Part shown: one piece after another, positions 1 through 64,000 of the stretch
How positions within the stretch are numbered: position 1 is the first letter of the stretch
How the letters are laid out: each line of letters opens with the position of its first letter
Notes under the pieces: generated by a model
Told to the model about the DNA's origin: nothing
Database searches by the model: none
What the model saw: only the letters and a program-made list of their open reading frames with translations
Assembly (NCBI RefSeq): GCF_000745015.1
Contig: NZ_JQNA01000002.1
Span: 1,674,001-1,738,000, forward strand
Direction: 5' to 3'
Length of the DNA stretch: 64,000 bases
DNA from: Burkholderia sp. 9120
GTDB lineage: Bacteria; Pseudomonadota; Gammaproteobacteria; Burkholderiales; Burkholderiaceae
Made by a program: the position numbers and the translations under genes

Positions 1-438
1 ACGCTGATCGTCGCCGGCGAACAGGACGACGTGACCCGCCACTTCATGCGCAATCACGTGCGCAGTCTGACGCCCGCGCCGCTGGTGCTCGACGAGTTCA
101 TTTCTAACGACATCGAACGTGATCTGTTCTCCGCCTGCGACGCGGTGTGGCTCGGCTACAAGGGACACTACGGCATGAGCGGCGTGCTGGTGCAGGCGTA
201 CCGGTTCGGCAAGCCGGTAATCGCGACGGAAGACGGGTTGATTGGCTGGTTCAGCCGGCGCTGCGAGTTGGGGCCGATTCTGAGCGATTTGAGTTCCGCG
301 TCGATTGGCCGCGCGATTACGGAAACCATGACGTCGTGGCCGCATCCGCGCGAAGCCGAGCCGGCCGCTCGCGAAGACCTGCTATCGCGGCACACGCTCG
401 GGCAATTCAAGCAGACCTTGCTGCAGCAGATGGCTTGA
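1..438 (+). CDS. Glycosyltransferase, C-terminal part (5' end outside window)
   Basis: The frame is open from base 1 (it begins TLIVAGEQDD) and stops at 438, giving 145 residues of a longer protein. The stretch GMSGVLVQAYRFGKPVIA followed by TEDG resembles the C-terminal nucleotide-sugar-binding half of GT-B glycosyltransferases (GT4-like), where a conserved acidic residue precedes the 'GKPVIA' strand. The role is presumably sugar transfer at the cytoplasmic face of the membrane during assembly of the exopolysaccharide encoded by the following genes. The donor and acceptor cannot be read from this fragment. A GTG at 31 could be mistaken for the start, but the in-frame sequence before it fits the same fold. 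The family call is moderate because the N-terminal half is missing. Confidence 0.6.
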   Translation, partial: TLIVAGEQDDVTRHFMRNHVRSLTPAPLVLDEFISNDIERDLFSACDAVWLGYKGHYGMSGVLVQAYRFGKPVIATEDGLIGWFSRRCELGPILSDLSSASIGRAITETMTSWPHPREAEPAAREDLLSRHTLGQFKQTLLQQMA

Positions 439-480
439 GTTTCAGCGTCACGCCGCCCAACTCCGCGACACCTCCTCCGC

Positions 481-517
481 AAAAAACGAGGCGTCCATCA
501 TTACGATGGACGCCTCG
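481..517 (-). terminator. Rho-independent terminator of the acyltransferase gene
   Basis: A perfect 13-bp stem (487-499 with 505-517) with a 5-nt loop is followed, reading on the minus strand, by six T residues (complement of 481-486). It lies 83 bp past the stop of the minus-strand acyltransferase. It may also block read-through from the plus-strand glycosyltransferase ending at 438, although there is no T-tract in that direction. Confidence 0.75.
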
Positions 518-599
518 TCACATTCAGCCCGTCAATCTAACTAGCTAGCTAACAGCCGACCGCCACTACCGGCAATCGGCCACAACGCAACCCTCTCAC

Positions 600-1745
600 T
601 CAAGATAACTGCCCACCCGCGGGCACTTCCTCGCGCACCGAACTGCTGCGCTTTTCCGGGAACAGCGCGTTGCGCATCAGCAGGAACGGGTATTCGATCG
701 CGCGCGTGGTCACGTAGCCGATAAAGATGGCAATCGCGAATTGCGCCGTCAGCGCGAGCACCCAGATCAGGCTCGGCGGAAATCCCATTGCCGTGGTCTT
801 GCGAATCAGGATGTCGCCCGGCGCGAGCGCCAGCGAATGCCACAAGTAAATCCCGTACGAATAGAGGCCGATCCACGCCACGCCGCGGTAAATCCACGAC
901 TCGCGCAGCGAGCCGGAATACTCGAGCACCAGCACGATCAGCGCGGCGAAACCGAGCGCCTGAATCGTATAGCCGATGCTTTCGTCGAGCGCGAGATTTT
1001 TGGTCGCGAGCACCAGCCACGCACACAGGATAACGACGCCGAGAATCAGCAGCCCTTTGCGCCTGGCGAGCTGATGATAGACAGCGGGCTTCATCCAGTA
1101 GATCGCCGACAGAATCACGCCGACGAGCAAACTGTCGATCCGGTACTGCGTGTAGGCGAACGCGCCATCCAGATCGCCACCCGCCACCGCGAAGCAGCGC
1201 GCGGTCAGCACCACCGCGCAGATTCCGGTCAGCACGCCGACAATCGTCCATGCACCGAGCTTCCAGCGCGCAAACAGCAACAGCAGCGCGGGCAGCACGA
1301 GATAAAAGTGTTCTTCGACCGCGAGACTCCAGGTCTGGGTAATCGAGGTGCCCAGATAGTTCTGCAGGTGGGTCAGGTTCTGAACGAGGAAGGTATTCCA
1401 CGGGTGCCGTCCGGCTAGCACATGGAAAGCAATCAGCACGTAGTAAGCGGGCCAGATGCGGAAAATCCGCCGCACGATAAAGCGCCGCGCATCGACGTGG
1501 CCGGTTTCAGCGTATTGGCGAAGCAACAGGCCGCCCACCAGAAAACCGCTCAGCGTGAAGAACAGATTCACGCCCTCGCGGCCGAAATTTTTCAGCGGAT
1601 ATTCGATGACCTGAATCAGGTAATTACCGGTTTGGACCGCGTGAAAGTGAAATCCCATCACCGCGATGATCGCGATGCCGCGGACGAAATCGAGTTCGAT
1701 CGCCCGTCCCCGTGTCGTGGGCCGCGCCCCGCCGAAAAATTTCAT
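600..1745 (-). CDS. Acyltransferase 3 (OafA/YrhL-type) membrane O-acyltransferase
   Basis: This 381-residue multi-pass inner-membrane protein matches the acyltransferase-3 pattern. The N-terminal ELDFVRGIAIIAVMGFH carries the conserved Arg and the putative catalytic His (H33). An internal SLAVEEHFYLVLP motif is typical of the family, and about ten hydrophobic segments follow. Family members move acetyl or other acyl groups onto sugars of lipopolysaccharide or exopolysaccharide. In this setting it most likely O-acylates the polymer or its lipid-linked repeat unit. The start at 1745 has AGGGG about 7 bp upstream. It is transcribed divergently from the polymerase gene at 2095 and ends at a strong terminator. 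The acyl group and acceptor are not known. Confidence 0.88.
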   Translation of the reverse strand: MKFFGGARPTTRGRAIELDFVRGIAIIAVMGFHFHAVQTGNYLIQVIEYPLKNFGREGVNLFFTLSGFLVGGLLLRQYAETGHVDARRFIVRRIFRIWPAYYVLIAFHVLAGRHPWNTFLVQNLTHLQNYLGTSITQTWSLAVEEHFYLVLPALLLLFARWKLGAWTIVGVLTGICAVVLTARCFAVAGGDLDGAFAYTQYRIDSLLVGVILSAIYWMKPAVYHQLARRKGLLILGVVILCAWLVLATKNLALDESIGYTIQALGFAALIVLVLEYSGSLRESWIYRGVAWIGLYSYGIYLWHSLALAPGDILIRKTTAMGFPPSLIWVLALTAQFAIAIFIGYVTTRAIEYPFLLMRNALFPEKRSSSVREEVPAGGQLS

Positions 1746-2094
1746 GTTTTTCCCCTGTCATCTGGTGCAAGCGATCCCGCACTAGGGCATGGCCCTTTTT
1801 GCATCTTCCGTGGCTGCGTCCGTGTGTGCGCGCCAACTTCAAGACATTGGCCGACAACCTGTACCGATGTGCACGGCTCTTGCCGTAGCGAACTTGCATG
1901 GAACCCAGGTAAGCGCCAAAGCGCCAACGGGGGTCTATAGATAGGCACTTGCCGCCGTCGCCAGAACCCAGGCAATCGACGACGAATGCGGTCCAGGTAA
2001 CTAACGTATTGGGAGATTCCCGCACAATGGCCCGATACGTGACCGTCCGCTGCAGACGGACGGCGAAACGACGGCGACGGGGGAGGGATCAGCA
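1746..2094. promoter_or_regulatory. Divergent intergenic region
   Basis: These 349 bp separate the acyltransferase (minus) and polymerase (plus) genes and must hold promoters for both. I see no convincing sigma-70 or sigma-54 promoter and no extended palindrome. A GGGAGGG Shine-Dalgarno lies just before the ATG at 2095. Small open frames here have no coding character. Confidence 0.4.
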
Positions 2095-3633
2095 ATGCGC
2101 CATCAGTATGCAACGCCCTGGATATGGATTTTTCTGCTTCCGCTTGCCTGGGACTACAAGGCCACTGACGCCAATGTAGGCCACCTCGCACAGTTCGTGT
2201 TCGTGGTCCCGGCGTTCGCCGCCGGCCTCGCGCTGTTGCTGGTCGCGCCGCGCTTTCGCGAGCGTTCGCGGCTGCGCTCGGTCGTCACCGCCAGCATGCT
2301 GCTATGCGTGTTCGGCAGCGTGGTGGCCCAGTTCGTGCAGGATAACGACGTCGGCAACTATCTGCGCACGCTGCTGCCCTTCGTGCTGTTCCTGCTCGGC
2401 TACCTCGTGGCATGCCGGCCGTGGAGCGAATCGCGCCTCTCCCAGTTCGAACGTGCGCTGTTCGTCGCCAATCTGATTAGCGCCGTGTTCACCTTCGTCT
2501 ACGGCCTGGCGACCAGCGGCGATCTCGAGGAAGTGCGCTACCGCATCATCTCCGTGACGTTGCTCGGTTTGCAAGCCGTGCTGCTGCACGAGTTCGTCGT
2601 GGCGCGGCGCTTCTCGCTGTTCAACGTGAGCGTGTTCGCCGGCACCGTCGTCGTCGAATTGCTGAGCGTGACGCGCAGCCTGCTGCTCGGCACGGTGCTG
2701 CTGTTCCTGCTCGCCGTGGCGCTGAGCGCGCCGACACTTCAGCACATCTGGCGCGCGTTCGGCCGCAGCATCGTGGTCGGCGTCGTGCTGGCCGCGATAG
2801 CCGGCGTCGCGGTCGTCAGTTTCCCGACCGTCGCCGAACACTGGACGCAGCGCATTTTCGCGTCCGCGGAAACGGAATCGGGCAAGGATCCGACCACCAT
2901 CACGCGTCTCGCGGAAATGCGCGACCAGTACGATCAGGTGACAGAATCGCCGTCCACCGTGCTGTTCGGCGAAGGCTACGGCCACTATTACCGCTACTCG
3001 CCGGCCTATCTGCCGGATCTCGCCGGACAGATCTCCGACGAAGATTTTTACGCGATCCACGAATGGGCCGCCGGCCACAATTTCTGGGTCTACCAGTTCT
3101 TCGCGGGCGGACTGCTGTTCGGCATCGGCATGCCGTTGGCGACGCTGGCGGCGCTGGCAATCTGCTTCTTCTCGTATCGCTACTGGCGCGCGGTGGTGCC
3201 CGACGCGCCGATGCTGCCGGTGCTCGGGCGCGCCATCATGCTGTTCGCCGCGTTGCCGGCCACATCGATCGGCGGCAATCCGCTCGGGCCGCGTTTTTCG
3301 GGCCTCGTATTCGGCATCGCGCTCGGCCTGATGATCGCCACGCACTCGCGCTTGCAGCGTGCGTTGCCGGCGCGCGTGAGACGTCCGCGCAGACCGCCGA
3401 ATTGGCGGCCGGGCGTGATGCCCGATCTACCGGGTCGCATCCAGCCCGGCATGGGGCGTGCCGACCTGCCCGCCGCGCTCGGCGCGTCGCGCGGCTCGAA
3501 CGACTCACGCGATGGACGTGATGGACGTGACGTACGCGATACCCGCGATACCCGAGCTTCTCCTTCATTCGGCGCGCTCGTGCCCCACACTTCGCCGACG
3601 CCAGGCGCCAACCGACCGACTATCGCCCGATGA
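2095..3633 (+). CDS. O-antigen/exopolysaccharide polymerase-like membrane protein (Wzy-type)
   Basis: This 512-residue protein has about ten to twelve hydrophobic segments between residues 8 and 430. A large hydrophilic loop (around residues 255-330, containing GEGYGHYYRYS and EWAAGHNFW) precedes the last membrane helices. This layout is typical of Wzy polymerases and WaaL-type ligases, which share the O-antigen_ligase fold. In an EPS locus with Wza and Wzc, polymerisation of lipid-linked repeat units in the periplasm is the best guess. The start has a strong GGAGGG site. The C-terminus (about 430-512) is a proline/arginine-rich tail containing SRDGRDGRDVRDTRDTR, encoded by short direct repeats at 3510-3555. 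Its stop overlaps the next gene by 4 bp (ATGA), so the two are translationally coupled. Ligase activity cannot be excluded. Confidence 0.75.
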   Translation: MRHQYATPWIWIFLLPLAWDYKATDANVGHLAQFVFVVPAFAAGLALLLVAPRFRERSRLRSVVTASMLLCVFGSVVAQFVQDNDVGNYLRTLLPFVLFLLGYLVACRPWSESRLSQFERALFVANLISAVFTFVYGLATSGDLEEVRYRIISVTLLGLQAVLLHEFVVARRFSLFNVSVFAGTVVVELLSVTRSLLLGTVLLFLLAVALSAPTLQHIWRAFGRSIVVGVVLAAIAGVAVVSFPTVAEHWTQRIFASAETESGKDPTTITRLAEMRDQYDQVTESPSTVLFGEGYGHYYRYSPAYLPDLAGQISDEDFYAIHEWAAGHNFWVYQFFAGGLLFGIGMPLATLAALAICFFSYRYWRAVVPDAPMLPVLGRAIMLFAALPATSIGGNPLGPRFSGLVFGIALGLMIATHSRLQRALPARVRRPRRPPNWRPGVMPDLPGRIQPGMGRADLPAALGASRGSNDSRDGRDGRDVRDTRDTRASPSFGALVPHTSPTPGANRPTIAR

Positions 3634-4850
3634 AAATCCTCCATCTGCTTGCCAGTGTCGATCCCCGCGCGGGCGGTCCCGTCGAAGGCGTCCGCCGTAG
3701 CGGTATCGCGATGCAGGACGCCGGTCACGACATCGAAGTCGCCACCTGCGATGCACCCGGCGACGCCTACCTCGCCGCGTTTCCGTTCGCGGTGCACACC
3801 TTCGGTCCGACGCAAAGCCGCTATGGCCACAACCCGCGTCTCGCACCGTGGCTCGCCGCCAACGCGAAACGCTTCGACGCGGTGATCGTGCACGGTCTGT
3901 GGCAATACCACGGCTTCGCGGCATGGAAAGCGCTGCACAACAGCGAGGTGCCGTATTACGTCTACGTGCACGGCATGCTCGACCCGTGGTTCAAAGAGAC
4001 TTATCCGCTCAAGCACATGAAGAAGTGGCTCTACTGGCCATGGGCCGAGTACCGCGTGCTGCGCGACGCACACACCGTCATCTTCACGACGGAAGAAGAA
4101 CGCACGCGCGCGCGTCAATCGTTCTGGCTGTATCGCGCGAATGAGCGGATCGTGCCGTTCGGCACGACCGTGCCGCCGCTCGACGCCGCACCGCTGCGCG
4201 AAGCTTTCCTGCAAGCGGTGCCCGGTCTGCGCGGCAAACGCATCGTGCTGTTTCTCGGCCGTGTGCATGCGAAAAAAGGCTGCGATCTGCTGATCGACGC
4301 GTTCGCACGCGTGGCGGGCCGCGACCCGGCGCTGCATCTGGTGATCGCCGGTCCCGACGAAAGCGGTTGGGGCGTGACGCTGCGCGCACAGGCCCAGGCG
4401 GCCGGCATCGCGCATCGGCTGAGTTTGCCCGGCATGTTGCAGGGCGATCTCAAGTGGGGTGCGTTCCATGCGAGCGACGTGTTCGCGCTGCCCTCGCATC
4501 AGGAAAACTTTGGCGTGGCGGTGGCTGAAGCGCTGGGTTGCGGACTGCCCGCGCTGATCTCCGACAAGGTCAACGTGTGGCGCGAAATCGAAGCGGACGG
4601 CGCAGGCCTGGTGGCGCCCGACACCGTCGACGGCACCGAGAAGAATCTGCTGCGCTGGCTCGATCTCGACGACGCCGCGCGCGAACAGATGCGTGCGCAA
4701 GCGACTCGCACGTTCAATGCGCGCTTCCGGATCGAGACGATGGTCAGCGCGTTGACGGCGCTGCTGGAAACGAAGGGCGCGCCCGTCGATGAGCGGGACG
4801 ACCCGACGCCGCTCGCCACGCTGTGCGAAGCGACGCAGCAAAGCCGCTAG
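3630..4850 (+). CDS. Glycosyltransferase family 4 (GT-B)
   Basis: This 406-residue protein begins MKILHLLASVDPRAGGPVEG, a typical N-terminal glycine-rich loop of GT4 enzymes. The C-terminal half has VLFLGRVHAKKGCDLLIDAF and then FALPSHQENFGVAVAEALGCG, containing the E-x7-E nucleotide-sugar-binding region. It should transfer a sugar from a nucleotide donor to a lipid-linked acceptor at the cytoplasmic membrane face. The start codon overlaps the stop of the polymerase gene by 4 bp, so the two form an operon and probably act on the same repeat unit. A strong bidirectional terminator follows. Donor sugar is not predictable; GDP-mannose and GDP-fucose are made by nearby genes. Confidence 0.88.
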   Translation: MKILHLLASVDPRAGGPVEGVRRSGIAMQDAGHDIEVATCDAPGDAYLAAFPFAVHTFGPTQSRYGHNPRLAPWLAANAKRFDAVIVHGLWQYHGFAAWKALHNSEVPYYVYVHGMLDPWFKETYPLKHMKKWLYWPWAEYRVLRDAHTVIFTTEEERTRARQSFWLYRANERIVPFGTTVPPLDAAPLREAFLQAVPGLRGKRIVLFLGRVHAKKGCDLLIDAFARVAGRDPALHLVIAGPDESGWGVTLRAQAQAAGIAHRLSLPGMLQGDLKWGAFHASDVFALPSHQENFGVAVAEALGCGLPALISDKVNVWREIEADGAGLVAPDTVDGTEKNLLRWLDLDDAAREQMRAQATRTFNARFRIETMVSALTALLETKGAPVDERDDPTPLATLCEATQQSR

Positions 4851-4875
4851 GCCCGCGTTAAAAAACACGGCCCCA

Positions 4876-4912
4876 AAAAAGTAAGGCGCGCTCACTGCGC
4901 GCCTTACTTTTT
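4876..4912. terminator. Bidirectional rho-independent terminator
   Basis: An 11-bp GC-rich stem (4881-4891 with 4897-4907, loop TCACT) has an A-tract on its left side and a T-tract on its right. It sits between convergent genes, the glycosyltransferase (ends 4850, plus) and the GMC oxidoreductase (ends 4951, minus), and can serve both. Confidence 0.85.
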
Positions 4913-4950
4913 CCAACGCTCACCCGACCCGATTCAACCGCACGAAGGCG

Positions 4951-6690
4951 TCACTGCTCCTTCATCAACGACGTCAGCGTCGACGCCGCGATGGGTAGCA
5001 CCTCGACCTGCGGCGTCGCCTGAATCGACATCATCGCGCTGTTGGCCGCTTCCGCCCGCGTGTTGCCGACGATATCCGGCACATCGAGCTGACGCACCAG
5101 ATGACCCGCGAGCCGCAACGACAACGCGGCGATCGTGATGGTCGGGAAGTTCGCGCCGACCGTCGGAAACACCGAACTGCCGCCCACATACAGATTGCTG
5201 ATGCCATGCACCTTGCAATCGCGATCCACCACGCCTTCGCGCGGCGAGTCGTGCATGCGTGTGGTGCCCATGTGGTGCCACGTGCCCTCCAGCTTCGTCG
5301 GCCATGCGCGGCCTTCGAGCGGCGCGTCGAGTTGCACGTCGGCGACGCCGGCCAGTTGCAGCTCCTGCGCGAGCAGCGCGAAGGTTTTGTCGAACGTGCG
5401 TTGCACCTGGTCGCCCAGACGCCACTCGACCCGCACGCGCGGCATGCCGAAGCGGTCGCGTTTATCGGCCGACAGCGTGACGCGGCTATCCGGATCGGGC
5501 ACGGCTTCGACGATCGCCTGCAGCGTCACGTCGGTGATCAACGCAGGCCATTGCAGCAGGCGCGTCAACCCGTAACCCACGGTATCCAGCGGATGCGCGA
5601 TCATCGTCTCGATGTCCCGCTTCAAACTGCGCCCGGGCTGATCCTTCTGCAACAATGCTTCCTTGCAATGGATCAGCGCTTCGGAACCCGCGCTGCCCTC
5701 GCCGTACCATTTCGAATAGAGCCACACGCGGGAATTCAGCAGCTTCTCGCGCGCCATCCATTCCTGCTTCGGCGCGAACTGCGACGAGATCTTCGTGCCG
5801 TGCGCCGACACCGCGGCGTTCTGGTAGTGATACTTGATGTCGTACAGCTTGTTGCGCGCGTTGCCCGGACGAAAGCGGACCTTGCCCGACATCATGCGCG
5901 GATGATCCATGAAGTAGCGGCCCACCAGATCGTGCGCATTGCCGAGGCCGGCCGCCTGCACGTCGTTCGACGCGAGCAGCAGGCGCGCATTTTCGATCCC
6001 GCCGGTCGCCAGCACGAAAATCTTCGCCTGCATCGTGAGGCGGCGGCCACTGATCGTGCCGACTTTCACGCCGGTAATCGTGGTGCCGTCGGCGTTGGCG
6101 TCGATGTTCAACACGTTCGCATGCAGGTACACGCGCACCCGCGACGATTGCGACAGCTCGTCGCGATACACCTTGCCGAAACGCACCGGCGGGCTGAACT
6201 GCGCGACCGTGTCGCGCATGTCGCCGGTCGAGAGCGGCAGGCGGCGCACGTCGGGACGACCGATCTCGCGTTCCCAGTAAGCGGGGTCGAAATTCTGCGG
6301 GCCGAGCTTCAGCAGTTCATGCGTGCGCGCGTAGTACGGCGCGAGTTCGTCGAGACCGAACGGCCAGCCGCTGTGCGCAATCCAGTCGCGCTTCTCGAAG
6401 TCCCACGGATCGAGCGGACGGCACCAGCCACCCCAACAGTTGCTGCTGCCGCCAAAATAACGGCTGCGCGAGCCATCCGCGAACGAGTACGGTAAGCCGG
6501 CATTTTCGCCGCGATAGAGGTCGCGCGTTTCGTCGTCGGGACCGAAGCCGCCGCTCTCGAGCATGCAGGCGTCCACGCCCGCCCTCGACAGTTCGAGCGC
6601 CAGCGTAATGCCGGCCACGCCCCCACCGATAATGCAGACCGTCGTGTCAATGACCGTGTTCTGAGCAACCGTACGAGTGTCGATAAACAT
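4951..6690 (-). CDS. GMC-family FAD-dependent oxidoreductase
   Basis: This 579-residue protein has an N-terminal dinucleotide-binding motif (IIGGGVAG, residues 21-27) and a FAD-contact stretch, RYFGGSSNCWGGWC. The C-terminal GMC_oxred_C region has HHMGTTRM near residue 472 and NLYVGGSSVFPTVGANFPT. Those His and Asn residues correspond to the catalytic pair of glucose/choline-type oxidases and sugar dehydrogenases. There is no signal peptide, so it is cytoplasmic or membrane-associated. Such enzymes recur in exopolysaccharide loci, where oxidation of a sugar hydroxyl is a reasonable inference. It lies 228 bp downstream of the WcaF-like gene on the same strand. Substrate and electron acceptor are unknown. 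Confidence 0.85.
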   Translation of the reverse strand: MFIDTRTVAQNTVIDTTVCIIGGGVAGITLALELSRAGVDACMLESGGFGPDDETRDLYRGENAGLPYSFADGSRSRYFGGSSNCWGGWCRPLDPWDFEKRDWIAHSGWPFGLDELAPYYARTHELLKLGPQNFDPAYWEREIGRPDVRRLPLSTGDMRDTVAQFSPPVRFGKVYRDELSQSSRVRVYLHANVLNIDANADGTTITGVKVGTISGRRLTMQAKIFVLATGGIENARLLLASNDVQAAGLGNAHDLVGRYFMDHPRMMSGKVRFRPGNARNKLYDIKYHYQNAAVSAHGTKISSQFAPKQEWMAREKLLNSRVWLYSKWYGEGSAGSEALIHCKEALLQKDQPGRSLKRDIETMIAHPLDTVGYGLTRLLQWPALITDVTLQAIVEAVPDPDSRVTLSADKRDRFGMPRVRVEWRLGDQVQRTFDKTFALLAQELQLAGVADVQLDAPLEGRAWPTKLEGTWHHMGTTRMHDSPREGVVDRDCKVHGISNLYVGGSSVFPTVGANFPTITIAALSLRLAGHLVRQLDVPDIVGNTRAEAANSAMMSIQATPQVEVLPIAASTLTSLMKEQ

Positions 6691-6918
6691 CCCCTGCTCC
6701 CGTCTTCTTCATGCATTTCCGGCGTGCGTCCCTGGCGCTTGCCGACCCGCCCGGATCGGCCAAGCAGACTCACGCGCGCGTCGCGACCCGGCGCCGTCGG
6801 CGTCGCCGCGGGCGTCGACCGGACGGCATCGGCGTTCCCATGGCGGCGCCCGGCATGTTCCGGACAGCACGACTTCGGCCTCCTCAGCGTAAAAACGCTG
6901 CGGTTCTATGTCTGTGGT

Positions 6919-7539
6919 TCAGGTCACTGAAGTAAACCGTTTCCGAATGAAACGGCACGGATTGCCGCCATACACGCCCTCGGCTTCGAGCGAACGATGC
7001 ACGACCGACAACGGCGTCACCACCGCCGAACGGCCGATCGTCACACCCATCTGCACGACGCACTTCGAGGTGATCCACACCCCGTCTTCAATAACGATCG
7101 GCGCGACCTGCAAATCCATCGTGCCGCTCATATCGTGCGAGCCGGCGGTCAGGAACGTGCCTTGAGAAATGCAGACGTTCGAGCCGATGCGGATCGGCGC
7201 CTGGTTGTAGATCCACACGTCCACGCCGAACCAGCACTTGTCGCCCACTTCGAGATTCCAAGGCGCCTTTACGCGGATCGGATGCACGAACCGGCAACCG
7301 TTGCCGATCTTCGCGCCGAACAGGCGTAACAGCGCGACGCGCACCGCCGACAGCGGCAGCAGTTTGTTGTTGATCACGCAAGCTTCGAGCACGAACCAGA
7401 TCAGTTCGATCAGCGGGCCGCGCGCCGCGCGATAGTTGCCTTTTCCAGCGAGACTCAGGTCGATGACACGACCTGTTTCGTGCGCCTCTTCGGCTTGCGG
7501 AGCACATCCGATCTGCGGATCGTCGGCAACGTTACCCAT
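6919..7539 (-). CDS. WcaF-like hexapeptide-repeat acetyltransferase
   Basis: The protein is 206 residues from the ATG at 7539, which has GGAG 7 bp upstream. A GTG at 7587 would add 16 residues. The C-terminal two thirds is a left-handed beta-helix of hexapeptide repeats (for example PIRIGSNVCISQGTFLTAGSHD and GVTIGRSAVVTPLSVV) with the VYGGNPCRFIRKRF ending typical of the xenobiotic/serine acetyltransferase group. The N-terminal region resembles the colanic-acid acetyltransferase WcaF. It likely transfers acetyl from acetyl-CoA to a sugar of the repeat unit in the cytoplasm. It is divergent from the small secreted protein at 7725, with 185 bp between them. Confidence 0.85.
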   Translation of the reverse strand: MGNVADDPQIGCAPQAEEAHETGRVIDLSLAGKGNYRAARGPLIELIWFVLEACVINNKLLPLSAVRVALLRLFGAKIGNGCRFVHPIRVKAPWNLEVGDKCWFGVDVWIYNQAPIRIGSNVCISQGTFLTAGSHDMSGTMDLQVAPIVIEDGVWITSKCVVQMGVTIGRSAVVTPLSVVHRSLEAEGVYGGNPCRFIRKRFTSVT

Positions 7540-7724
7540 CAGCTTTCTCCGAACCACGAACGGTGGTAAACAGATTGCAGGCCACACTGCAGTTTCCTTA
7601 CATTATGTTGCGGCGCCTTGCGCGACTTTGTGGCGTGGCCGTGTGGGCAAGCGTTTTGGCGGCTACGCGCGGCATGGATGGCGCACGATAGCTGTACCGT
7701 GACCGCATCACCCGGGGGACCACA

Positions 7725-8219
7725 ATGAACAACTCGCTTCGGCAACCCGCCACCTGGCTGTTTCTCGCACTTAGCGCAAGCGTCGTACCGGCACTCGCAT
7801 TCGCGCAGAACAATCCCGCACCGGCCGCTAACGCCGGCACGAGGTACGGCACCCTCCCGCAAGCACCCGTCGATCGTCGCGCCAAACAGCGCACCAGCGA
7901 ACAAACCCTGCTCGGCGCACCGCGTCCTTACGGCACCGCCGACATGCAGCAAGGCGATACGGACGACGCGCAACGCACCGCCCTGCTCAACGAACAACGC
8001 ATGACCGTGCTGGGTGGCGGGCAAGGCGCGCAACCCGCAGCGCTCGGCAGGGGCAACGGCAAGGCGCCTGCGCCCGGCGCGGCGCAACTGCGGGTGGCCG
8101 ACCAGGCAGGACCGCAACTCAAGGCCGCCGACGGGCTGACGCCCGAAGGCGCCGTGAAGAACACGTACGCCGATCCGTACGCAACGGGCAAGCACGCCGT
8201 CTATCGTTCCCCGTGGTAA
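7725..8219 (+). CDS. Small exported protein of unknown function
   Basis: This 164-residue protein starts with a clear Sec signal peptide (MNNSLRQPATWLFLALSAS to about AFAQ, cleavage near residue 28). The mature part is rich in Ala, Gly, Pro and Gln with no membrane segment and no cysteine, and it looks largely disordered. It ends HAVYRSPW. A GGGGGA site precedes the ATG. I do not recognise the family. It is the only plus-strand gene inside an otherwise minus-strand EPS block, between the acetyltransferase and a WcaI-like glycosyltransferase, so a role at the cell surface linked to the polymer is possible but unproven. Confidence 0.7.
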   Translation: MNNSLRQPATWLFLALSASVVPALAFAQNNPAPAANAGTRYGTLPQAPVDRRAKQRTSEQTLLGAPRPYGTADMQQGDTDDAQRTALLNEQRMTVLGGGQGAQPAALGRGNGKAPAPGAAQLRVADQAGPQLKAADGLTPEGAVKNTYADPYATGKHAVYRSPW

Positions 8220-8251
8220 GTGCGCATTCATGACGTGGGCCGCTTGCCGGA

Positions 8252-9583
8252 TCAATCCGGCGCGGCTTCCTCCGCCGTGGCCGGTTTGCGCCGGCGCCGG
8301 GCCGCCGCGGTCGAATGCCGAGCACCGAAAAACGGCGCTTCGGCTTTGACCCGTTCGCGTGGTGCGTCTTCACGTCCACCCAGGCGCTCCTCGAACGTGC
8401 GGATCGTCGCCTCCGGCGAGAGCGCACGCTCCGCATAACTGCGCGCGGCCTTGCCGAGTGCCGCACGACGTTCGGCATCGCCCGCGAGCATGGTGAGCGC
8501 CGCCACCAGCGCCTTGGCTTTGTCCGGCGGCACCACCACACCGCGCGGCGCGACCGCTTCGTAGAGCGCCGTGCCGCGACGCGCCATGGCCACGGTCGCA
8601 CGGCCGCTCGCGAACATGCCGGTGAGCTTGGACGGCATCACCAGATCCGCCGCGTCGCCGCGTTGCGGCAGCACGTGAATGTCGGCGAGATTGAGTAATT
8701 CGTTCAGACGCTCGGTGGGCTGCAACGGCATGAAAATGCAGTTGCTCAAGCCCGCGCAACGTTCGAGCAGACTTTCGCGCGCCGCGCCGCTGCCGCAAAA
8801 AACGAACGTGAGATCGGTCCGCTCGGCCAGCATCACGGCCGCGTCGGCGAGCGTTTCGATCCCCTGCTTCGCGCCCATGTTGCCGGAGTACAGCACCACC
8901 TTCTGCCCGGCGGGAATCCCCAGTTCACGGCGATAGTCGCTGGCGCGCGAGAGCGGAAAAATCGCCGACACGTCGACCCAGTTCGGCAGGCAAACAATGC
9001 GCGAAGGCGCCACACCCTTGGCCGCCGCGCGCGCGCTCATCTGCCGCGTGATCGACGACACCGCATCGAACCGCCGCAACAGCGTGCTTTCGATCCAGCG
9101 CGCAAAACGCGCGCCGCGCGGGCTTTTCAGCAGGCCCAGTTCGAATGCCGCGTCGACCTCGTAGTCCTGAATGTGCAGCCATGCGCGCGCGCCGGTAACG
9201 CGTGCGAGCGTCAGCGCGGCGGGCGCACACATCAAGGTGGGAGCGATCAGCATGACCGCGTCGGGACGCCATACGGCCTGCCAGGCGATCAAGGGAAGCG
9301 AGCTCAGCGCGAAGCTCGCGAGGTGCACCATGCGCTTCAGGCCGCTCGGCCGCGACGGCACCCACAGCGGTGCGCGCCACAGCGATACGCCGTCGCGCAT
9401 TTCGCGCTGATAGCGCCACGCCGCGTAGCCCGCCGTCACGCGCCACTCCGGGTAATAAGGCGGTGCGCACACCACACGCACCTCGTGCCCCCTGCGGGCT
9501 AGCAGCACGGCCATTTCCGCCGTGTACTTGCCTGTCCCCGTCAGTTCCGGCGCGTAGTTGATGCCGTAGATCAGGATCTTCAT
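8252..9583 (-). CDS. WcaI-like glycosyltransferase (GT4)
   Basis: This 443-residue protein begins MKILIYGINYAPELTGTGKY, the signature start of the WcaI/WbuB group, in which the GTGKY loop binds the nucleotide sugar. The C-terminal half has VVLYSGNMGAKQGIETLADA and the donor-binding region VMPSKLTGMFASGRATVAMA. WcaI acts in colanic acid synthesis as a presumed fucosyltransferase. With gmd and fcl upstream in the same transcription unit, use of GDP-fucose here is a sensible inference. The last 50 residues are basic, low-complexity sequence beyond the usual family end (family proteins are about 400 residues). It lies 55 bp downstream of the preceding glycosyltransferase gene. Confidence 0.88.
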   Translation of the reverse strand: MKILIYGINYAPELTGTGKYTAEMAVLLARRGHEVRVVCAPPYYPEWRVTAGYAAWRYQREMRDGVSLWRAPLWVPSRPSGLKRMVHLASFALSSLPLIAWQAVWRPDAVMLIAPTLMCAPAALTLARVTGARAWLHIQDYEVDAAFELGLLKSPRGARFARWIESTLLRRFDAVSSITRQMSARAAAKGVAPSRIVCLPNWVDVSAIFPLSRASDYRRELGIPAGQKVVLYSGNMGAKQGIETLADAAVMLAERTDLTFVFCGSGAARESLLERCAGLSNCIFMPLQPTERLNELLNLADIHVLPQRGDAADLVMPSKLTGMFASGRATVAMARRGTALYEAVAPRGVVVPPDKAKALVAALTMLAGDAERRAALGKAARSYAERALSPEATIRTFEERLGGREDAPRERVKAEAPFFGARHSTAAARRRRKPATAEEAAPD

Positions 9584-9638
9584 TATGGCTGCCAGAACAG
9601 GTTAGGGCTTCACAGGCGCGACGCCGCAACAGCGCGCG

Positions 9639-10781
9639 TCAATCGCTCAACATCAGGGCACAGCCTCGGGCAATATTCGCGGCGGCCGACGGCGGATCGA
9701 AACGGCGGATCACGTCCATGCAACGATGTGCGGTGCCGCCGGCGTCGGCGAAGGCTTCCATGGCCTTGAGCATCGTGCGCTGCAAGCCGGCCACGTCGCC
9801 CGCTGTAAACGCATAACCGCTCACGCCGTCGATCACCAGTTCCGGCACGCAACCGCAACTCTCGCTGACCACCGCCGGGCAACCGTGCGCGAGCGCCTCG
9901 TTGACCACCAGCCCCCACGGTTCGCTATAGCTCGGCAGCACCATGCAGGTCGCGCCGTAGTACTCGCGCGTGAGCGGCTCGTCCTGCAAACTGCCGGCGA
10001 ACGTCACCGCGTCTTCGAGCGCGAGCTCGGCCACCTTCGCATGCAGCACCTCGGCCATCGGTCCGGTGCCGACAATGCGCAGCTTCGCCGCGGGAATACG
10101 CCGCCGCAAACCGGCGAACGCTTCGATCAGCGTGCCGATGCCCTTTTCTTCCGAGAGCCGCCCGACGTACAGAAACACCGGCGGATTACCGGCACGCGCG
10201 GCGACCCGCTCGACCAGCGCACGCTCCGGCGAAAACGAGCCGGGTAGCGCGGCCGCCTGGCACGGCACGAAGATCTTGTCGCGCTTCGCCCCGAGCGACA
10301 GCAGATACTCGCGGCTGCGTTCGCCGAAACCGAAATAGCCGTCGCACAGCGAGAAAAACACCCGCTTCGGGATCGACGTGAGCAGCTTCTTGGGCCGGTC
10401 GCGCGCGGTGGAATCGCAAAAAACCGCGCGCCGTTTGCCGGTCACGATGCACGCCGCCAGCATCGCCCAGTATTCCGGGCGGTGATAACCGGGCAGCACG
10501 ATCAGATCCGACTTGGCACGCAGCACTTCCCACGTGAGCCGGGCGATCAGCTTCATTCTCGGCACGTCTTCGTAGCAGCCGTCGAAGAGTTTCTGCATCG
10601 GATAACGATGGAACGAGTAGTCCACGTCGGAGAAGCCGATCCGGTCATGCTCGGTATCGGCGATCTGCACCATCGAATAGCGGATCGCGCCCGACGCCGA
10701 GATGTTATGCAGGGCGGAGAACACCACACCCTTATGGCGCGACCATACGACGTTGTGGAAGATCGTGACTGACGCGGTCAT
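9639..10781 (-). CDS. Glycosyltransferase family 4 (GT-B)
   Basis: The protein is 380 residues from the ATG at 10781 (MTASVTIFHN), which has GGAG about 10 bp upstream. Sequence further upstream is open but lacks protein-like character. The C-terminal half contains PVFLYVGRLSEEKGIGTLIEAF and MVLPSYSEPWGLVVNEALAHGCPAV, the GT4 E-x7-E donor site. An expected role is addition of one sugar to the undecaprenyl-linked repeat unit. It lies between fcl (94 bp upstream) and the WcaI-like gene (55 bp downstream), on the same strand and probably in the same operon. Confidence 0.87.
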   Translation of the reverse strand: MTASVTIFHNVVWSRHKGVVFSALHNISASGAIRYSMVQIADTEHDRIGFSDVDYSFHRYPMQKLFDGCYEDVPRMKLIARLTWEVLRAKSDLIVLPGYHRPEYWAMLAACIVTGKRRAVFCDSTARDRPKKLLTSIPKRVFFSLCDGYFGFGERSREYLLSLGAKRDKIFVPCQAAALPGSFSPERALVERVAARAGNPPVFLYVGRLSEEKGIGTLIEAFAGLRRRIPAAKLRIVGTGPMAEVLHAKVAELALEDAVTFAGSLQDEPLTREYYGATCMVLPSYSEPWGLVVNEALAHGCPAVVSESCGCVPELVIDGVSGYAFTAGDVAGLQRTMLKAMEAFADAGGTAHRCMDVIRRFDPPSAAANIARGCALMLSD

Positions 10782-10875
10782 GTGTATGCCACTCCAAAAA
10801 AGTCGTCCATGCATGCGTGGCGCGGTCCGCGCACGCACTGCGTTTGAGGCATTGCCAACAGCCGCTGTCGCGCGG

Positions 10876-11832
10876 CTATGCCTGCAACGCGGCGGCGCTC
10901 GAGCCGGCGTGCAGTTCGACGAATTCCCTATACGTGGCCGCGATACCCTCTTCAAGCCCGATCGTTGCGCGCCAGCCCATCTGCGCAAGCCGCGAGACGT
11001 CGAGCAGCTTGCGCGGCGTACCGTCGGGTTTCGAGGCGTCGAACACCAGTTCGCCTTCGAAGCCCACCACCTTGCAGATGCATTCGGCCAGCTCGCGAAT
11101 CGACAGATCCTCGCCGACGCCGACGTTGAACAGCCCTTCCGTCACGTTGTGTTCCAGCATGAACAAGGTCGCGGCGGCCAGATCGTCGACATGCAGAAAC
11201 TCGCGGCGCGGCGTGCCCGAGCCCCACACCGTCAAGCTCGCCGCGCCGCTCAGGCGCGCTTCGTGCGCCTTGCGCAGCAGCGCCGGCAACACGTGGCTAC
11301 TGGCCAGGTCGTAGTTGTCGTTCGGGCCGTACAGATTGGTCGGCATCAACGCGACGTACTGCGTGTTGTACTGGCGGTTGTAGGCGTCGCACAGCTTGAC
11401 GCCGGCAATCTTGGCGATCGCGTACGCGTCGTTGGTCGGCTCCAGCGGCGAGGTCAGCAGATACTCCTCGCGGATCGGCTGCGGACATTGCTTCGGGTAA
11501 ATGCACGACGAGCCGAAGAACACCAGCCGCTCCACCTGCGCGCGATACGCCGCGTGAATCACGTTGGCTTCGATCACCAGGTTTTGATAGATGAACTCGG
11601 CCGGGCGCGTCGCGTTGGCGAGAATGCCGCCCACGCGCGCGGCGGCCAGCAGCACCACGTCGATCCGTTCGGTTTCGAAAAAGCGCTGCACGGCGGCCTG
11701 ATCCGTGAGATCGAGCTCCGCGTGCGAACGGGTGATCACGTTCGGATACCCCGCGGCGGTGAGTTTCCTCATCAGCGCGGAGCCGACCATGCCGCGATGG
11801 CCCGCGACGAAAATGCGTGCTTGTTGGTTCAT
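10876..11832 (-). CDS. fcl: GDP-L-fucose synthase
   Basis: This 318-residue extended-SDR epimerase/reductase converts GDP-4-keto-6-deoxy-mannose to GDP-L-fucose with NADPH. The sequence shows the Rossmann motif GHRGMVG (residues 11-17), the active-site stretch FFGSSCIYP with Ser108 and Cys110, and the YAIAK dyad (Tyr137, Lys141). Family length is 310-325, so the gene is intact. Only 5 bp separate it from the end of gmd, so the two enzymes of the GDP-fucose pathway are co-expressed. The product should feed the fucosyltransferases of this locus. Confidence 0.97.
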
Positions 11833-11837
11833 GGCCG

Positions 11838-12956
11838 TTACTCGTGATGTTCCAGCGCCGTGAATCCGGCCAGCGTGACCAGCGCGTCACGTCTCGCGAT
11901 CTGATAGTCCGAGCGCACCATCTCCTTGACGAGCGACTCGAACGAGGTGGTCGGCTTCCAGCCGAGCTTCGCATGCGCCTTCGACGGATCCCCGAGCAGC
12001 GTCTCGACTTCGGCGGGCCGGAAGTAGCGCGGATCGACGCGCACGATCACGTCGCCGGGCGACATCTTGATCTCGCGCCCTTCGACCTTCTCGACAATGC
12101 CGACTTCATCCACGCCGCTGCCTTCGAAGCGCACGGTCACACCCAGCTCCGCCGCCGCGTGCTGCACGAACTGCCGCACGCTGTACTGCACGCCGGTGGC
12201 GATGACGTAGTCCTCCGGCATCTCCTGTTGCAGCATGCGCCACTGCATCTCCACGTAGTCACGCGCATGGCCCCAGTCGCGCAGCGCGGACAGATTGCCG
12301 AGATAAAGCGTCTTCTGCATGCCGACCGCGATCCGCGCCACTGCGCGCGTGATCTTGCGCGTCACGAAGGTCTCGCCCCGCACCGGCGATTCGTGATTGA
12401 ACAGAATCCCGTTGCACGCATAGAGCCCATAGGCTTCGCGGTAATTGATGGTGGTCCAGTACGCGAACAGCTTGGCGACCGCATAAGGGCTGCGCGGATA
12501 GAACGGCGTGGTCTCCGACTGCGGCACCTGCTGCACGAGGCCGTACAGTTCCGAGGTCGAAGCCTGATAGAAACGTGTCTTCTTTTCCAGCCCGAGAATC
12601 CGGATCGCTTCAAGAATCCGCAGCGCGCCGAGGCCGTCCGCGTTGGCGGTGTATTCCGGTTCCTCGAACGACACCGCGACGTGGCTTTGCGCCGCGAGGT
12701 TATAAATCTCGTCGGGCTCCACGCGTTGAATCACGCGCAGCAGGCTGGTGGAGTCGGTCAGATCCGCGTGGTGCAGAAAAAGCCGTTGGTCCGGATCGTG
12801 GGGATCGCGGTAAAGGTGATCGATACGGTCTGTATTGAACAGAGACGACCGGCGTTTGATGCCATGCACGTCGTAATTCTTGGCGAGCAACAGCTCCGCC
12901 AGATACGACCCGTCCTGTCCGGTGATGCCGGTGATCAGCGCGACCTTGCGTTCCAT
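11838..12956 (-). CDS. gmd: GDP-mannose 4,6-dehydratase
   Basis: This 372-residue extended SDR performs the first step from GDP-D-mannose to GDP-L-fucose or other 6-deoxyhexoses. It has GITGQDG (residues 10-16) for NADP binding, the STSE stretch around residues 133-136, and Tyr158/Lys162 in SPYAVAK. It also has the [16 protein letters not shown] substrate region typical of Gmd. Full length for the family. It is downstream of the tyrosine kinase gene (81 bp) and tightly followed by fcl. GDP-mannose comes from the guanylyltransferase at 18051-19655. Confidence 0.97.
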
Positions 12957-13037
12957 GGAGCGACTCCTCGTGTGAGCTTTTAGATTTAAGTCCCGGCGCC
13001 CGCCGCCTGGTTGAAGGGTCCGCGGCGGGCTCCGTTG

Positions 13038-15272
13038 TCAACCTGCAATGCTGTCGTACCCGTAATACCCGCCCTGATAGCCCGAACCGAGGAACGCGCC
13101 TTCCTGCGGCACATCGGTCAGCAGCACCCCTCTGAGCCCGACCCCGCCGTTGCGCAGCCGCTTGGCCGTTTCGGCGATCTCGTTGAGCGGATGGCGGCCA
13201 TGGCGCACCACCAGCAGCGTGGTGCCCGCGTGCTTGCCGATCAGCGTGGAGTCGGTCACCGCCAGCACCGGCGGCGTGTCGACGATCACGAGGTCGTAGT
13301 GCGATTTCAGTTCTTCGAGCATCGTTTCGAAACGCTTGCTCATCAGCAGTTCGGACGGATGCGACGGCAGCGTGCCCTTGGCGAGCACGTCGAGGCCCGG
13401 CAGCACGTCGCGCTGCACCATCGACATCAGATCGCCGCCGCTCAGCACGTCGGACAAACCAGGCTGATGGCCGATGCCGAAGTGCGAGTGCACGTCGCCG
13501 CGCCGCATATCGCCGTCGATAATCAGCACGCGCTTGTTCGCCGACGCCACCAGCGCCGCGAGATTCACGGACAGGAACGACTTGCCGGTATCGGGCCGCG
13601 AGCCGGTGATCATCACGACGTTGTTCTCGGCGTGATCGAGCGAGAGCTGCAACGAGGTGCGCAGATTGCGCACGCCTTCCACCGCGATATCTTCCGGCGC
13701 CTGTTGCGCGAGCACGTGCAGACCACGGCGGCGCAGCATGACGTTTTCCTGCAGACGCAACTGGGTCTGGCTGCGCGGCACGACCGCGAACACCGGTACG
13801 CCGAGCACCGCCTCGAGTTCGTCCGGGCGTTCCACGCCGCCGTACATCGCGCGCTTGAAGAAGGTCAGCAGAATGCCGAGCAGCAGGCCGCCGCCGAGCG
13901 CGATCAGAATCGCGATCACGCGCTTCGGCCGCACCGGTTCGTCGGGCGCTTCAGCGAAGTCCACCACGCGCACGCTGCCCACCTGGCCGGCCTTGGCCAC
14001 GCGCAATTGCTGCGCGCTGTTCAGCAGGTTGGTGTACAGCTCGGTGTCGACATGCACATCGCGCAACAGACGCAATGCGGTCTGCTCCGTGTCCGGCATC
14101 ACCGCCACGCTGCGATTCATGTTGGCGGCTGCGCCTTGCAACGCGGCGATCTGTGCGTCGAGCGCGGCCACCGCCGGGTGATTCGCGGTGAAGCGTTGCG
14201 ACATCTCAGCGCGTTGCTGTTGCAGATCCATCAACTTGGTCTTGTTGTCGACGATCTGCTGCAGCAGCAGACGGCTTTCTTCACCAAGGTCGACCGTGCC
14301 GTGCGTGTTGCGGAACTTGTTGTAGCGTTGCTCGGCGTCGTCGAGTTCCTTGCGCAAGCCCGGCAATTGCTGATCGAGGAAAGCCAGCATGTGCTCGGCT
14401 TCGGTCGAACGGCTCTCCACGTCCTGCTTGACGAATTCGCGCGCCATGCTGTTGACGATCGCGGCGGTCAGGCCGCTGTCGCCGCCTTCGAGACTCGCGC
14501 GGATGATGCCGGACTGCAGCGTGGTTTCCTGCACCACTAGCGCTTTCTGCAGGCGGTCCACCGTGCTCAGCGTCGACGCGCGCGTCAGTTCGTAACGCGA
14601 GCCGGGCGCGCCGACCAGCTTGTCGACGTGCAGCGCGATCGGGCCGTCGGCGGTATCGGTTTGCACCGTCTCGCCCACCTTGCCCGACAGGATCGCAATG
14701 CCGTTCTTGTCGCGCAGCACATATGAATTGTCGCTGCCGGCAATCAGCGTGAAGGTCGTGTCGTACATCTCTTTCGAGGTGTCGAACTGCGACACCGTGA
14801 TGCTCTCGTCACCCCATGCATAACCCGACAGGTTGATGAACTGCGGCAGCTTGAATCCCCACTGCCCGTTCACCAGCCCCGCGATCATGCCGCCGATCAG
14901 CGGCATGTAGCGCGGCGCGGCCGAAATGTCGAGGTGCAGCGTCTTGACGGTTTCTTCCGTGACGAGCCGCGACTTCAGCAACTCGATCTCGGCGGCGGTC
15001 GACGGTTTGGTGTCGAACATGCCGGTGAGCGGCGGCAACGAATCCTTGCCGTTCGCGTTGTTGTTCGCCGTCTTGTCCTCGACGTGGAATAGCACATCCG
15101 CGCGATACGTCGGCGGCGCGAGGAAGGCGTACGCGCACCCCAGCGCGAGCGCGATCAGCGTCACCATCACGATCGTGCGCCAGCCGCGCACGATCGTTCG
15201 CAGATAGTCCGACAAGTGCAGCTCGTCCGGTCCGGACACGTCGGTGTAGCGATTTTCGAAGTTGATTGCCAT
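13038..15272 (-). CDS. wzc: Polysaccharide co-polymerase / tyrosine autokinase (Wzc/BceF type)
   Basis: The protein is 744 residues from the ATG at 15272; an in-frame GTG at 15281 is the alternative start. It has an N-terminal Wzz domain with membrane segments near residues 30-50 and 425-445 and a long periplasmic coiled-coil region between them. A cytoplasmic BY-kinase domain follows, with Walker A GSRPDTGKS (about 557-565), Walker A' VLIIDGDMRR (582-591) and Walker B VIVDTPP (662-668). The C-terminus carries a tyrosine cluster (Tyr732, 736, 737, 739) for autophosphorylation. It controls chain length and export of the polymer together with Wza. No gene for the matching low-molecular-weight tyrosine phosphatase is visible in this window. 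Confidence 0.95.
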   Translation of the reverse strand: MAINFENRYTDVSGPDELHLSDYLRTIVRGWRTIVMVTLIALALGCAYAFLAPPTYRADVLFHVEDKTANNNANGKDSLPPLTGMFDTKPSTAAEIELLKSRLVTEETVKTLHLDISAAPRYMPLIGGMIAGLVNGQWGFKLPQFINLSGYAWGDESITVSQFDTSKEMYDTTFTLIAGSDNSYVLRDKNGIAILSGKVGETVQTDTADGPIALHVDKLVGAPGSRYELTRASTLSTVDRLQKALVVQETTLQSGIIRASLEGGDSGLTAAIVNSMAREFVKQDVESRSTEAEHMLAFLDQQLPGLRKELDDAEQRYNKFRNTHGTVDLGEESRLLLQQIVDNKTKLMDLQQQRAEMSQRFTANHPAVAALDAQIAALQGAAANMNRSVAVMPDTEQTALRLLRDVHVDTELYTNLLNSAQQLRVAKAGQVGSVRVVDFAEAPDEPVRPKRVIAILIALGGGLLLGILLTFFKRAMYGGVERPDELEAVLGVPVFAVVPRSQTQLRLQENVMLRRRGLHVLAQQAPEDIAVEGVRNLRTSLQLSLDHAENNVVMITGSRPDTGKSFLSVNLAALVASANKRVLIIDGDMRRGDVHSHFGIGHQPGLSDVLSGGDLMSMVQRDVLPGLDVLAKGTLPSHPSELLMSKRFETMLEELKSHYDLVIVDTPPVLAVTDSTLIGKHAGTTLLVVRHGRHPLNEIAETAKRLRNGGVGLRGVLLTDVPQEGAFLGSGYQGGYYGYDSIAG

Positions 15273-15321
15273 TTTCTTCACCCAACAAAGCCCGGCGGTT
15301 CAAGGTCAATTTGTACGTTTT

Positions 15322-16461
15322 TTATTTCGCAAGGACAGCGCCTGTCACGGCCGCGTTGATCGCCGGCAGCAGCAGGTTCAGCACACGGTTGAAGCGGACC
15401 AGTCCGCCCTGGCCGACATACACGACGTCTTTCGGTTGCAGCTCGAACTGATTGGCGAGCAGCATCGACACCGGCGACGTGGCGTCGAGGTGATAGACCT
15501 GCGGCGAATCGCTCATCGAGTTACGGATCACGAACAACTGGCGAGCCGCCGCCGTGTTCGAATCGAAACTGCCGCTGTCGGAAATGGCTTGCGACAGTGT
15601 CAGCGAGCCGTTGCGCATGGGCAGAATGGTCGCGGGCTTGTTGACCTCGCCCATCACATACACGCCGCTGTCTTCACGCGAGGCCACGCGCAGCATGTCG
15701 CCCGCTTGCAGATAGATGTCCGACGGATTGCGGCCGCGTTTGATCAGATCGTCCACATTGATCTGATAGGTGACGCCGTTGCGGATCAGATCAACGCGGC
15801 TGCGGTCCGCATTCGGGCTGAAGCCGCCGCCCTGGCTGATCGCCATGGTCAGCGACATCGGAATGTCGTTGAGCGATTGCGCGCCAGGAGTGCGCACTTC
15901 GCCGTCCACGTAGACCTGCGCGTTACGGAACGAGGCGACCCGTACCGTCACTTCCGGCTTCTGATACACGTTGCTCAGACGGCGATGCAGTTCCTTCTGG
16001 ATCGCCGCGACGTCCTTGCCGGCCACATGCACGGTCCCGGCGTACGGAAACTGCACGTCGCCGCTTTCGTCGATCAGAAAGCCGGGCGCGGCGTCCGTGG
16101 TCTTGGCGTTCTGCGCGGGTTGCCCGAGCGCGGCGGCCAGTTCCGGGTGATCCCACACGACGATCTGCAGCACGTCGCCCGGGCCGACCTTGTACGCGGT
16201 CGGCTTGCCGAACAGCGCCACGGTCTGAGGCGGCAGCGTCGTGGACGTCTGCATCGTGTTCATCTTGCGCAGCAGCGCGAGATTGATATCGGTGATCGGG
16301 ATCTGCTGTTGCGCCGAGGGATCGGTGCTGTAATCCCCACCCGTGTCCTGAATGGCGGCCGGCGTGATCATCCGTTGGCCCGGAACGCTTCCGCATCCGG
16401 ACAGCAGTGTTGCAGTAGCGAAAACCAGGAGACTTCCCGTGCGTATACCAAGCGAGCTCAT
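15322..16461 (-). CDS. wza: Outer-membrane polysaccharide export lipoprotein (Wza type)
   Basis: The protein is 379 residues from the ATG at 16461, which has a perfect AGGAGG 7 bp upstream. A lipoprotein signal ends in the lipobox LLSGC (Cys at about residue 23). Next comes the Poly_export domain with YKVGPGDVLQIVVWDHPEL, followed by SLBB domains (AQVYVDGEVRTPGAQSLND and GVYVMGEVNKPATILP) and a C-terminal stretch that may form the outer-membrane helix barrel. It forms the export pore for the polymer and works with the Wzc-type kinase 49 bp downstream. Confidence 0.95.
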   Translation of the reverse strand: MSSLGIRTGSLLVFATATLLSGCGSVPGQRMITPAAIQDTGGDYSTDPSAQQQIPITDINLALLRKMNTMQTSTTLPPQTVALFGKPTAYKVGPGDVLQIVVWDHPELAAALGQPAQNAKTTDAAPGFLIDESGDVQFPYAGTVHVAGKDVAAIQKELHRRLSNVYQKPEVTVRVASFRNAQVYVDGEVRTPGAQSLNDIPMSLTMAISQGGGFSPNADRSRVDLIRNGVTYQINVDDLIKRGRNPSDIYLQAGDMLRVASREDSGVYVMGEVNKPATILPMRNGSLTLSQAISDSGSFDSNTAAARQLFVIRNSMSDSPQVYHLDATSPVSMLLANQFELQPKDVVYVGQGGLVRFNRVLNLLLPAINAAVTGAVLAK

Positions 16462-16532
16462 GATGTTTCCTCCTTGCGCCACGGCGTTGGTCCTCAGAGG
16501 AGGTCGCGCCAAGCGTGCTTGTTAACTACTTC

Positions 16533-17918
16533 TTAGTAAGCGTTTCGATGCACCAGTCCGGCAACGATCGTCGCGCCGATGATCCGCATGTCGAGTGCGA
16601 ACGACCAATGCCCCAGGTAATACAGGTCATGTTCGACGCGACGCTCCATCTTTTCGATGCGGTCCGTTTCGCCACGAAAACCATTGATCTGCGCCCAACC
16701 CGTAATGCCCGGTTTGATGCGGTAGCGATTGATGTAGCCGGCAACCACTTTCTGATAGAGGTCGTCGTGCTCGAGCGCATGGGGACGCGGTCCAACGACC
16801 GACATGTCGCCACGCAACACGTTAAAAAATTGCGGCAGTTCGTCGAGGCTCGTGCGGCGCAGGAAAGCGCCCACTCGCGTGACGCGTGCGTCATGGCGCG
16901 TGGCCTGGCTGATCGTGCCTTTGGCCTCGGTGTGCAGACGCATCGAGCGAAACTTGTAGATCGTGAAGACGCGGCCGTCGGCGCCCTTGCGCTTCTGCTT
17001 GAACAGCACCGGTCCGCGCGACGAGCATTTCACCGCGAGCGCGATCGCCAGCAGAATCGGCGCGAGACCGAGCAGCGCGCTGGCCGCGAACAGGCGGTCG
17101 AAGATTTCCTTCTTCAGCATGGAACTGGCCGAGAGCGGCGACGCCACCAGATTGATCGCCGGCACGCCGAGCAGATCGATCACGCCGCTGCCTTCGAACA
17201 GCGCGAGGCTGCGCACGTCCGGCATGAAGCGGATATTCACCAGGTCGTCGCGGAACTCGCCGATCAGCGAGCAGATCAGCGGCTCTTCGGTAAGCGAGAG
17301 CATCAGCCACAACTCGTGGACGTCGTTGGTGCGGATGTACTCGGCGAGCGCGTCGACCTTGTCGAACACCGGTACGCGCGCGGCGGTCACGGGCGCCACG
17401 TCCGGGCGCGTGTTGTACACGGCGGTCGCGCGAAAACCGGTGGTCGGCGCGGAGTCGATACGGCGCAGAATCGCGTCGCACTGCGAGCCGCTACCCACAA
17501 TCGCGACCTGATGCAGATTCATGCCGGCGCCGCGCGCACGCGCCAGCGCGGCATGGGCGATCAGCCGGTAGGCGATCATCAGGCCGCCGGTCACCGCGGT
17601 CCAGTACGAGAACCACAAACGCGACACGAAGTCCGCGCGATGCAGCGAATACATCAGCACCAGTGCCGAGGCTTGCACCATCAGCCAGGCGAGCGAAACC
17701 TGACCGGCCAGTTGAAGCTTGGAGCGGCCGCGCCACGATTCATAGACCCCGAAAGCCGGGAAGATGGCCAGTGCGAACGCGGCGCAAAACATCACGAGCG
17801 CCCAATAGAACCCGGTTTGAGCGAGGTAATCGAAGCGGATCTGCGACGCGACCGCCGCCCCCGCCAACACCAACGCGACATCGAAAACTCGCGCGAGCAA
17901 ATCCTGAAACTTGCGCAT
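16533..17918 (-). CDS. Undecaprenyl-phosphate glycosyl-1-phosphate transferase (priming enzyme, WcaJ/BceB type)
   Basis: This 461-residue protein of the polyprenyl glycosylphosphotransferase family has four N-terminal membrane helices. A CoA-binding-like Rossmann region ([16 protein letters not shown]) and a fifth hydrophobic segment follow. The catalytic C-terminal domain has [43 protein letters not shown] and [20 protein letters not shown]. It loads the first sugar phosphate, probably glucose-1-phosphate, onto undecaprenyl phosphate. A GAGG site precedes the ATG. It lies in the minus-strand operon between the guanylyltransferase and wza. Confidence 0.95.
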
Positions 17919-18050
17919 TTTGCTTACCTCGTTCCTGACGTTCTTGTTCGCGAATGAGTCCTGGCCTTATTGCTGACGAACGCTGCCGGATCGGGCGCTG
18001 GCCCGCCCGATTCCCCTGCGATGAGAAGACGCGGAACGACCCGCGTTTTC

Positions 18051-19655
18051 TCACGGGCAGCGGCCGTAGTTGTCGTTGAACCTCACAATGTCGTCCTCAC
18101 CGAGATAGGTGCCGGACTGGACTTCAATGATTTCGAGCGGCACCTTGCCCGGGTTTTCGAGCCGGTGGCGGGTGCCGAGTGGAATGAAGGTCGATTCGTT
18201 TTCGCTCAGCAGGAACGTCTCTTCGCCACGCGTGACGAGCGCCGTGCCGCGCACCACGACCCAGTGTTCGGCGCGGTGGTGATGCAGTTGCAGCGACAGT
18301 TGCGCGCCCGGTGAGACGACGATGCGCTTGACCTGGAAGCGCTCGCCGTGATCGATCGAATCGTAGAAACCCCACGGGCGACGGACCTTGCGATGCGCGT
18401 CGGCTTCGGGCGCGTGCTGCGCCTTGATGCGCGACACCAGCCCCTTGACGTCCTGCACGTGCGAGCGGTCGACTACCAGCACGGCATCGGCGGTTTCGAC
18501 CACCACGACGTTGGTAGTGCCGACGCAGGCGACCAGCCGGCCTTCGGAGTGCGCATAGCTCGACACCGCACCTTCGAACGTCACGCGACCGCGCCCGGCG
18601 TTGCCGTTGGCGTCTTTGTCCATCGCGGCCCAGACGGCGTCCCACGAACCGAGGTCGGACCAGCCCGCGTCGAGTTTGACGACGACGCCGGAGGGATTCG
18701 ACGGTGCGGTTGTGCTGGCACTTGCGGTCGGGTTCGCGGTGATGTCGCTCACGTTCGAGCCGTCCGCCGATTCCGTTGCGGGCGCATCGGTCTCGGTCAG
18801 CCGTTCCATCACCGCGTAGTCGATCGAATCGGCCGGTGCGCTCAGAAACGCTTCCAGCAACGGACGGAAATACGCGCCGTCCGTCTTGCCGCCGGTGAAG
18901 GCGCGCTCGCACGCCGAATGCATGTCCGGCTGCAAACGCTTCAGCGTGTCGAGCCACACACTAGCCCGCACGATGAAGATGCCGCTGTTCCACCAGTAGG
19001 TTCCCGCCGCCACGTATTGCGCCGCGATTTCTTCCGCGGGCTTCTCGACGAAACCGTCGATCGCGTGGCTGCCGTCGCCCAATGCAGCGCCGATACGGAT
19101 ATAACCAAAGCCGGTATCGGGCCGCGTCGGCGGCACCCCCAGCGTGGCGATCGCGCCTTGCTCCGCGTAGCGCGCCGCGCTTTCCAGCGCGCCCTGCAAC
19201 GCGGCGATATCCGCAATCGAATGATCCGCCGGCATCACGATCAGAATCGCGTCGTCGCCGTCCGCGCACGCAAGCGAGGCCGCCAAGGTCAACGCGGGCG
19301 CCGTATCGCGGCGCGCCGGTTCGACCACCAGCCGTGCTTCGACGCCGTTGGCGTGCAGTTGCTCGGCGATCACGAAGCGGTGTTCCTCACCGCACACGAT
19401 GATCGGCGCAGCGTCGACCTTCCAGCCGGACGGAAAGCCGTTCATGCGACGCGCGGTGGCTTGCAGCAGCGAATCGGAACCGACCACGTCGATCAACTGC
19501 TTCGGATAGTTCTCGCGCGACACGGGCCACAACCGCGTGCCCGAACCACCGGCGAGAATCACCGGGACGATGCGCGCACAACGCGCTCCGGCCGCTTCGG
19601 TAACTGCACCGTTCGGCCCGGCCGACGCAGCGCTCACAACTCCCTGGGTCAACAT
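18051..19655 (-). CDS. manC: Mannose-1-phosphate guanylyltransferase / mannose-6-phosphate isomerase
   Basis: This 534-residue type II bifunctional enzyme makes GDP-mannose. The N-terminal nucleotidyltransferase has LAGGSGTRLWP (residues 34-44) and PKQL. A FVEKP motif sits mid-protein. The C-terminal cupin isomerase domain carries LQLHHHRAEHWVVVRG and LGTRHRLENPG. It is longer than the usual 470-500 residues because of a roughly 22-residue N-terminal extension and an Ala/Thr/Ser-rich insertion just before the KLDAGWSDLGSWDA motif (about 18660-18800 on the DNA). An AAGGA site lies before the ATG. It is the first gene of the minus-strand EPS operon and supplies gmd. A short hairpin (18023-18052) overlaps the stop codon. 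Confidence 0.95.
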   Translation of the reverse strand: MLTQGVVSAASAGPNGAVTEAAGARCARIVPVILAGGSGTRLWPVSRENYPKQLIDVVGSDSLLQATARRMNGFPSGWKVDAAPIIVCGEEHRFVIAEQLHANGVEARLVVEPARRDTAPALTLAASLACADGDDAILIVMPADHSIADIAALQGALESAARYAEQGAIATLGVPPTRPDTGFGYIRIGAALGDGSHAIDGFVEKPAEEIAAQYVAAGTYWWNSGIFIVRASVWLDTLKRLQPDMHSACERAFTGGKTDGAYFRPLLEAFLSAPADSIDYAVMERLTETDAPATESADGSNVSDITANPTASASTTAPSNPSGVVVKLDAGWSDLGSWDAVWAAMDKDANGNAGRGRVTFEGAVSSYAHSEGRLVACVGTTNVVVVETADAVLVVDRSHVQDVKGLVSRIKAQHAPEADAHRKVRRPWGFYDSIDHGERFQVKRIVVSPGAQLSLQLHHHRAEHWVVVRGTALVTRGEETFLLSENESTFIPLGTRHRLENPGKVPLEIIEVQSGTYLGEDDIVRFNDNYGRCP

Positions 19656-19686
19656 AGTTCCAATCCTTATCGTTCTCTAAAATCGA

Positions 19687-19701
19687 CGGAAATACTTTCC
19701 G
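19687..19701. promoter_or_regulatory. Palindrome in the EPS operon promoter region
   Basis: A perfect 6-3-6 inverted repeat (CGGAAA-TAC-TTTCCG) lies 32 bp upstream of the manC start codon, in the 88-bp gap between manC and the AraC-type regulator gene. It could be an operator for the EPS operon. No binding protein can be assigned. Confidence 0.35.
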
Positions 19702-19743
19702 CAGGCCACGCGACGCGCGGCCTTGTGGCTGGCCTTGTCTGCG

Positions 19744-20757
19744 CTATTCGCCGACCATGCGGCGGCTTTGAATCCGGAACTCGGTGGGAGAAATTCTCAT
19801 CCGCTTGCGGAACACTTTCGCGAGGCGGTCACCGTTGCCCATGCCGGTGCGCCGCGCAATCTTGTCGACCGGCAATTCCGATTCGGTCAGCAGACTGCAG
19901 GTCACCGCAAGGCGTTCGTGCAACAGAAAACTCGAGGGCGTGATGCCCATTTCCATCTTGAAGCGACGTAGAAAGTTGCGTTCGCTCATCGCGGCGAATT
20001 GCGCGGCGTCGGCGATCGAAATGGACTGCTGGCAGTTTTCCTGCAGCCAGCGAGCCGCCGCGCGGACCTTGTCGCCGGGGCTCAGGCCGCCGTCTTCGCC
20101 GAGCAGCGGCGCGAGGTTCGAGCAGGAATCGGCGAGCAGGCGTTCGGCCACCGTGCGCGCCGCACCGCCGCCCAGATCGCGTTTGATCATGGCGAGCGCG
20201 CTGCGCATCGATTCGAGGCGGTCGCCGGCGTCGGCGTTGGGGTTTGCGTTGGTGCTGGCGTTCGTGCCGGATTCTGTTGGACGCGTGGTGGCCGATTGCT
20301 GGCCGAATTCGCCGCTCTCTTTGCCGTCGGGCAGGTAAGCGGCGTCGAGTAACGCGCGCCCTTCGGCGATCGGCCGGATCATGCCGGTGTTGCGGCGCAC
20401 CCGGCGCAACCAGGCGATCAGGCGTTCGTCGCCGGCGGCAGCGAAGGCGCCTTTGCCACCCGCCACGTACAACGCATCGAAGCCGCCGTAATGCCTCGCG
20501 TCGAGCCCGTCGGTCCAGACCCGCAGCGCGGACGACGAAGTCACCATGCCGCCGTCGGCCGACAGGAACGACACGTCGTACAGCCAGCCGCCAGAGCCGG
20601 ACGAAGCCAGTTCGTTCGCCACCTGAAACACCTCGGCAACGACGCCCGCGCCTTGCAGCGAACAGTCGTTGAACATCAGTATCGCGATGCGACGCATTCC
20701 CTTGTTCGGAGCGTGCACCCAGCGCAGCATTGCAGACTCGAGACTCGCGCAGGTCAT
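19744..20757 (-). CDS. AraC-family regulator with N-terminal DJ-1/PfpI-like domain
   Basis: The protein is 337 residues from the ATG at 20757, which has GAGG 7 bp upstream; ATGs at 20763 and 20772 are alternatives. The N-terminal half (RRIAILMFNDCSLQGAGVVAEVFQVAN, then FDALYVAGGKGAF) is a class I glutamine-amidotransferase-like fold used by GlxA-type regulators. The C-terminus has the two AraC helix-turn-helix units (SIADAAQFAAMSERNFLRRF and VDKIARRTGMGNGDRLAKVF). It sits immediately upstream of manC on the same strand and faces away from the glycosidase gene at 21547, so control of the EPS operon is likely but inferred. A spacer rich in Thr/Asn/Ser separates the two domains. Confidence 0.9.
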   Translation of the reverse strand: MTCASLESAMLRWVHAPNKGMRRIAILMFNDCSLQGAGVVAEVFQVANELASSGSGGWLYDVSFLSADGGMVTSSSALRVWTDGLDARHYGGFDALYVAGGKGAFAAAGDERLIAWLRRVRRNTGMIRPIAEGRALLDAAYLPDGKESGEFGQQSATTRPTESGTNASTNANPNADAGDRLESMRSALAMIKRDLGGGAARTVAERLLADSCSNLAPLLGEDGGLSPGDKVRAAARWLQENCQQSISIADAAQFAAMSERNFLRRFKMEMGITPSSFLLHERLAVTCSLLTESELPVDKIARRTGMGNGDRLAKVFRKRMRISPTEFRIQSRRMVGE

Positions 20758-20772
20758 AGTCATCCTCGTCAT

Positions 20773-21546
20773 AAAACGGATCTACTTTTCACCTTGAACG
20801 GCCACACAGAGAGGCCGGCTCTGTGCAGTGCATCATAGTCACCGTAAATCAAGCATTTAGCCGCCATGACCGATAGAGCAGACATGTTGGCGTGCGAATG
20901 GGGTGACCAGCCAGTGATTTTCGGAACAATTCTTCCCGGTCCGAATTTTCAGCGAATTAATTGCCGATTCGACATATGAAAGAATTGGCGTTCTGCGAAT
21001 GTTAATGCAAATAAAAACGCCATTTCGTTCGCCAGCACACATACGGCAACCACTCGAAATACCGAAGCTACAATTTATTTTCAACCGACATTTGACCGTT
21101 TTGAAGCCGTTTTTTCTTGTGATAAATGATCAGCGAGTACAATTTGCTTTACTGCTTCAGCATTCGCCTGCCTGACGCCAATTCGACTTTCTTCTGACGA
21201 TACGAACAGGGAACCGCATTAACGAAAAGCATCGCCTAATATAAGCACTTCACAGCGCTGCAAAATTATTTAATTGGTTGTTATTGGATCGGCTGAATAT
21301 AAAAGCGACGATTAATGTTTCAAACGTGAAACACGGTAAAAAGACTGCTTTAACGAACCCGGCAATAGACGGGCCAATGGCGGAATGTGTCGGCTGCAAG
21401 ACGGTACATTTCCGCCAGGGGATTGCGGAAATACACTATGTTGTTTGCGCAACACCTCGACGCGCGAAGCCGGTCGAGGCGGGTTCGACCTGGTGCGCTA
21501 GCAGTCCGCCGACGAATTCGCGCACGAAGAACCAGACGGGGAACAC
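20773..21546. promoter_or_regulatory. AT-rich intergenic region before the secreted glycosidase gene
   Basis: These 774 bp are clearly poorer in GC than the neighbours, most strongly from about 20880 to 21330. I see no convincing gene; short open frames on both strands lack coding features. The region contains a perfect palindrome at 21316-21333. It probably holds the promoters of the AraC-type regulator (minus) and the glycosidase (plus), and could bind an H-NS-like silencer. Confidence 0.45.
21316..21333. promoter_or_regulatory. Perfect palindrome, possible operator
   Basis: TGTTTCA-AACG-TGAAACA is a 7-4-7 inverted repeat, 213 bp upstream of the glycosidase start at 21547 within the AT-rich leader. 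Its symmetry fits a dimeric DNA-binding protein. I do not recognise the regulator. There is no T-tract, so it is not an ordinary terminator. Confidence 0.4.
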
Positions 21547-23853
21547 ATGTCGAACGGATGCGAAGATCGCGCGCGGCGAACGCTCGCCAGCGCCTGGGGC
21601 ACTCATGGACGGGCCTTGCGTGCGGCTACCTCGATGGCGGCTGTCATGCTGTCTATGTTCTGCGCAGTGCAGTGCAGCGCGTCCGGCGCAGCGCCGGACG
21701 CCAACATCGCGAAGGCCGGGGAGAAAGCCGAGTTCAGCGCCGACGGCAGGAAGTGGGCCACGTGCGCGGCGGAAAACGGCGTCTGCCGATTCGGCGGCAC
21801 GCGCGACGTGCTGTACGGCACGCCCGAACAGCACGTCGTGAAATCTTTTTCAGGCAGTGCCGACTGCAATAACGGCGTGTTCGGCGATCCGGCGCCCGGT
21901 GCCGACAAGCGCTGCGCGGTCGCGCTCACGGAGCGTCGCGCGGACGCGGCGGGCAGCAATGCGTCTGCTTCAGTCAGCGACCGAAGCACGACGCTGGCCA
22001 GCTCACCCGCCGTCGCGGCAACCGAACTGAAAGCGCCGCCCGGCCAGGGCCTGCGCTGTTCCGCGCCGACCTCGCAAGTCAGCACGACAGCCGACGGCGC
22101 ATTGCTCGAAGCCGACACACCGAGCGACGGCACGCGCCTGTTCGCTGTCACGCGGCCGTTCGCGCTGGTGTTCGTCACGCGCCCGACGCAAGCCGACACG
22201 CTTGTCTGGCAGATGCGCGATAGCTGGAACGCCGTGCGCGCCAGCGGACGCTTCGCCGTGCCGGCGGGCGCGACGCTCTCTACACTGAGTTGCGCGTCCA
22301 CGGTAGCCGGCTACTTCGCGGTCTCCGCGTCGCTGGAACGCGCGCATGGACAACTCGAATCGCGCGGCACGCGTCCCGCCGGTATCGCAACGTTCGGCGT
22401 GCTGCCCGACACCGCGTCCGCGCTGCCCGCAGTGCGCTTTCCCGCTGAAGATCTGCATCGCTTCGGCGGCCAGGGCACCGCCTATCTCGCGCCGGGACAG
22501 CATTGCTGCGACGGCGACGGCTACCGTCCGGTCTATACCGCGCTCGGCTTGTCGTGGGTCAACGACAACCGCAACTGGTACGTCGAAGAGCCGAAGCAAA
22601 GCGGCACGTTCAATGTCGCGACGAAACAGCTCACGCCGTTCTTTCAGCGCGGCGACATCATGCGGCTGATCCAGCTCGACGGCATTCCGGCGTGGGCGAG
22701 TCCGACCGGCAAAGAAACGCACAGCTACGCGCCGACGTCGCTCGCGCAAATGAAGGAATACATGACGCGCGTCGGCGCTGAATCGAACCGCGTACGCACG
22801 ACCTATTTCCCGCAGCAGCGCGACAACTACTATCAGGTGACGTGGGAGCCGGACGCCGACGGCGGCTTGCCGTGGCGCGACAGCGACGCAAATTTCATCG
22901 CCATGTACAAGGCGGTATGGGAAGGCATCCACCAGACCGATCCGCATGCGGTGGTGATGGGGCTCACGTATTCGTCGGTGCAGGGCAACGTCAAGTGGAT
23001 GCGCCGGCTCGGACCGCAAGGCATTGGCCGCTATATGGATGGCATGTCGATTCACGGCTATTACGACATCGGCACGTCGCCGTCGCATCCGCCCGAACGC
23101 GTCGCCGACCCCGGCAATCGGGGCACCGTGTCCGGCGCGCTGCCCGCCGCGATGCGCGCGCTGCGCCACGAGATGCGTTTGTATCTGAAGCCCGGCGCGC
23201 CGCTGTTCGTGACGGAGACCGGCATCAGCTACGACATCGGCGAGTCGTACGGCAAGAACACGCCCAGCGCGAACGTTTTGTACGCGCAGGCCGCGGTGGT
23301 GGCGCGCACGCATCTGATCCTGCTCGGCGAAGGCGCGGACATGAGCTATATCTTCTACCTCGCAGATATGCCGGACGCCGCGCCCGGCTACGGGATCTTC
23401 TTCGAACTCGATCATCCCTCCGGCGCCTACGGCCCGGCGCGGATCAGCCCGAAACCCGCCGCGCTCGCGGTGGCCGCGATGACGCGAATCATTGATGGCA
23501 CCAGCACGCTCGGACCGCTCAAGGCCTTGCCCGAGGGCGTTTATGCGTATGCATTCCAGCGGCTCGGCGGCGGCAGGATCGTGACGGCCCTCTGGACCCA
23601 CGACAACGACGCCTGGAACGCCAGGTCCGGGTTCGACGCGAACCGCAGCGTGGACTACCGGTTGCGGGTCGACGCGCCCGGCACCGCGGGCAACGTGAGC
23701 GCGTTCGACATGATGGGCAACGTGACCAGCTTGCCGTACCGCGACGGCGTGGTGAGTCTGAAACTGTCGCCCGCGCCGCTCTATGTGGTGTCCGGCAATG
23801 CGAGCGTATTCAAGGACGCAGTGACCACGCCGGAGGGCTACGTGGCGCGTTAG
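21547..23853 (+). CDS. Exported clan GH-A-type glycoside hydrolase-like protein
   Basis: This 768-residue protein has a long n-region and a hydrophobic signal (about residues 28-43). A cysteine-bearing module (62-124, with WATCAAENGVCRFGG and NGVFGDPAPG) follows, then a second small beta-rich module (about 165-265). The TIM-barrel-like domain runs from about 300 to 680, and a C-terminal beta domain ends it. In the barrel, VTWEPD (Glu434) and VTETG (Glu557), 123 residues apart, look like the acid/base and nucleophile of clan A glycosidases, and SIHGYYD (His503) lies between. A GGGG site precedes the ATG. It is a paralogue of the lipoprotein at 29248-31194. Hydrolysis or trimming of the EPS is the likely role. 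I cannot name the GH family. Confidence 0.82.
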   Translation: MSNGCEDRARRTLASAWGTHGRALRAATSMAAVMLSMFCAVQCSASGAAPDANIAKAGEKAEFSADGRKWATCAAENGVCRFGGTRDVLYGTPEQHVVKSFSGSADCNNGVFGDPAPGADKRCAVALTERRADAAGSNASASVSDRSTTLASSPAVAATELKAPPGQGLRCSAPTSQVSTTADGALLEADTPSDGTRLFAVTRPFALVFVTRPTQADTLVWQMRDSWNAVRASGRFAVPAGATLSTLSCASTVAGYFAVSASLERAHGQLESRGTRPAGIATFGVLPDTASALPAVRFPAEDLHRFGGQGTAYLAPGQHCCDGDGYRPVYTALGLSWVNDNRNWYVEEPKQSGTFNVATKQLTPFFQRGDIMRLIQLDGIPAWASPTGKETHSYAPTSLAQMKEYMTRVGAESNRVRTTYFPQQRDNYYQVTWEPDADGGLPWRDSDANFIAMYKAVWEGIHQTDPHAVVMGLTYSSVQGNVKWMRRLGPQGIGRYMDGMSIHGYYDIGTSPSHPPERVADPGNRGTVSGALPAAMRALRHEMRLYLKPGAPLFVTETGISYDIGESYGKNTPSANVLYAQAAVVARTHLILLGEGADMSYIFYLADMPDAAPGYGIFFELDHPSGAYGPARISPKPAALAVAAMTRIIDGTSTLGPLKALPEGVYAYAFQRLGGGRIVTALWTHDNDAWNARSGFDANRSVDYRLRVDAPGTAGNVSAFDMMGNVTSLPYRDGVVSLKLSPAPLYVVSGNASVFKDAVTTPEGYVAR

Positions 23854-23972
23854 AGGCGCGATCCGATGGTAGTTCGTCGTGATATGACAGGGCCGATGAT
23901 GATTGGCGCACACAGCATTCGCGCGGTCACGGGTTAGCATGAATCTCGATACGCAGAAGCGGACGCCTCGCT

Positions 23973-24119
23973 ATGAACGGCCTTGCATGGACCTTGCTGG
24001 TGCTGGCTGCGATGGTCGGCGCGTTTCTGTTCGCGACGATCGGCGCGGTGTTGCTCGCGCTGTTCCTGGCGAGCGTGACGAGCCGGCTGACTAAAAACGA
24101 TGAGCATCGCGACTATTAG
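23973..24119 (+). CDS. Small single-pass membrane protein
   Basis: A 48-residue frame (MNGLAWTLLVLAAMVGAFLF onward) has one long hydrophobic stretch (residues 4-34) and a short charged tail, SRLTKNDEHRDY. It lies 119 bp after the glycosidase and 117 bp before the Nudix gene on the same strand. The upstream Shine-Dalgarno is weak. The clean split between hydrophobic and charged parts favours a real gene, but the family is unknown to me. Confidence 0.45.
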   Translation: MNGLAWTLLVLAAMVGAFLFATIGAVLLALFLASVTSRLTKNDEHRDY

Positions 24120-24125
24120 TGCTGG

Positions 24126-24161
24126 TGTGGTTGTGACTGTGGCTGTGACTGTGGTTGTGGC
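24126..24161. repeat. Tandem repeat, three 12-bp units
   Basis: Three copies of a unit close to TGTGGYTGTGAC run head to tail just after the stop of the 48-residue membrane protein. They are non-coding and purine/pyrimidine-skewed (almost no A or C on the plus strand). Confidence 0.7.
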
Positions 24162-24236
24162 GACACGTTGACGACGCCTGGCGCCTGAGCCGTACTTAAG
24201 CGATGCCCAAACACCGCCCGTTTTGCCGGAGATCAC

Positions 24237-24689
24237 ATGCTGACCGAGATGGACTTTCTGGACATCGTCCGCCTGACGCCGCTGATCGCGATCGATCTGA
24301 TCGTCAGCGATCACCAGGGCCGCGTGCTGATCGGTCATCGGCGCAACCGGCCGGCGCGCGGTACGTGGTTCGTGCCCGGCGGACGCATCCATAAAGACGA
24401 AACGCTCGACACCGCGTTCGCACGAATCGCCGACGCCGAACTGGGCATTGCCAGATTGAAGCGGTCGGGCGCGCGCTTCGAGGGCGTGTTCGAGCATCAC
24501 TACAGCGACAACTTCGCCGACGAGCCCGACGTCTCGACTCACTACATCGTGCTGGCGTATGCGCTGACGCTCGCCAGCAGCGCGCCGATCGGGCGACCCG
24601 ACCAGCACAGCGGTTATCTCTGGCTCACGCCAGCGGAATTGCTCACGCGCGCCGACGTCCACGAGAACACCAAGGCTTACTTCCGTTAG
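24237..24689 (+). CDS. gmm: GDP-mannose mannosyl hydrolase (Nudix family)
   Basis: This 150-residue protein has the Gmm layout. The Nudix segment GGRIHKDETLDTAFARIADAELG (residues 48-70) departs from the standard box in the way seen in GDP-mannose hydrolases, with RIADAELG replacing REUXEEXG. The N-terminal part has DLIVSDHQGRVLIGHRRN and ARGTWFVPGG. The family hydrolyses GDP-mannose or GDP-glucose to GDP and the sugar and is found in colanic acid loci, where it may set GDP-mannose and GDP-fucose pools. GGAG lies 6 bp before the ATG. The nearby manC, gmd and fcl genes support the assignment. Confidence 0.92.
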   Translation: MLTEMDFLDIVRLTPLIAIDLIVSDHQGRVLIGHRRNRPARGTWFVPGGRIHKDETLDTAFARIADAELGIARLKRSGARFEGVFEHHYSDNFADEPDVSTHYIVLAYALTLASSAPIGRPDQHSGYLWLTPAELLTRADVHENTKAYFR

Positions 24690-24691
24690 CC

Positions 24692-24723
24692 GATTCGCTG
24701 ATTCGCTGATTTGCTGATTCGCC
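24692..24723. repeat. Tandem repeat, four 8-bp units
   Basis: Four near-identical copies of GATTCGCT (third copy GATTTGCT, fourth GATTCGCC) directly follow the stop codon of the Nudix gene. No hairpin with a T-tract is formed, so this is not an obvious terminator. Confidence 0.7.
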
Positions 24724-24865
24724 GTGCAAGCTTTCATCGAGCTGCGCGGTTCGACACCCGCGCTCGCCCACCCGCTCGCGAACTCCTCCCTACTGTGAGT
24801 TCGCCAACGCGCCACGCCATTCCGCTGAAGTATGATTGAGCCCTCCTTCAGGGCATCGAATCATT

Positions 24866-27247
24866 ATGCGATCAACGGCAGCCAGGCTAGTTCGCGTTTC
24901 ATCCTTTGCTTTGCTTGTGATTGTGTGGCTCACCGCGCTGCCGGGCGTCGCACGCGCGGCCGGTTGTAACGCCGGCACGCTGGTCACCGTAGTGGCCCAT
25001 CTCGACGACGATCTGCTGTTCGTCGACCCCGCCATCGCCGAGCATCTCGACGCCGGCTGGTGCGTCACCACCGTGCATCTGATCGGCGGCGCCAACGGCG
25101 GCAACTTCGCTTATGTGCAAACGCGCGAACGTGCGTCGCGGCTTGCCTATGCACGCATGGCCGGCGTGCCGAACGACTGGATCGAGTCGAACGTGACGAT
25201 CGCCGGCAAGCTGGTGCACCAGATGGTGCTGAAGGCGAAGCCTCAACTGCGCCTGCTCGAATTGCGTCTGCCCGGCGGTGGCGTGCGCGGCGGCCGCGTA
25301 CCGCTCGGCCTGTTGTGGGAGCAGCACGCCACGCTCTCCACCTACCCCATGAACGACAACGGCACCGTGCGCCTGCAATACGATCGCGACGGCTTGTCGG
25401 CCACACTGCAGGCGATCCTCGCGCAGGCGACGCTCATCTACACGCTCAATCCGGACACCGTGCCGTTCATCGAGCATCCCGATCATATTTACGCCGCGCG
25501 CATTACGCGGCACGTCGCGCAGACGCTCGGCAAAAGCGTGCCGATCGTCTATCACGTGACCTATCCCACCGGCGGCTGGCCCGCTAATCTCCCGAGCGCC
25601 GAAGTGCAGCGCAAGCGCGATATCGTCGCCAGCTATTTTTCGATCGACGGCAGCGAGTCGTCGCATGTGTTCGGCGAGTTTCAATGGGACGGTAACTGGA
25701 TCGCGCGCCGCTATGCATTCGCCGATCGCAGCGATCGTCGCGTCGCGGATTTCCAGTCGCATCCGATCCAGCTTTTCAACGCGGCCGCAAGCGAATGTCT
25801 GACCTCCGGGGGATCCGGCCGCGCGCCGATACTTGCCGCCTGTAACGGCTCAACCGATCAGCAATGGCGCTGGGACCCGCTCAGTGCGTATCCCGGCAAT
25901 TCACGCAATGCCGCGCTCGTCAGCGTGGCGACGTCGCAATGCATTGCGGAACGCGACGGCTATCTGACCAGCGAGACTTGCGATCAGTGGGACATCGCGC
26001 AACGCTGGACGCCGTGGGACTTCGGCCTCGTCTATACGCCCATGCGTCATTGTCTCGGCGAGACCGGCGGCAAGCTCACCATGCGCGGTTGCGCGGCGCT
26101 GACCACGCGCTTTCGCTGGGCGGCCACCCAGCGCACGCAGGCGAACGATCTGCGGCTGGCGGGCGCAATGACGGGCGACGTGAGCGGCACCGGCAAGCAA
26201 TCCGCTGTGTATGTGCAGCGCCAGCACGACGGCCCCGGCTTCAACGTCTACGCTGCGTCGCTCGCGAAAAGCGCACCGCCTGCGCTGTGGTACGCGAGCG
26301 CCGTGCCGTTCGATCCGCAAGCCACCGCGCCGAGTTGCGCGGGCAACGCGTTGTGCTTCGACAGCGTGCGCTTTCTGCTCGCCGATTTCGACGGCGACGG
26401 CCGCGCGGATCTGATGGTGATCACGGCACGTCAGGGCGGCACCGCGTTCTGGTTGCTGCGCAGTAACGGCAATCGCTTCGAAGCGCCGCGCCTGTGGCTA
26501 CAAACCGGGCCCGAGTTCAAGCCGGAACTGACGCAGCAATATGTGGCCGCGGATTTCACCGGAACCGGTCGCGCCAGTGTGCTGATCGCGCAGAAGCGGG
26601 CCGATAGCGGACTCGATCTTTGGGTCGCCGCATCGCAACGCGCGTCCGCGTCCGCACCGACGCTTTTCGCTCAGGCGAAAAACCTCGCGCAGAACGCCGA
26701 TCTGTTAGCGCTCAAGACATCGGGTTCACGTGCATCGCTGGTGGCAATGGAAGAACGCGACGGACGGCTTGCCGTCACGCCGATTGCCAACGACGGCACG
26801 CGCATGAACCTCGGCGAGCGCAAACCATTGCCCGCGAGTTTCATCCCCGGCTTCGTGAAGGTCGCGACCGGCGCAGTGCAGGGACCGGACAGCAACACGT
26901 TGATTCTGCTGACACCGCATCTCGACGGCTCGAACGACGACGCGTTGATCGACGTCGCCACCCTCGACATGGCGCAACCTGCAAGCGCACCGATCCACGC
27001 GGCAGCGTTGCACGGCATGTCGTGGTCGGATGTGTTTCCGGTGTTCGTGCGCGACCGGCATCGTGCGGCGCTCGTGCTGTATCGGCGAGTTGACGCGACG
27101 CTGGGGAATTTCTATTTCACCGGCGGCGCACCGGCGCTGACGCTCTATCCGGCGGGACAAAATCTCGCGCTCGGCGCCGCGCAGGAATTGGGCGAATTGC
27201 CGGGACTGTTTTCGGAGACGCTGCGAATCGACCGCCTCGCGCAATAG
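24866..27247 (+). CDS. Exported PIG-L deacetylase with lectin-like and FG-GAP-like regions
   Basis: The protein is 793 residues from the ATG at 24866, chosen because a Sec signal peptide (MRSTAARLVRVSSFALLVIV to ARAAG) follows at once; a TTG at 24836 is open but adds no useful sequence. The PIG-L/LmbE domain (about 37-290) has VAHLDDD (His45, Asp47, Asp48) and EHPDH (His204, His207), the zinc ligands and base of N-acetylglucosamine deacetylases. Next comes a region with ECLTSGG and DQQWRW (about 300-430) resembling ricin-B lectin repeats. A third part has LLADFDGDGRADLMVI (about 510-530), an FG-GAP/VCBS-like calcium repeat. It may deacetylate and bind the exported polymer. Confidence 0.85.
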   Translation: MRSTAARLVRVSSFALLVIVWLTALPGVARAAGCNAGTLVTVVAHLDDDLLFVDPAIAEHLDAGWCVTTVHLIGGANGGNFAYVQTRERASRLAYARMAGVPNDWIESNVTIAGKLVHQMVLKAKPQLRLLELRLPGGGVRGGRVPLGLLWEQHATLSTYPMNDNGTVRLQYDRDGLSATLQAILAQATLIYTLNPDTVPFIEHPDHIYAARITRHVAQTLGKSVPIVYHVTYPTGGWPANLPSAEVQRKRDIVASYFSIDGSESSHVFGEFQWDGNWIARRYAFADRSDRRVADFQSHPIQLFNAAASECLTSGGSGRAPILAACNGSTDQQWRWDPLSAYPGNSRNAALVSVATSQCIAERDGYLTSETCDQWDIAQRWTPWDFGLVYTPMRHCLGETGGKLTMRGCAALTTRFRWAATQRTQANDLRLAGAMTGDVSGTGKQSAVYVQRQHDGPGFNVYAASLAKSAPPALWYASAVPFDPQATAPSCAGNALCFDSVRFLLADFDGDGRADLMVITARQGGTAFWLLRSNGNRFEAPRLWLQTGPEFKPELTQQYVAADFTGTGRASVLIAQKRADSGLDLWVAASQRASASAPTLFAQAKNLAQNADLLALKTSGSRASLVAMEERDGRLAVTPIANDGTRMNLGERKPLPASFIPGFVKVATGAVQGPDSNTLILLTPHLDGSNDDALIDVATLDMAQPASAPIHAAALHGMSWSDVFPVFVRDRHRAALVLYRRVDATLGNFYFTGGAPALTLYPAGQNLALGAAQELGELPGLFSETLRIDRLAQ

Positions 27248-27306
27248 CGCGAGCGGATCGATTCGACAGGATTCGGACGGGGACTAAAACAGAGTACAGG
27301 CAGAGT

Positions 27307-28392
27307 TCAGGCGGAGACTTGCAACGGCTGCACGAATTTACGCGCGATCGTCATATAGCGATCCGCCGTGTCGTGCAGCGTGTAGCCCGACAGTTGCCGA
27401 TCGGCGCGCGGCATGTCGAGCGCATGCAGCAAGGCGCTGCCGTACGCATCGGGATCGGCGGTATCGACCAGACTCACGCTGCCGAATGCCGTCGCGAACC
27501 CGAACGAAGCAATCCGGTTCGCGACGACAGGAATACCCGAGGCCAGCGCTTCCAGAAAGCCAATACTCTGCGCCTCGAAGCGCGACGGCATCGCAAAGAC
27601 GCGCGACGAACGCAGAATCGCGGCCACATCGGAGCGCGGCCCACACACCTGCACCTTGTCCTGCAAGCCGAGTTGCTCGACGAGCGACACCACCGCCGCG
27701 TGATAGCCGACATCTTCGACCACACCGCACAACAGCAGACGCGCAGCCGGTTCGGTTTGCAGCACGCGTTCGAAAGCGCGCACCGTATGCAGTTGGCTCT
27801 TGCAATCCATATAGCGGCCGAGCTGGACGATCTGTTTGGCCGGCACGTGCAAGGCGGGCGCCGGCGCGTCGCCGTATTCGGCGAACTGCGAGGCGTCCAC
27901 GCCGTTGGGAATCACCACCATCGACGGATGCCGGCCGATCTCGCGCAGGTAGTCGTCGATATTTTGTTGCGACACGCCGATGATCGCCTGCGCGCGACGT
28001 GACAGCAGACGCTCGGCGCGCTTCAACGCGCCGTTCTCGAAGTCATTGACGCCCGAATGCATCACCCACGCGATCGGCGTATGAACCGGCAGCAGGCGCA
28101 CGTACATCGCGGCGAGCGTGGCATGCGCGACGATAAAGTCCGGCCGGAAACGACGCACCACGCGATACAGGTGCAGCAGCTTGCCGACCCGCCCATAGCG
28201 AACCTCGGGAAACATGCAGGTGACACCCGCCGCCTGCAGTTCGGCGCGGATATCCGCGAAGTCGGTCTGCTGCGGCAGCAGCGACGTCATACAGACTTCA
28301 TGCCCGCCGCGCTGATGATGAATGGCGAGCCCTTTGACGAGTACTTCTGCCCCGGACAACCGCGGTGCGTGAACCAGTTGAAGAATTCTCAC
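27307..28392 (-). CDS. Glycosyltransferase family 4 (GT-B)
   Basis: The protein is 361 residues from a GTG at 28392 (reads MRILQLVHAPRLSGAEVLVK), with GAGAGA about 8 bp upstream. The frame is open further upstream, but that sequence is unlike the family start. The C-terminal half shows KQIVQLGRYMDCKSQLHTVRAF and FAMPSRFEAQSIGFLEALASGIPVV, the GT4 donor site. It transfers a sugar, probably during EPS assembly, and is convergent with the PIG-L gene (59-bp gap, no terminator seen). It stands alone on its strand, with the AT-rich leader of the second glycosidase gene upstream. Confidence 0.87.
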   Translation of the reverse strand: MRILQLVHAPRLSGAEVLVKGLAIHHQRGGHEVCMTSLLPQQTDFADIRAELQAAGVTCMFPEVRYGRVGKLLHLYRVVRRFRPDFIVAHATLAAMYVRLLPVHTPIAWVMHSGVNDFENGALKRAERLLSRRAQAIIGVSQQNIDDYLREIGRHPSMVVIPNGVDASQFAEYGDAPAPALHVPAKQIVQLGRYMDCKSQLHTVRAFERVLQTEPAARLLLCGVVEDVGYHAAVVSLVEQLGLQDKVQVCGPRSDVAAILRSSRVFAMPSRFEAQSIGFLEALASGIPVVANRIASFGFATAFGSVSLVDTADPDAYGSALLHALDMPRADRQLSGYTLHDTADRYMTIARKFVQPLQVSA

Positions 28393-29247
28393 GATTGATC
28401 TCTCTGGATAACCGCCTATTTTGCGCAACGGATGAAGAAGCCGATCCCGCCAGGTTCGGGCCCCAAATGGCGCCTGCTTCCCACCATCTTTTATCTGGCG
28501 CGTTGCCGGTACGGAACGCGTCATGGTCTCGGTAAAACAGCGACAGATTCACTACACAATCCGAGTCGCGAAGAAACCTTACACCGAAGGTACAGCCCTT
28601 CTCCGCCATCTCCAAGGCTTTGCCCGCTATGCAATGAGCGCTAACGCCCATTTCTCTGCGGATTGGGCCCGCTCACTTGGTTAGGTATCCGTTCCATAGT
28701 TTTTCGACCCCATTTCAAAATGGCGGAAAAGTACTAGTTTCTCCTTACATAAGTTTTGATTGGATCAATGCAATTAGTACCGCGTATTTGTTCATACGTA
28801 ACGACTCGTTACTTCTTTTAAACAGACGAGTCGGTATGGTGACGGTCGATTCTTCCCAATCGCTGCTTTATGTTACTTACAGAACAGTAAAAGCTTCATT
28901 GATCAGTGCAGCGAGTTCGCAAGCTGCGATCACTTGCGCTGTTCTGCGAAACGTCGGTTGTTTTCGTCGTACCTTCCCCCGGTCGTTCGATTCCGCCAGG
29001 CCAAACGTGACTCACGTCACGGTGGATTCGTACGACTTGAAATTCGCTGAAGAGAAACGTGTTTGGGGCCGACAACCCGGGAAGGCATCACCCTGGCGCA
29101 ACCGGACAGTTGCGCACACCCGATGGCCAGTGCCGACCTTTCGTTGATCGGCCGGTCTGCAAATGAACCCCGTTGTTCGCCCGGACTCCCCACGCGCCTT
29201 GCGCGATGAGCTGGGCGAATCATCAGCAACGCAAGGCTGACAGATCG
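28393..29247. promoter_or_regulatory. Intergenic region with AT-rich core and several palindromes
   Basis: This is 855 bp between divergent genes, the glycosyltransferase (minus) and the lipoprotein glycosidase (plus). The part from about 28680 to 28910 is AT-rich, as in the leader of the paralogous glycosidase. It contains palindromes at 28710-28723 (CCATTT-CA-AAATGG), 28798-28812 (GTAACG-ACT-CGTTAC) and 29006-29021 (CRP/FNR-like). Open frames in it show no coding character. Confidence 0.45.
29006..29021. promoter_or_regulatory. CRP/FNR-type binding site
   Basis: CGTGA-CTCACG-TCACG matches the TGTGA-N6-TCACA architecture of CRP/FNR family operators with perfect symmetry, differing only in the outermost base of each half. 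It lies 226 bp upstream of the lipoprotein glycosidase start. In Burkholderia, CRP/FNR regulators that respond to c-di-GMP are known to control exopolysaccharide genes; that this site belongs to one is inference. Confidence 0.45.
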
Positions 29248-31194
29248 ATGAAATCGCAACTACTCGTACTCTCGACCCTATCGCTCGCGCTCGCAGCCTG
29301 CGGCGGCGGTGGCGGTGGTAACGGCGCCACCAGCACGGCGGCGACCCAGGCCAACGGCGGCACCACCGCCAACGGCACGAACGGCACAGGCGGCTCGACC
29401 GGCAGCGGCAGCACCACGCTGAACGCCGCGGGCACCTCGAACGCGGCCATGAACTGCGCGGCGCCGGCCAACTCGTCGGGTTCGGGCAGCGCCACGATTT
29501 CCGCCGACACGCCCAGCGCCGACGGCACCCGCATCTTCCCGTCGGGCAGCACGTTCCAGCTCGCGTTCAGCACCAACGTGCCGGGCGCGGACACGCTGAA
29601 CTGGGCCGTCACCGACACGCTCGGCAAAGTCGCCGCCAGCGGCAGCGCACCGGTGCCGAACGGCTCTACCACGATCACGCTGAATTGCTCGTCGACGCTC
29701 GCCGGCTATTTCGCCGCGACCGGCACGCTGGCGAAGAACGGCGGCCAGTTGCCGCAAGCCGGCACACGGCCGGTGGGTATCGCGACCTTCGGCGTGCTGG
29801 CGAATCTGTCCGGCGTCGTGCCGGCGGTCACCTATGCGCGTCAGGAGCAGCATCGCTTCGGCATGCAGGGCGCGAACGACAACGGCCCGCTGCTTGCCGA
29901 CCTCGGCATCTCGTCGACGATCGACGACCGCCAGATGTCGACCATGGAGCCGAACGGCGCCAACACGTTCAACCCGGCAACCAGCACGCTCGATCCGTTC
30001 TACAAGTCCGGCAACGTGATGCGCCTGATCCGCCTCGACGGAATTCCCGCGTGGGCGAGCAGCACCGGCGCGTTCCAGGACGACGTCAGCGCGCCGACGA
30101 GCCTGTCGTACTACCAGAACTACATGAGCCGCGTGGGCACCGAATCGAACACGATTCGCTCGACCTACTTCCCGAACCAGTCGGCCAACTACTACCAGGT
30201 GACGTGGGAGCCGAACGAGTTCTGGACCGACACCGACGCCAATTTCGTCGCGCTGTACCAGTCCGTCTATCAAGGCCTGCACTCGACCGATCCGCACGCG
30301 GTGGTGATGGGCCCCACCGACGCGTTCCCGAGCCTGACCACGACGCGCCTGAAGCGCCTCGCGCCGCTCGGCTTCGGTCAGTACATCGACGCGGTCGCCA
30401 CGCACGGTTACTACGACGCCGGCACCTCGCCGTCGCATCCGCCGGAGCGTTACGACAGCGATGCGTCCACCGCCTCGGGTTCGCTGCGCGGCCAGATGCA
30501 GGCGCTGCGCGCCGAAATGGCCACCGACTACCGTCCGGGCATGAAGCTGTTCTCGACCGAGGCCGGCATCAGCTACGACCTCGGCAGCGCGTACGGCCCG
30601 AACTATCCGACCGCCAACGTGCTGTACGCACAAGCGGCTGTCGCGGCGCGCATGCACATCATCACGCTGGGTGAAGGTGCGAATCAGACCTACGTGTTCT
30701 ACGGCGCGGATTATCCGGGCGAAGTCGGCTACGGCACGTTCTTCGATCTGAGCGACGCGCAAGGCGCGTTCGGCGCGACCAACCTCAGCCCGAAGCCGGT
30801 CGCCATGGCACTCAGCGCAATGACGCACACGCTCGACGGCACCACGACGCTCGGTCCGGTGAACGGCGCGCCGAACGGCGTCTATGCGTACGCGTTCCAG
30901 CAACTGAACAACGGCGCGGTGATCACGGCTTTGTGGACGCACAGCAATAACGCGTGGAGCGCGAGCAGCGGTTTCAGCTCGACCTATAGCGTGCCGTACA
31001 CCCTCACCGTCGATGCGCCGGGCACGAGCGGTACGGTAAAGCTGATCGACATGATGGGCAATGCGTCGACCGTGAACTACAGCAACGGTGCGTTGACGCT
31101 GAACCTGACCGAATCGCCGGTGTATGTGGTGTCGAACAATGCGTCGATTGCTCAGGCGAACTCGACGGTGCCGGTGGGTTACGTCGGTATGTAA
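29248..31194 (+). CDS. Lipoprotein clan GH-A-type glycoside hydrolase-like protein
   Basis: The protein is 648 residues from the ATG at 29248, picked because the lipobox LAAC (Cys18) follows. A low-complexity Gly/Thr/Asn/Ser linker (19-66) precedes a beta-rich module (about 68-165). The catalytic barrel-like domain has VTWEPN (Glu321) and STEAG (Glu438), 117 residues apart, and THGYYD between them. A C-terminal beta domain ends with SPVYVVSNNAS. It closely matches residues 165-768 of the protein at 21547 but lacks that protein's N-terminal Cys module. As a lipoprotein it would be membrane-anchored, most likely in the outer membrane. A role in trimming the EPS is inferred from location. Confidence 0.83.
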   Translation: MKSQLLVLSTLSLALAACGGGGGGNGATSTAATQANGGTTANGTNGTGGSTGSGSTTLNAAGTSNAAMNCAAPANSSGSGSATISADTPSADGTRIFPSGSTFQLAFSTNVPGADTLNWAVTDTLGKVAASGSAPVPNGSTTITLNCSSTLAGYFAATGTLAKNGGQLPQAGTRPVGIATFGVLANLSGVVPAVTYARQEQHRFGMQGANDNGPLLADLGISSTIDDRQMSTMEPNGANTFNPATSTLDPFYKSGNVMRLIRLDGIPAWASSTGAFQDDVSAPTSLSYYQNYMSRVGTESNTIRSTYFPNQSANYYQVTWEPNEFWTDTDANFVALYQSVYQGLHSTDPHAVVMGPTDAFPSLTTTRLKRLAPLGFGQYIDAVATHGYYDAGTSPSHPPERYDSDASTASGSLRGQMQALRAEMATDYRPGMKLFSTEAGISYDLGSAYGPNYPTANVLYAQAAVAARMHIITLGEGANQTYVFYGADYPGEVGYGTFFDLSDAQGAFGATNLSPKPVAMALSAMTHTLDGTTTLGPVNGAPNGVYAYAFQQLNNGAVITALWTHSNNAWSASSGFSSTYSVPYTLTVDAPGTSGTVKLIDMMGNASTVNYSNGALTLNLTESPVYVVSNNASIAQANSTVPVGYVGM

Positions 31195-31232
31195 GTGGTA
31201 CTCGCGAGTTGCTATTCGCTACTCGCACGGAT

Positions 31233-31275
31233 AAAAAAACGTCAGTCGGCTCACGGGCCGGCTGACGTTTTTTTT
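31233..31275. terminator. Bidirectional rho-independent terminator
   Basis: An extended stem (AACGTCAG and GGC paired with GCC and CTGACGTT, 31239-31250 with 31257-31268) is flanked by seven A on the left and eight or more T on the right. It lies between the glycosidase (ends 31194, plus) and the permease (ends 31325, minus). Confidence 0.88.
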
Positions 31276-31324
31276 GGGCGGCTCATTTTCAGCGACTCGA
31301 ACACGAGCCCGCCTTCGCCCGCGC

Positions 31325-32863
31325 TCAGCTTTCTCCCAACTGCCCTTCCAAACCGCTCAGTTCCTGTTCGCGCTCTTTCGACAGCTTGCCGATCGGCGGC
31401 CCCGCGAAACTCTTGCGCACGCCCGCGCCGTACCAGATCGTCAGCAGCACCGCGAGCAAACCGACGATCACGTACACCACTTTCTGATTCGGCGGCTGCA
31501 TGCCGACATAGGCGAGCACCAGCGCACCGAACACCGCCGCCACCGCGAACGGCTTCGACAGCATGCCCAACTGGAACGGCCCATTCTCGGTCCACGTGCG
31601 GCCTTCGGCAAGAACGCCGGCAGCAATCGGCATCGCGTACGAGATGAACAGGAACACCGCGCTGCCCGCGCTCAACACCGTGAATGCATCGCCGTAGAGC
31701 GTCACCACGATCGCCAGCACCGCCGACGTCCAGATCGCCGCGCCCGGCGTGCGATGCGTCGCGTTCACTTTACGCAGCCACTTCGAGGCCGGCAAACCGC
31801 CGTCGCGGGCAAACGCGAACATCATCCGCGAGGTTGACGTCACCGCTGCGAGACCGCACACGTAGTTGATGAAGAACATCAGCAGTTCGATCACGATACG
31901 CAGCGGCCCTGGAATCGGCGCGAGAATCGCTTCGAAGAAGCCCGTGCCCTGCTTCACTGCCGCGCCGATATCCGGCATCACCAGCACGAATGCGCAGACC
32001 ATCACATAGCCAAAGGTCGTCGACCAGAACACCGAACCGACGATACCGCGCGGCACGTTGCGCGCCGCTTCATGCGTCTCCTCCGAGGTATGCGCGGAAG
32101 CGTCGAAGCCGGTGATCGTATAGGCGGTCAGCAGCAGGCCCGACAGAAACGCCACGACCATGGTCTGCTTCGGCCACGCGCCGCCGTCCACACCGGTGAA
32201 GTTGGTGAACGTATAGAGCCGCGACAGATCGATCTTCACCGGCGAATACACCAGCAGCGACCCCACCAGCAGAATCGTCACCACGAAGATCAGATAGCCC
32301 GACAGGTCGGTGATCTTGCTGGTGATGCGAATGCCGCGATGATTGAGGAACGCTTGCGACGCGGTGATCACGGTGAGAAACAGCGTCTGCTGCCACCAGC
32401 CCAATGAATCGGGACTCACGCCGAACATCGGCGCGATCAGTGTGCGGAAGAACGGATCGTAGGTGCCGTAGTTGATCGCCGCGACCACGAACACGAGGCC
32501 GAGCAGATTGAGCCACGCGGTCAGCCAGCCCCACGTCTTGCCGCCCAGAATCGAACTCCAGTGATAGAGCCCGCCCGCGGTCGGATACGACGACGCGATC
32601 TGCGCCATTGCCGCGGCCACCACCAGCGCGAACAGCGAGCCGAGCGGCCAGCCGAGTCCGATTGAAGCGCCGCCCGCCGCCGACAAGCCCATCTGGAACG
32701 ACGTGATGCCGCCCGACAGAATGCAGATCAGCGAGAACGACACCGCGAAGTTCGAGAACGCGCCCATGCGGCGGGACAGTTCCTGCGCGTAGCCCATCTT
32801 GTGCAACAGCTTGACGTCGTTGTCGGCGGAATCCGTCGACGGCACGGCCGGGTTGATGTCCAT
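31325..32863 (-). CDS. APC-superfamily amino acid/amine permease
   Basis: This 512-residue integral membrane protein has about twelve hydrophobic segments. The N-terminal stretch LSRRMGAFSNFAVSFSLICILSGGITSF and the following ASSYPTAGGLYHWSS are typical of the BAT/GABA-permease branch of the APC superfamily, which imports amino acids or amines with protons. The conserved HTSEETHEAARNVPRGI lies around residue 255. It is downstream of an SDR dehydrogenase gene on the same strand (68-bp gap), so uptake and oxidation of one compound may be coupled. The substrate is not predictable. Confidence 0.9.
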   Translation of the reverse strand: MDINPAVPSTDSADNDVKLLHKMGYAQELSRRMGAFSNFAVSFSLICILSGGITSFQMGLSAAGGASIGLGWPLGSLFALVVAAAMAQIASSYPTAGGLYHWSSILGGKTWGWLTAWLNLLGLVFVVAAINYGTYDPFFRTLIAPMFGVSPDSLGWWQQTLFLTVITASQAFLNHRGIRITSKITDLSGYLIFVVTILLVGSLLVYSPVKIDLSRLYTFTNFTGVDGGAWPKQTMVVAFLSGLLLTAYTITGFDASAHTSEETHEAARNVPRGIVGSVFWSTTFGYVMVCAFVLVMPDIGAAVKQGTGFFEAILAPIPGPLRIVIELLMFFINYVCGLAAVTSTSRMMFAFARDGGLPASKWLRKVNATHRTPGAAIWTSAVLAIVVTLYGDAFTVLSAGSAVFLFISYAMPIAAGVLAEGRTWTENGPFQLGMLSKPFAVAAVFGALVLAYVGMQPPNQKVVYVIVGLLAVLLTIWYGAGVRKSFAGPPIGKLSKEREQELSGLEGQLGES

Positions 32864-32931
32864 GACGCGATCCTTTGAACAGGGTGAAAACGAAGCGTCG
32901 GCGCGGCCGGGCCGCGCGACGCGCTAGCAGC

Positions 32932-33708
32932 TCACGCGGCCGTGAAGCAGTTATCGACGTACAGGTGTGCGCCGTTGACGAAACTGGCGTCGTCGCTGGC
33001 GAGGAACAGTGCGGCGCGCGCCACTTCGTCCGGCGCGCAGAGACGGCCTTGTTGCGCGGACAACGCTGCTTCGCTCGCATCGAAACCGTATTTCGCGAGT
33101 GCGCTGATTTCGCGACGGCCGTGCGGCGTGTCGATGAAGCCGGGACACACCGCGTTGCAGCGAATGCCGCGATCGCGATACTCGACCGCGATGGAACGCG
33201 CGAACATCGCGCATGCGCCTTTGGTGGTGCAATACAGCACTTCGAGCGGCGTCGCCGCCACCGACGAGATCGACGCCGTGCAGACAATCGAGCCGCCGCC
33301 TGCGGCGAGCATGTGCGGCAGCACGGCGCGCGTCATCATGAACATGCTCTTCACGTTGACGTTCATGAGCCAGTCGTAGTCGTCGTCGGTCGTGTCGATG
33401 AACGGTTTCACGACGATGCTGCCGGCGTGATTGAACAGCACGTCGATGCGTCCGAAGCGCGCGACGATGTTCGCGACCGCGGCGTCCACGGCGTCGCGCT
33501 TCGAGACGTCGGCGGCGAATAGCTCGGCGGTGCCGCCTGCGGCGCGAATGCGCGTGACCACTTCTTCGCCCACGTCCGTGTTGATATCGACGACCGCGAC
33601 CTGTGCGCCTTCGCGTGCGAACAGCAGCGATGCCGCGCCGCCCGCGCCCGTTGCGCCGCCTGAGACGATGGCGATCTTGCCGTCCAGCCTGCCTGCCGAT
33701 TGGGTCAT
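32932..33708 (-). CDS. Short-chain dehydrogenase/reductase
   Basis: The protein is 258 residues from the ATG at 33708, which has AAGGAG 7 bp upstream. It is a classical SDR with cofactor loop GGATGAGG (17-24), an Asp at the end of the second strand (VVDIN, Asp41) that suggests NAD rather than NADP, and FNHAG in place of the usual NNAG. The catalytic Ser is near residue 146, with Tyr159 and Lys163 (YCTTK). It probably oxidises an alcohol or hydroxy acid in the cytoplasm. It is the first gene of a two-gene unit with the permease, divergent from an AraC regulator 261 bp away. Confidence 0.92.
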   Translation of the reverse strand: MTQSAGRLDGKIAIVSGGATGAGGAASLLFAREGAQVAVVDINTDVGEEVVTRIRAAGGTAELFAADVSKRDAVDAAVANIVARFGRIDVLFNHAGSIVVKPFIDTTDDDYDWLMNVNVKSMFMMTRAVLPHMLAAGGGSIVCTASISSVAATPLEVLYCTTKGACAMFARSIAVEYRDRGIRCNAVCPGFIDTPHGRREISALAKYGFDASEAALSAQQGRLCAPDEVARAALFLASDDASFVNGAHLYVDNCFTAA

Positions 33709-33969
33709 GCGTGACTCCTTCCTGGTGCATTGCGTTGTGCACAAAGTAGGCGCGGCAAAAAACGACGACTATCCAAAATTGGCAAAAAGTAAAAATCCCG
33801 TAAAAATTCGCGTTGCTGACGAATGCATTACGACCGGGTTGAAACGCTTGCCGGGTTGGTGGCGAAGGTCCGTCGGGTCACGCCGGACGCCTTGACGGTG
33901 CGGTTTTTTTTTCGCATACACTGGGCGGCACGAGGCTTTCGGGGAGTGCCCACGAATCGGGAGAAGCAT

Positions 33970-34953
33970 ATGCAGCCGGTCAATCGGACCAACAGTGCAG
34001 TCGAGATTCGCCGTTGCCGCAACATCGACGAACAGGCGATGTTGCTCGATGCATGGAACCAGAGCTATTGCCAGATTTCGCGCGGCACGTTCGACGGGTC
34101 GGTGAGTTCATTTTTTGCCGGCGGCGTGCGGGTGCTGGTGGAGCGGTTGAATCGCACGGTGTATCAGCGTGGGCAGGTGGCCGGGTCGCGGGTCGCCGTG
34201 GGGATTCCGTTTCAGTTGGAAGGGCATGCGTTGCTATGCGGGCAGACGAGTCATCGCGATGGTTTGCATGTTTTTTCCGGCGATGGCGGGTTTGAGTTTT
34301 TGTCGCCTGATAAGCATGTGGTGGTCAATCTTGAGATTGAGCCGGAGGCGGTTGAGGACGCTTTGGTGCGGGCGCAGCTTGAGGAGATTGCCGTGCGGTT
34401 GGGGGCCCGGCCCGGGGTGCTGAATGTCGATCCTGCCAGGTTGCAGGGGTTTCGTGAGGTGCTGAAGCAGTTGCTTGATGCGGTTGCTGCTACGCCTACT
34501 CTGCTTGATGATGCTGGCGTGGCTGCTGCGTTTGAGAAGTCGGTGATTTTCGGGCTTGCTGAGGTTTTGCCGCCGATGCGGGTTGGTGATGCGCATGCGC
34601 ATTTGCAGGGTGAGGCGCGGACTGCGCGGAATTGGCAGCTAGTGCGGCAGGTTCGCGGGCTGGTCGAAGAGTCGCCGGATTGTCCGCTTTCTGTTGCTGA
34701 ACTCTGTGCCCGGTTTCGGGCTAGTCGCAGGACGCTGCAGTATGCGTTTGAAGATACGGTTGGGGTTAATCCTTCGGCTTATATTCGGGCTGTTCGGTTG
34801 GATCATGTTCGGCGTGGGCTTCGGGGGGCTCAGTCTGTTACCGAAGTCGCTACAAGGTGGGGGTTTTGGCATTTTGGGAACTTCTCTAATGAGTATCGTG
34901 GGCAGTTTGGGGAGTTGCCTTCGGAGACCTGGAGGAGGGATCGGGGGGTGTGA
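33970..34953 (+). CDS. AraC-family transcriptional regulator
   Basis: The protein is 327 residues from the ATG at 33970, with GGGAG 8 bp upstream. The C-terminal 100 residues hold two helix-turn-helix units (LSVAELCARFRASRRTLQYAF and SVTEVATRWGFWHFGNFSNEY) ending at FGELPSETWRR. The N-terminal effector domain begins EIRRCRNIDEQAMLLDAWNQ and resembles the EutR-type group. It is divergent from the SDR/permease pair and probably controls it. Codon choice from about 34140 to the end is unusual for this window, with many codons ending in T or G (GTT, GCT, TTG, GGG). It abuts the repeat island. Confidence 0.9.
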   Translation: MQPVNRTNSAVEIRRCRNIDEQAMLLDAWNQSYCQISRGTFDGSVSSFFAGGVRVLVERLNRTVYQRGQVAGSRVAVGIPFQLEGHALLCGQTSHRDGLHVFSGDGGFEFLSPDKHVVVNLEIEPEAVEDALVRAQLEEIAVRLGARPGVLNVDPARLQGFREVLKQLLDAVAATPTLLDDAGVAAAFEKSVIFGLAEVLPPMRVGDAHAHLQGEARTARNWQLVRQVRGLVEESPDCPLSVAELCARFRASRRTLQYAFEDTVGVNPSAYIRAVRLDHVRRGLRGAQSVTEVATRWGFWHFGNFSNEYRGQFGELPSETWRRDRGV

Positions 34954-35057
34954 CGTTTTGTGGTGGGGTTGCCTGCGCGGCGCTTTGGGTGGTCCGCTTG
35001 CGGTGTTGGCCTTTCCTTGCTTTTTTAGTGGTCTATTTGCGTTGCCCCTGTGCGGGG

Positions 35058-35080
35058 CAATGCTCTCAACTTAAGCCCCA
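35058..35080 (+). repeat. IS left terminal inverted repeat
   Basis: Starts CAATGCTCTCAACTTAAG and is identical over all 23 bp to the reverse complement of 36401-36423. The transposase stop codon lies just 6 bp inside it. Confidence 0.93.
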
Positions 35081-35085
35081 CTGCA

Positions 35086-36255
35086 TCAAGCGAGTTTGTA
35101 CGCGAGATGGAAGTGGGGCTTGGCTTTTCTTGGTGGTCTTGGATAAGAGCGTGACGGCTGTACCCGGCATCGGGTCAGGCGGATCACGTCCAGCACACCG
35201 GCGAGGCGGTCCAGGCAGTGTCGGACACGCAGCAGGCACCCGCCGAGGATCGGCTTGAGTGCGCCCAGTGCGTACACCCGATTAGGCCGGCTGGCGTGCC
35301 CGTCATCGTGCGGCGCATCAAGCTCGCTGAGCAATGTGCAAAGATTGTCAGCGAGGATTTTTGCGCCGAAGTCCTGCTGCAATGCCAGGTAATCGAGGCC
35401 CGTGACGGCTTCCAGTCGCAGCCGGTGTTTCAGGCGTTTGAACGCTTCTTCGACGCGCCAGCGCTGATGATAGAGCGCGCCGAACGATGCAGCCGGGTAA
35501 CGCTCGCTGTCCAGCAGCGAGGTCATCAGCACACGCACTCGACCGCTTGGGGTGACGTCCCGGATCAGGCGTACGGTAGTCGGCCTGCGCATCAGTTCAT
35601 AGTCGCGGGCATCCTGCTCGCCAGGCGCTTCCAGTGTCACCACATGCTCGGTTTTACCGCTGCGGGCAAAGGCGGTGACGCACTTCCAGTTACGTGCGTC
35701 GACGCGCATGCAGAACTCAATATCGCGCTGTGCCAGCGCCGCCACCATCGTGTTGCCGATGTAGCCGCGATCGAGCAGCAGCAGATCGGTACGCGGCTGC
35801 AGCACGTCCAGCGCTTCGAACAGCATCTGCCGCTCGGCGCCGTCGGCGGGATGAAGCGCCGCGTGCAGGGTCAGCTCGGAGCCCGGCAGAAACAGTGCAA
35901 ACGCGTAGTGATCGGCGCGCAGTTCATGGCCGCGACGCGTGCCCACGCGCAGGCGGCTGCCGTCAGCGGCGACCAGCCTCAGGCCGTGCCAGCGCATCGA
36001 ATCGATATGGGGTTGAGCCAGCGAAATCAGGCGGGCGCGGGCCAGTTCGAACAGGTCGGCCGACAGTCCGCGTCGGGCCTTGCTGAACGCCTGCGCACTG
36101 ACGGCGCGGCTGCGTGCGCCGTGCTCACCCAGTGCGCCAAACAGCGCGTCGAGCTCGGTCTGCACGCTGGCACACATGCCCGACATCATCAGCGCGGCCA
36201 TGCGCGGCAAGGTCAGTGTGCGATTGCGGGTAAAGGCGGTGGGAGAACGACGCAC
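35086..36255 (-). CDS. IS4-family DDE transposase
   Basis: The protein is 389 residues from a GTG at 36255. The DDE core shows VAADGSRLRVG, then LLLLDRGYIG (second Asp) and YHQRWRVEEAFKRLK, which fits the IS4 signature Y-x2-R-x3-E-x6-K. It should cut and paste its own element. The frame is open upstream to about 36324 without an ATG. An ATG at 36334 is in another frame and meets a stop after 12 codons, while the in-frame sequence beyond (RLLAEFSDFLLDP) looks like genuine transposase N-terminus. A 1-nt shift near 36310-36325 is therefore suspected, and the copy may be inactive or use GTG/CTG. Confidence 0.9.
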   Translation of the reverse strand: MRRSPTAFTRNRTLTLPRMAALMMSGMCASVQTELDALFGALGEHGARSRAVSAQAFSKARRGLSADLFELARARLISLAQPHIDSMRWHGLRLVAADGSRLRVGTRRGHELRADHYAFALFLPGSELTLHAALHPADGAERQMLFEALDVLQPRTDLLLLDRGYIGNTMVAALAQRDIEFCMRVDARNWKCVTAFARSGKTEHVVTLEAPGEQDARDYELMRRPTTVRLIRDVTPSGRVRVLMTSLLDSERYPAASFGALYHQRWRVEEAFKRLKHRLRLEAVTGLDYLALQQDFGAKILADNLCTLLSELDAPHDDGHASRPNRVYALGALKPILGGCLLRVRHCLDRLAGVLDVIRLTRCRVQPSRSYPRPPRKAKPHFHLAYKLA

Positions 36256-36400
36256 GCGATCGGCGAGCGCCGGATCGAGCAGGAAATCGGAGAACTCAGC
36301 CAGAAGCCGCGAGGACGCTGGTATTTGAGTTCATATCGTTGATTTATCAGTGAGTTATGTGATGAAGTTTACAGGGGCAATGCCTCGTTTACAAGCACTT

Positions 36401-36423
36401 TGGGGCTTAAGTTGAGAGCATTG
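36401..36423 (-). repeat. IS right terminal inverted repeat
   Basis: Perfect inverse copy of 35058-35080. It is followed at once by the second copy of the 10-bp target duplication. Confidence 0.93.
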
Positions 36424-36963
36424 CTGTGCGGGGCGGCACCTACTTTTCTTTGCCTGCCGCAAAGCAAAGTAGGCAAAAGAAAGCGGCTCACACCGCTAGC
36501 TCATAAGCGGGTCCCTCGCGCAGCCCACGGTAGTGGCTCATCTGGAATCTGGGTTCTCGCGCATTCCGCGTTCGTGACACAGCAGTCATTATTCCGGCGG
36601 CGCTTCGCGCGCCGTCGCGGTTGTTCACGCACTGCCCCTGCTAAGTGGGGGACTCGCGCAGTCGCGGTAGTGGCTCATCTGGAATCTGGGTTCTCGCGCA
36701 TTTCGCGTTTGTGACACAGCAGTCATTCTTCCGGCGGCGCTGCGCGCGCCGTCGCGGTAGTTCACGCACTGCCTCTGCTAAGCGGGGCCCCCGCGCAGCT
36801 GCGGTAGTGGCTCATCCGGAATCCGTGTTCACGCGCGTTAATGTTGAAGGCGAAAATCCATATTCAGCAAATCGGGCACCCAAAACGGCGTGCCCGTCTG
36901 TGTTTTCGAGTGCGGTTCATGATCGCGTTTTTTCCGTCGCGGCGAAATTGCCGCGAGTCACTT

Positions 36964-37416
36964 TCAGTGCGTAACTACCGGACGCCGCGATGATGTTTTC
37001 GAGCGAACTCGCTTGGTCGGCATCGAACCAGTTGCAGAAGTACTCCTGCTAGCTTCTGATGCCTCTTGCGCGGTTTTTGTCAGGAGCTCCGTTGCGTGGC
37101 GCGCCGTAAGTTGCATTTGAGGAACACCCTTCGAATCAAGCGCGATGATGCCGTACAACTCACGGTCCACCTCGACCTCTTGACGGTATTCCTCGGCGGT
37201 TTCCACCCAGAGTCCGAGTAACGTCCGCTGGCGTGTTCTTTCGTCGAGCGTGATGGCCGGGTTCTGGTAAATCGAAGTCGCTAGCGTCGACAGTGTCTTC
37301 AGTTGCGCTATTTGCCGTTCAATAAGCCGGAAAGCAGATAACGCGAGTTTCTCGTACTGAATAGCGTCAACACACGGCCGAGAAGCGGCTCGAGAACTCT
37401 TGGGGGATTTACTCAT
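36964..37416 (-). CDS. Hypothetical protein between inverted repeat arms
   Basis: The protein is 150 residues from the ATG at 37416, which has GGAG 8 bp upstream. I do not recognise it. It is soluble, with a helical and probably coiled central part (about 18-95: IQYEKLALSAFRLIERQIAQ, then ERTRQRTLLGLWVETAEEYR). The C-terminal tail is basic and Ser/Thr/Arg-rich (KRVRSKTSSRRPVV). It contains no cysteine beyond one near the N-terminus. Base composition is lower in GC than chromosomal neighbours. It is the only gene between the two 137-bp-repeat arms and could be transferred DNA or cargo. Confidence 0.6.
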   Translation of the reverse strand: MSKSPKSSRAASRPCVDAIQYEKLALSAFRLIERQIAQLKTLSTLATSIYQNPAITLDERTRQRTLLGLWVETAEEYRQEVEVDRELYGIIALDSKGVPQMQLTARHATELLTKTAQEASEASRSTSATGSMPTKRVRSKTSSRRPVVTH

Positions 37417-37634
37417 GTGCGATCTCCATTGCTGACATGGATCGCGCTTAGCAGGCTTCGACACCTGTTTGTCGTGGTGCTCACGAAAAAACGAGTCTAA
37501 AGCCTACTGCTCGTCGAGTGATCACCCGCGCAGGCTAAATAGAGCGCAGCGGCCTCATTTCCGAAATTTCCCAACAGACTTGTCAGAGTTAAAAGTAATC
37601 AGCGATGCCGATTGAATCTGCGCTACTTGCGCGC

Positions 37635-37682
37635 GATTGCGATTGCGATTGCGATTGCGATTGCGATTGCGATTGCGATTGC
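37635..37682. repeat. Hexanucleotide tandem repeat (GATTGC)8
   Basis: Eight perfect consecutive copies of GATTGC lie in non-coding DNA between the hypothetical gene and the right repeat arm. Perfect short repeats of this kind are prone to slippage and copy-number change. No reading frame using them looks real. Confidence 0.95.
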
Positions 37683-37754
37683 TTGAGAGTTTGCGACAGC
37701 GTGCTTGCCGCTGTCTGAAAACTGACGTCGTTTCGACGCCGGCCGTTCCGGCGA

Positions 37755-38195
37755 GCGCGCAGCGCGAGGCGGGAGGAATGACTGCTGTGTCACGGCGCGG
37801 AATGCGCGCGAACCCAGATTCCAGATGTACCACTACCGTGGCTGCGCGAGGAACCCGCTTAGCAGGGGCAGCGTGTGAACAACCGCGACGACGCGCGAAG
37901 CGCCGCCGGAAGAATGACTGCCTTGTCACGAGCGCGGAGTGTGCGAGAACCCAGATTCCAGATGAGCCACTACCGTGGGCTGCGCGGGGGAGCCGCTTAT
38001 GAGCTGGCGGTGTGAGCCCGCTTTCTTTGCTTACTTTCTTTGCGGCGGCAAAGAAAGTGAGTGCTGCCCCGCATAGGGGCGACGCTAATAGACCACCTTG
38101 ATCACAAGGAAAGGCCAACACCGCAAGACAACAACCAAAAAGCACGCCGCAGGCAAATAAACCCCACCAATCCCCCAAAACAAGCGCACACTACC
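37755..38195 (-). repeat. Right arm of the 137-bp-unit inverted repeat
   Basis: About 440 bp in reverse orientation to 34954-36840. Two units end at 37825 and 37962, again 137 bp apart, each containing the complement of TCTGGAATCTGGG. The outer part includes CAAAGAAAGT near 38042-38060 and the GCCCCGC-ATAGGGGC segment that corresponds to the IS target in the left arm. No gene is credible within it. Confidence 0.8.
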
Positions 38196-38242
38196 TCCCA
38201 GCTCCAGGAAGGAGCATAAACCGCCAAACTGGGGAGTCCATC

Positions 38243-38383
38243 ATGGCAAAAGGTCAAATGCGCAGCAACCGTGAAACAAAGAAGCCTAAGCAGGACAAGA
38301 AGCCGCAGCCGGCGACATCGCCATCGGGCGGCACGCCGATCCGGGTAGCGCCTAGCGCATCGACGCCTGCGAAGAAGAATTAA
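38243..38383 (+). CDS. Small lysine-rich conserved protein
   Basis: A 46-residue protein starts MAKGQMRSNRETKKPKQDKK and ends in a Pro/Ser/Ala-rich tail with PAKKN. A GGGGAG site lies 6 bp before the ATG. Short basic proteins opening MAKGQMRSN are, as I recall, widespread in Burkholderiales, which favours a real gene. Function is unknown; the basic charge would allow nucleic-acid or ribosome contact. Confidence 0.75.
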   Translation: MAKGQMRSNRETKKPKQDKKPQPATSPSGGTPIRVAPSASTPAKKN

Positions 38384-38397
38384 CGATTAAGGTGAGC

Positions 38398-38419
38398 GCC
38401 CGCCACACCACTGGCGGGC
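38398..38419. terminator. Hairpin between convergent genes
   Basis: An 8-bp GC-rich stem (GCCCGCCA with TGGCGGGC, 6-nt loop) lies 15 bp past the small protein and 46 bp past the end of the MFS gene on the other strand. There is no T-tract, so termination would be weak or Rho-assisted. Confidence 0.4.
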
Positions 38420-38464
38420 ACGCCTGACCAGCAACAAGCATCAAGCGACAACCATCAAACCCAG

Positions 38465-39949
38465 CTACCTGGAAATATCCTCCAACGCAACATCCCGCGT
38501 CTTGGGCCCCAGCAACCCGATCGCCACCATCACCACCGCCATCGCGCCGGAGATAAAAACAAACACCCCATTAACGCCAAACTGGCTCAAACATCCAGCA
38601 ATAACGAACGCAGAAAACATCGCCGAAATCCGGCTCCACGAATAAACGAACCCAACAGCCCGCGCCCGAATACTCGTAGGAAAAAGCTCCGCCTGATAAG
38701 CGTGATAACTATAAGAAATGATATTGCCCGCCAGCACAAGACACACGCCCAAACTCACCAGCAACACCGTCTCCCGCGCCTGACTAAAGGCCAACCCGCA
38801 CACCACATTTACCGCCGCCATAAAAATAATCACCGTCTTACGTTCGAAGCGGTCGGCAATCAACAAGCCCAACAACGGCCCAAGCGGCGCAGCAATCGCG
38901 ATAATGCTCGCGTACATCAAGCTGGTCGTCACCGTAATCCCCTGCTTGATCAGCAACGTCGGAATCCAGTTCGCAAAACCGTAATAGCCCATCGTCTGAA
39001 ACACGTGGAAGATGATCAGCATCAGCGTGCGCTTGCGATACGGCGGCACCAGCAGATCACGAAACGCCGCCCGCGCACGCACCGGCTCCGGCATCGCCGG
39101 CTCTGGCAACGGCCGGCCATATTCGCGCTCCACACGCGCTTCGAGACGCGTCATCACCGCATCCGCTTCATCGATCCGGCCTTTCTGCGCGAGCCAGCGC
39201 GGGCTCTCCGGCAGACGTCGGCGGATCCACCACACCACGATCGCGCCGACCACACCGGTCAGCACGACGAGGCGCCAGCCATCGATTCCGAAATAACGAT
39301 GCGGCACCAGCAGATACGACAGAAACGCGACGATCGGCACCGCGCAAAAACCCACCGCCTGCGAACACGCCGACGCCCGTCCACGGACATGCTTCGGCAC
39401 CAGCTCGGAGATATACGTGCCGATCGTCACGATCTCCACGCCAATGCCGATCCCTGCAATGAAGCGCCAAAGATTGAGCCCGCCCGCCGTATCCTGGAAC
39501 GCCATGACGATGTTGGCCGCCGTGTACCACAGCAGCGACCATGTGAAGATCGCGCGCCGGCCAAAGCGGTCGGCGAGAAATCCGCACGCCGCCGTACCGA
39601 TGAACAGACCCGCGAACAACGAGGCGATAAAACTCGCCACGCCGCTAGTGCCGAACAGCCCACGCGTGGTCGCGGTGAGAATGCCGCTGCGCACGAGTCC
39701 CGGCGCGATATAGCCGGAGAACATCAGGTCGTACAGTTCAAAGAAGAGCCCGAGGCTCAGCAGCATCACCAGCTTCCAGATCGAGAGCGTCGCCGGTAGA
39801 CGGTCGAGCCGCGCGGAAATACGCGCGCCGTCCAGCGCAATGCCATCGGCGCGGCCGCCGCTCGACACATCCGTGCCCGAAGGCACACCGCCCAACGCGC
39901 CGGCATCGCCGACCGCTGTCGCATATACCGCATGATTCGACGACTTCAT
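38465..39949 (-). CDS. MFS transporter (sugar/organic acid:H+ symporter type)
   Basis: This 494-residue protein has twelve membrane helices. Typical motifs are FLADRFGRRAIFTW (loop 2-3), RFIAGIGIGVEIVTIGTYISELVPKHVRGR (helices 4-5) and RRLPESPRWLAQKG after helix 6, which place it with the sugar/aromatic-acid symporter branch. A hydrophilic N-terminal tail of about 50 residues precedes helix 1. It is the last gene of the unit HMG-CoA-lyase-like / CaiB / MFS (151-bp gap) and may import the acid degraded by those enzymes. Confidence 0.9.
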   Translation of the reverse strand: MKSSNHAVYATAVGDAGALGGVPSGTDVSSGGRADGIALDGARISARLDRLPATLSIWKLVMLLSLGLFFELYDLMFSGYIAPGLVRSGILTATTRGLFGTSGVASFIASLFAGLFIGTAACGFLADRFGRRAIFTWSLLWYTAANIVMAFQDTAGGLNLWRFIAGIGIGVEIVTIGTYISELVPKHVRGRASACSQAVGFCAVPIVAFLSYLLVPHRYFGIDGWRLVVLTGVVGAIVVWWIRRRLPESPRWLAQKGRIDEADAVMTRLEARVEREYGRPLPEPAMPEPVRARAAFRDLLVPPYRKRTLMLIIFHVFQTMGYYGFANWIPTLLIKQGITVTTSLMYASIIAIAAPLGPLLGLLIADRFERKTVIIFMAAVNVVCGLAFSQARETVLLVSLGVCLVLAGNIISYSYHAYQAELFPTSIRARAVGFVYSWSRISAMFSAFVIAGCLSQFGVNGVFVFISGAMAVVMVAIGLLGPKTRDVALEDISR

Positions 39950-40100
39950 CGCCTGTCTCCTTGGTTGCGGTCGGCCAGAGTTAACGCTTTGGCTCTTGCG
40001 CCGATCCCATGCAACGTGTTGCTAAGTTCCGGTCTTAGCGCCGGGTGAAATTGATTGACCACATTCAATGCTTCTCGCGATGCATCGGCCTCAAGCCGCC

Positions 40101-41345
40101 TCAGGCCGCTTCGCGCGGCGCCTGCGTCAAACCACCACCCAGCGCCGCGATTTGCGCATCGTCATAACCCAAACTGCGCAGCACATCGACGGTATGCTCG
40201 CCGATCTTCGCGATCGGCTGACGCGGCTGCAAGCGCGCGCCATCGAGCGAAATGGGCAGCAGCGGCATGCCCGTTTCGCTACCATCATCGAGTGTCAAAC
40301 GCGCGAGGCCGCCGCTCTCGTTCAGATGCGGATCGTCGAACAATTCTTCGGGTTTCGTAATCGACGCGAACGGAATATGGTCGCGTTCGAACTGCGGCAC
40401 GAGCGTCGCGCCATCGCATTCGCGCAAGGTCTCGCCGAGCGTCTTCAGCAGCCAATCACGGGCCAGCACGCGATCGTTGTTAGTCGTGAGGCGCGGGTCG
40501 GCCAGCAGATCCGCGCGACCGAGAATCGCGCACAGCGCGCGCCATTGACCGTCGCCGGTCGCGGCGATAAACATCTGCTCGTCATGAGCCAACGTGAACA
40601 CGTCGTACACAGCCCATGCGCTGATACGTTCGGGCATCGGCGCAGCCGGCACACCGGTCGCGGCGTACTGCTGCATGTGCTGCGCGGACAGCAGCACACA
40701 GTTCTCGAACAGCGCGCTCTGCACTTCCTTGCCGCGTCCGCTCACATGTCGTTCGTGCAGCGCGGCGAGCACGCCGATTGCGCCGAACATGCCGCCCATG
40801 ATGTCGTTGACCGAACTGCCCGCACGCAGCGGACGTCCCACCGGACCCGTCATGTACGCGAGGCCGGCCATCATCTGCACGACTTCATCGAGCGCGAGGC
40901 GGTGCTCGTAAGGGCCGTTCAGAAAGCCCTTGTGCGACACGTAGATCAGCTTCGGATTGCGCTCGCGCAGCGACGCATAGTCGAGACCGAGACTCGCCAT
41001 GCGACCGGGCTTGAAGTTCTCGACGAACACATCGGCGGTATCGACGAGCTTGTGCAGCGCGGCCAGTCCCGCTTCGCTATCGAGGTCGAGCGCGACACTC
41101 TTCTTGTTGCGATTGAAGGTACGAAAGAAGCCCGCGCCGGTGCCGAGCAAACGACGCGTGCCGTCGCCGCGCGGCGGTTCGACCTTGATCACTTCGGCGC
41201 CGAGGTCGCCGAGAATCATCCCGCAGGTCGGACCCATCACCATATGCGACAACTCGATCACGCGAATGCCGGCGAGCGGCAAGGCGCCCGCTTGCTGCGG
41301 CGAAGCCTGAGCAGAAGAAGAAGCGGAAGCAGAATGCGTAGTCAT
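40101..41345 (-). CDS. CaiB/BaiF family CoA-transferase
   Basis: This 414-residue class III CoA-transferase moves CoA between carboxylic acids. Landmarks are the N-terminal GIRVIELSHMVMGPTCGMIL and LGDLGAEVIKVEPP, DVFVENFKPG around residue 106, and Asp181 in SVNDIMGGMFGAIG, the position of the catalytic aspartate that forms the acyl anhydride. Its start overlaps the stop of the lyase gene by 4 bp. Together they could activate a hydroxy-dicarboxylic acid as its CoA ester and cleave it. Substrate is not defined by sequence. Confidence 0.93.
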   Translation of the reverse strand: MTTHSASASSSAQASPQQAGALPLAGIRVIELSHMVMGPTCGMILGDLGAEVIKVEPPRGDGTRRLLGTGAGFFRTFNRNKKSVALDLDSEAGLAALHKLVDTADVFVENFKPGRMASLGLDYASLRERNPKLIYVSHKGFLNGPYEHRLALDEVVQMMAGLAYMTGPVGRPLRAGSSVNDIMGGMFGAIGVLAALHERHVSGRGKEVQSALFENCVLLSAQHMQQYAATGVPAAPMPERISAWAVYDVFTLAHDEQMFIAATGDGQWRALCAILGRADLLADPRLTTNNDRVLARDWLLKTLGETLRECDGATLVPQFERDHIPFASITKPEELFDDPHLNESGGLARLTLDDGSETGMPLLPISLDGARLQPRQPIAKIGEHTVDVLRSLGYDDAQIAALGGGLTQAPREAA

Positions 41346-42394
41346 TGCAGCACCTGTGATTCGGTAGAGTCGAAAGAGGAACCCGAGGAAGGACCAGCAG
41401 CGGTGAACTGCTTCGGCAAACCGGCACGTGCCAGATAGCCGTACAGCGGTTCACCGGGCAACGCGTCGGCGAGCACGGCGCGCGACGCGAGCAATCGCGT
41501 GAGGTCGATGCCGGTGTCGTAGCCCATGCTGTCGAGCATGAACACGAGGTCTTCGGTGTTGACGTTGCCGGTCGCGCCCGGCGCATGCGGACAGCCGCCG
41601 AGACCAGCTAGCGACGCGTCGAATTCGCGGATGCCGTGTTGCAACGCGATCAGCGTGTTGGCAAGACCGAGGCCGCGCGTGTCGTGGAAATGCAGCGAGC
41701 GCAGTGTGTCGCCCACCGCGTCGCGGACCAGTTCGATGATCTCGCCGACCTGGCGCGGCGTCGCTTCGCCCGTGGTGTCGCCGAGCGCGATCACATCGGC
41801 GCCGGCCTGCGCGGCGGCTCGCGCGATCGCGGCAATGTCGGCGTACGGCACCGCGCCTTGCAGCGTGCAGCCGAACACCGTCGACAATCCGGCGATCAGT
41901 TCGACGCGGCGTCCGCGTGTTCCGGCACGAACGTGACCGTCGGCAGTTGCCGCGACGCCTGCGTTAGCGTCTGCACCTGCATCGCTCGCCGCGCTATCGA
42001 TCAACTCGCGCATTGCCGTGAACGCGTCGATCATCTCCGCGGGCGTCTTGCGCACATTCGCGAGACTATGCGCGGCGCTCACGGAGATCGGTGCGACGAT
42101 CCGGTGCACGCCGGCTTCGAGCGCCCGTTGCGCGCCCTTCAGATTCGGCACCAGCGCGGTCACGATCAGATCGTCGTAGGTGAGCGCGTGGGCGATGACA
42201 GCCTCGGCATCGGCCATTTGCGGCAGCAGCTTCGCGGGCACGAACGACGCGACTTCCATGTGTCGCACACCGGCGGCATACGCGGCGTCGATCCAGCGAC
42301 GTTTGAATTCCGTGGGCATGGTGCGGGCGATGCTTTGCAGACCGTCGCGCATGCCGACTTCGGTCACGACGACGCGCTCCTTGATATCACTCAT
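41342..42394 (-). CDS. Hydroxymethylglutaryl-CoA lyase-like enzyme
   Basis: The protein is 350 residues from the ATG at 42394 (MSDIKERVVVTEVGMRDGLQS); an open extension upstream has no family character. It is a HMGL-like TIM barrel with the metal/catalytic residues of RDGLQ (Arg16, Asp17), HFHDTRG (His pair) and the glycine-rich loop GGCPHAPGATGNVNTED with the active-site Cys. It is longer than bacterial HMG-CoA lyase (about 300) because of an Ala/Asp/Gly-rich insertion (DAGADANAGVAATADG) mid-protein. It probably cleaves HMG-CoA or a related 3-hydroxy-3-methylacyl-CoA. Translationally coupled to the CoA-transferase gene. Confidence 0.9.
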   Translation of the reverse strand: MSDIKERVVVTEVGMRDGLQSIARTMPTEFKRRWIDAAYAAGVRHMEVASFVPAKLLPQMADAEAVIAHALTYDDLIVTALVPNLKGAQRALEAGVHRIVAPISVSAAHSLANVRKTPAEMIDAFTAMRELIDSAASDAGADANAGVAATADGHVRAGTRGRRVELIAGLSTVFGCTLQGAVPYADIAAIARAAAQAGADVIALGDTTGEATPRQVGEIIELVRDAVGDTLRSLHFHDTRGLGLANTLIALQHGIREFDASLAGLGGCPHAPGATGNVNTEDLVFMLDSMGYDTGIDLTRLLASRAVLADALPGEPLYGYLARAGLPKQFTAAGPSSGSSFDSTESQVLQ

Positions 42395-42646
42395 GATGTC
42401 GAATCCCGATCTTGAAGGTCGCGTTGAATGCGGGGAATGAAGCAACTGAGTGACAGCGTGCGCGCGCCCGGTCGCGCGTAAAAGTCTGCGTTGACGACGC
42501 ACTCCATCGCCGCTCACGATGGCCGCGCAGGCATGCGGGACGGGCGTAAGCCGTCGCAAAGGGGAAACCCTTAAGGGCTTTTCAGGGGGAATGGGAAGAA
42601 GAAGGGAGAGTGGCGCGGGCGCGGAAACAACACCCCACGCCGCGCT

Positions 42647-43540
42647 TCAAAGCCCCTGCAACAAATGCTCAAGCAAATGCGAAGCCGCCAGCGTCAACGC
42701 CTGACGATCACGCACGCAAATCACAAACCGCCGCTCAGCCCACGCCTCGCGCAACGGCACGGCGACGATGCCGTATTCATCCGCAGCATGACGGGGCAGC
42801 GCTTCGCGCGGCAAGATCGCCACCGCGAGACCAGCCTGAATGAAACGATAAGCCGCATCGAACGTCGACACGTACGTTCGATAATTCAACTCGTGGCCCT
42901 TCTCCACCGCGATACGCTGCATCAGCGCATTCACCGACGCATTCGACGCAAGGCCGAGATGATCGAACGCCAGCGTCTGCTCGAAGCCGACAGCGGCCTC
43001 CCCCGCGAGCGGATGCGCGCGCGGCACGATCAGCGCGAGATGATCGGCGCGGTAGGGCAAAACATCGAGATTGCCCATCGCCACCACGTCGCGACAGATG
43101 CCGAGATCGGCGACGCCTTCCTCCAGACCGCGCACGATCTCCGTGCTTACGCGCTCCTCGACATCCACGCGAATTTGCGGATTGCTCTTCAGAAACGACG
43201 ACAGCGCCTCGGGCAAAAACTCCACCATCGACGACACGTTCGCCAGCACCCGCACATGCCCGCGCGCCCCGGCGGCGTATTCGCTGAGTTCGGCCTGCAA
43301 GCGCTCATGGCCACGCATGATGAGCTTTGCGTGCCGCAACAGCGCTTCGCCGGCCGCGGTCGCGCGCACGCCGCGCTGGCTGCGCGACAGCAAGGCGACG
43401 TCGACCAGCGCCTCCAGATCGGCGAGCCGCTTGCTGACCGCCGACGGCGCGATGAACTCGCGTTCGGCCGCGCGCGCAATCGTGCCTTCCTCGCAGACGG
43501 CGATGAACAGGCGCAAGGTCACCTGATCGATTTGCCACAT
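42647..43540 (-). CDS. LysR-family transcriptional regulator
   Basis: The protein is 297 residues from the ATG at 43540 (MWQIDQVTLRLFIAVCEEG). The N-terminal winged helix-turn-helix (TIARAAEREFIAPSAVSKRLADLE) precedes the periplasmic-binding-protein-like effector domain. It lies 252 bp upstream of the lyase/CoA-transferase/MFS genes in the same orientation and is the likely regulator of that unit. A weak hairpin (42565-42580) follows its stop. Confidence 0.93.
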   Translation of the reverse strand: MWQIDQVTLRLFIAVCEEGTIARAAEREFIAPSAVSKRLADLEALVDVALLSRSQRGVRATAAGEALLRHAKLIMRGHERLQAELSEYAAGARGHVRVLANVSSMVEFLPEALSSFLKSNPQIRVDVEERVSTEIVRGLEEGVADLGICRDVVAMGNLDVLPYRADHLALIVPRAHPLAGEAAVGFEQTLAFDHLGLASNASVNALMQRIAVEKGHELNYRTYVSTFDAAYRFIQAGLAVAILPREALPRHAADEYGIVAVPLREAWAERRFVICVRDRQALTLAASHLLEHLLQGL

Positions 43541-43823
43541 GAGCGGGCCCGCTCCCAGAAGGTGAAGTGAGAAAATTATGCCCGAGGAAAGCGCGGTTAA
43601 AGTTGGCCCCAGGGTATCCACGGCCGTCGAACGCCGTGTGTTGCAGCGAGTTGTACCTGATAACCATGCTCGCCTGAAACGAAGAGCAATCAGCGAACAA
43701 CCTTGCCCGGTTTTTTAAGTCTCGCTATGCTGGGATGCTTTTCATTTTCAGTGCGCCGCCATGCAGCGCTGAAACGAAACACGACGTCCCGTAACAAACC
43801 ACAATAATCAACCAGGGGTCTTA

Positions 43824-44465
43824 ATGTCCACCACCAGCCTCTTCCTCACCTCCGCCGGCGTCGGTCTCGCGATTGCCGCGCCGGTCGGCCCGATGGGCAT
43901 GCTGTGCATCCGCCGCACGCTAACCGGCGGCCCGCGCGCGGGCCTTGCGATCGGCTTCGGCATTGCAAGCGGCGACGCCATCTACGGTTTGATCGCGGCA
44001 CTTGGGCTCGTCGGTATCTCGCAGTTCATGCTGGCGTATGACCGTCCGTTGCATTTGCTCGCCGGTCTGTTTCTGCTTTATCTGGGTGTGCGCACGCTGC
44101 TGCAAAAAGCCCCCGCCGACGACACCAACGGCGCAGGCAACGGCAAGCTCGCGCAAGTCGGCCGTGCCGGCGCGCTGCGTGCCTATGCGAGTTCGTTTCT
44201 GCTCACGCTGACCAATCCGCAGACGGTGATCATGTTCGCCGCGCTGTTCACCACGCTCGCGCCACGTGGCGCGTTTTCGTCGGGCGTTGCGCTGACCACG
44301 GTCGGCGGTGTGTTTTGCGGCTCGATCGCGTGGTGGTGTTTCCTCGTGACGGTGGTGTCGCTCGCGCGTCACGCGATCGGCAGCAAGCTGCGCGTCGCGA
44401 TTGACCGGATGGTGGGGATCACGTTGGCGGTATTCGGCATCGTCGAAATTCGCCGCGCGCTTTGA
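43824..44465 (+). CDS. LysE/RhtB-family amino acid exporter
   Basis: This 213-residue inner-membrane protein has six hydrophobic segments. The N-terminal GLAIAAPVGPMGMLCIRRTLTGG is the LysE family signature, and FLLTLTNPQTVIMF marks helix 4. Members export amino acids or related metabolites. AGGGG lies 7 bp before the ATG. It is separately transcribed from the LysR gene (divergent, 283-bp gap). Substrate unknown. Confidence 0.92.
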   Translation: MSTTSLFLTSAGVGLAIAAPVGPMGMLCIRRTLTGGPRAGLAIGFGIASGDAIYGLIAALGLVGISQFMLAYDRPLHLLAGLFLLYLGVRTLLQKAPADDTNGAGNGKLAQVGRAGALRAYASSFLLTLTNPQTVIMFAALFTTLAPRGAFSSGVALTTVGGVFCGSIAWWCFLVTVVSLARHAIGSKLRVAIDRMVGITLAVFGIVEIRRAL

Positions 44466-44710
44466 GCGTAAGCGGCGATAACACGCCAGCGTGGCAGCAC
44501 GCGGGGGCGGCTTCGAGCCGCTGTCCCTGCGCGCGTTAGGGCGTTCCGTACGCGGACGCGGCAGTTTTGCGACAATAGCGCCTTTCGCCGCACGCCGGCG
44601 CGTCGGTAGCGGCGCCATCGCCGGACTGCAGACGCGCGGCTCAAGCCGCCGCGCGTGCCGACCTCGTCACCTAACCTGTTCACCCCATCCGACCGTCAGC
44701 GGTCCGCTCA

Positions 44711-45499
44711 ATGGCTCTTCCCCACATCGATCTGCTGTACTCCGTCTCCGGCCTGTTCGTCGGCTTTCTGGTCGGCTTGACGGGCGTCGGCGGCGGTTCG
44801 CTAATGACGCCGATCCTGGTCCTGCTGTTCAACGTGCATCCGGCTACCGCGGTCGGCACCGACCTGCTGTACGCGGCCGCCACCAAGGCGACCGGCACGC
44901 TCGTGCACGGCCTGAAGGGCTCGGTCGACTGGCAGATCACGCTGCGGCTCGCCGCCGGCAGCGTGCCGGCCGCCACGCTCACGCTGATCCTGCTGCATCG
45001 CTATGGGATGGACACGCCGGGCGCCAGCCGCATGATTCAGATCGTGCTGGGCGTCGCGTTGCTGGTGACCGCAGTGGCGCTGGTATTCCGCCCGCAACTC
45101 GCGGCGCTCGGCGCGCGCCGTCAACGCCCGCCGCGCCAGAGTCGAACGCTCGTGCTGACGATGCTGACCGGCGCGGTGCTCGGCGTGCTGGTGTCGTTGA
45201 CGTCGGTGGGCGCGGGCGCGATCGGCGTGACGGTGTTGCTGCTGCTGTATCCGTTGCTACCGACCACGCGGATCGTCGGTTCCGATATCGCGCATGCGGT
45301 GCCGCTCACGCTGCTGGCGGGCGCCGGTCATTGGCTGCTGGGTTCGATCGACTGGTCGATGCTGCTGTCGCTGCTGGTGGGATCGTTGCCGGGTATTGCG
45401 ATCGGCAGCTTTCTGTCGTCGCGCGCGCCGGACAAGCTGCTGCGCAATCTGCTCGCCGCCACGCTGACGCTGGTCGGGGTGCGGCTCGTGCTGGCCTGA
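44711..45499 (+). CDS. TauE/SafE-family anion exporter
   Basis: This 262-residue protein has seven to eight membrane helices. LFVGFLVGLTGVGGGSLMTPIL at the N-terminus and the internal copy VSLTSVGAGAIGVTVLLLL reflect the duplicated TauE motif. The family carries sulfite, sulfoacetate or other organosulfur anions outward. A weak Shine-Dalgarno precedes the ATG. It is followed by three tandem GCCCTCA repeats (45507-45527) and a convergent small gene. Confidence 0.9.
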   Translation: MALPHIDLLYSVSGLFVGFLVGLTGVGGGSLMTPILVLLFNVHPATAVGTDLLYAAATKATGTLVHGLKGSVDWQITLRLAAGSVPAATLTLILLHRYGMDTPGASRMIQIVLGVALLVTAVALVFRPQLAALGARRQRPPRQSRTLVLTMLTGAVLGVLVSLTSVGAGAIGVTVLLLLYPLLPTTRIVGSDIAHAVPLTLLAGAGHWLLGSIDWSMLLSLLVGSLPGIAIGSFLSSRAPDKLLRNLLAATLTLVGVRLVLA

Positions 45500-45535
45500 G
45501 GCGCAAGCCCTCAGCCCTCAGCCCTCAGCCGATCG

Positions 45536-45784
45536 TCACTTGAAGAACCTGCACGTCAGATCGGATTCGAATTGCCGGATCCACTGACCGCGCCGGTCGT
45601 GATAAGACTGCGCCCAGCCGCCACGGCGCACCGTGACCAGACGCTCCTGCGCGGCATCGCCCGGATTCACGCACGCGCTGATGTCGAAATGCGCCGGCGC
45701 GAAGCCGTGCCGCGCGCAAACCAGTTCGAAAGCCGCCCGATCGCCGATCGGCAGATCCGTGTAGCGCAATAGCGTGGTTTCCAT
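45536..45784 (-). CDS. Small hypothetical protein
   Basis: This 82-residue soluble protein (METTLLRYTDLPIGDRAAFE...) is preceded by CGGAG 9 bp from the ATG. It has no signal, membrane segment or known motif. Two cysteines (ISACVN and LTCRFF) are present. It is convergent with the TauE gene. I do not recognise the family; composition and start site support a real gene. Confidence 0.6.
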   Translation of the reverse strand: METTLLRYTDLPIGDRAAFELVCARHGFAPAHFDISACVNPGDAAQERLVTVRRGGWAQSYHDRRGQWIRQFESDLTCRFFK

Positions 45785-45945
45785 GGCATCGACTCCGGTT
45801 TCGCATGCATCACAGTACGCTCCGGCCTACGGCAATTGTGTGTCGCAGCACACAGATCGGAACGCGGCGCCGGCCGCGTCTCAGCCCGCAACCGCCGTGG
45901 CCCATCATGACCGCACCACAAATCCGCGCGACGGAAAATAAAGCG

Positions 45946-45973
45946 AAAAAAAATCCGCCGGGGCGATACCCCG
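45946..45973 (-). terminator. Rho-independent terminator of the Wzz-like gene
   Basis: A 5-bp stem (CGGGG with CCCCG, loop CGATA) at 45959-45973 is followed on the minus strand, after a short GGCGGA spacer, by eight T residues (complement of 45946-45953). It lies just past the stop at 45991. Confidence 0.55.
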
Positions 45974-45990
45974 CACGCGAGACGTTCCGT

Positions 45991-46890
45991 CTACGAACCG
46001 TGTTTCTGCTGGGTCGCCGCGACGCGTCGCATAACGGTCTCGCGCATTACAAACGCAACGCCGATCAACAGCCCGAGGACACCGCCGATAGCGGCCAGCA
46101 GAGCCGCACCCGGAGTGTTCGAGCGAGTCGGCGTATAGGGCGCCTCGACGATACGCGTCGGATAGGTCAGCAAGGGGCTGGTTGCCTGCTGCAGGTCGCT
46201 CGCCTGCTCTCTCAAGCCCAGGATCTGCTGATTGATCAACGTCGCCACATTGGTCACCAGGACGTTGCGCGGGTCGCTGGCGTTGGCGTTGCGCTGTGCC
46301 GTCGACGACCGGAGCGTTGCGGCAATGTGTGCGTAGTCCTGTTCAGCCTGAGCAAGCTTGGCGGACGTGCTGGCTAGTTGGCTTTTCAGGCCATTGACGG
46401 CGGGATCGAACATCGCCTGATGCGGGGCCGCAAATATCTTGAAGGAGGCCGCCAGTGCCGCTGTCGCCGCGTCCCGGGAATAGGCCGAGACTTGCACCAT
46501 GATCAGATCGGGATTTCTGGCAGGCATCGCCGTCAGCGTGTCGAATACGACTTTGGCGTCCCGGGAGCCGCTGTCGGGTGCCGGCAGGCCAAGCTCATTT
46601 AGCACGCGCAAGTGCATGGCGGGCAGGTTGTAGCGGTCGACGGCGGTCAGCTGATTCTCGATTGGACGGATTTTCACGCCGCCCTCTCCCGAGGAATCAC
46701 CCTGCGGCAAGGAGATTTGCCCGACCTGAATGGTCATTCTCGCCACCCATTTGGGCTGAACGAAGAAAGAAACTACGCCGCCGGCCAGGGCTCCCAATAC
46801 GCCGATCAGAATGATCTGCCTGATTGATCCGGTTGCCTGGGTAACCAGGCCATAAGAAGCGCGGCGAGTTGCCGCAGTAGGGTGGTGCAT
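45991..46890 (-). CDS. Wzz-type chain-length determinant-like protein (no kinase domain)
   Basis: The protein is 299 residues from the ATG at 46890; a TTG at 46926 is an alternative start. It has one membrane helix near residues 25-43 (IILIGVLGALAGGVVSFFVQP), a periplasmic mostly helical part with a coiled segment (about 165-215), and a second helix near 265-285 (LLAAIGGVLGLLIGVAFVM). That is the topology of polysaccharide co-polymerases without a cytoplasmic tyrosine kinase. It probably modulates chain length of a surface polymer. It is 26 kb away from the EPS core and has no Wzy or glycosyltransferase beside it. Confidence 0.75.
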   Translation of the reverse strand: MHHPTAATRRASYGLVTQATGSIRQIILIGVLGALAGGVVSFFVQPKWVARMTIQVGQISLPQGDSSGEGGVKIRPIENQLTAVDRYNLPAMHLRVLNELGLPAPDSGSRDAKVVFDTLTAMPARNPDLIMVQVSAYSRDAATAALAASFKIFAAPHQAMFDPAVNGLKSQLASTSAKLAQAEQDYAHIAATLRSSTAQRNANASDPRNVLVTNVATLINQQILGLREQASDLQQATSPLLTYPTRIVEAPYTPTRSNTPGAALLAAIGGVLGLLIGVAFVMRETVMRRVAATQQKHGS

Positions 46891-47434
46891 ACTGTAGGTA
46901 GGTGTCTTTTTTGTGGCGAAACTCAAAGAATTATATCTTGATTCGCGTACGTATTACTTGCAACTCGCTTTGCTTGCGGCAATTCCTGCCGCCATGGAAT
47001 CCGCGATCCGTAGGGACAGAAGATCAGGGTGTCTACTAATCGACACCCGCATCGCGCAATACTCGCTTCGGGCATCGAAACCGGAAAACAGGCCGAATAT
47101 CGGCCGCTGTTAAAAGGAATGCGTGGGTTGAAGGGAAATTACAGATTTTTTGAAAGCAGATGAAAGATTGATAAGCCCCAGAAACCGAAAAAGCGTTATT
47201 TCGCGCTCGCGAACATAATCTTCGGCGATGCACCGGCCGACTCCCCGCCAAATACCGATTCCGTCCGGCAATTGCGTTTCGACTCACCCAAAGAAAGCAG
47301 CCCATGGTTCCAAAGAACGCATGGGCTGAGACAAAAGAAAAGGATCCGCCAGGCAGCGCAACCCACGTTCGGGGTGGATAACCATCCATTAGCGCCGGCG
47401 ATTGCCGGCGCTTTCTGCGCGGCCGGCCGCCTGC
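46891..47434. other. Intergenic region with a terminator-like hairpin
   Basis: These 544 bp contain no credible gene. A strong hairpin at 47298-47328 (CAGCCCATG-GTTC paired with GAAC-CATGGGCTG around a bulged G) is followed on the minus strand by CTTTCTTT and could terminate the BON gene transcript. A second stem, AGCGCCGGC-GATT-GCCGGCGCT (47392-47413), lies directly after the BON stop codon region. The rest is AT-rich and probably carries the promoter of the Wzz-like gene. Confidence 0.45.
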
Positions 47435-47782
47435 TTACTGCTGCACGACGGTCAGCTTGTTCGACACCGACGTCACGCCCGCGACGCCCTTGGCGGCGTC
47501 GCCGGCTGCGTCGATCTGGCCTTGGTCAGGCACCGAGCCCGTCAGGGTCACCGCGCCGCCACGGGCACGCACGGCGATGTTCGATACGTCGATGCCTTGC
47601 GACTTGGCCAGCACGCCACGCACCTTGCGGCCGAGTTGGCCGTTGGCCTTCTTGGTCGCCTTGGCGCTTGCAGCCGGCGCTGCGGTCGTGCTCGGTGCAT
47701 CGCTTGCCTGAGCGTACACATTGCACGCCACTACCATTGCCACCACCGAGCCCAGCGTTTTCAGAAAACCGACCGATTTCAT
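47435..47782 (-). CDS. Periplasmic BON-domain protein
   Basis: This 115-residue protein has a signal peptide (MKSVGFLKTLGSVVAMVVAC to VYAQA), an Ala/Ser/Thr/Lys linker (26-47) and a single BON domain (about 48-115). The domain contains the alpha-beta pattern GIDVSNIAVRARGGAVTLTG and ITSVSNKLTV-like ending. BON domains bind membranes or phospholipids, often under osmotic or envelope stress. AAGGAG lies 10 bp before the ATG. It stands alone. Confidence 0.9.
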   Translation of the reverse strand: MKSVGFLKTLGSVVAMVVACNVYAQASDAPSTTAAPAASAKATKKANGQLGRKVRGVLAKSQGIDVSNIAVRARGGAVTLTGSVPDQGQIDAAGDAAKGVAGVTSVSNKLTVVQQ

Positions 47783-48432
47783 ATTTCTCTTCTCCTTAGC
47801 TACACATTGGACCGCCTATCAAAGCGGCTTCGTTACGACTACCCGCGGCCGCGCCACGCGCGCGACAAGGCGCGGCTGGGCGAGGCCGACTAAGGCTGCA
47901 ACACGGTGTGCGAGAGGCGAGAGAGGCCGGGTAACGCATGCGCATGCAAGCAAACGCCACGGTACGAAACCGGCAAGCCGCGAAGTTCGCCGACGCGCCC
48001 GGTTCTTGTCAGTCATGCCGGGTCGCGCCGCGCAAACATCGGTTCGCGGCAGCGATGCACAATTTAATCTAGCCGGGCCAGAAGCGCAAAGGGTTTAGTC
48101 ATCGGCGCGATGTTTGACGGTTTGGGTTTAACGCCCTTTCACCAGGGTATTCACGCTGTATTCATCGCGCATTCACGACCCATTCGCGGCGCACTCACGC
48201 CGCGTTCACGCCGCGTTCACGATTTGTTACGGGTTTGTCGGCGCGGGCGGCCGCCGCGCGTTTCGCCGTCGCCTCAATCTCAGGTACCATCGGCGCGACA
48301 CACGCTGCCACGCGGCCCGCCTGAGATCCGCGCGACTCACCACCGTGCCGGCCCGGCCAGGCGCCGCATGCCGGTTCACGCGCCGCCCAGCCGCGCCCCG
48401 TTCACCTTCGACCGTCGCCGTCACGTCATCCG
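47783..48432. promoter_or_regulatory. Intergenic region between BON and TAXI genes
   Basis: 650 bp between divergent genes. No credible gene is present. The section 48138-48226 carries an 11-bp periodic repeat (separate entry). Promoters of both neighbours must lie here, but I cannot fix them. Confidence 0.4.
48138..48226. repeat. Phased 11-bp direct repeats (TTCACG type)
   Basis: TTCAC-like cores start at 48150, 48161, 48172, 48183, 48194, 48205 and 48216, exactly 11 bp apart. One more lies 12 bp ahead at 48138. Cores read TTCACG, TTCATC, TTCACG, TTCGCG, CTCACG, TTCACG, TTCACG. The spacing equals about one helical turn, so all copies face the same side of the DNA. They lie 200-300 bp upstream of the TAXI gene. 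Confidence 0.7.
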
Positions 48433-49926
48433 ATGAAGCCTGCCACCGGGCGCAAACGCCCTCCCCGTCTCGTCGCCCGTTTCGTCGCGATCTCCTGGCG
48501 CGATCTCGCGGTCTCGTTCGGCCCGATCCTGCTGATCGCCGTGGCGGCGGTCTGGGTCGCCGTGCGGCTGATCCAGCCCGCGCCGCCCAGCACGCTGACC
48601 ATCAGCGCCGGCCCCGAGGGAAGCACCTTCTGGAACGCGGCGCAGAAGTACAAAACCATTCTCGCGCGCAACCGCATCACCCTGAACGTGCTGGCCTCCG
48701 AAGGCTCGCTGCAGAATCTCAAGCGGCTCTCGGACCCGAAGTCGAACGTCGACGTCGGCTTCGTGCAGGGCGGCGTCGCGCCCGGCCCGGCCAGCGAAGG
48801 CCTGATGTCGCTCGGCAGCGTCGCCTATGTGCCGCTGGCGATCTTCTATCACGGCCCGACCGTCACGCGGCTCTCCGAATTCAAGGGCCTGCGCCTCGCG
48901 GTCGGCGCCGAGGGCAGCGGCACGCGCGAACTGGCGCTCGCGCTGCTCAAGGCCAACGGCATCGTGCCGGGCGGCGCGACCAAACTGCTGCCGCTGTCGG
49001 GCGACGACGCCGCCGACGCGCTCGTCTCCGGCAAGGTCGACGCGGCGTTCCTCGCCGGCGACTCGGCGCAACCAGCGGTGATGGGCAAGCTCTACCGCAC
49101 GCCGAACGTGCAGTTCTACGACTTCACGCAGGCCGATGCGTACACCCGCCGCTTCCCCTATCTGACGCAACTCGAAATGCCGATGGGCGCGTTCGATCTC
49201 GGCAAGAACCTGCCGTCCGCGCCGATTCACATGGTGGCGCCCACCGCCGAACTGGTGGCGCGCGACTCGCTGCATCCCGCGCTCTCCGATCTGCTGATCG
49301 AAGCCGCGCGCGAGGTGCACGGCAAGGCGAACATCCTGCAGCGCGCCGGCGAATTCCCCGCGCCGCTCGCGCATGATTTCCCGATCAGTGACGACGCCGC
49401 GCGCTACTACAAGTCGGGCAAGAGCTTCCTGTACCGGGTGCTGCCGTTCTGGCTCGCGAGCCTCGCCGACCGGCTGCTGGTGGTCGTGGTGCCGCTGATC
49501 GTGCTGCTGATACCAGCGTTGCGGCTGGTGCCGTCGCTGTACGCGTGGCGGGTGAAGTCGCGAATCTACCGTTGGTATGGTGCGTTGATCGCGATCGAAC
49601 GCAGCGCGCTCAGCGAGCATTCGGCAACGGAGCGCGCGTCGCTGATCGAACGTCTCGACGCGATCGAGGAATCGGTCAACGGCCTGAAAATGCCGCTGGC
49701 CTACGCGGATCAGTTCTATGTGTTGCGCGAGCATATCGGCTTCGTGCGTCAGCGGCTCACGCAGGCTCGCGACACCCAGCGCGACGACACGACCTACGAA
49801 TCGGACGACACGCTCGACACCCAGACCAACGCCGCCGACGAAGCCGCCGCCGCGGACAAAACCGCCGCCAACGAAGCCGCCGAGATCGGCGAGACGCCGG
49901 GCAGCGCCGGCCGCAAACCATATTGA
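48433..49926 (+). CDS. TAXI-family TRAP-transporter solute-binding-like protein
   Basis: This 497-residue protein has one N-terminal membrane helix (about 27-47). The TAXI/NMT1-like binding domain begins LTISAGPEGSTFWNAAQKYK and continues through VDVGFVQGG and GSGTRELALALL. A second hydrophobic segment (about 342-366) and a cytoplasmic C-terminal part rich in Glu, Ala and Asp follow. Usual TAXI proteins (about 320 residues) lack that C-terminal extension. No TRAP membrane subunits are adjacent, so it may be a sensor-like or orphan binding protein anchored in the inner membrane. The Shine-Dalgarno is weak. Confidence 0.85.
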   Translation: MKPATGRKRPPRLVARFVAISWRDLAVSFGPILLIAVAAVWVAVRLIQPAPPSTLTISAGPEGSTFWNAAQKYKTILARNRITLNVLASEGSLQNLKRLSDPKSNVDVGFVQGGVAPGPASEGLMSLGSVAYVPLAIFYHGPTVTRLSEFKGLRLAVGAEGSGTRELALALLKANGIVPGGATKLLPLSGDDAADALVSGKVDAAFLAGDSAQPAVMGKLYRTPNVQFYDFTQADAYTRRFPYLTQLEMPMGAFDLGKNLPSAPIHMVAPTAELVARDSLHPALSDLLIEAAREVHGKANILQRAGEFPAPLAHDFPISDDAARYYKSGKSFLYRVLPFWLASLADRLLVVVVPLIVLLIPALRLVPSLYAWRVKSRIYRWYGALIAIERSALSEHSATERASLIERLDAIEESVNGLKMPLAYADQFYVLREHIGFVRQRLTQARDTQRDDTTYESDDTLDTQTNAADEAAAADKTAANEAAEIGETPGSAGRKPY

Positions 49927-50022
49927 TCGAGGATGCACGCGGCCGCCGCACCGCGTAAGATCATTACAATTCCGACGGTCCAGCAGAGGCGCCGTGCGGA
50001 CCAGGCAATCCGGGAGACACTT

Positions 50023-50691
50023 ATGACCGTTGGCATCGACGCCAGGCAACCGCTTTGGTTTTACGACTTTGTCTCGCCGTTCACGTACCTGTTGCTTGAG
50101 CAACACGACAAATGGCCGGGCTTCGACTTCGCGTTCACGCCGGTCGTATTGAACGATCTGTATAGCCATTGGGGACAGCGGCCGGCCTACAGCGTGCCCG
50201 CCAAACGCACCTTCCTGTACCGGCACGCGCTGTTTCGCGCGGAGCAACTCGGCATTCCGTACAAGATGCCGCCGGCGCATCCGTTCGATTCGATGAAGCC
50301 GTTGCTGCTCGCCACCGCGGCGAAGGGCGACGTCCAGTTCGTGCGCGAGATTTTCCGCTTCATCTGGCGCGAAGGCCGCGATCCGTCGAGTGAAACGGCG
50401 TTTGCCGAACTGTGCGAACGCGTCGGCATGCCCGACGGTCCCGAGTTGATCAAAAGCCCCGACGTGAGCGCGCAATTGCAGCGCAACACCGCGGACGCGA
50501 TCGGTCTCGGCGTCTACGGCGTGCCGACCTTCCGGCTCAACGATCAACTGTTCTGGGGCGAAGACGCCTTGCCGATGGTGCTGTATTGCGCGCGCACGCC
50601 GAACTGGCTCGAGTCGAAAGAAGTGAAGCGGATCAGTGCGCTCGCTTCGGGTGTCGTGGACATACCGACGAACTCGGCGAACCCGACGTAA
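50023..50691 (+). CDS. DsbA-like 2-hydroxychromene-2-carboxylate isomerase family protein
   Basis: The protein is 222 residues from the ATG at 50023 with GGGAG 8 bp upstream. The start WFYDFVSPFTYLLLEQ matches the kappa-class GST/HCCA isomerase type of the DsbA thioredoxin fold, where Ser replaces the redox cysteine and activates glutathione. The C-terminal GLGVYGVPTFRLNDQLFWGED has the cis-Pro loop (VPTF). It may isomerise aromatic degradation intermediates or conjugate glutathione. The substrate is unknown; neighbours give no aromatic pathway. Confidence 0.88.
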   Translation: MTVGIDARQPLWFYDFVSPFTYLLLEQHDKWPGFDFAFTPVVLNDLYSHWGQRPAYSVPAKRTFLYRHALFRAEQLGIPYKMPPAHPFDSMKPLLLATAAKGDVQFVREIFRFIWREGRDPSSETAFAELCERVGMPDGPELIKSPDVSAQLQRNTADAIGLGVYGVPTFRLNDQLFWGEDALPMVLYCARTPNWLESKEVKRISALASGVVDIPTNSANPT

Positions 50692-50950
50692 GGCAAGCGC
50701 AAGCTTCACGCGATCCGGATCGACGCGCGTGACGGCGTGAGCGTCGGCAGAGGTCTTGAAGCATTCGAAAACTGCCACGATAGCGCCGAAAAGGCCGTGC
50801 TGATGCCGGCCATACCGCGCCCGCTATGCTGCTGCTCCGCAAACGGCCTAAGGTTATAACCTTTGCGCCCAGAGCGCGGGCAGGTCCGCGGGCGGGCTCC
50901 GTCCGACGCTTCATTGCGGCCCGAACCGCCTGCCTCGCTTAGCCTTGAAC

Positions 50951-51925
50951 ATGGACGACACCGCCGCCTCCCTCGATATCTGGCTCGTGCGCGTATTGCG
51001 CACGCTGCTGGTCGAGCGCAGCGTCACGCAGACCGCGCTGCGTCTGAATCAAACTCAACCTGCCATTAGCACCGCGCTGCGCAAACTGCGCGAGACGCTC
51101 AACGACCCGATCCTCGTGCGCGGCAAGTCGGGCATGGTGCCCACCGAATATGGCGAGTCGCTGCTGGCTTCCGCACAACGCGTGCTGCGCGAAGTGGATT
51201 TTGTCGCGACACCCCATGGCGACTTCGATCCCAGCCGCTCGCGCCGCACCTTTCGCGTCGCCGCGCCGGATTATCTGAACGACTTCTTCATGCCGACCGT
51301 GATCGCGCAATTCCGCGAAGCGGCGCCGCATGCACGGCTCGAAATCGAATCGTTGAGTCCGATGCTCGATCATTCCGCCGCGCTCGATGCCGGCGAACTC
51401 GATCTGGTGATCGGCAACTGGCCGAAGCCGGACCCGCGTTTCGAACGCAGCGATCTGTTTTCCGACACGGTGGTGTGCCTGATGCGCGCCGACCATCCGC
51501 TCACGCGCATACCGATGACGCGCGAAGCGTATCTCGCCGCGCCGCATCTCGCGCCGACGCCGTATAGCGGCGCGCGCGGCGGTGCGATCGACATCGGCTT
51601 CGCGCGGGCGCGCGCCGACCGGCGCATCGTCGCCACGCTGCCGTACTTCGGACTGGTGCCGCAAACGCTGCTGCAATCGGATCTGATCTTCACGACCACG
51701 CGCCGCTTCGCGATGCATTACGCGAGCATCCTGCCGCTCGCGGTGGTCGACGTGCCGATTCCGTTTCCGCGCATCAAGTGCTATCAGCTGTGGCATCCGC
51801 AGCCGGATCGCCCGAGCGATATCGGCTGGCTGCGCACGCTGATGTCGCAAGTGTCGGATGGATTGGTCGCGCAGAAAATGCGCCGCGCCAAGCGGCCGCA
51901 GAAAAAAGAAACGTCAGCCGCGTAG
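50951..51925 (+). CDS. LysR-family transcriptional regulator
   Basis: The protein is 324 residues from the ATG at 50951; a TTG 6 bp earlier is possible. The N-terminal HTH (SVTQTALRLNQTQPAISTALRKLRETLNDPI) is followed by a substrate-binding domain with DYLNDFFMPTVIAQFREAAP. The last residues are strongly basic (KMRRAKRPQKKE). It is preceded by a 259-bp gap and is convergent with xdhC. Its target could be the isomerase or the xanthine dehydrogenase genes; sequence does not decide. Confidence 0.92.
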   Translation: MDDTAASLDIWLVRVLRTLLVERSVTQTALRLNQTQPAISTALRKLRETLNDPILVRGKSGMVPTEYGESLLASAQRVLREVDFVATPHGDFDPSRSRRTFRVAAPDYLNDFFMPTVIAQFREAAPHARLEIESLSPMLDHSAALDAGELDLVIGNWPKPDPRFERSDLFSDTVVCLMRADHPLTRIPMTREAYLAAPHLAPTPYSGARGGAIDIGFARARADRRIVATLPYFGLVPQTLLQSDLIFTTTRRFAMHYASILPLAVVDVPIPFPRIKCYQLWHPQPDRPSDIGWLRTLMSQVSDGLVAQKMRRAKRPQKKETSAA

Positions 51926-51935
51926 GGCTGACGTT
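51902..51935 (-). terminator. Rho-independent terminator of the xdh operon
   Basis: A 10-bp stem (AACGTCAGCC with GGCTGACGTT, 51910-51919 and 51926-51935) is followed on the minus strand by TTTCTTTTTTC. It sits 63 bp past the xdhC stop and overlaps the stop codon of the convergent LysR gene. Confidence 0.7.
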
Positions 51936-51997
51936 GTTGTCGTTGAAGCGGGCGCCTTGCGCTCCGCTACGTCCTGGTCGTTCACGCGGTCACACGT

Positions 51998-52564
51998 TCA
52001 CACGCTGGCGCAAAGCTTCTGCATCGTGGCTTGCGCCGCAGCCTGCCGCGAACGGATCTGCAGCAACTCCGCACACACCGCCACGGCGATCGCCGGGGGC
52101 GCCTTGTCGACGATACCCGCCACGCCGATCGGACAGGTCATCTCGACCAGCCGATCCAGATCCACGCCGCGATCGATCAACCTGCGCTCGAACTTCACGC
52201 GCTTGGTCTTCGAGCCGATCATGCCGAAGTACGTGAAATCGCGCCGCCGCATGATGCGCGCGGCCAGCGAAAAATCGAGCGAGTGGTTATGCGTCATCAC
52301 CAGAAAATACGCGCCGGGCGGTGCCGTGTCGACGATCGCATCCGGCGTGTCGGTCGCTTCGACCTGCACGTTGGCGGGCGTTTCGTCGGGGAACAGCTCG
52401 TCGCGTTCGTCAACCCACTGGACTACGCACGGCAAGCTGCCGAGCAACTCGACGAGCGCATGCCCGACGTGTCCCGCGCCGAACAGCACGATGTGCATCG
52501 GCGCCGGACGCGGCGCTTCAACCGTGCTGCGTCGGCCGATCTGAACGGAAGAAGAAGCGTTCAT
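51998..52564 (-). CDS. xdhC: Xanthine dehydrogenase accessory protein, Rossmann part only
   Basis: The protein is 188 residues from the ATG at 52564. It contains the C-terminal XdhC Rossmann domain: MHIVLFGAGHVGHALVELL (about 23-41), FLVMTHNHSLDF, FGMIGSKTKRVKF and MTCPIGVAGI. XdhC inserts the sulfurated molybdenum cofactor into XdhB. The family is usually 280-350 residues with an N-terminal XdhC_CoxI domain that I cannot find here: the gene begins only 52 bp after the xdhB stop. It is either a natural short form or a truncation. It is the last gene of the xdhA-xdhB-xdhC unit. Confidence 0.85.
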   Translation of the reverse strand: MNASSSVQIGRRSTVEAPRPAPMHIVLFGAGHVGHALVELLGSLPCVVQWVDERDELFPDETPANVQVEATDTPDAIVDTAPPGAYFLVMTHNHSLDFSLAARIMRRRDFTYFGMIGSKTKRVKFERRLIDRGVDLDRLVEMTCPIGVAGIVDKAPPAIAVAVCAELLQIRSRQAAAQATMQKLCASV

Positions 52565-52615
52565 GGCGATCATTCCAGTGAGTGAGTGCTTCACGCGTCG
52601 GTCAGGCCGCGACGT

Positions 52616-54982
52616 TTATTGACGGGCGGCAGCAGTCGCCGCCCGCACCGCGCCGACCGCCTTGAGGATTTCCTCGCTGGTGGCCGGGGCGTTCAGCGGC
52701 GGGTTGACCTTGTGGTCGCCCACTGCCGACACCGCGTCGCGCACCGCGAAGAACACCGAGAACGGCAGCAGCAGCGGCGGCTCGCCGGTCGCCTTCGAAC
52801 GGTGAATGCTGTCCTCCGCATTGCGGTTCTTGAACAGGCGCACGCGGAAATCCGGCGGCGTGTCGTTGACGGTCGGAATCTTGTAGGTGGACGGCGCATG
52901 CGTCATCAGCTTGCCGCCTGCGTTCCACCACAGTTCTTCGGTCGTGAGCCAGCCCATGCCCTGAATGAACGCGCCTTCCACCTGGCCGACGTCGAGCGCC
53001 GGATTCAGCGACGCGCCCACGTCATGCAACGCATCCGCACGCAGCACGCGCATTTCGCCGGTCAGCGTGTCGATCACCACTTCCGACACGGCCGCGCCGT
53101 ACGAGTAGTAGTAGAACGGCCGGCCTTGCAGCTTCGACTGATCCCAGTAGAGCTTGGGCGTCGCGTAGAAGCCGTCCGACCAGAGCTGAACACGCGCGAC
53201 GTAGGCCTTCGCGATCACTTCCTCGAACGGCACGATCATCTCGCCGACCACCACGCGATCGTGCAGGAAGCGCACTTCCGACGCGCTCACCTGGCCCGCG
53301 CCGAAACGTTCGGCGGCGAACGCCGACAGACGTTCGCGCAACTGCCGCGCGGCATCCTGTGCGGCCTTGCCGTTCAGGTCCGAACCGGTCGATGCGGCAG
53401 TCGCCGACGTGTTGGCGATCTTACTGGTATCGGTCGCCGTCACGCGAATGCGGTTGAAGCCGATCCCCAGTTCATGCGCGACGACCTGCGCGACCTTGGT
53501 ATTCAAGCCCTGGCCCATTTCGGTGCCGCCATGGTTCACCAGCACCGAACCGTCGGTGTAGATGTGCACCAGCGCGCCGGCCTGGTTGAAGTGGGTCACG
53601 TTGAACGCAATGCCGAACTTGACCGGCGTCAGCGCCATGCCCTTCTTCAGCACTGCGTTGTTGGCGTTGAATTCGTTGATCGACGCGCGACGTGCGCGAT
53701 ATTCGCTGGTCGCTTCGAGTTCGTCGATCAGCTCGTGAATCACGTTGTCTTCAACCACCTGCCCGTACGGCGTCTGATTACGCTCGGTCTTGCCGTACAG
53801 ATTGCGGCGGCGCACGTCGAGCGAATCTTCGCCGACCGAACGCGCGACGTTGTCCATGATGTATTCGATCGCGAACGCGCCTTGTGGACCGCCGAAGCCA
53901 CGAAACGCCGTGTTGGACTGCGTGTTGGTCTTGCCGCAGAAACCGTCGATCGTCACGTCCGAGAGCCAGTACGCGTTGTCGAAGTGGCACAGCGCACGCG
54001 TCATCACCGGACCGGACAGGTCGGCGGAGAAACCGCAGCGCGAGGTCATGTCGACCGTCACGCCGTCGATCACGCCTTGCTCGTCGTAACCGACTTCATA
54101 CGTGTAGTGGAAATCGTGGCGCTTGCCGGTGACCATCATGTCGTCGTCGCGGTCCGGACGCAGCTTCACCGGGCACAGCAGCTTCCACGCGGCGAGCGCC
54201 GCGCAGCACGCGAACAGACCCGATTGCGATTCCTTGCCGCCGAAGCCGCCGCCCATCCGGCGGCATTCGATCAGCACGTTGTGCGACGCCACGCCCAACG
54301 CATGCGCGACCATGTGCTGCATTTCGGTCGGGTGCTGCGTCGAACAGTAGACGTGCATGCCGTCGTCGTCCTTCGGCACCGCGTACGAAATCTGGCCTTC
54401 CAGATAGAACTGTTCCTGGCCGCCGAGCAGCATTTCGCCGGCTTCGCGACGCGCGGCGCGGGCAATCTTCGTATCGGCTTCGCCGCGCGCGAGTTTCATC
54501 GGTGGCAGCACGTGCTGGTTCGCGGCGCGCGCCTGCTGCGCGGTCAGAATCGCCGGCAGTTCTTCGTAGACGACTTCGGCGCGGCGTGCGGCGAGCCGCG
54601 CGATGTCATGCGACGTCGCGACCACGATGAACATCGGCTGGCCGACGTATTGCACGAGACCGTCGGCGAGAATCGGATCGTCGCCGTGAATGATCGGGCC
54701 GACGTCGTTCACGCCGGGGAAATCTTCCGCGGTGAAGATCGCGACCACGCCCGGCGTGGCGCGCACTTTATCGAGCGACATCGAGACGATCTTCGCGTGC
54801 GCTTTCGGCGACAGGCCGAGCGCGGCGTGAAGCGTGCCGGCGAGCGTCGGAATGTCGTCGGTGTAGGTCGCGCGGCCGCTCACGTGCAGATGCGCGGACT
54901 CATGCGGCCGCGAAATATGGACCTGGGTGAAGTCGTCGAGCTCCTTGAGGTCTTTCAGGAACGGTTCGGCTTGCTGATTCAT
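52616..54982 (-). CDS. xdhB: Xanthine dehydrogenase, molybdopterin-binding subunit
   Basis: This 788-residue large subunit oxidises hypoxanthine and xanthine to urate. It has the aldehyde oxidase/xanthine dehydrogenase a/b hammerhead (HVSGRATYTDDIPTLAGTLH, start). The molybdopterin contacts include RRMGGGFGGKESQ, AFRGFGGPQG and GTEMGQGLNTKV. The catalytic-glutamate region near the C-terminus is TGEPPLLLPFSVFFAV. Length is normal for bacterial XdhB (about 780). It lies 79 bp after xdhA. Confidence 0.97.
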   Translation of the reverse strand: MNQQAEPFLKDLKELDDFTQVHISRPHESAHLHVSGRATYTDDIPTLAGTLHAALGLSPKAHAKIVSMSLDKVRATPGVVAIFTAEDFPGVNDVGPIIHGDDPILADGLVQYVGQPMFIVVATSHDIARLAARRAEVVYEELPAILTAQQARAANQHVLPPMKLARGEADTKIARAARREAGEMLLGGQEQFYLEGQISYAVPKDDDGMHVYCSTQHPTEMQHMVAHALGVASHNVLIECRRMGGGFGGKESQSGLFACCAALAAWKLLCPVKLRPDRDDDMMVTGKRHDFHYTYEVGYDEQGVIDGVTVDMTSRCGFSADLSGPVMTRALCHFDNAYWLSDVTIDGFCGKTNTQSNTAFRGFGGPQGAFAIEYIMDNVARSVGEDSLDVRRRNLYGKTERNQTPYGQVVEDNVIHELIDELEATSEYRARRASINEFNANNAVLKKGMALTPVKFGIAFNVTHFNQAGALVHIYTDGSVLVNHGGTEMGQGLNTKVAQVVAHELGIGFNRIRVTATDTSKIANTSATAASTGSDLNGKAAQDAARQLRERLSAFAAERFGAGQVSASEVRFLHDRVVVGEMIVPFEEVIAKAYVARVQLWSDGFYATPKLYWDQSKLQGRPFYYYSYGAAVSEVVIDTLTGEMRVLRADALHDVGASLNPALDVGQVEGAFIQGMGWLTTEELWWNAGGKLMTHAPSTYKIPTVNDTPPDFRVRLFKNRNAEDSIHRSKATGEPPLLLPFSVFFAVRDAVSAVGDHKVNPPLNAPATSEEILKAVGAVRAATAAARQ

Positions 54983-55061
54983 TGTGTGTTCTCCGTGTGC
55001 TTCTCTTGCTTCCTGTACTTACCGCGCACTGATCGCGTAACTACCGCGTACTTGCCGCGTC

Positions 55062-56591
55062 TCAGACATTCGCGCCGGCTGGGGCGCATGCCGCGGCCAC
55101 CGCGCGGACGTCGAGCGCGCTCTTCGGCAGCGGATTGTTCGGACGCGTTTCGAGCCAGAAACGGTACAGCGTGTTTTTCGCGGCTTCGAGCCGGTAATTG
55201 CTGGTGGCCCGCATGTCGGACAGCGGCGCGTAGTCGTTGCCGAGCGCGATCATCGCGGCCTGCGCGGTGGCTTCGTGCCATTCGGCGTCGCGCAGCACGG
55301 CTTCGGCGTGCGTGGCGCGCTTCGAGGTGGCGGCCATGCCGCCGAACGCGATGCGCGGCTCGCGGATCACGTCGCCGTCGGCGATGAACGAGAACGCGGC
55401 GCACACGGCCGAGATGTCCGAGTCGAAACGCTTCGACAGTTTGTACGTGCGGAACTGGAAGTTCTTGCGCACGCCGGTGCGCGTCGGCACCTTCAGCCCA
55501 ACGACGAACTCGTGTTCGGCCATGTCCTTCTTCTGATACGCGAGGTACAGATCTTCCAGCGGCATTTCACGTTCAATCTCACCGCCGCGCACGATCACAT
55601 GCGCGCCGAGGGCGATCAGGCCGGGCATCGAATCGCCGATCGGCGAACCGTTGGCGATATTGCCGCCGAGCGTGCCGGCGTTACGAATCGGCAACGACGC
55701 GAAGCGCTGCTGCATTTCGAACAGTTCCGGATACTGCTTGATGATTTCCGTGTAGGCCTTTTCGACGCTCACGCCCGCGCCGATCTCGATCCAGTCGTCG
55801 TTCGTTTCGAGCTTCTGGAATTCGGCGATCTGCCCGATATAAACGATGTTGCCCAACTCGCGCATCATCTTGGTGACCCACAGGCCGATGTCCGTGCTGC
55901 CGGCGAGAATCCGCGTGGCCGGTTCGGCTTCCTTGATCTTCGCGAGCGCCGCGACCGTGCGCGGCGCGTCGAACTGCTGGCCGGCGTGCTGGTAGTGGAA
56001 CGTCTCCGTGCGCTCGAGCTTGGCGAGCGTGGCGGCGAGCGCTTCGACGTTGACCGGCGCTTTGGGCGGCGGCGCTTCGAACATGCGCACGGCCGCGTCG
56101 ACGATCGGGCGATAGCCCGTGCAGCGGCACAGGTTGCCGGTCAGCGCATTGCTGATCGTGTCGCGCGACGGCACCGTCTTGTTCGCGCAGCTATGCTCGT
56201 GGCCGTGCTTTTCGTACAGCGACCACATCGACATGACGAAACCCGGCGTGCAGAAACCGCACTGCGAGCCGTGGCATTCCACCATCGCTTCCTGCACCGG
56301 ATGCAGCGAGCCGTCCGGCTGGCGCAAGTCTTCGACGGTGAAGAGCGCCTTGCCGTCGAGCGTCGGCACGAACTGGATGCAGGCATTGACCGTCTTGAAG
56401 TCGACGCCGCCCGCCGCGTTGCGCTCGCCGAGCACGACCGTGCACGCGCCGCAGTCGCCTTCTGCACAACCTTCCTTGGTGCCGGTGCAATGCACGTCTT
56501 CGCGCAGATACTGCAGGACGGTGCGGGTGACGGGCGCGTCCTTGATCTCGCGGATCGCGTTGCGGTGGTAGAAGCGAATCGGCTCAGTCAT
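55062..56591 (-). CDS. xdhA: Xanthine dehydrogenase, FAD and iron-sulfur subunit
   Basis: This 509-residue small subunit has two [2Fe-2S] clusters: Cys42, 47, 50 and 71 (plant-ferredoxin type) and Cys111, 114, 155 and 157 (CGFC and CRC). The FAD domain has ILAGSTDIGLWVTK and NAGTLGGNIANGSPIGD. It passes electrons from the molybdenum site of XdhB to NAD+. An AAGAGA site lies before the ATG. It is the first gene of the operon, divergent from an MFS transporter across a 389-bp AT-rich gap. Confidence 0.97.
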   Translation of the reverse strand: MTEPIRFYHRNAIREIKDAPVTRTVLQYLREDVHCTGTKEGCAEGDCGACTVVLGERNAAGGVDFKTVNACIQFVPTLDGKALFTVEDLRQPDGSLHPVQEAMVECHGSQCGFCTPGFVMSMWSLYEKHGHEHSCANKTVPSRDTISNALTGNLCRCTGYRPIVDAAVRMFEAPPPKAPVNVEALAATLAKLERTETFHYQHAGQQFDAPRTVAALAKIKEAEPATRILAGSTDIGLWVTKMMRELGNIVYIGQIAEFQKLETNDDWIEIGAGVSVEKAYTEIIKQYPELFEMQQRFASLPIRNAGTLGGNIANGSPIGDSMPGLIALGAHVIVRGGEIEREMPLEDLYLAYQKKDMAEHEFVVGLKVPTRTGVRKNFQFRTYKLSKRFDSDISAVCAAFSFIADGDVIREPRIAFGGMAATSKRATHAEAVLRDAEWHEATAQAAMIALGNDYAPLSDMRATSNYRLEAAKNTLYRFWLETRPNNPLPKSALDVRAVAAACAPAGANV

Positions 56592-56980
56592 GTCTCTTTA
56601 CTCTCGAATGTTCTGTGTCCGTGGGGACGTGCTGCGTGATGGTTCGAAAACTATCATTCCCAATAAAACCAACCCATAGCTCGGATCGCATGCGGGACAT
56701 ATCCGCGAGGCGATAACGAGATAGGTTTGAGGGTCGCTCGACTTATGTTGACATGGCAATTTAGCTTGGTTTTATTATTTTTCAAGCCAATACAGACATA
56801 TCGAGACGAGTCGAACCGACCGGAACGAGGGCCAAAACCGGCGCTCATGGAGCAAAACCGGACCACTATATGCATCCGGCACCGTTTTTTAATGGGTCAA
56901 TTTATTAAGCAACTCCTGCAAGAGAATCGGTTCCATGGGAAAATCACGGCTTCCCGCCGTTTTCAAGTCTCGTTTTCCCC
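56592..56980. promoter_or_regulatory. Divergent intergenic region with promoter-like element
   Basis: This 389-bp gap between xdhA (minus) and the MFS gene (plus) is markedly AT-rich at 56740-56800. On the plus strand TTGACA (56748-56753) is followed after 18-19 bp by TTATTAT (56772-56778), a fair sigma-70 promoter. No clear LysR or purine-repressor palindrome was found. Confidence 0.4.
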
Positions 56981-58192
56981 ATGTCCACCGATTCAGCGAC
57001 GCCTCGCAGCGAATTTGCGACGACCTTACAGATCATTCCGGTCGTTTTTTTCACGTTTCTTTGCTATCTGACGATCGGTATTCCGCTCGCGGTGCTGCCC
57101 GGCTACGTCCACGACGACCTCGGCTACAGCGCCGTGCTGGCCGGCGCGGCAATCAGCGTGCAATACCTGGCGACACTGGCGTCGCGGCCGCTGGCTGGCC
57201 GTTCGGCGGATACGCTGGGGCCGAAGCGCACGGTGTCGATCGGACTGCTGGGGTGCGGCGCGAGCGGGATTCTGTTGCTGCTGGCCGTGCTGTGCGGCCG
57301 CTGGCCCGTGCTGAGCCTCGGTCTGCTGGTATGCAGCCGTCTGGTGCTCGGGTTCGGCGAAAGCCTATGCGGGACGGGCGCGATTCTGTGGGGCATCGGC
57401 CGGGTCGGCACCAGCAATAACGCCCGGGTGATCTCGTGGAACGGCATCGCCACTTATGGCGCGCTGGCCGTCGGCGCGCCGCTCGGCGTCGCGATCGCGC
57501 ACACGGTCGGGTTCGCGGCGCTGGGCATTCTGGTGATCTTCCTCGCGGCGCTCGGCTTCTATCTGGCCCGGCCGATCGCGCCGGTGCCGGTCGTCCACGG
57601 CGAGCGGATGTCGTATGGCAGCGTGCTCACGCGCGTGCTGCCGCACGGTATCGGCCTCGCGCTCGGCTCCGCCGGGTTTGGCTCGATCGCCACCTTCATC
57701 ACGCTGTTTTATGCCGCGAAGCATTGGCCGAATGCGGCCTTGTCGCTGACGGTGTTCGGCACGCTGTTCATCGGCGCGCGCCTGTTGTTCGCCAACACGA
57801 TCAAGAGCTACGGCGGATTCCGCGTCGCGATCGTGTCGTTCTCGTTCGAATGCGCCGGGCTGTTGATGCTGTGGCTCGCGCCCGAGCCGCATATCGCGCT
57901 CGCCGGCGCGGCGTTGACCGGTTTCGGCTTCGCGCTGGTGTTCCCCGCGCTCGGCGTCGAAGCGGTCGGCCTCGTGCCGCCGGCCAGTCGTGGCGCGGCG
58001 TTGTCGGCTTATTCGGTGTTTCTCGATCTGTCGCTCGGCATCACCGGGCCGCTGGCCGGCTACATTGCCGGCGAGTTCGGCTACGCCTCCGTGTTTCTGT
58101 TCGCGGCCGTGGCGTCGGCCGCTGCCGTGGTGCTGTCGACGGTGTTGTACCTGCGCAATGCGCGGGCACCGATTGCGCCCGCAACGACCTGA
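56981..58192 (+). CDS. MFS transporter (YhhS-like)
   Basis: This 403-residue protein has twelve helices. [23 protein letters not shown] contains the MFS loop 2-3 motif, and [23 protein letters not shown] matches the YhhS/arabinose-efflux-like group. Such proteins export small molecules. Divergent placement from xdhA suggests, but does not show, a link to purine metabolism. Two GC hairpins follow the stop. Confidence 0.92.
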
Positions 58193-58220
58193 TCGTTCGA
58201 TACAGCTCGTTATCGGCTAT

Positions 58221-58273
58221 TCAGCGCGGCGTGCCGCGCTGAATACGCCAGGCCTGGCGCAGCAGCGCCAGGC
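58221..58273. terminator. Two GC-rich hairpins between convergent genes
   Basis: TCAGCGCGGC-GT-GCCGCGCTGA (58221-58242) and GCCTGGCGC-AGCA-GCGCCAGGC (58252-58273) lie between the MFS gene and the aminotransferase gene. Neither has a T-tract; termination would be bidirectional and weak. Confidence 0.5.
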
Positions 58274-59511
58274 TACCGCGCCAACACGCGCGCGCCACCC
58301 GACAACGATTTTTCCAGCGCCGCCACGCCCGCCGGCAGATCCACTGCCGCGCCGAGATCCACCATCGTGCGACCCAACGCGTGCAGTGTTCTGAACAGAT
58401 TGTGTTCGCGACATTGCTCGCCCATCTGCCCGATCCGCACGATCGGCAAGCCGAACGAACCGGATATCTCGACCTGATGCTGCCGCGAGATGTGGCCGCA
58501 GATATCGCCGGGACTCAAGCCTTGCGGCACCTCGATACCAACCACCGAATTCAGCCGGCACGCCGGCGGCGCATACAGATTCAGCCCTAACGCCGCGATC
58601 CCTTCCTGCAAGGCCAGCGAACATTTCAGATGCCGTGCGAAGCGCTTCTCCAGCGTCTCCGCGCACACGAGCCGCAACGCCTCGTGCAAAGCCAGCACGC
58701 CCGACACCGGCGCGGTGTAGTGATAGCCCGCGTTATGCCAGAAGTTTTCCGCGAGCGACGCATCCAGGCACCAATGCGCGTTCGGCGCCGTGCGTCCTTT
58801 GACGCGCGCCCAGGCCGCGTCGGAAAACGCGATCAGCGAGACGCCCGGAATCGACGACAAGCCCTTCTGCCCACCGGTAATCACCGCGTCGATACCCCAC
58901 GCGTCCATCTCCAGCGGCATCGTGCTCAGCGTACAAACCGCGTCGACGATCACCAGCGCACCCGCGGCTTTCGCCAGCGCGGCGATGTCCTTCAGGTGGT
59001 AATTCCACACCGTGTTCGACGTCTCGCCCTGCACCACCGTCACGATCTCGGGACGCTTGCGGCGAATCGCCTCGGCCACCTGGTCGAGACTCGCAACCGC
59101 GCCATCGTCGACGTCGAGCATACTCACGCGCGCGCCGACACGGCGACCCATCTCCGCCATCCGTTCGCTGAAGAAACCGTTCCTGATGCTCAACACGCGC
59201 GTGCCTTCCCACGCGAGGTTGGAGATCGCCATTTCCATCGCGGCCGATCCCGGTCCCGCTACACCCAGCACCCATTTCGAATTCGTCTGGAACACGTAGC
59301 GCGCCATGGTCTTCACCTGGCCGATCACCTTCACCATCGTGCCGCCCAGGTGATTGATGACGATCGTGTTGGCCTTGGCGACGGCGGCGGGAATCGGCAC
59401 GGGGCCGGCACCCATCATCAGCAGCGGTTCTTCGGGGAGGATGGCGTCGAGCGATTCGACAACCGGACAAGGCACAGCGGAAGCGACGGGTGTGATGGAT
59501 GAAGTCGGCAT
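58273..59511 (-). CDS. PLP-dependent alanine/ureidoglycine-glyoxylate-type aminotransferase
   Basis: This 412-residue class V aminotransferase has the PLP lysine in ITGGQKGLSS (Lys216), Asp190 in LVIVDAVCTLS, the phosphate loop GPGSAAMEM (87-95) and N-terminal GPVPIPAAV with HLGGTM (54-59). The family transfers amino groups to glyoxylate (alanine-, serine- or ureidoglycine-glyoxylate). Location near xanthine dehydrogenase favours the purine-degradation member (PucG-like), but no allantoinase or urate oxidase genes are in view. It stands alone on the minus strand. Confidence 0.85.
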   Translation of the reverse strand: MPTSSITPVASAVPCPVVESLDAILPEEPLLMMGAGPVPIPAAVAKANTIVINHLGGTMVKVIGQVKTMARYVFQTNSKWVLGVAGPGSAAMEMAISNLAWEGTRVLSIRNGFFSERMAEMGRRVGARVSMLDVDDGAVASLDQVAEAIRRKRPEIVTVVQGETSNTVWNYHLKDIAALAKAAGALVIVDAVCTLSTMPLEMDAWGIDAVITGGQKGLSSIPGVSLIAFSDAAWARVKGRTAPNAHWCLDASLAENFWHNAGYHYTAPVSGVLALHEALRLVCAETLEKRFARHLKCSLALQEGIAALGLNLYAPPACRLNSVVGIEVPQGLSPGDICGHISRQHQVEISGSFGLPIVRIGQMGEQCREHNLFRTLHALGRTMVDLGAAVDLPAGVAALEKSLSGGARVLAR

Positions 59512-59539
59512 GATCGGTACGTGAATGTCAAAACGCTAA

Positions 59540-59579
59540 GGAACAATCGGCCTCGCCAACAGGGATGCTGGCGAGGCCG
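59540..59579 (-). terminator. Terminator-like hairpin downstream of aspD
   Basis: An 11-bp perfect stem (CGGCCTCGCCA with TGGCGAGGCCG, 59548-59558 and 59569-59579, 10-nt loop) is followed on the minus strand by ATTGTTCCTT. It is 118 bp past the aspD stop. Confidence 0.5.
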
Positions 59580-59697
59580 TTCATTCGATCATTCACTGAT
59601 CCGCGCGATTGCGCAAGCCATTTGGCCCTGCTTTCACGCATTAAATGCGAGTATCACGCGACCGGCTGCTAGTGCAGCAACAGCGCCGGCCCGCGTG

Positions 59698-61362
59698 TTA
59701 TTTCACCTTCGTTTTATCGAGCTTTTTGCCGGTCGCCGCGTTGAATCGCTCGATGTACTCTTCGATCAGTTTGCGCAACGCGCGGCCGATCTGCCGATAA
59801 TCCGACTCGTTCAGATTGGCGAGCGACACACGCCCCGACGGATGCTGTGTCCCGAACCCGCGACCCGGCAGCAGCACGACCCGCGCTTCACGCGCGAGAC
59901 GGAACAGCAGTTCGGAAGGCTCGGTGTTCTTCAGCAGCCAATCGACGAACTCACGCCCGAACATCTTCTCGCCGAGGAACTCGATGTCGAGAATCGTGTA
60001 GTAGTCGACCTGGTTCGGATCGTCGTCCTCGAACGAGATGCCCACTTCTTCGTAGAGCGCCTGCTTGCGCTTGCGGATCAGACGCTTCAACGCGTTCTTG
60101 TACGCGTCCGGCGTATCCATCAGCGAGAACAACGAGAACAGCACCATCTGCACCTGCTGCGGCGTCGACAGACCCGCCGTGTGATTCAGCGCGACGGTGC
60201 GACTGTCGGCGACCAGACGGTCGATAAACTTGAGCTTGTCCGGTTCGGTCGTGATCGACTCGTAACGCTCGTGCAACTGCTTCTTCGCGTCTTTCGGCAA
60301 CTCGGCGATCAGACGGTCGAGCACGTTGTCGCGATGCGTCGCGATCGTGCCGAGACGCCAGCCGGTCGCGCCGAAATACTTCGAGTACGAATAGACCAGA
60401 ATCGTGTTCTTCGGTGCGAGCGCGAACAGCGACACGAAGTCGTCGGCGAAGGTGCCGTACACGTCGTCGGTCAGCAGAATCAGATCGGGCCGTTCCTTGA
60501 CGATGTCGGCAATGTACTGAAGGCTCTCGTCGTTGATCTTCACCGAAGGCGGATTGCTCGGGTTCACGAGGAAGAACGCCTTCACCTTCGGATCGCGCAG
60601 CTTGTCGAGTTCCTTCTTCGAATACTGCCAGCCGCTTTCCACGTCCGCTTCGAGATTGACGACGTTCAGCTTGTAGTCGTTCAGGCGCGGAATCTCGATG
60701 TACGGCGTGAAGATCGGCATGCCGAGCGCGATCGTGTCGCCTTCCTTGATCAGGTGATTCTCGCGCATCGTGTTGAAGATGTACGTCATCGCCGCCGTGC
60801 CGCCTTCCACCGCGAACACGTCGAACTCGCCCACGAACGGATGGTTGCCGATCATCTCGCGGCGCAGATACTGACCGACGATCAGCTCGGACATCTTGAG
60901 CATGCGGTCCGGCACCGGATAGTTCGACGCGAGAATGCCCTCGCACATTTCATACAGGAAGTCGCCGGCGGAATAGCCGAGCTGATCGCGCACATACGAC
61001 ACCGCGCCGCGCAAAAAGTCGATGCCTGCCACGCCCTTGTTCTCGCGGCAAAACAGATCGAAGCGTTCTTCCAGACCGTCGCGCCGCGGGAAGCCGCCGA
61101 TGCCTTCCGGCATGTACGCGAACGAGCGCTCCGATTCGCGCATCGCAAACAGGCCGAGTTGCCAGAAGCCATGACGCGGAATCGTCGCGAGAAAGTTCGG
61201 GTTGCCACGACCGGCGTTGAGCATGGCTGCGTTCGCAGCGCGCTCCACGGCGCCGCCGCCGGCCGCCTTGATCAGTTCGTCCTTCAGTTCGAACGGGCTG
61301 AGCGCGGACAGCCCCGGTTGCGCCATATCCGCGTGTTTCTTGTCGCCCTTCTCTTTTGCCAT
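59698..61362 (-). CDS. aspD: Bifunctional aspartate transaminase / aspartate 4-decarboxylase
   Basis: This 554-residue fold-type I PLP enzyme converts L-aspartate to L-alanine plus CO2. The PLP lysine is Lys328 in VYSYSKYFGATGWRLG. Asp299/Asp300 (LLTDDVYGTF), NPSNPPS near 268 and Arg336 complete the site. Size (530-560 residues, larger than ordinary aspartate aminotransferase) and the start LNAGRGNPNFLATIPR are specific to this group. With the two AspT-type antiporters upstream it forms the aspartate:alanine cycle that consumes a proton inside the cell and generates proton motive force. Confidence 0.95.
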   Translation of the reverse strand: MAKEKGDKKHADMAQPGLSALSPFELKDELIKAAGGGAVERAANAAMLNAGRGNPNFLATIPRHGFWQLGLFAMRESERSFAYMPEGIGGFPRRDGLEERFDLFCRENKGVAGIDFLRGAVSYVRDQLGYSAGDFLYEMCEGILASNYPVPDRMLKMSELIVGQYLRREMIGNHPFVGEFDVFAVEGGTAAMTYIFNTMRENHLIKEGDTIALGMPIFTPYIEIPRLNDYKLNVVNLEADVESGWQYSKKELDKLRDPKVKAFFLVNPSNPPSVKINDESLQYIADIVKERPDLILLTDDVYGTFADDFVSLFALAPKNTILVYSYSKYFGATGWRLGTIATHRDNVLDRLIAELPKDAKKQLHERYESITTEPDKLKFIDRLVADSRTVALNHTAGLSTPQQVQMVLFSLFSLMDTPDAYKNALKRLIRKRKQALYEEVGISFEDDDPNQVDYYTILDIEFLGEKMFGREFVDWLLKNTEPSELLFRLAREARVVLLPGRGFGTQHPSGRVSLANLNESDYRQIGRALRKLIEEYIERFNAATGKKLDKTKVK

Positions 61363-61469
61363 GATGCGTTCTCCAATGAGCAGGTGAAAGACGCCGGCGT
61401 CGCGAGAATCGCCCGCTTACCGCCAGCGTGAAAGAGATCGATGAGAGATCGATAAAGCGCTGCGCGCGC

Positions 61470-63155
61470 CTAAACCAGCCCGACCACGAGCGGACCCAGC
61501 AGCGTCAGCGCGACGTTGGCGATCGCATACGTGATCGCGAACGGCACCGTCGGCACCGCGCTTTCCGCCTTGTCGAGCACACCGCCGAAGGCCGGATTCG
61601 CGCTGCGCGAGCCCGACAGCGCACCGGCCAGAAGCGCCGCGTTGTTGTACTTCAGCACGTAGCGGCCGAACAGCATGGTCAGCAGCAGCGGGAACAATGT
61701 GACGAACACGCCGAGCAGGAAGATTGTCATGCCGCTCTGCTTGACCGTCACCACGGCTTGCAGGCCGGAGTTCAGACCCACCACCGCGACGAACGCCGCG
61801 AGACCGAAGTCCTTGAGCAACTGCGAAGCCGCCGACGGCATCACGCCGTACATGGGATGCTTGCCGCGCATCCAGCCGAACAGCAGGCCGGCCAGCAGGC
61901 AGCCGCCGCCCGAGCCGAGCGTGAGCGGAATGCCGCCCACGTTGACGACGATCAGCCCGATCAGCAAACCGAGCACGAGGCCCACGCCCATGTAGATGAA
62001 GTCGGTCTTGTTGGTGTTCGGCAATTCGTAGCCGGCGGCGTCGACGGCGCGCTTGGTGTCTTTCGGCGAGCCGTAGAACGTGATGACGTCGCCATGTTCC
62101 AGTTTGGTTTCCGGCAGGATCGGCAGCGGCTGACCGGCGCGCGAAATGTGCTGGATGTAGACGCCGTGGCGCAGGTCGCGGTCCACCACTTCGCGCGCGG
62201 CGGCGATCGTCGTGTGGTTCATGCCTTTGCGCGTGAACACGCCGTCGCGGGTCTGCATCACCACGCCGATATCGTCGACGTTGGCGATCTCGTTGCCGTT
62301 CGCGCCGAATGCAACAACGGCTTCGCGACGACCCACCACGAGCACTTCGTCGTTGAGCTGCAAGGTCAGATCGGGCGTTGGATCGACGGCCTTGCCGTCG
62401 CGTTTGATCTTCTCGACCGTCAACATGTCCTGGTGCAAGGTCTCGACCGCCTTGACGGTCTTGCCGGCGCTGACGTCGATCCGGTACGCGCGTCCTACCA
62501 GTTCAGGCAACGCACGAATCTGCCCCGCCGCGAGCGACGTCGACACCCCCGCCGACAACTCGCGCTCCGCGTCGATCGACGCCTCGCGCAAGCCCTGCCC
62601 CATGAACTTGGGCAGTATGTTCACGCAGACGATGATCGCGCCCAGCGAGCCGAACACGTAGGTCACCGCGTACGCGATCGCCACGTCCGACTGCAGCGAT
62701 TTCACCTGATCGGCCGGCAAGCCGAGCCGCGCGATCGCATCGCCCGCCGTGCCGATAATCGCCGACTGCGTCAGCGCGCCGCCCGCGAGCCCGGCCGCGA
62801 GGCCCTTGTTCAGATGGAACAGCTTCGCGCACACCACCACGGTGATCAGCGCGGAAACGGCGAGGAACACCGCCATCGCGATTTCACGCAGCGTCTTGCG
62901 GTTCAGCGAGTTGAAGAAGCCCGGGCCGGAGTCGTAGCCCACCGCGTAGATGAACACGGCGAACATGACCGACTTCACGCCGTTGTCGATCGTCACGCCG
63001 AACTGGCTGATCACGACCGCCGCCAGCAGCGAACCACCCACTCCGCCCAACTGGAACTTGCCGAAGTTGATCTGCCCGATGAAGTAACCGGCTGCTAGCG
63101 ATAAAAACAGCGCAATTTCGGGGGATTTCTGAAAAATGTGATGTAGCCAGTCCAT
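61470..63155 (-). CDS. aspT: Aspartate:alanine antiporter (AspT/AAEx family)
   Basis: The protein is 561 residues from the second of two consecutive ATGs (63155), which has GAGGGC at better spacing. Five membrane helices at each end flank a cytoplasmic region (about 200-375) with TrkA-C-like parts (ELVGRAYRIDVSAGKTVKAV and HVIFYGSP-type ending). The second membrane half has GLVLGLLIGLIVVNVGGIPLTLGSGGG and AFVAVVGLNSGLQAV. It exchanges aspartate for alanine. It lies 107 bp upstream of aspD on the same strand. Confidence 0.93.
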   Translation of the reverse strand: MDWLHHIFQKSPEIALFLSLAAGYFIGQINFGKFQLGGVGGSLLAAVVISQFGVTIDNGVKSVMFAVFIYAVGYDSGPGFFNSLNRKTLREIAMAVFLAVSALITVVVCAKLFHLNKGLAAGLAGGALTQSAIIGTAGDAIARLGLPADQVKSLQSDVAIAYAVTYVFGSLGAIIVCVNILPKFMGQGLREASIDAERELSAGVSTSLAAGQIRALPELVGRAYRIDVSAGKTVKAVETLHQDMLTVEKIKRDGKAVDPTPDLTLQLNDEVLVVGRREAVVAFGANGNEIANVDDIGVVMQTRDGVFTRKGMNHTTIAAAREVVDRDLRHGVYIQHISRAGQPLPILPETKLEHGDVITFYGSPKDTKRAVDAAGYELPNTNKTDFIYMGVGLVLGLLIGLIVVNVGGIPLTLGSGGGCLLAGLLFGWMRGKHPMYGVMPSAASQLLKDFGLAAFVAVVGLNSGLQAVVTVKQSGMTIFLLGVFVTLFPLLLTMLFGRYVLKYNNAALLAGALSGSRSANPAFGGVLDKAESAVPTVPFAITYAIANVALTLLGPLVVGLV

Positions 63156-63278
63156 CATGCCCTCGCTGGATAGTTTGAGATATTGAGTACTGGGTGCCGT
63201 CTGCCGGGGTGCTGCGGGCGGGAATGCCGCCTGTCGATGCGCGAAGCGGATCGTGTCGTGCCGCTCATGTCGTGTTAC

Positions 63279-64000
63279 CTAACCGAGCTTGCCGGCGAGA
63301 CCGACCACCACCGGCCCCATCAACGGCAACAGAATGTTCGAGAGTGCATAGGTGATCGTGTAGCCGATCACCGGCGTCGAGTTGCCGGTCACGCCGACCA
63401 GCGCGCTGATCGCGGGCGTGCTGCATTGCTGGCCGGCAATCGCGCCGAGCAGCATGGGGGCTTCGAGCTTGAGAAACGCACGGCCGATCCACAGCGACAG
63501 CAGCCCAGGCACCAGCACCATCAGAATGCCGGCCACCGGCAACGCGAGGCCGTATTCGCGCACCAGCTTGATGGCGTCCGGTCCCGCCGACAAACCAACC
63601 GCCGCGATGAAGGTGGCGAGGCCGAAGTCCTTGAGAATCTGCGCGGCCGCCGACGGCAGCGAGCCGATCAACGGATAGCGCGAGCGGATCCAGCCGAACA
63701 GCAAGCCGGACAGCAGGCAACCGCCGCCCGTGCCGAGCGCGATCGAGACGCCGCCGATCCGGCCGCCGAGGTGGCCGATCGCCATCCCCACCAGCACGCC
63801 CAGCGCGAGATAGACGAAGTCGGTTTTCTGCGTGGCGGCCAGCACGTAACCCAGGCGCCGCGCGCCGCGTTCGACGTCGGCCTTGGCGCCGACCAGCGTC
63901 AACACGTCGCCGCGATTCAACTCCGTGCCGGGCAACGCGGGCACCGTGGTTTCGAGCCGCGTAACTGCCGCGATGTAGACGCCGCGCGCCTGTTCCGGAT
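63279..64000 (-). CDS. Second AspT-family antiporter (5' end outside window)
   Basis: The frame is open from the window edge and stops at 63279, giving about 239 residues. The C-terminal half of an AspT-type transporter is seen: the end of the TrkA-C part (VYIAAVTRLETTVPALPGTELNRGD), then five membrane helices with GVLVGMAIGHLGGRIGGVSIALGTGGG. It is clearly paralogous to the protein encoded at 61470-63155, 123 bp downstream. A GTG at 63944 is internal and not the start. Two transporters in tandem may form a heteromer or serve different substrates. Confidence 0.9.
   Translation of the reverse strand, partial: PEQARGVYIAAVTRLETTVPALPGTELNRGDVLTLVGAKADVERGARRLGYVLAATQKTDFVYLALGVLVGMAIGHLGGRIGGVSIALGTGGGCLLSGLLFGWIRSRYPLIGSLPSAAAQILKDFGLATFIAAVGLSAGPDAIKLVREYGLALPVAGILMVLVPGLLSLWIGRAFLKLEAPMLLGAIAGQQCSTPAISALVGVTGNSTPVIGYTITYALSNILLPLMGPVVVGLAGKLG

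Follow-up and report, generated by a model that had tools for sequence, protein, structure and literature searches.

Judged by its sequence, the region analysed here carries a complete Wzx/Wzy-type exopolysaccharide (EPS) cluster with a colanic-acid-like core, in which the Wzy polymerase is a match below cut-off. We believe, with a probability of roughly two in three, that the PslG-like self-hydrolases and the N-deacetylase predicted from it process the polymer made by the same locus. In other words, the cell would probably trim its own matrix with exported enzymes; related bacteria have this package as well.

The features of the locus are collected in Table 1, in positions of the window (the whole 64-kb stretch of DNA that was analysed). 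The whole locus covers ca. 35 kb, starting ca. 3.4 kb to the left of the window. All the genes named in the original prediction were present, and its right border, 31194, was correct; genes for an amino-acid permease, an SDR and an AraC protein come next. Its left border, 4951, has to be moved outwards: the tract 600-4850 adds an acyltransferase, a Wzy-like protein and a GT4 glycosyltransferase, and another GT4, Wzx and a further GT lie mostly outside the window, at G000:C2:1670580-1674438. An ORF at 7539-8255 on the reverse strand was spurious; the real gene there is that of the small exported protein.

Table 1. Genes and upstream elements of the locus, with the support for each assignment (positions in the window).
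Feature	Position	Strand	Support or remark
Acyltransferase (Acyl_transf_3)	600..1745	-	Pfam E 5.4e-29; position kept in other lineages
Wzy polymerase, probable	2095..3633	+	weak Wzy_C match under curated cut-off, E 1.4e-5
GT4 glycosyltransferase GTa	3630..4850	+	Pfam
GMC oxidoreductase	4951..6690	-	Pfam GMC_oxred_C; signal peptide not obvious
WcaF-like hexapeptide O-acetyltransferase	6919..7539	-	NF007797 177.6 bits, cut-off 192 not reached; Pfam Hexapep_2
Small exported protein, 164 aa	7725..8219	+	opposite orientation to operon; signal peptide by eye
WcaI-family GT4 glycosyltransferase	8252..9583	-	NF007640 over cut-off; TIGR04007 wcaI under cut-off
GT4 glycosyltransferase GTb	9639..10781	-	Pfam
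GDP-L-fucose synthase Fcl	10876..11832	-	NF047922 498.6 bits, just under cut-off 500
GDP-mannose 4,6-dehydratase Gmd	11838..12956	-	TIGR01472 over cut-off
Wzc-type chain-length tyrosine autokinase	13038..15281	-	Pfam WZC_N, GNVR, Wzz, AAA_31; TIGR01005 over cut-off
Wza-type export lipoprotein	15322..16512	-	Pfam Poly_export + SLBB; NF011658 under cut-off
WcaJ-type undecaprenyl-phosphate glucose phosphotransferase, priming enzyme	16533..17918	-	TIGR03023 over cut-off
ManC, mannose-1-phosphate guanylyltransferase / mannose-6-phosphate isomerase	18051..19655	-	TIGR01479 over cut-off
AraC-family regulator beside core	19744..20772	-	Pfam HTH_18; NF006902 under cut-off
Palindrome GTTTCAAACGTGAAAC	21317..21332	.	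between araC and hydrolase A; conserved
TTCCGCCA inverted pair	21378..21417	.	upstream of hydrolase A
Hydrolase A (GHa), exported, GH39/PslG-like, core-linked clade	21547..23853	+	GHb paralogue; catalytic Glu pair; tree
Gmm, GDP-mannose mannosyl hydrolase (Nudix)	24237..24689	+	NF011963 over cut-off
Exported PIG-L protein, ricin-B lectin + FG-GAP beta-propeller	24866..27247	+	Pfam; model, fold search
GT4 glycosyltransferase GTc	27307..28524	-	Pfam
Two TTCCGCCA elements	28721-28728 and 28991-28998	opposite strands	upstream of hydrolase B
Palindrome GTAACGACTCGTTAC	28798..28812	.	upstream of hydrolase B; conserved in upstream alignment
Hydrolase B (GHb), GH39/PslG-like lipoprotein with flexible linker	29248..31194	+	
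Starts were set at an inner ATG for the WcaF-like gene, the PIG-L gene (ORF listed from 24836) and hydrolase B (ORF listed from 29173), whereas that of GTb was placed at codon 70 of its ORF, close to the point from which most relatives align.

The sugar supply of the locus includes ManC, Gmd and Fcl, which form the route from GDP-mannose to GDP-fucose. Both enzymes required for GDP-L-fucose, Gmd and Fcl, are present, the latter matching the GDP-fucose synthetase of PDB entry 1bsv with an E value of 3.5e-117, and the polymer predicted from these genes probably contains L-fucose. A line of assembly and export was also recognised in the sequence (the WcaJ-type enzyme, several GT4 glycosyltransferases, Wzx, the Wzy-like protein, Wzc and Wza). 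Wzx, directly to the left of the window, is of the MOP type (Pfam Polysacc_synt_3, E 4e-50; best NCBIfam match PRK10459, under cut-off). The Wzy-like gene matched no NCBIfam model, and its position beside glycosyltransferase genes is kept in other lineages. The export and chain-length pair, Wza and Wzc, has Pfam matches over the cut-offs, with the Wzc equivalog NF008568 scoring under its own. GTc has PIG-L as a direct or near neighbour in 10 of the 11 cases examined, and shares 52% identity with GTd, which is located left of the window. The set is completed by two acyltransferases, of which the one at the left end would probably O-acylate the repeat unit, and by the GMC sugar oxidoreductase, which is present in 38 of the 249 family genomes and whose nearest relatives of known structure are dehydrogenases of glucose and fructose (PDB 6a2u, E 3.2e-26). 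The small exported protein matched no Pfam or NCBIfam family and was found in 10 of 59 genomes, its own included, all of the same genus.

The two exported, paralogous glycosidase-like proteins that had been proposed are there, and their fold appears to be PslG-like, as far as the predicted model of hydrolase B goes. No Pfam or NCBIfam model scored over its cut-off with either of them; the GH39 model PF01229 gave 12.9 bits with hydrolase B against a cut-off of 26, and did not match hydrolase A. However, the model of hydrolase B has a GH39-type fold with the catalytic Glu pair, and PslG, from the Psl operon of Pseudomonas, was among the top matches of its fold search. The two expected catalytic glutamates are invariant among the aligned hydrolases, in an alignment where those of the window were each entered twice. 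Hydrolase A carries in addition an N-terminal Cys-rich module. We propose that both would act as PslG-like retaining endo- or exo-hydrolases cutting the polymer of the locus outside the inner membrane; the lipid anchor and flexible linker of hydrolase B would fix it, probably to the outer membrane. Such cutting would serve to clear polymer from the periplasm, to set chain length or to release matrix. Of 8000 candidates scored, 627 matched this family at E <=1e-10 (the best 120 were listed), and its members are now mostly unnamed or annotated as hypothetical.

The check suggested in the original prediction itself, co-occurrence with the core, came out in its favour. A Gmd-Wzc core was found in 43 of the 45 hydrolase-bearing genomes (among 249 of the family, in counts that ignore kinship), and 41 of 48 cores have a hydrolase beside them, at a distance of 7-10 kb from gmd. 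In each of the two hydrolase-bearing genomes without a core, genes of the system are fragmentary or interrupted by stop codons, and a separate hydrolase tandem is found at a second fucose-type locus. All this speaks against these enzymes being general scavengers of foreign polysaccharides (plant, fungal or from other bacteria) that lie near an EPS locus by chance. We regard that explanation as unlikely, even if xylosidases, xylanases and other enzymes of plant polymers are also among the fold neighbours, a relative of hydrolase B is located near a tannase-family gene (L098), and half of the hydrolase matches (50 of 102) have no core within 20 kb on the same contig, some of them lying in unrelated surroundings. 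Two annotated neighbourhoods of such dispersed copies contained no polysaccharide synthesis genes, and none of the four neighbouring ORFs tested around the third copy in the window's own genome was of this kind. Among the 48 core genomes, G020 has its sole hydrolase on another contig and G209 has a core contig without a hydrolase.

The off-core matches, together with the dispersed clade of hydrolase B, also make it too strong to call the enzyme set "private" to the locus, as had been suggested. In the tree, hydrolase A belongs to the core-linked lineage and hydrolase B falls within a largely dispersed sister clade, occupying its present position in only 3 of the 249 family genomes, its own included. 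Hydrolase A is probably the older partner of the locus and hydrolase B a recruit from the dispersed clade. The gene order hydrolase A - Gmm - PIG-L - GTc - hydrolase B was found in 23 of 64 loci, and the genomes with it are named Paraburkholderia, except for one "Burkholderia sp. OK233". A contig of P. xenovorans LB400 (L023) has this order too, with ManC and AraC preceding the five genes. The host of the window, Burkholderia sp. 9120, is a soil-type Paraburkholderia.

As only part of the candidates was scored in each genome (at most four for hydrolase, PIG-L and Wzc, five for GMC, six for GTb and seven for Gmd), the copy numbers are lower bounds. Core pairs were built from the 53 listed Gmd rows with >=80% and two below that value (G000:C1, 78%; G225, 76%), and from the listed Wzc rows with >=54%, to which those of G225 (52%) and G153 (47%) were added. 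When the remaining rows listed for these genomes were included, a single rule (Gmd >=76%, Wzc >=47%, gap <3 kb) led to the same 48 genomes; with looser limits, G000 and G106 would each gain another pair, and G208, which has no hydrolase among the matches listed, would join the set. Two more hydrolase fragments of G167 and several PIG-L fragments were left out, and G167 and G185 were entered into the PIG-L list manually.

The upstream regions of the two hydrolases have the element TTCCGCCA in common in 22 of the 22 genomes examined (L016, the same strain as L015, and L044 were excluded from these comparisons). The element was chosen after viewing the alignments; in the controls, the best 8-mer reached 8/22 with one region reversed and 4/22 in 20 shuffles, versus 22/22. 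Few other hydrolases are preceded by it (8 of 48, and 1 of 5 for core-linked ones in other lineages), and its count in the window is at chance level (4 vs. 3.1 expected); only its placement is unusual. Because both have TTCCGCCA upstream, hydrolases A and B are probably co-regulated. The palindrome GTTTCAAACGTGAAAC is one of the 4 sites of GTTTCANNNNTGAAAC in the genome (control 0).

The exported PIG-L protein with binding modules was also borne out. It belongs to the PIG-L/LmbE family (Pfam PF02585, 37.7 bits vs. 28.2), ricin-B and FG-GAP modules were found, and the residues of the metal site are kept in all 121 aligned rows; we consider it a probable deacetylase. The substrates known for PIG-L enzymes are mostly N-acetyl sugars, and no gene of the locus demands one. 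Presence among the 48 core genomes is nested, PIG-L falling within GMC plus GTb and these within hydrolase, and PIG-L is absent from 20 of the 48. The protein would bind the polymer with its lectin and propeller domains, and the sugar from which it would strip N-acetyl groups would be peculiar to the type of polymer whose synthesis involves GTb and GMC. It is also possible, though less likely, that the protein is mainly a lectin or adhesin of the matrix, with a catalytic domain that acts elsewhere or matters little. Most of the protein does consist of lectin and beta-propeller modules, the N-acetyl sugar is not called for, and in 21 of the 28 genomes having both PIG-L and a core the two are far apart (27-92 kb between PIG-L and gmd in 15, different contigs in 6). 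However, the conserved metal site speaks against this view, as does the presence of GMC in 30 of the 32 PIG-L genomes, the other two (G167 and G185) having only broken or fragmentary PIG-L genes. Deacetylation of the polymer is the reading that we prefer.

A wider idea, which we offer only tentatively, is that several Burkholderiaceae genera share an unnamed system. It would comprise a GH39-like hydrolase family of its own, which is almost confined to genomes that make this polymer and has given rise to several clades, at the locus as well as elsewhere. Jointly with PIG-L, GMC and the small exported protein, these hydrolases would see to the cutting, oxidation and deacetylation of the matrix. 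If so, the dispersed hydrolases would be one polymer-specific set, some of them linked by TTCCGCCA. In any case, a testable function can now be offered for this hydrolase family, and the results point to a polymer apparently made and trimmed by several genera of the Burkholderiaceae. If the hydrolases cut it, they would be tools to dissolve biofilms and to study polymer structure, as PslG is for Psl, and the nesting of PIG-L, GMC and hydrolase among genomes provides a comparative set for matching enzyme to sugar. A full-text search of the PMC literature, outside whose scope most subscription journals fall, found no publication on this locus.

The original prediction had set the locus beside the cepacian loci of Burkholderia, and colanic acid has turned out to be closer. 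The bce cluster has bceC, presumably a UDP-glucose dehydrogenase; of the five matches to this enzyme in the genome none lies inside C2:1664001-1710000, and since the locus lacks it we do not consider it cepacian-like. The colanic acid (wca/cps) locus of enteric bacteria contains Gmd, Fcl, Gmm, ManC, WcaI, WcaF, WcaJ, Wza, Wzc and Wzx, and genes of all these ten types are found here, although several (e.g., Wza, Wzc, WcaF and WcaI) are under the cut-offs of the enteric models. Unlike it, the present locus adds the GH39-like hydrolases, PIG-L, GMC, the small exported protein and the AraC regulator. That we are dealing with a variant of cepacian is very improbable: the parts in common are general ones (ManC, Gmd, Wza, Wzc, priming enzyme, acyltransferases), and Fcl, Gmm and the WcaI-, WcaF- and WcaJ-type genes set the locus apart. 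Cepacian loci (bce-I/bce-II; PMC7378592, PMC3584063) do occur in Paraburkholderia, according to PMC7378592.

A linked set of hydrolases and deacetylase had been thought undescribed, but genes for a hydrolase or a deacetylase do occur in other EPS loci. One is the bec cluster of Burkholderia pseudomallei, for which PMC5507470 reports glucose, galactose, rhamnose and mannose as polymer sugars; a term search of the main text of that paper gave no "deacetylase" or "oxidoreductase". This kind of arrangement is already known, but the enzymes found here are still without names. Psl and Pel are further such EPS loci. The Psl operon of Pseudomonas includes PslG, a GH39 enzyme, to which the identity is 18%; an extra N-terminal part and a lipid anchor distinguish the present case from PslG, and unlike Psl the locus has two hydrolase paralogues, a PIG-L protein and other biosynthesis genes. 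In Pel, PelA is both hydrolase and deacetylase. The two activities would likewise meet in one EPS locus here, but on separate proteins, and the enzyme families differ from those of Pel.

By its gene content the locus is a complete Wzx/Wzy-type cluster of ca. 35 kb, as the window holds an acyltransferase, a Wzy-like protein and a GT4 glycosyltransferase at its left end, with Wzx and further glycosyltransferases just beyond its edge. The original prediction of an exopolysaccharide (EPS) locus with GDP-fucose genes and private exported remodelling enzymes at 4951-31194 had thus missed the Wzx/Wzy end, although the genes it named within these borders are present. The window sits within a 6.58-Mb contig (genome total 8.46 Mb), and its genes have close relatives in Paraburkholderia (97% in P. 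bryophila for hydrolase B and 97% in P. dilworthii for the PIG-L protein).

Features of the EPS locus (in left-to-right order) and of other regions. Identities in the window were assigned with Pfam and NCBIfam; G000, genome of the window, with contigs C1 and C2; G081, a Caballeronia-type genome.
Feature	Position	Strand	Remark
GTd (GT4), Wzx, glycosyltransferase	left of window		the last extends into window
Acyltransferase, Wzy-like protein, GT4	600-4850		left end within window
GMC oxidoreductase	4951-6690	-	
WcaF-like acetyltransferase			
Small exported protein	7725-8219	+	against operon
WcaI-family GT4, GTb (GT4), Fcl, Gmd, Wzc, Wza, WcaJ-type priming enzyme, ManC, AraC regulator			in this order
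Hydrolase A	21547-23853	+	exported, GH39/PslG-like
Gmm			rightward
PIG-L protein	24866-27247	+	exported putative deacetylase
GTc (GT4)			leftward
Hydrolase B	29248-31194	+	paralogue of hydrolase A
Strong GC and AT skew	34001-35000, 38001-39000		
DDE transposase (DDE_Tnp_1)	35086-36255	-	right of locus
Wzz-type chain-length match	45991-46926	-	outside locus; barely above Pfam cut-off
Second Gmd (78%) adjoining Wzc (44%)	G000:C1:469296-472684		outside window; probably a further EPS locus
Wzc-like frame with internal TAG, UDP-glucose dehydrogenase, smaller second PIG-L	G000:C2:3464862-3489579		outside window, within 25 kb; likely another EPS region
Third hydrolase copy (L097)	G000:C2:5792796-5794574		outside window
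Hydrolase-B relative near another Wzc and a GH5/GH39-like gene (L098)	G081:C1:1408000-1427999		may be a different EPS locus

Searches for PIG-L, hydrolase, Gmd and Wzc covered one set of 249 Burkholderiaceae genomes, and their results were combined, a core being a Gmd (at least 76% identity) and a Wzc (at least 47%) less than 3 kb apart. The core was present in 48 genomes and the hydrolase in 45, 43 of which also had the core, and in 41 of the 48 cores a hydrolase lay 7.2-9.6 kb from gmd, so that the proposed association of the two was borne out. In the two hydrolase genomes lacking the core (G167, G215), genes of the system are fragmented or interrupted by stop codons. Of 102 hydrolase matches, 52 were within 20 kb of a core, and 48 of the remaining 50 were in genomes that carry one. 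The Fisher p for hydrolase against GMC (1.7e-32) is no true probability, because the genomes are related.

GMC and GTb were each found in 38 of the 249 genomes and PIG-L in 32 (28 with the core). Among the 48 core genomes the presence of these parts was strictly nested: 28 had hydrolase, GMC, GTb and PIG-L, 7 missed PIG-L alone, 8 missed GMC, GTb and PIG-L, and 5 had none of the four. Of the genomes in which no core was counted, five (G167, G179, G185, G215, G242) have one to three parts each, not all in keeping with the nesting, and two more (G159, G202) have a weaker GTb relative as sole part. In six genomes of the window's genus PIG-L and gmd are 11-12 kb apart; in one Trinickia-type genome the distance is 19 kb, with PIG-L at the opposite end of the locus; in 15 genomes it is 27-92 kb, and in 6 the two are on separate contigs. 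GTc adjoined PIG-L or was near it in 10 of the 11 cases fetched (L073-L083). Two genomes, G020 and G104, retain Wzc (80 and 86%), Wza and WcaJ-, ManC- and AraC-type genes, G020 also Gmd, and no other window gene, hydrolase or PIG-L was found in the stretches fetched (40 and 35 kb); the only hydrolase of G020 is on a different contig, and the genome search gave none for G104. From these two genomes, hydrolase and PIG-L seem to go with the polymer-specific genes rather than with those for export. The small exported protein was found in 10 of 59 genomes (its own included), and two other lineages gave weak matches (E 0.02-0.08) at the equivalent place.

In a midpoint-rooted tree of 100 hydrolases (SH-aLRT support only), a branch with 100% support set apart 28 sequences: hydrolase A from 24 loci, that of the window among them, and the core-linked hydrolases of G081 (Caballeronia-type), of G248, of G106 and of a Cupriavidus necator plasmid. 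Hydrolase B was placed with the remaining 72, adjoining copies from other places. On our reading hydrolase A is the older partner, and hydrolase B was recruited at a later stage within one group of Paraburkholderia. Of 64 loci compared, a set that includes one weak Lentisphaerae match, 23 show the gene order hydrolase A, Gmm, PIG-L, GTc, hydrolase B. A third clade includes three tandem hydrolases at a second fucose-type EPS locus of G106 (L099, contig C69), beside Gmd-, Fcl-, WcaI-, Wzc- and Wzx-like genes. The third copy in the window's genome, 58% identical to hydrolase B, is flanked by ABC-transporter permease and monooxygenase genes.

Counting both strands, the 64-kb window has four copies of the octamer TTCCGCCA, in line with chance (3.1 expected; 38 of 100 shuffles reach 4), but all four are confined to the two intergenic regions preceding the hydrolases. 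Across 21 loci there were 63 sites in 33 kb of hydrolase-upstream regions against 4 in the remaining 408 kb. It is shared by both upstream regions in all 22 genomes examined, as no other 8-mer is; the runners-up, which overlap it, reach 13, and controls 8 and 4. All 48 in-locus hydrolase genes have an upstream site, against 8 of 48 hydrolases elsewhere and one of five core-linked loci of other lineages. The Caballeronia-type and Trinickia-type loci (L087, L089) likewise have two sites in the gap that separates araC from hydrolase A, and G248 and G106 have none there. We take TTCCGCCA as a putative binding site tying the two hydrolase units together, with the adjoining AraC protein as candidate regulator.

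The GDP-fucose pathway, the assembly and export genes, the export signals, the conserved catalytic residues and the linkage can be read from the sequence itself. Fcl scores 498.6 bits against an NCBIfam cut-off of 500 and matches the GDP-fucose synthetase 1bsv (E 3.5e-117), which makes GDP-L-fucose the likely product. By analogy with PslG and Psl, it is reasonable to propose that the hydrolases would cut their own polymer; more tentatively, PIG-L, with its ricin-B lectin and FG-GAP beta-propeller, would strip N-acetyl groups from it. More speculatively still, GMC would oxidise a repeat-unit sugar and the small exported protein would be an accessory to export or polymerisation.

UDP-glucose dehydrogenase-type genes had five matches in the genome and none inside the locus; with the Fcl match, this makes the gene set similar to that of colanic acid and unlike that of cepacian. 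EPS loci with a hydrolase or deacetylase are already known, as with PslG and PelA. A further such gene within a known EPS locus is becN, according to one paper (PMC5507470). Going by the PMC full texts searched, what is new here is the hydrolase family, its lectin-bearing PIG-L partner, their conserved combination and its nested distribution.
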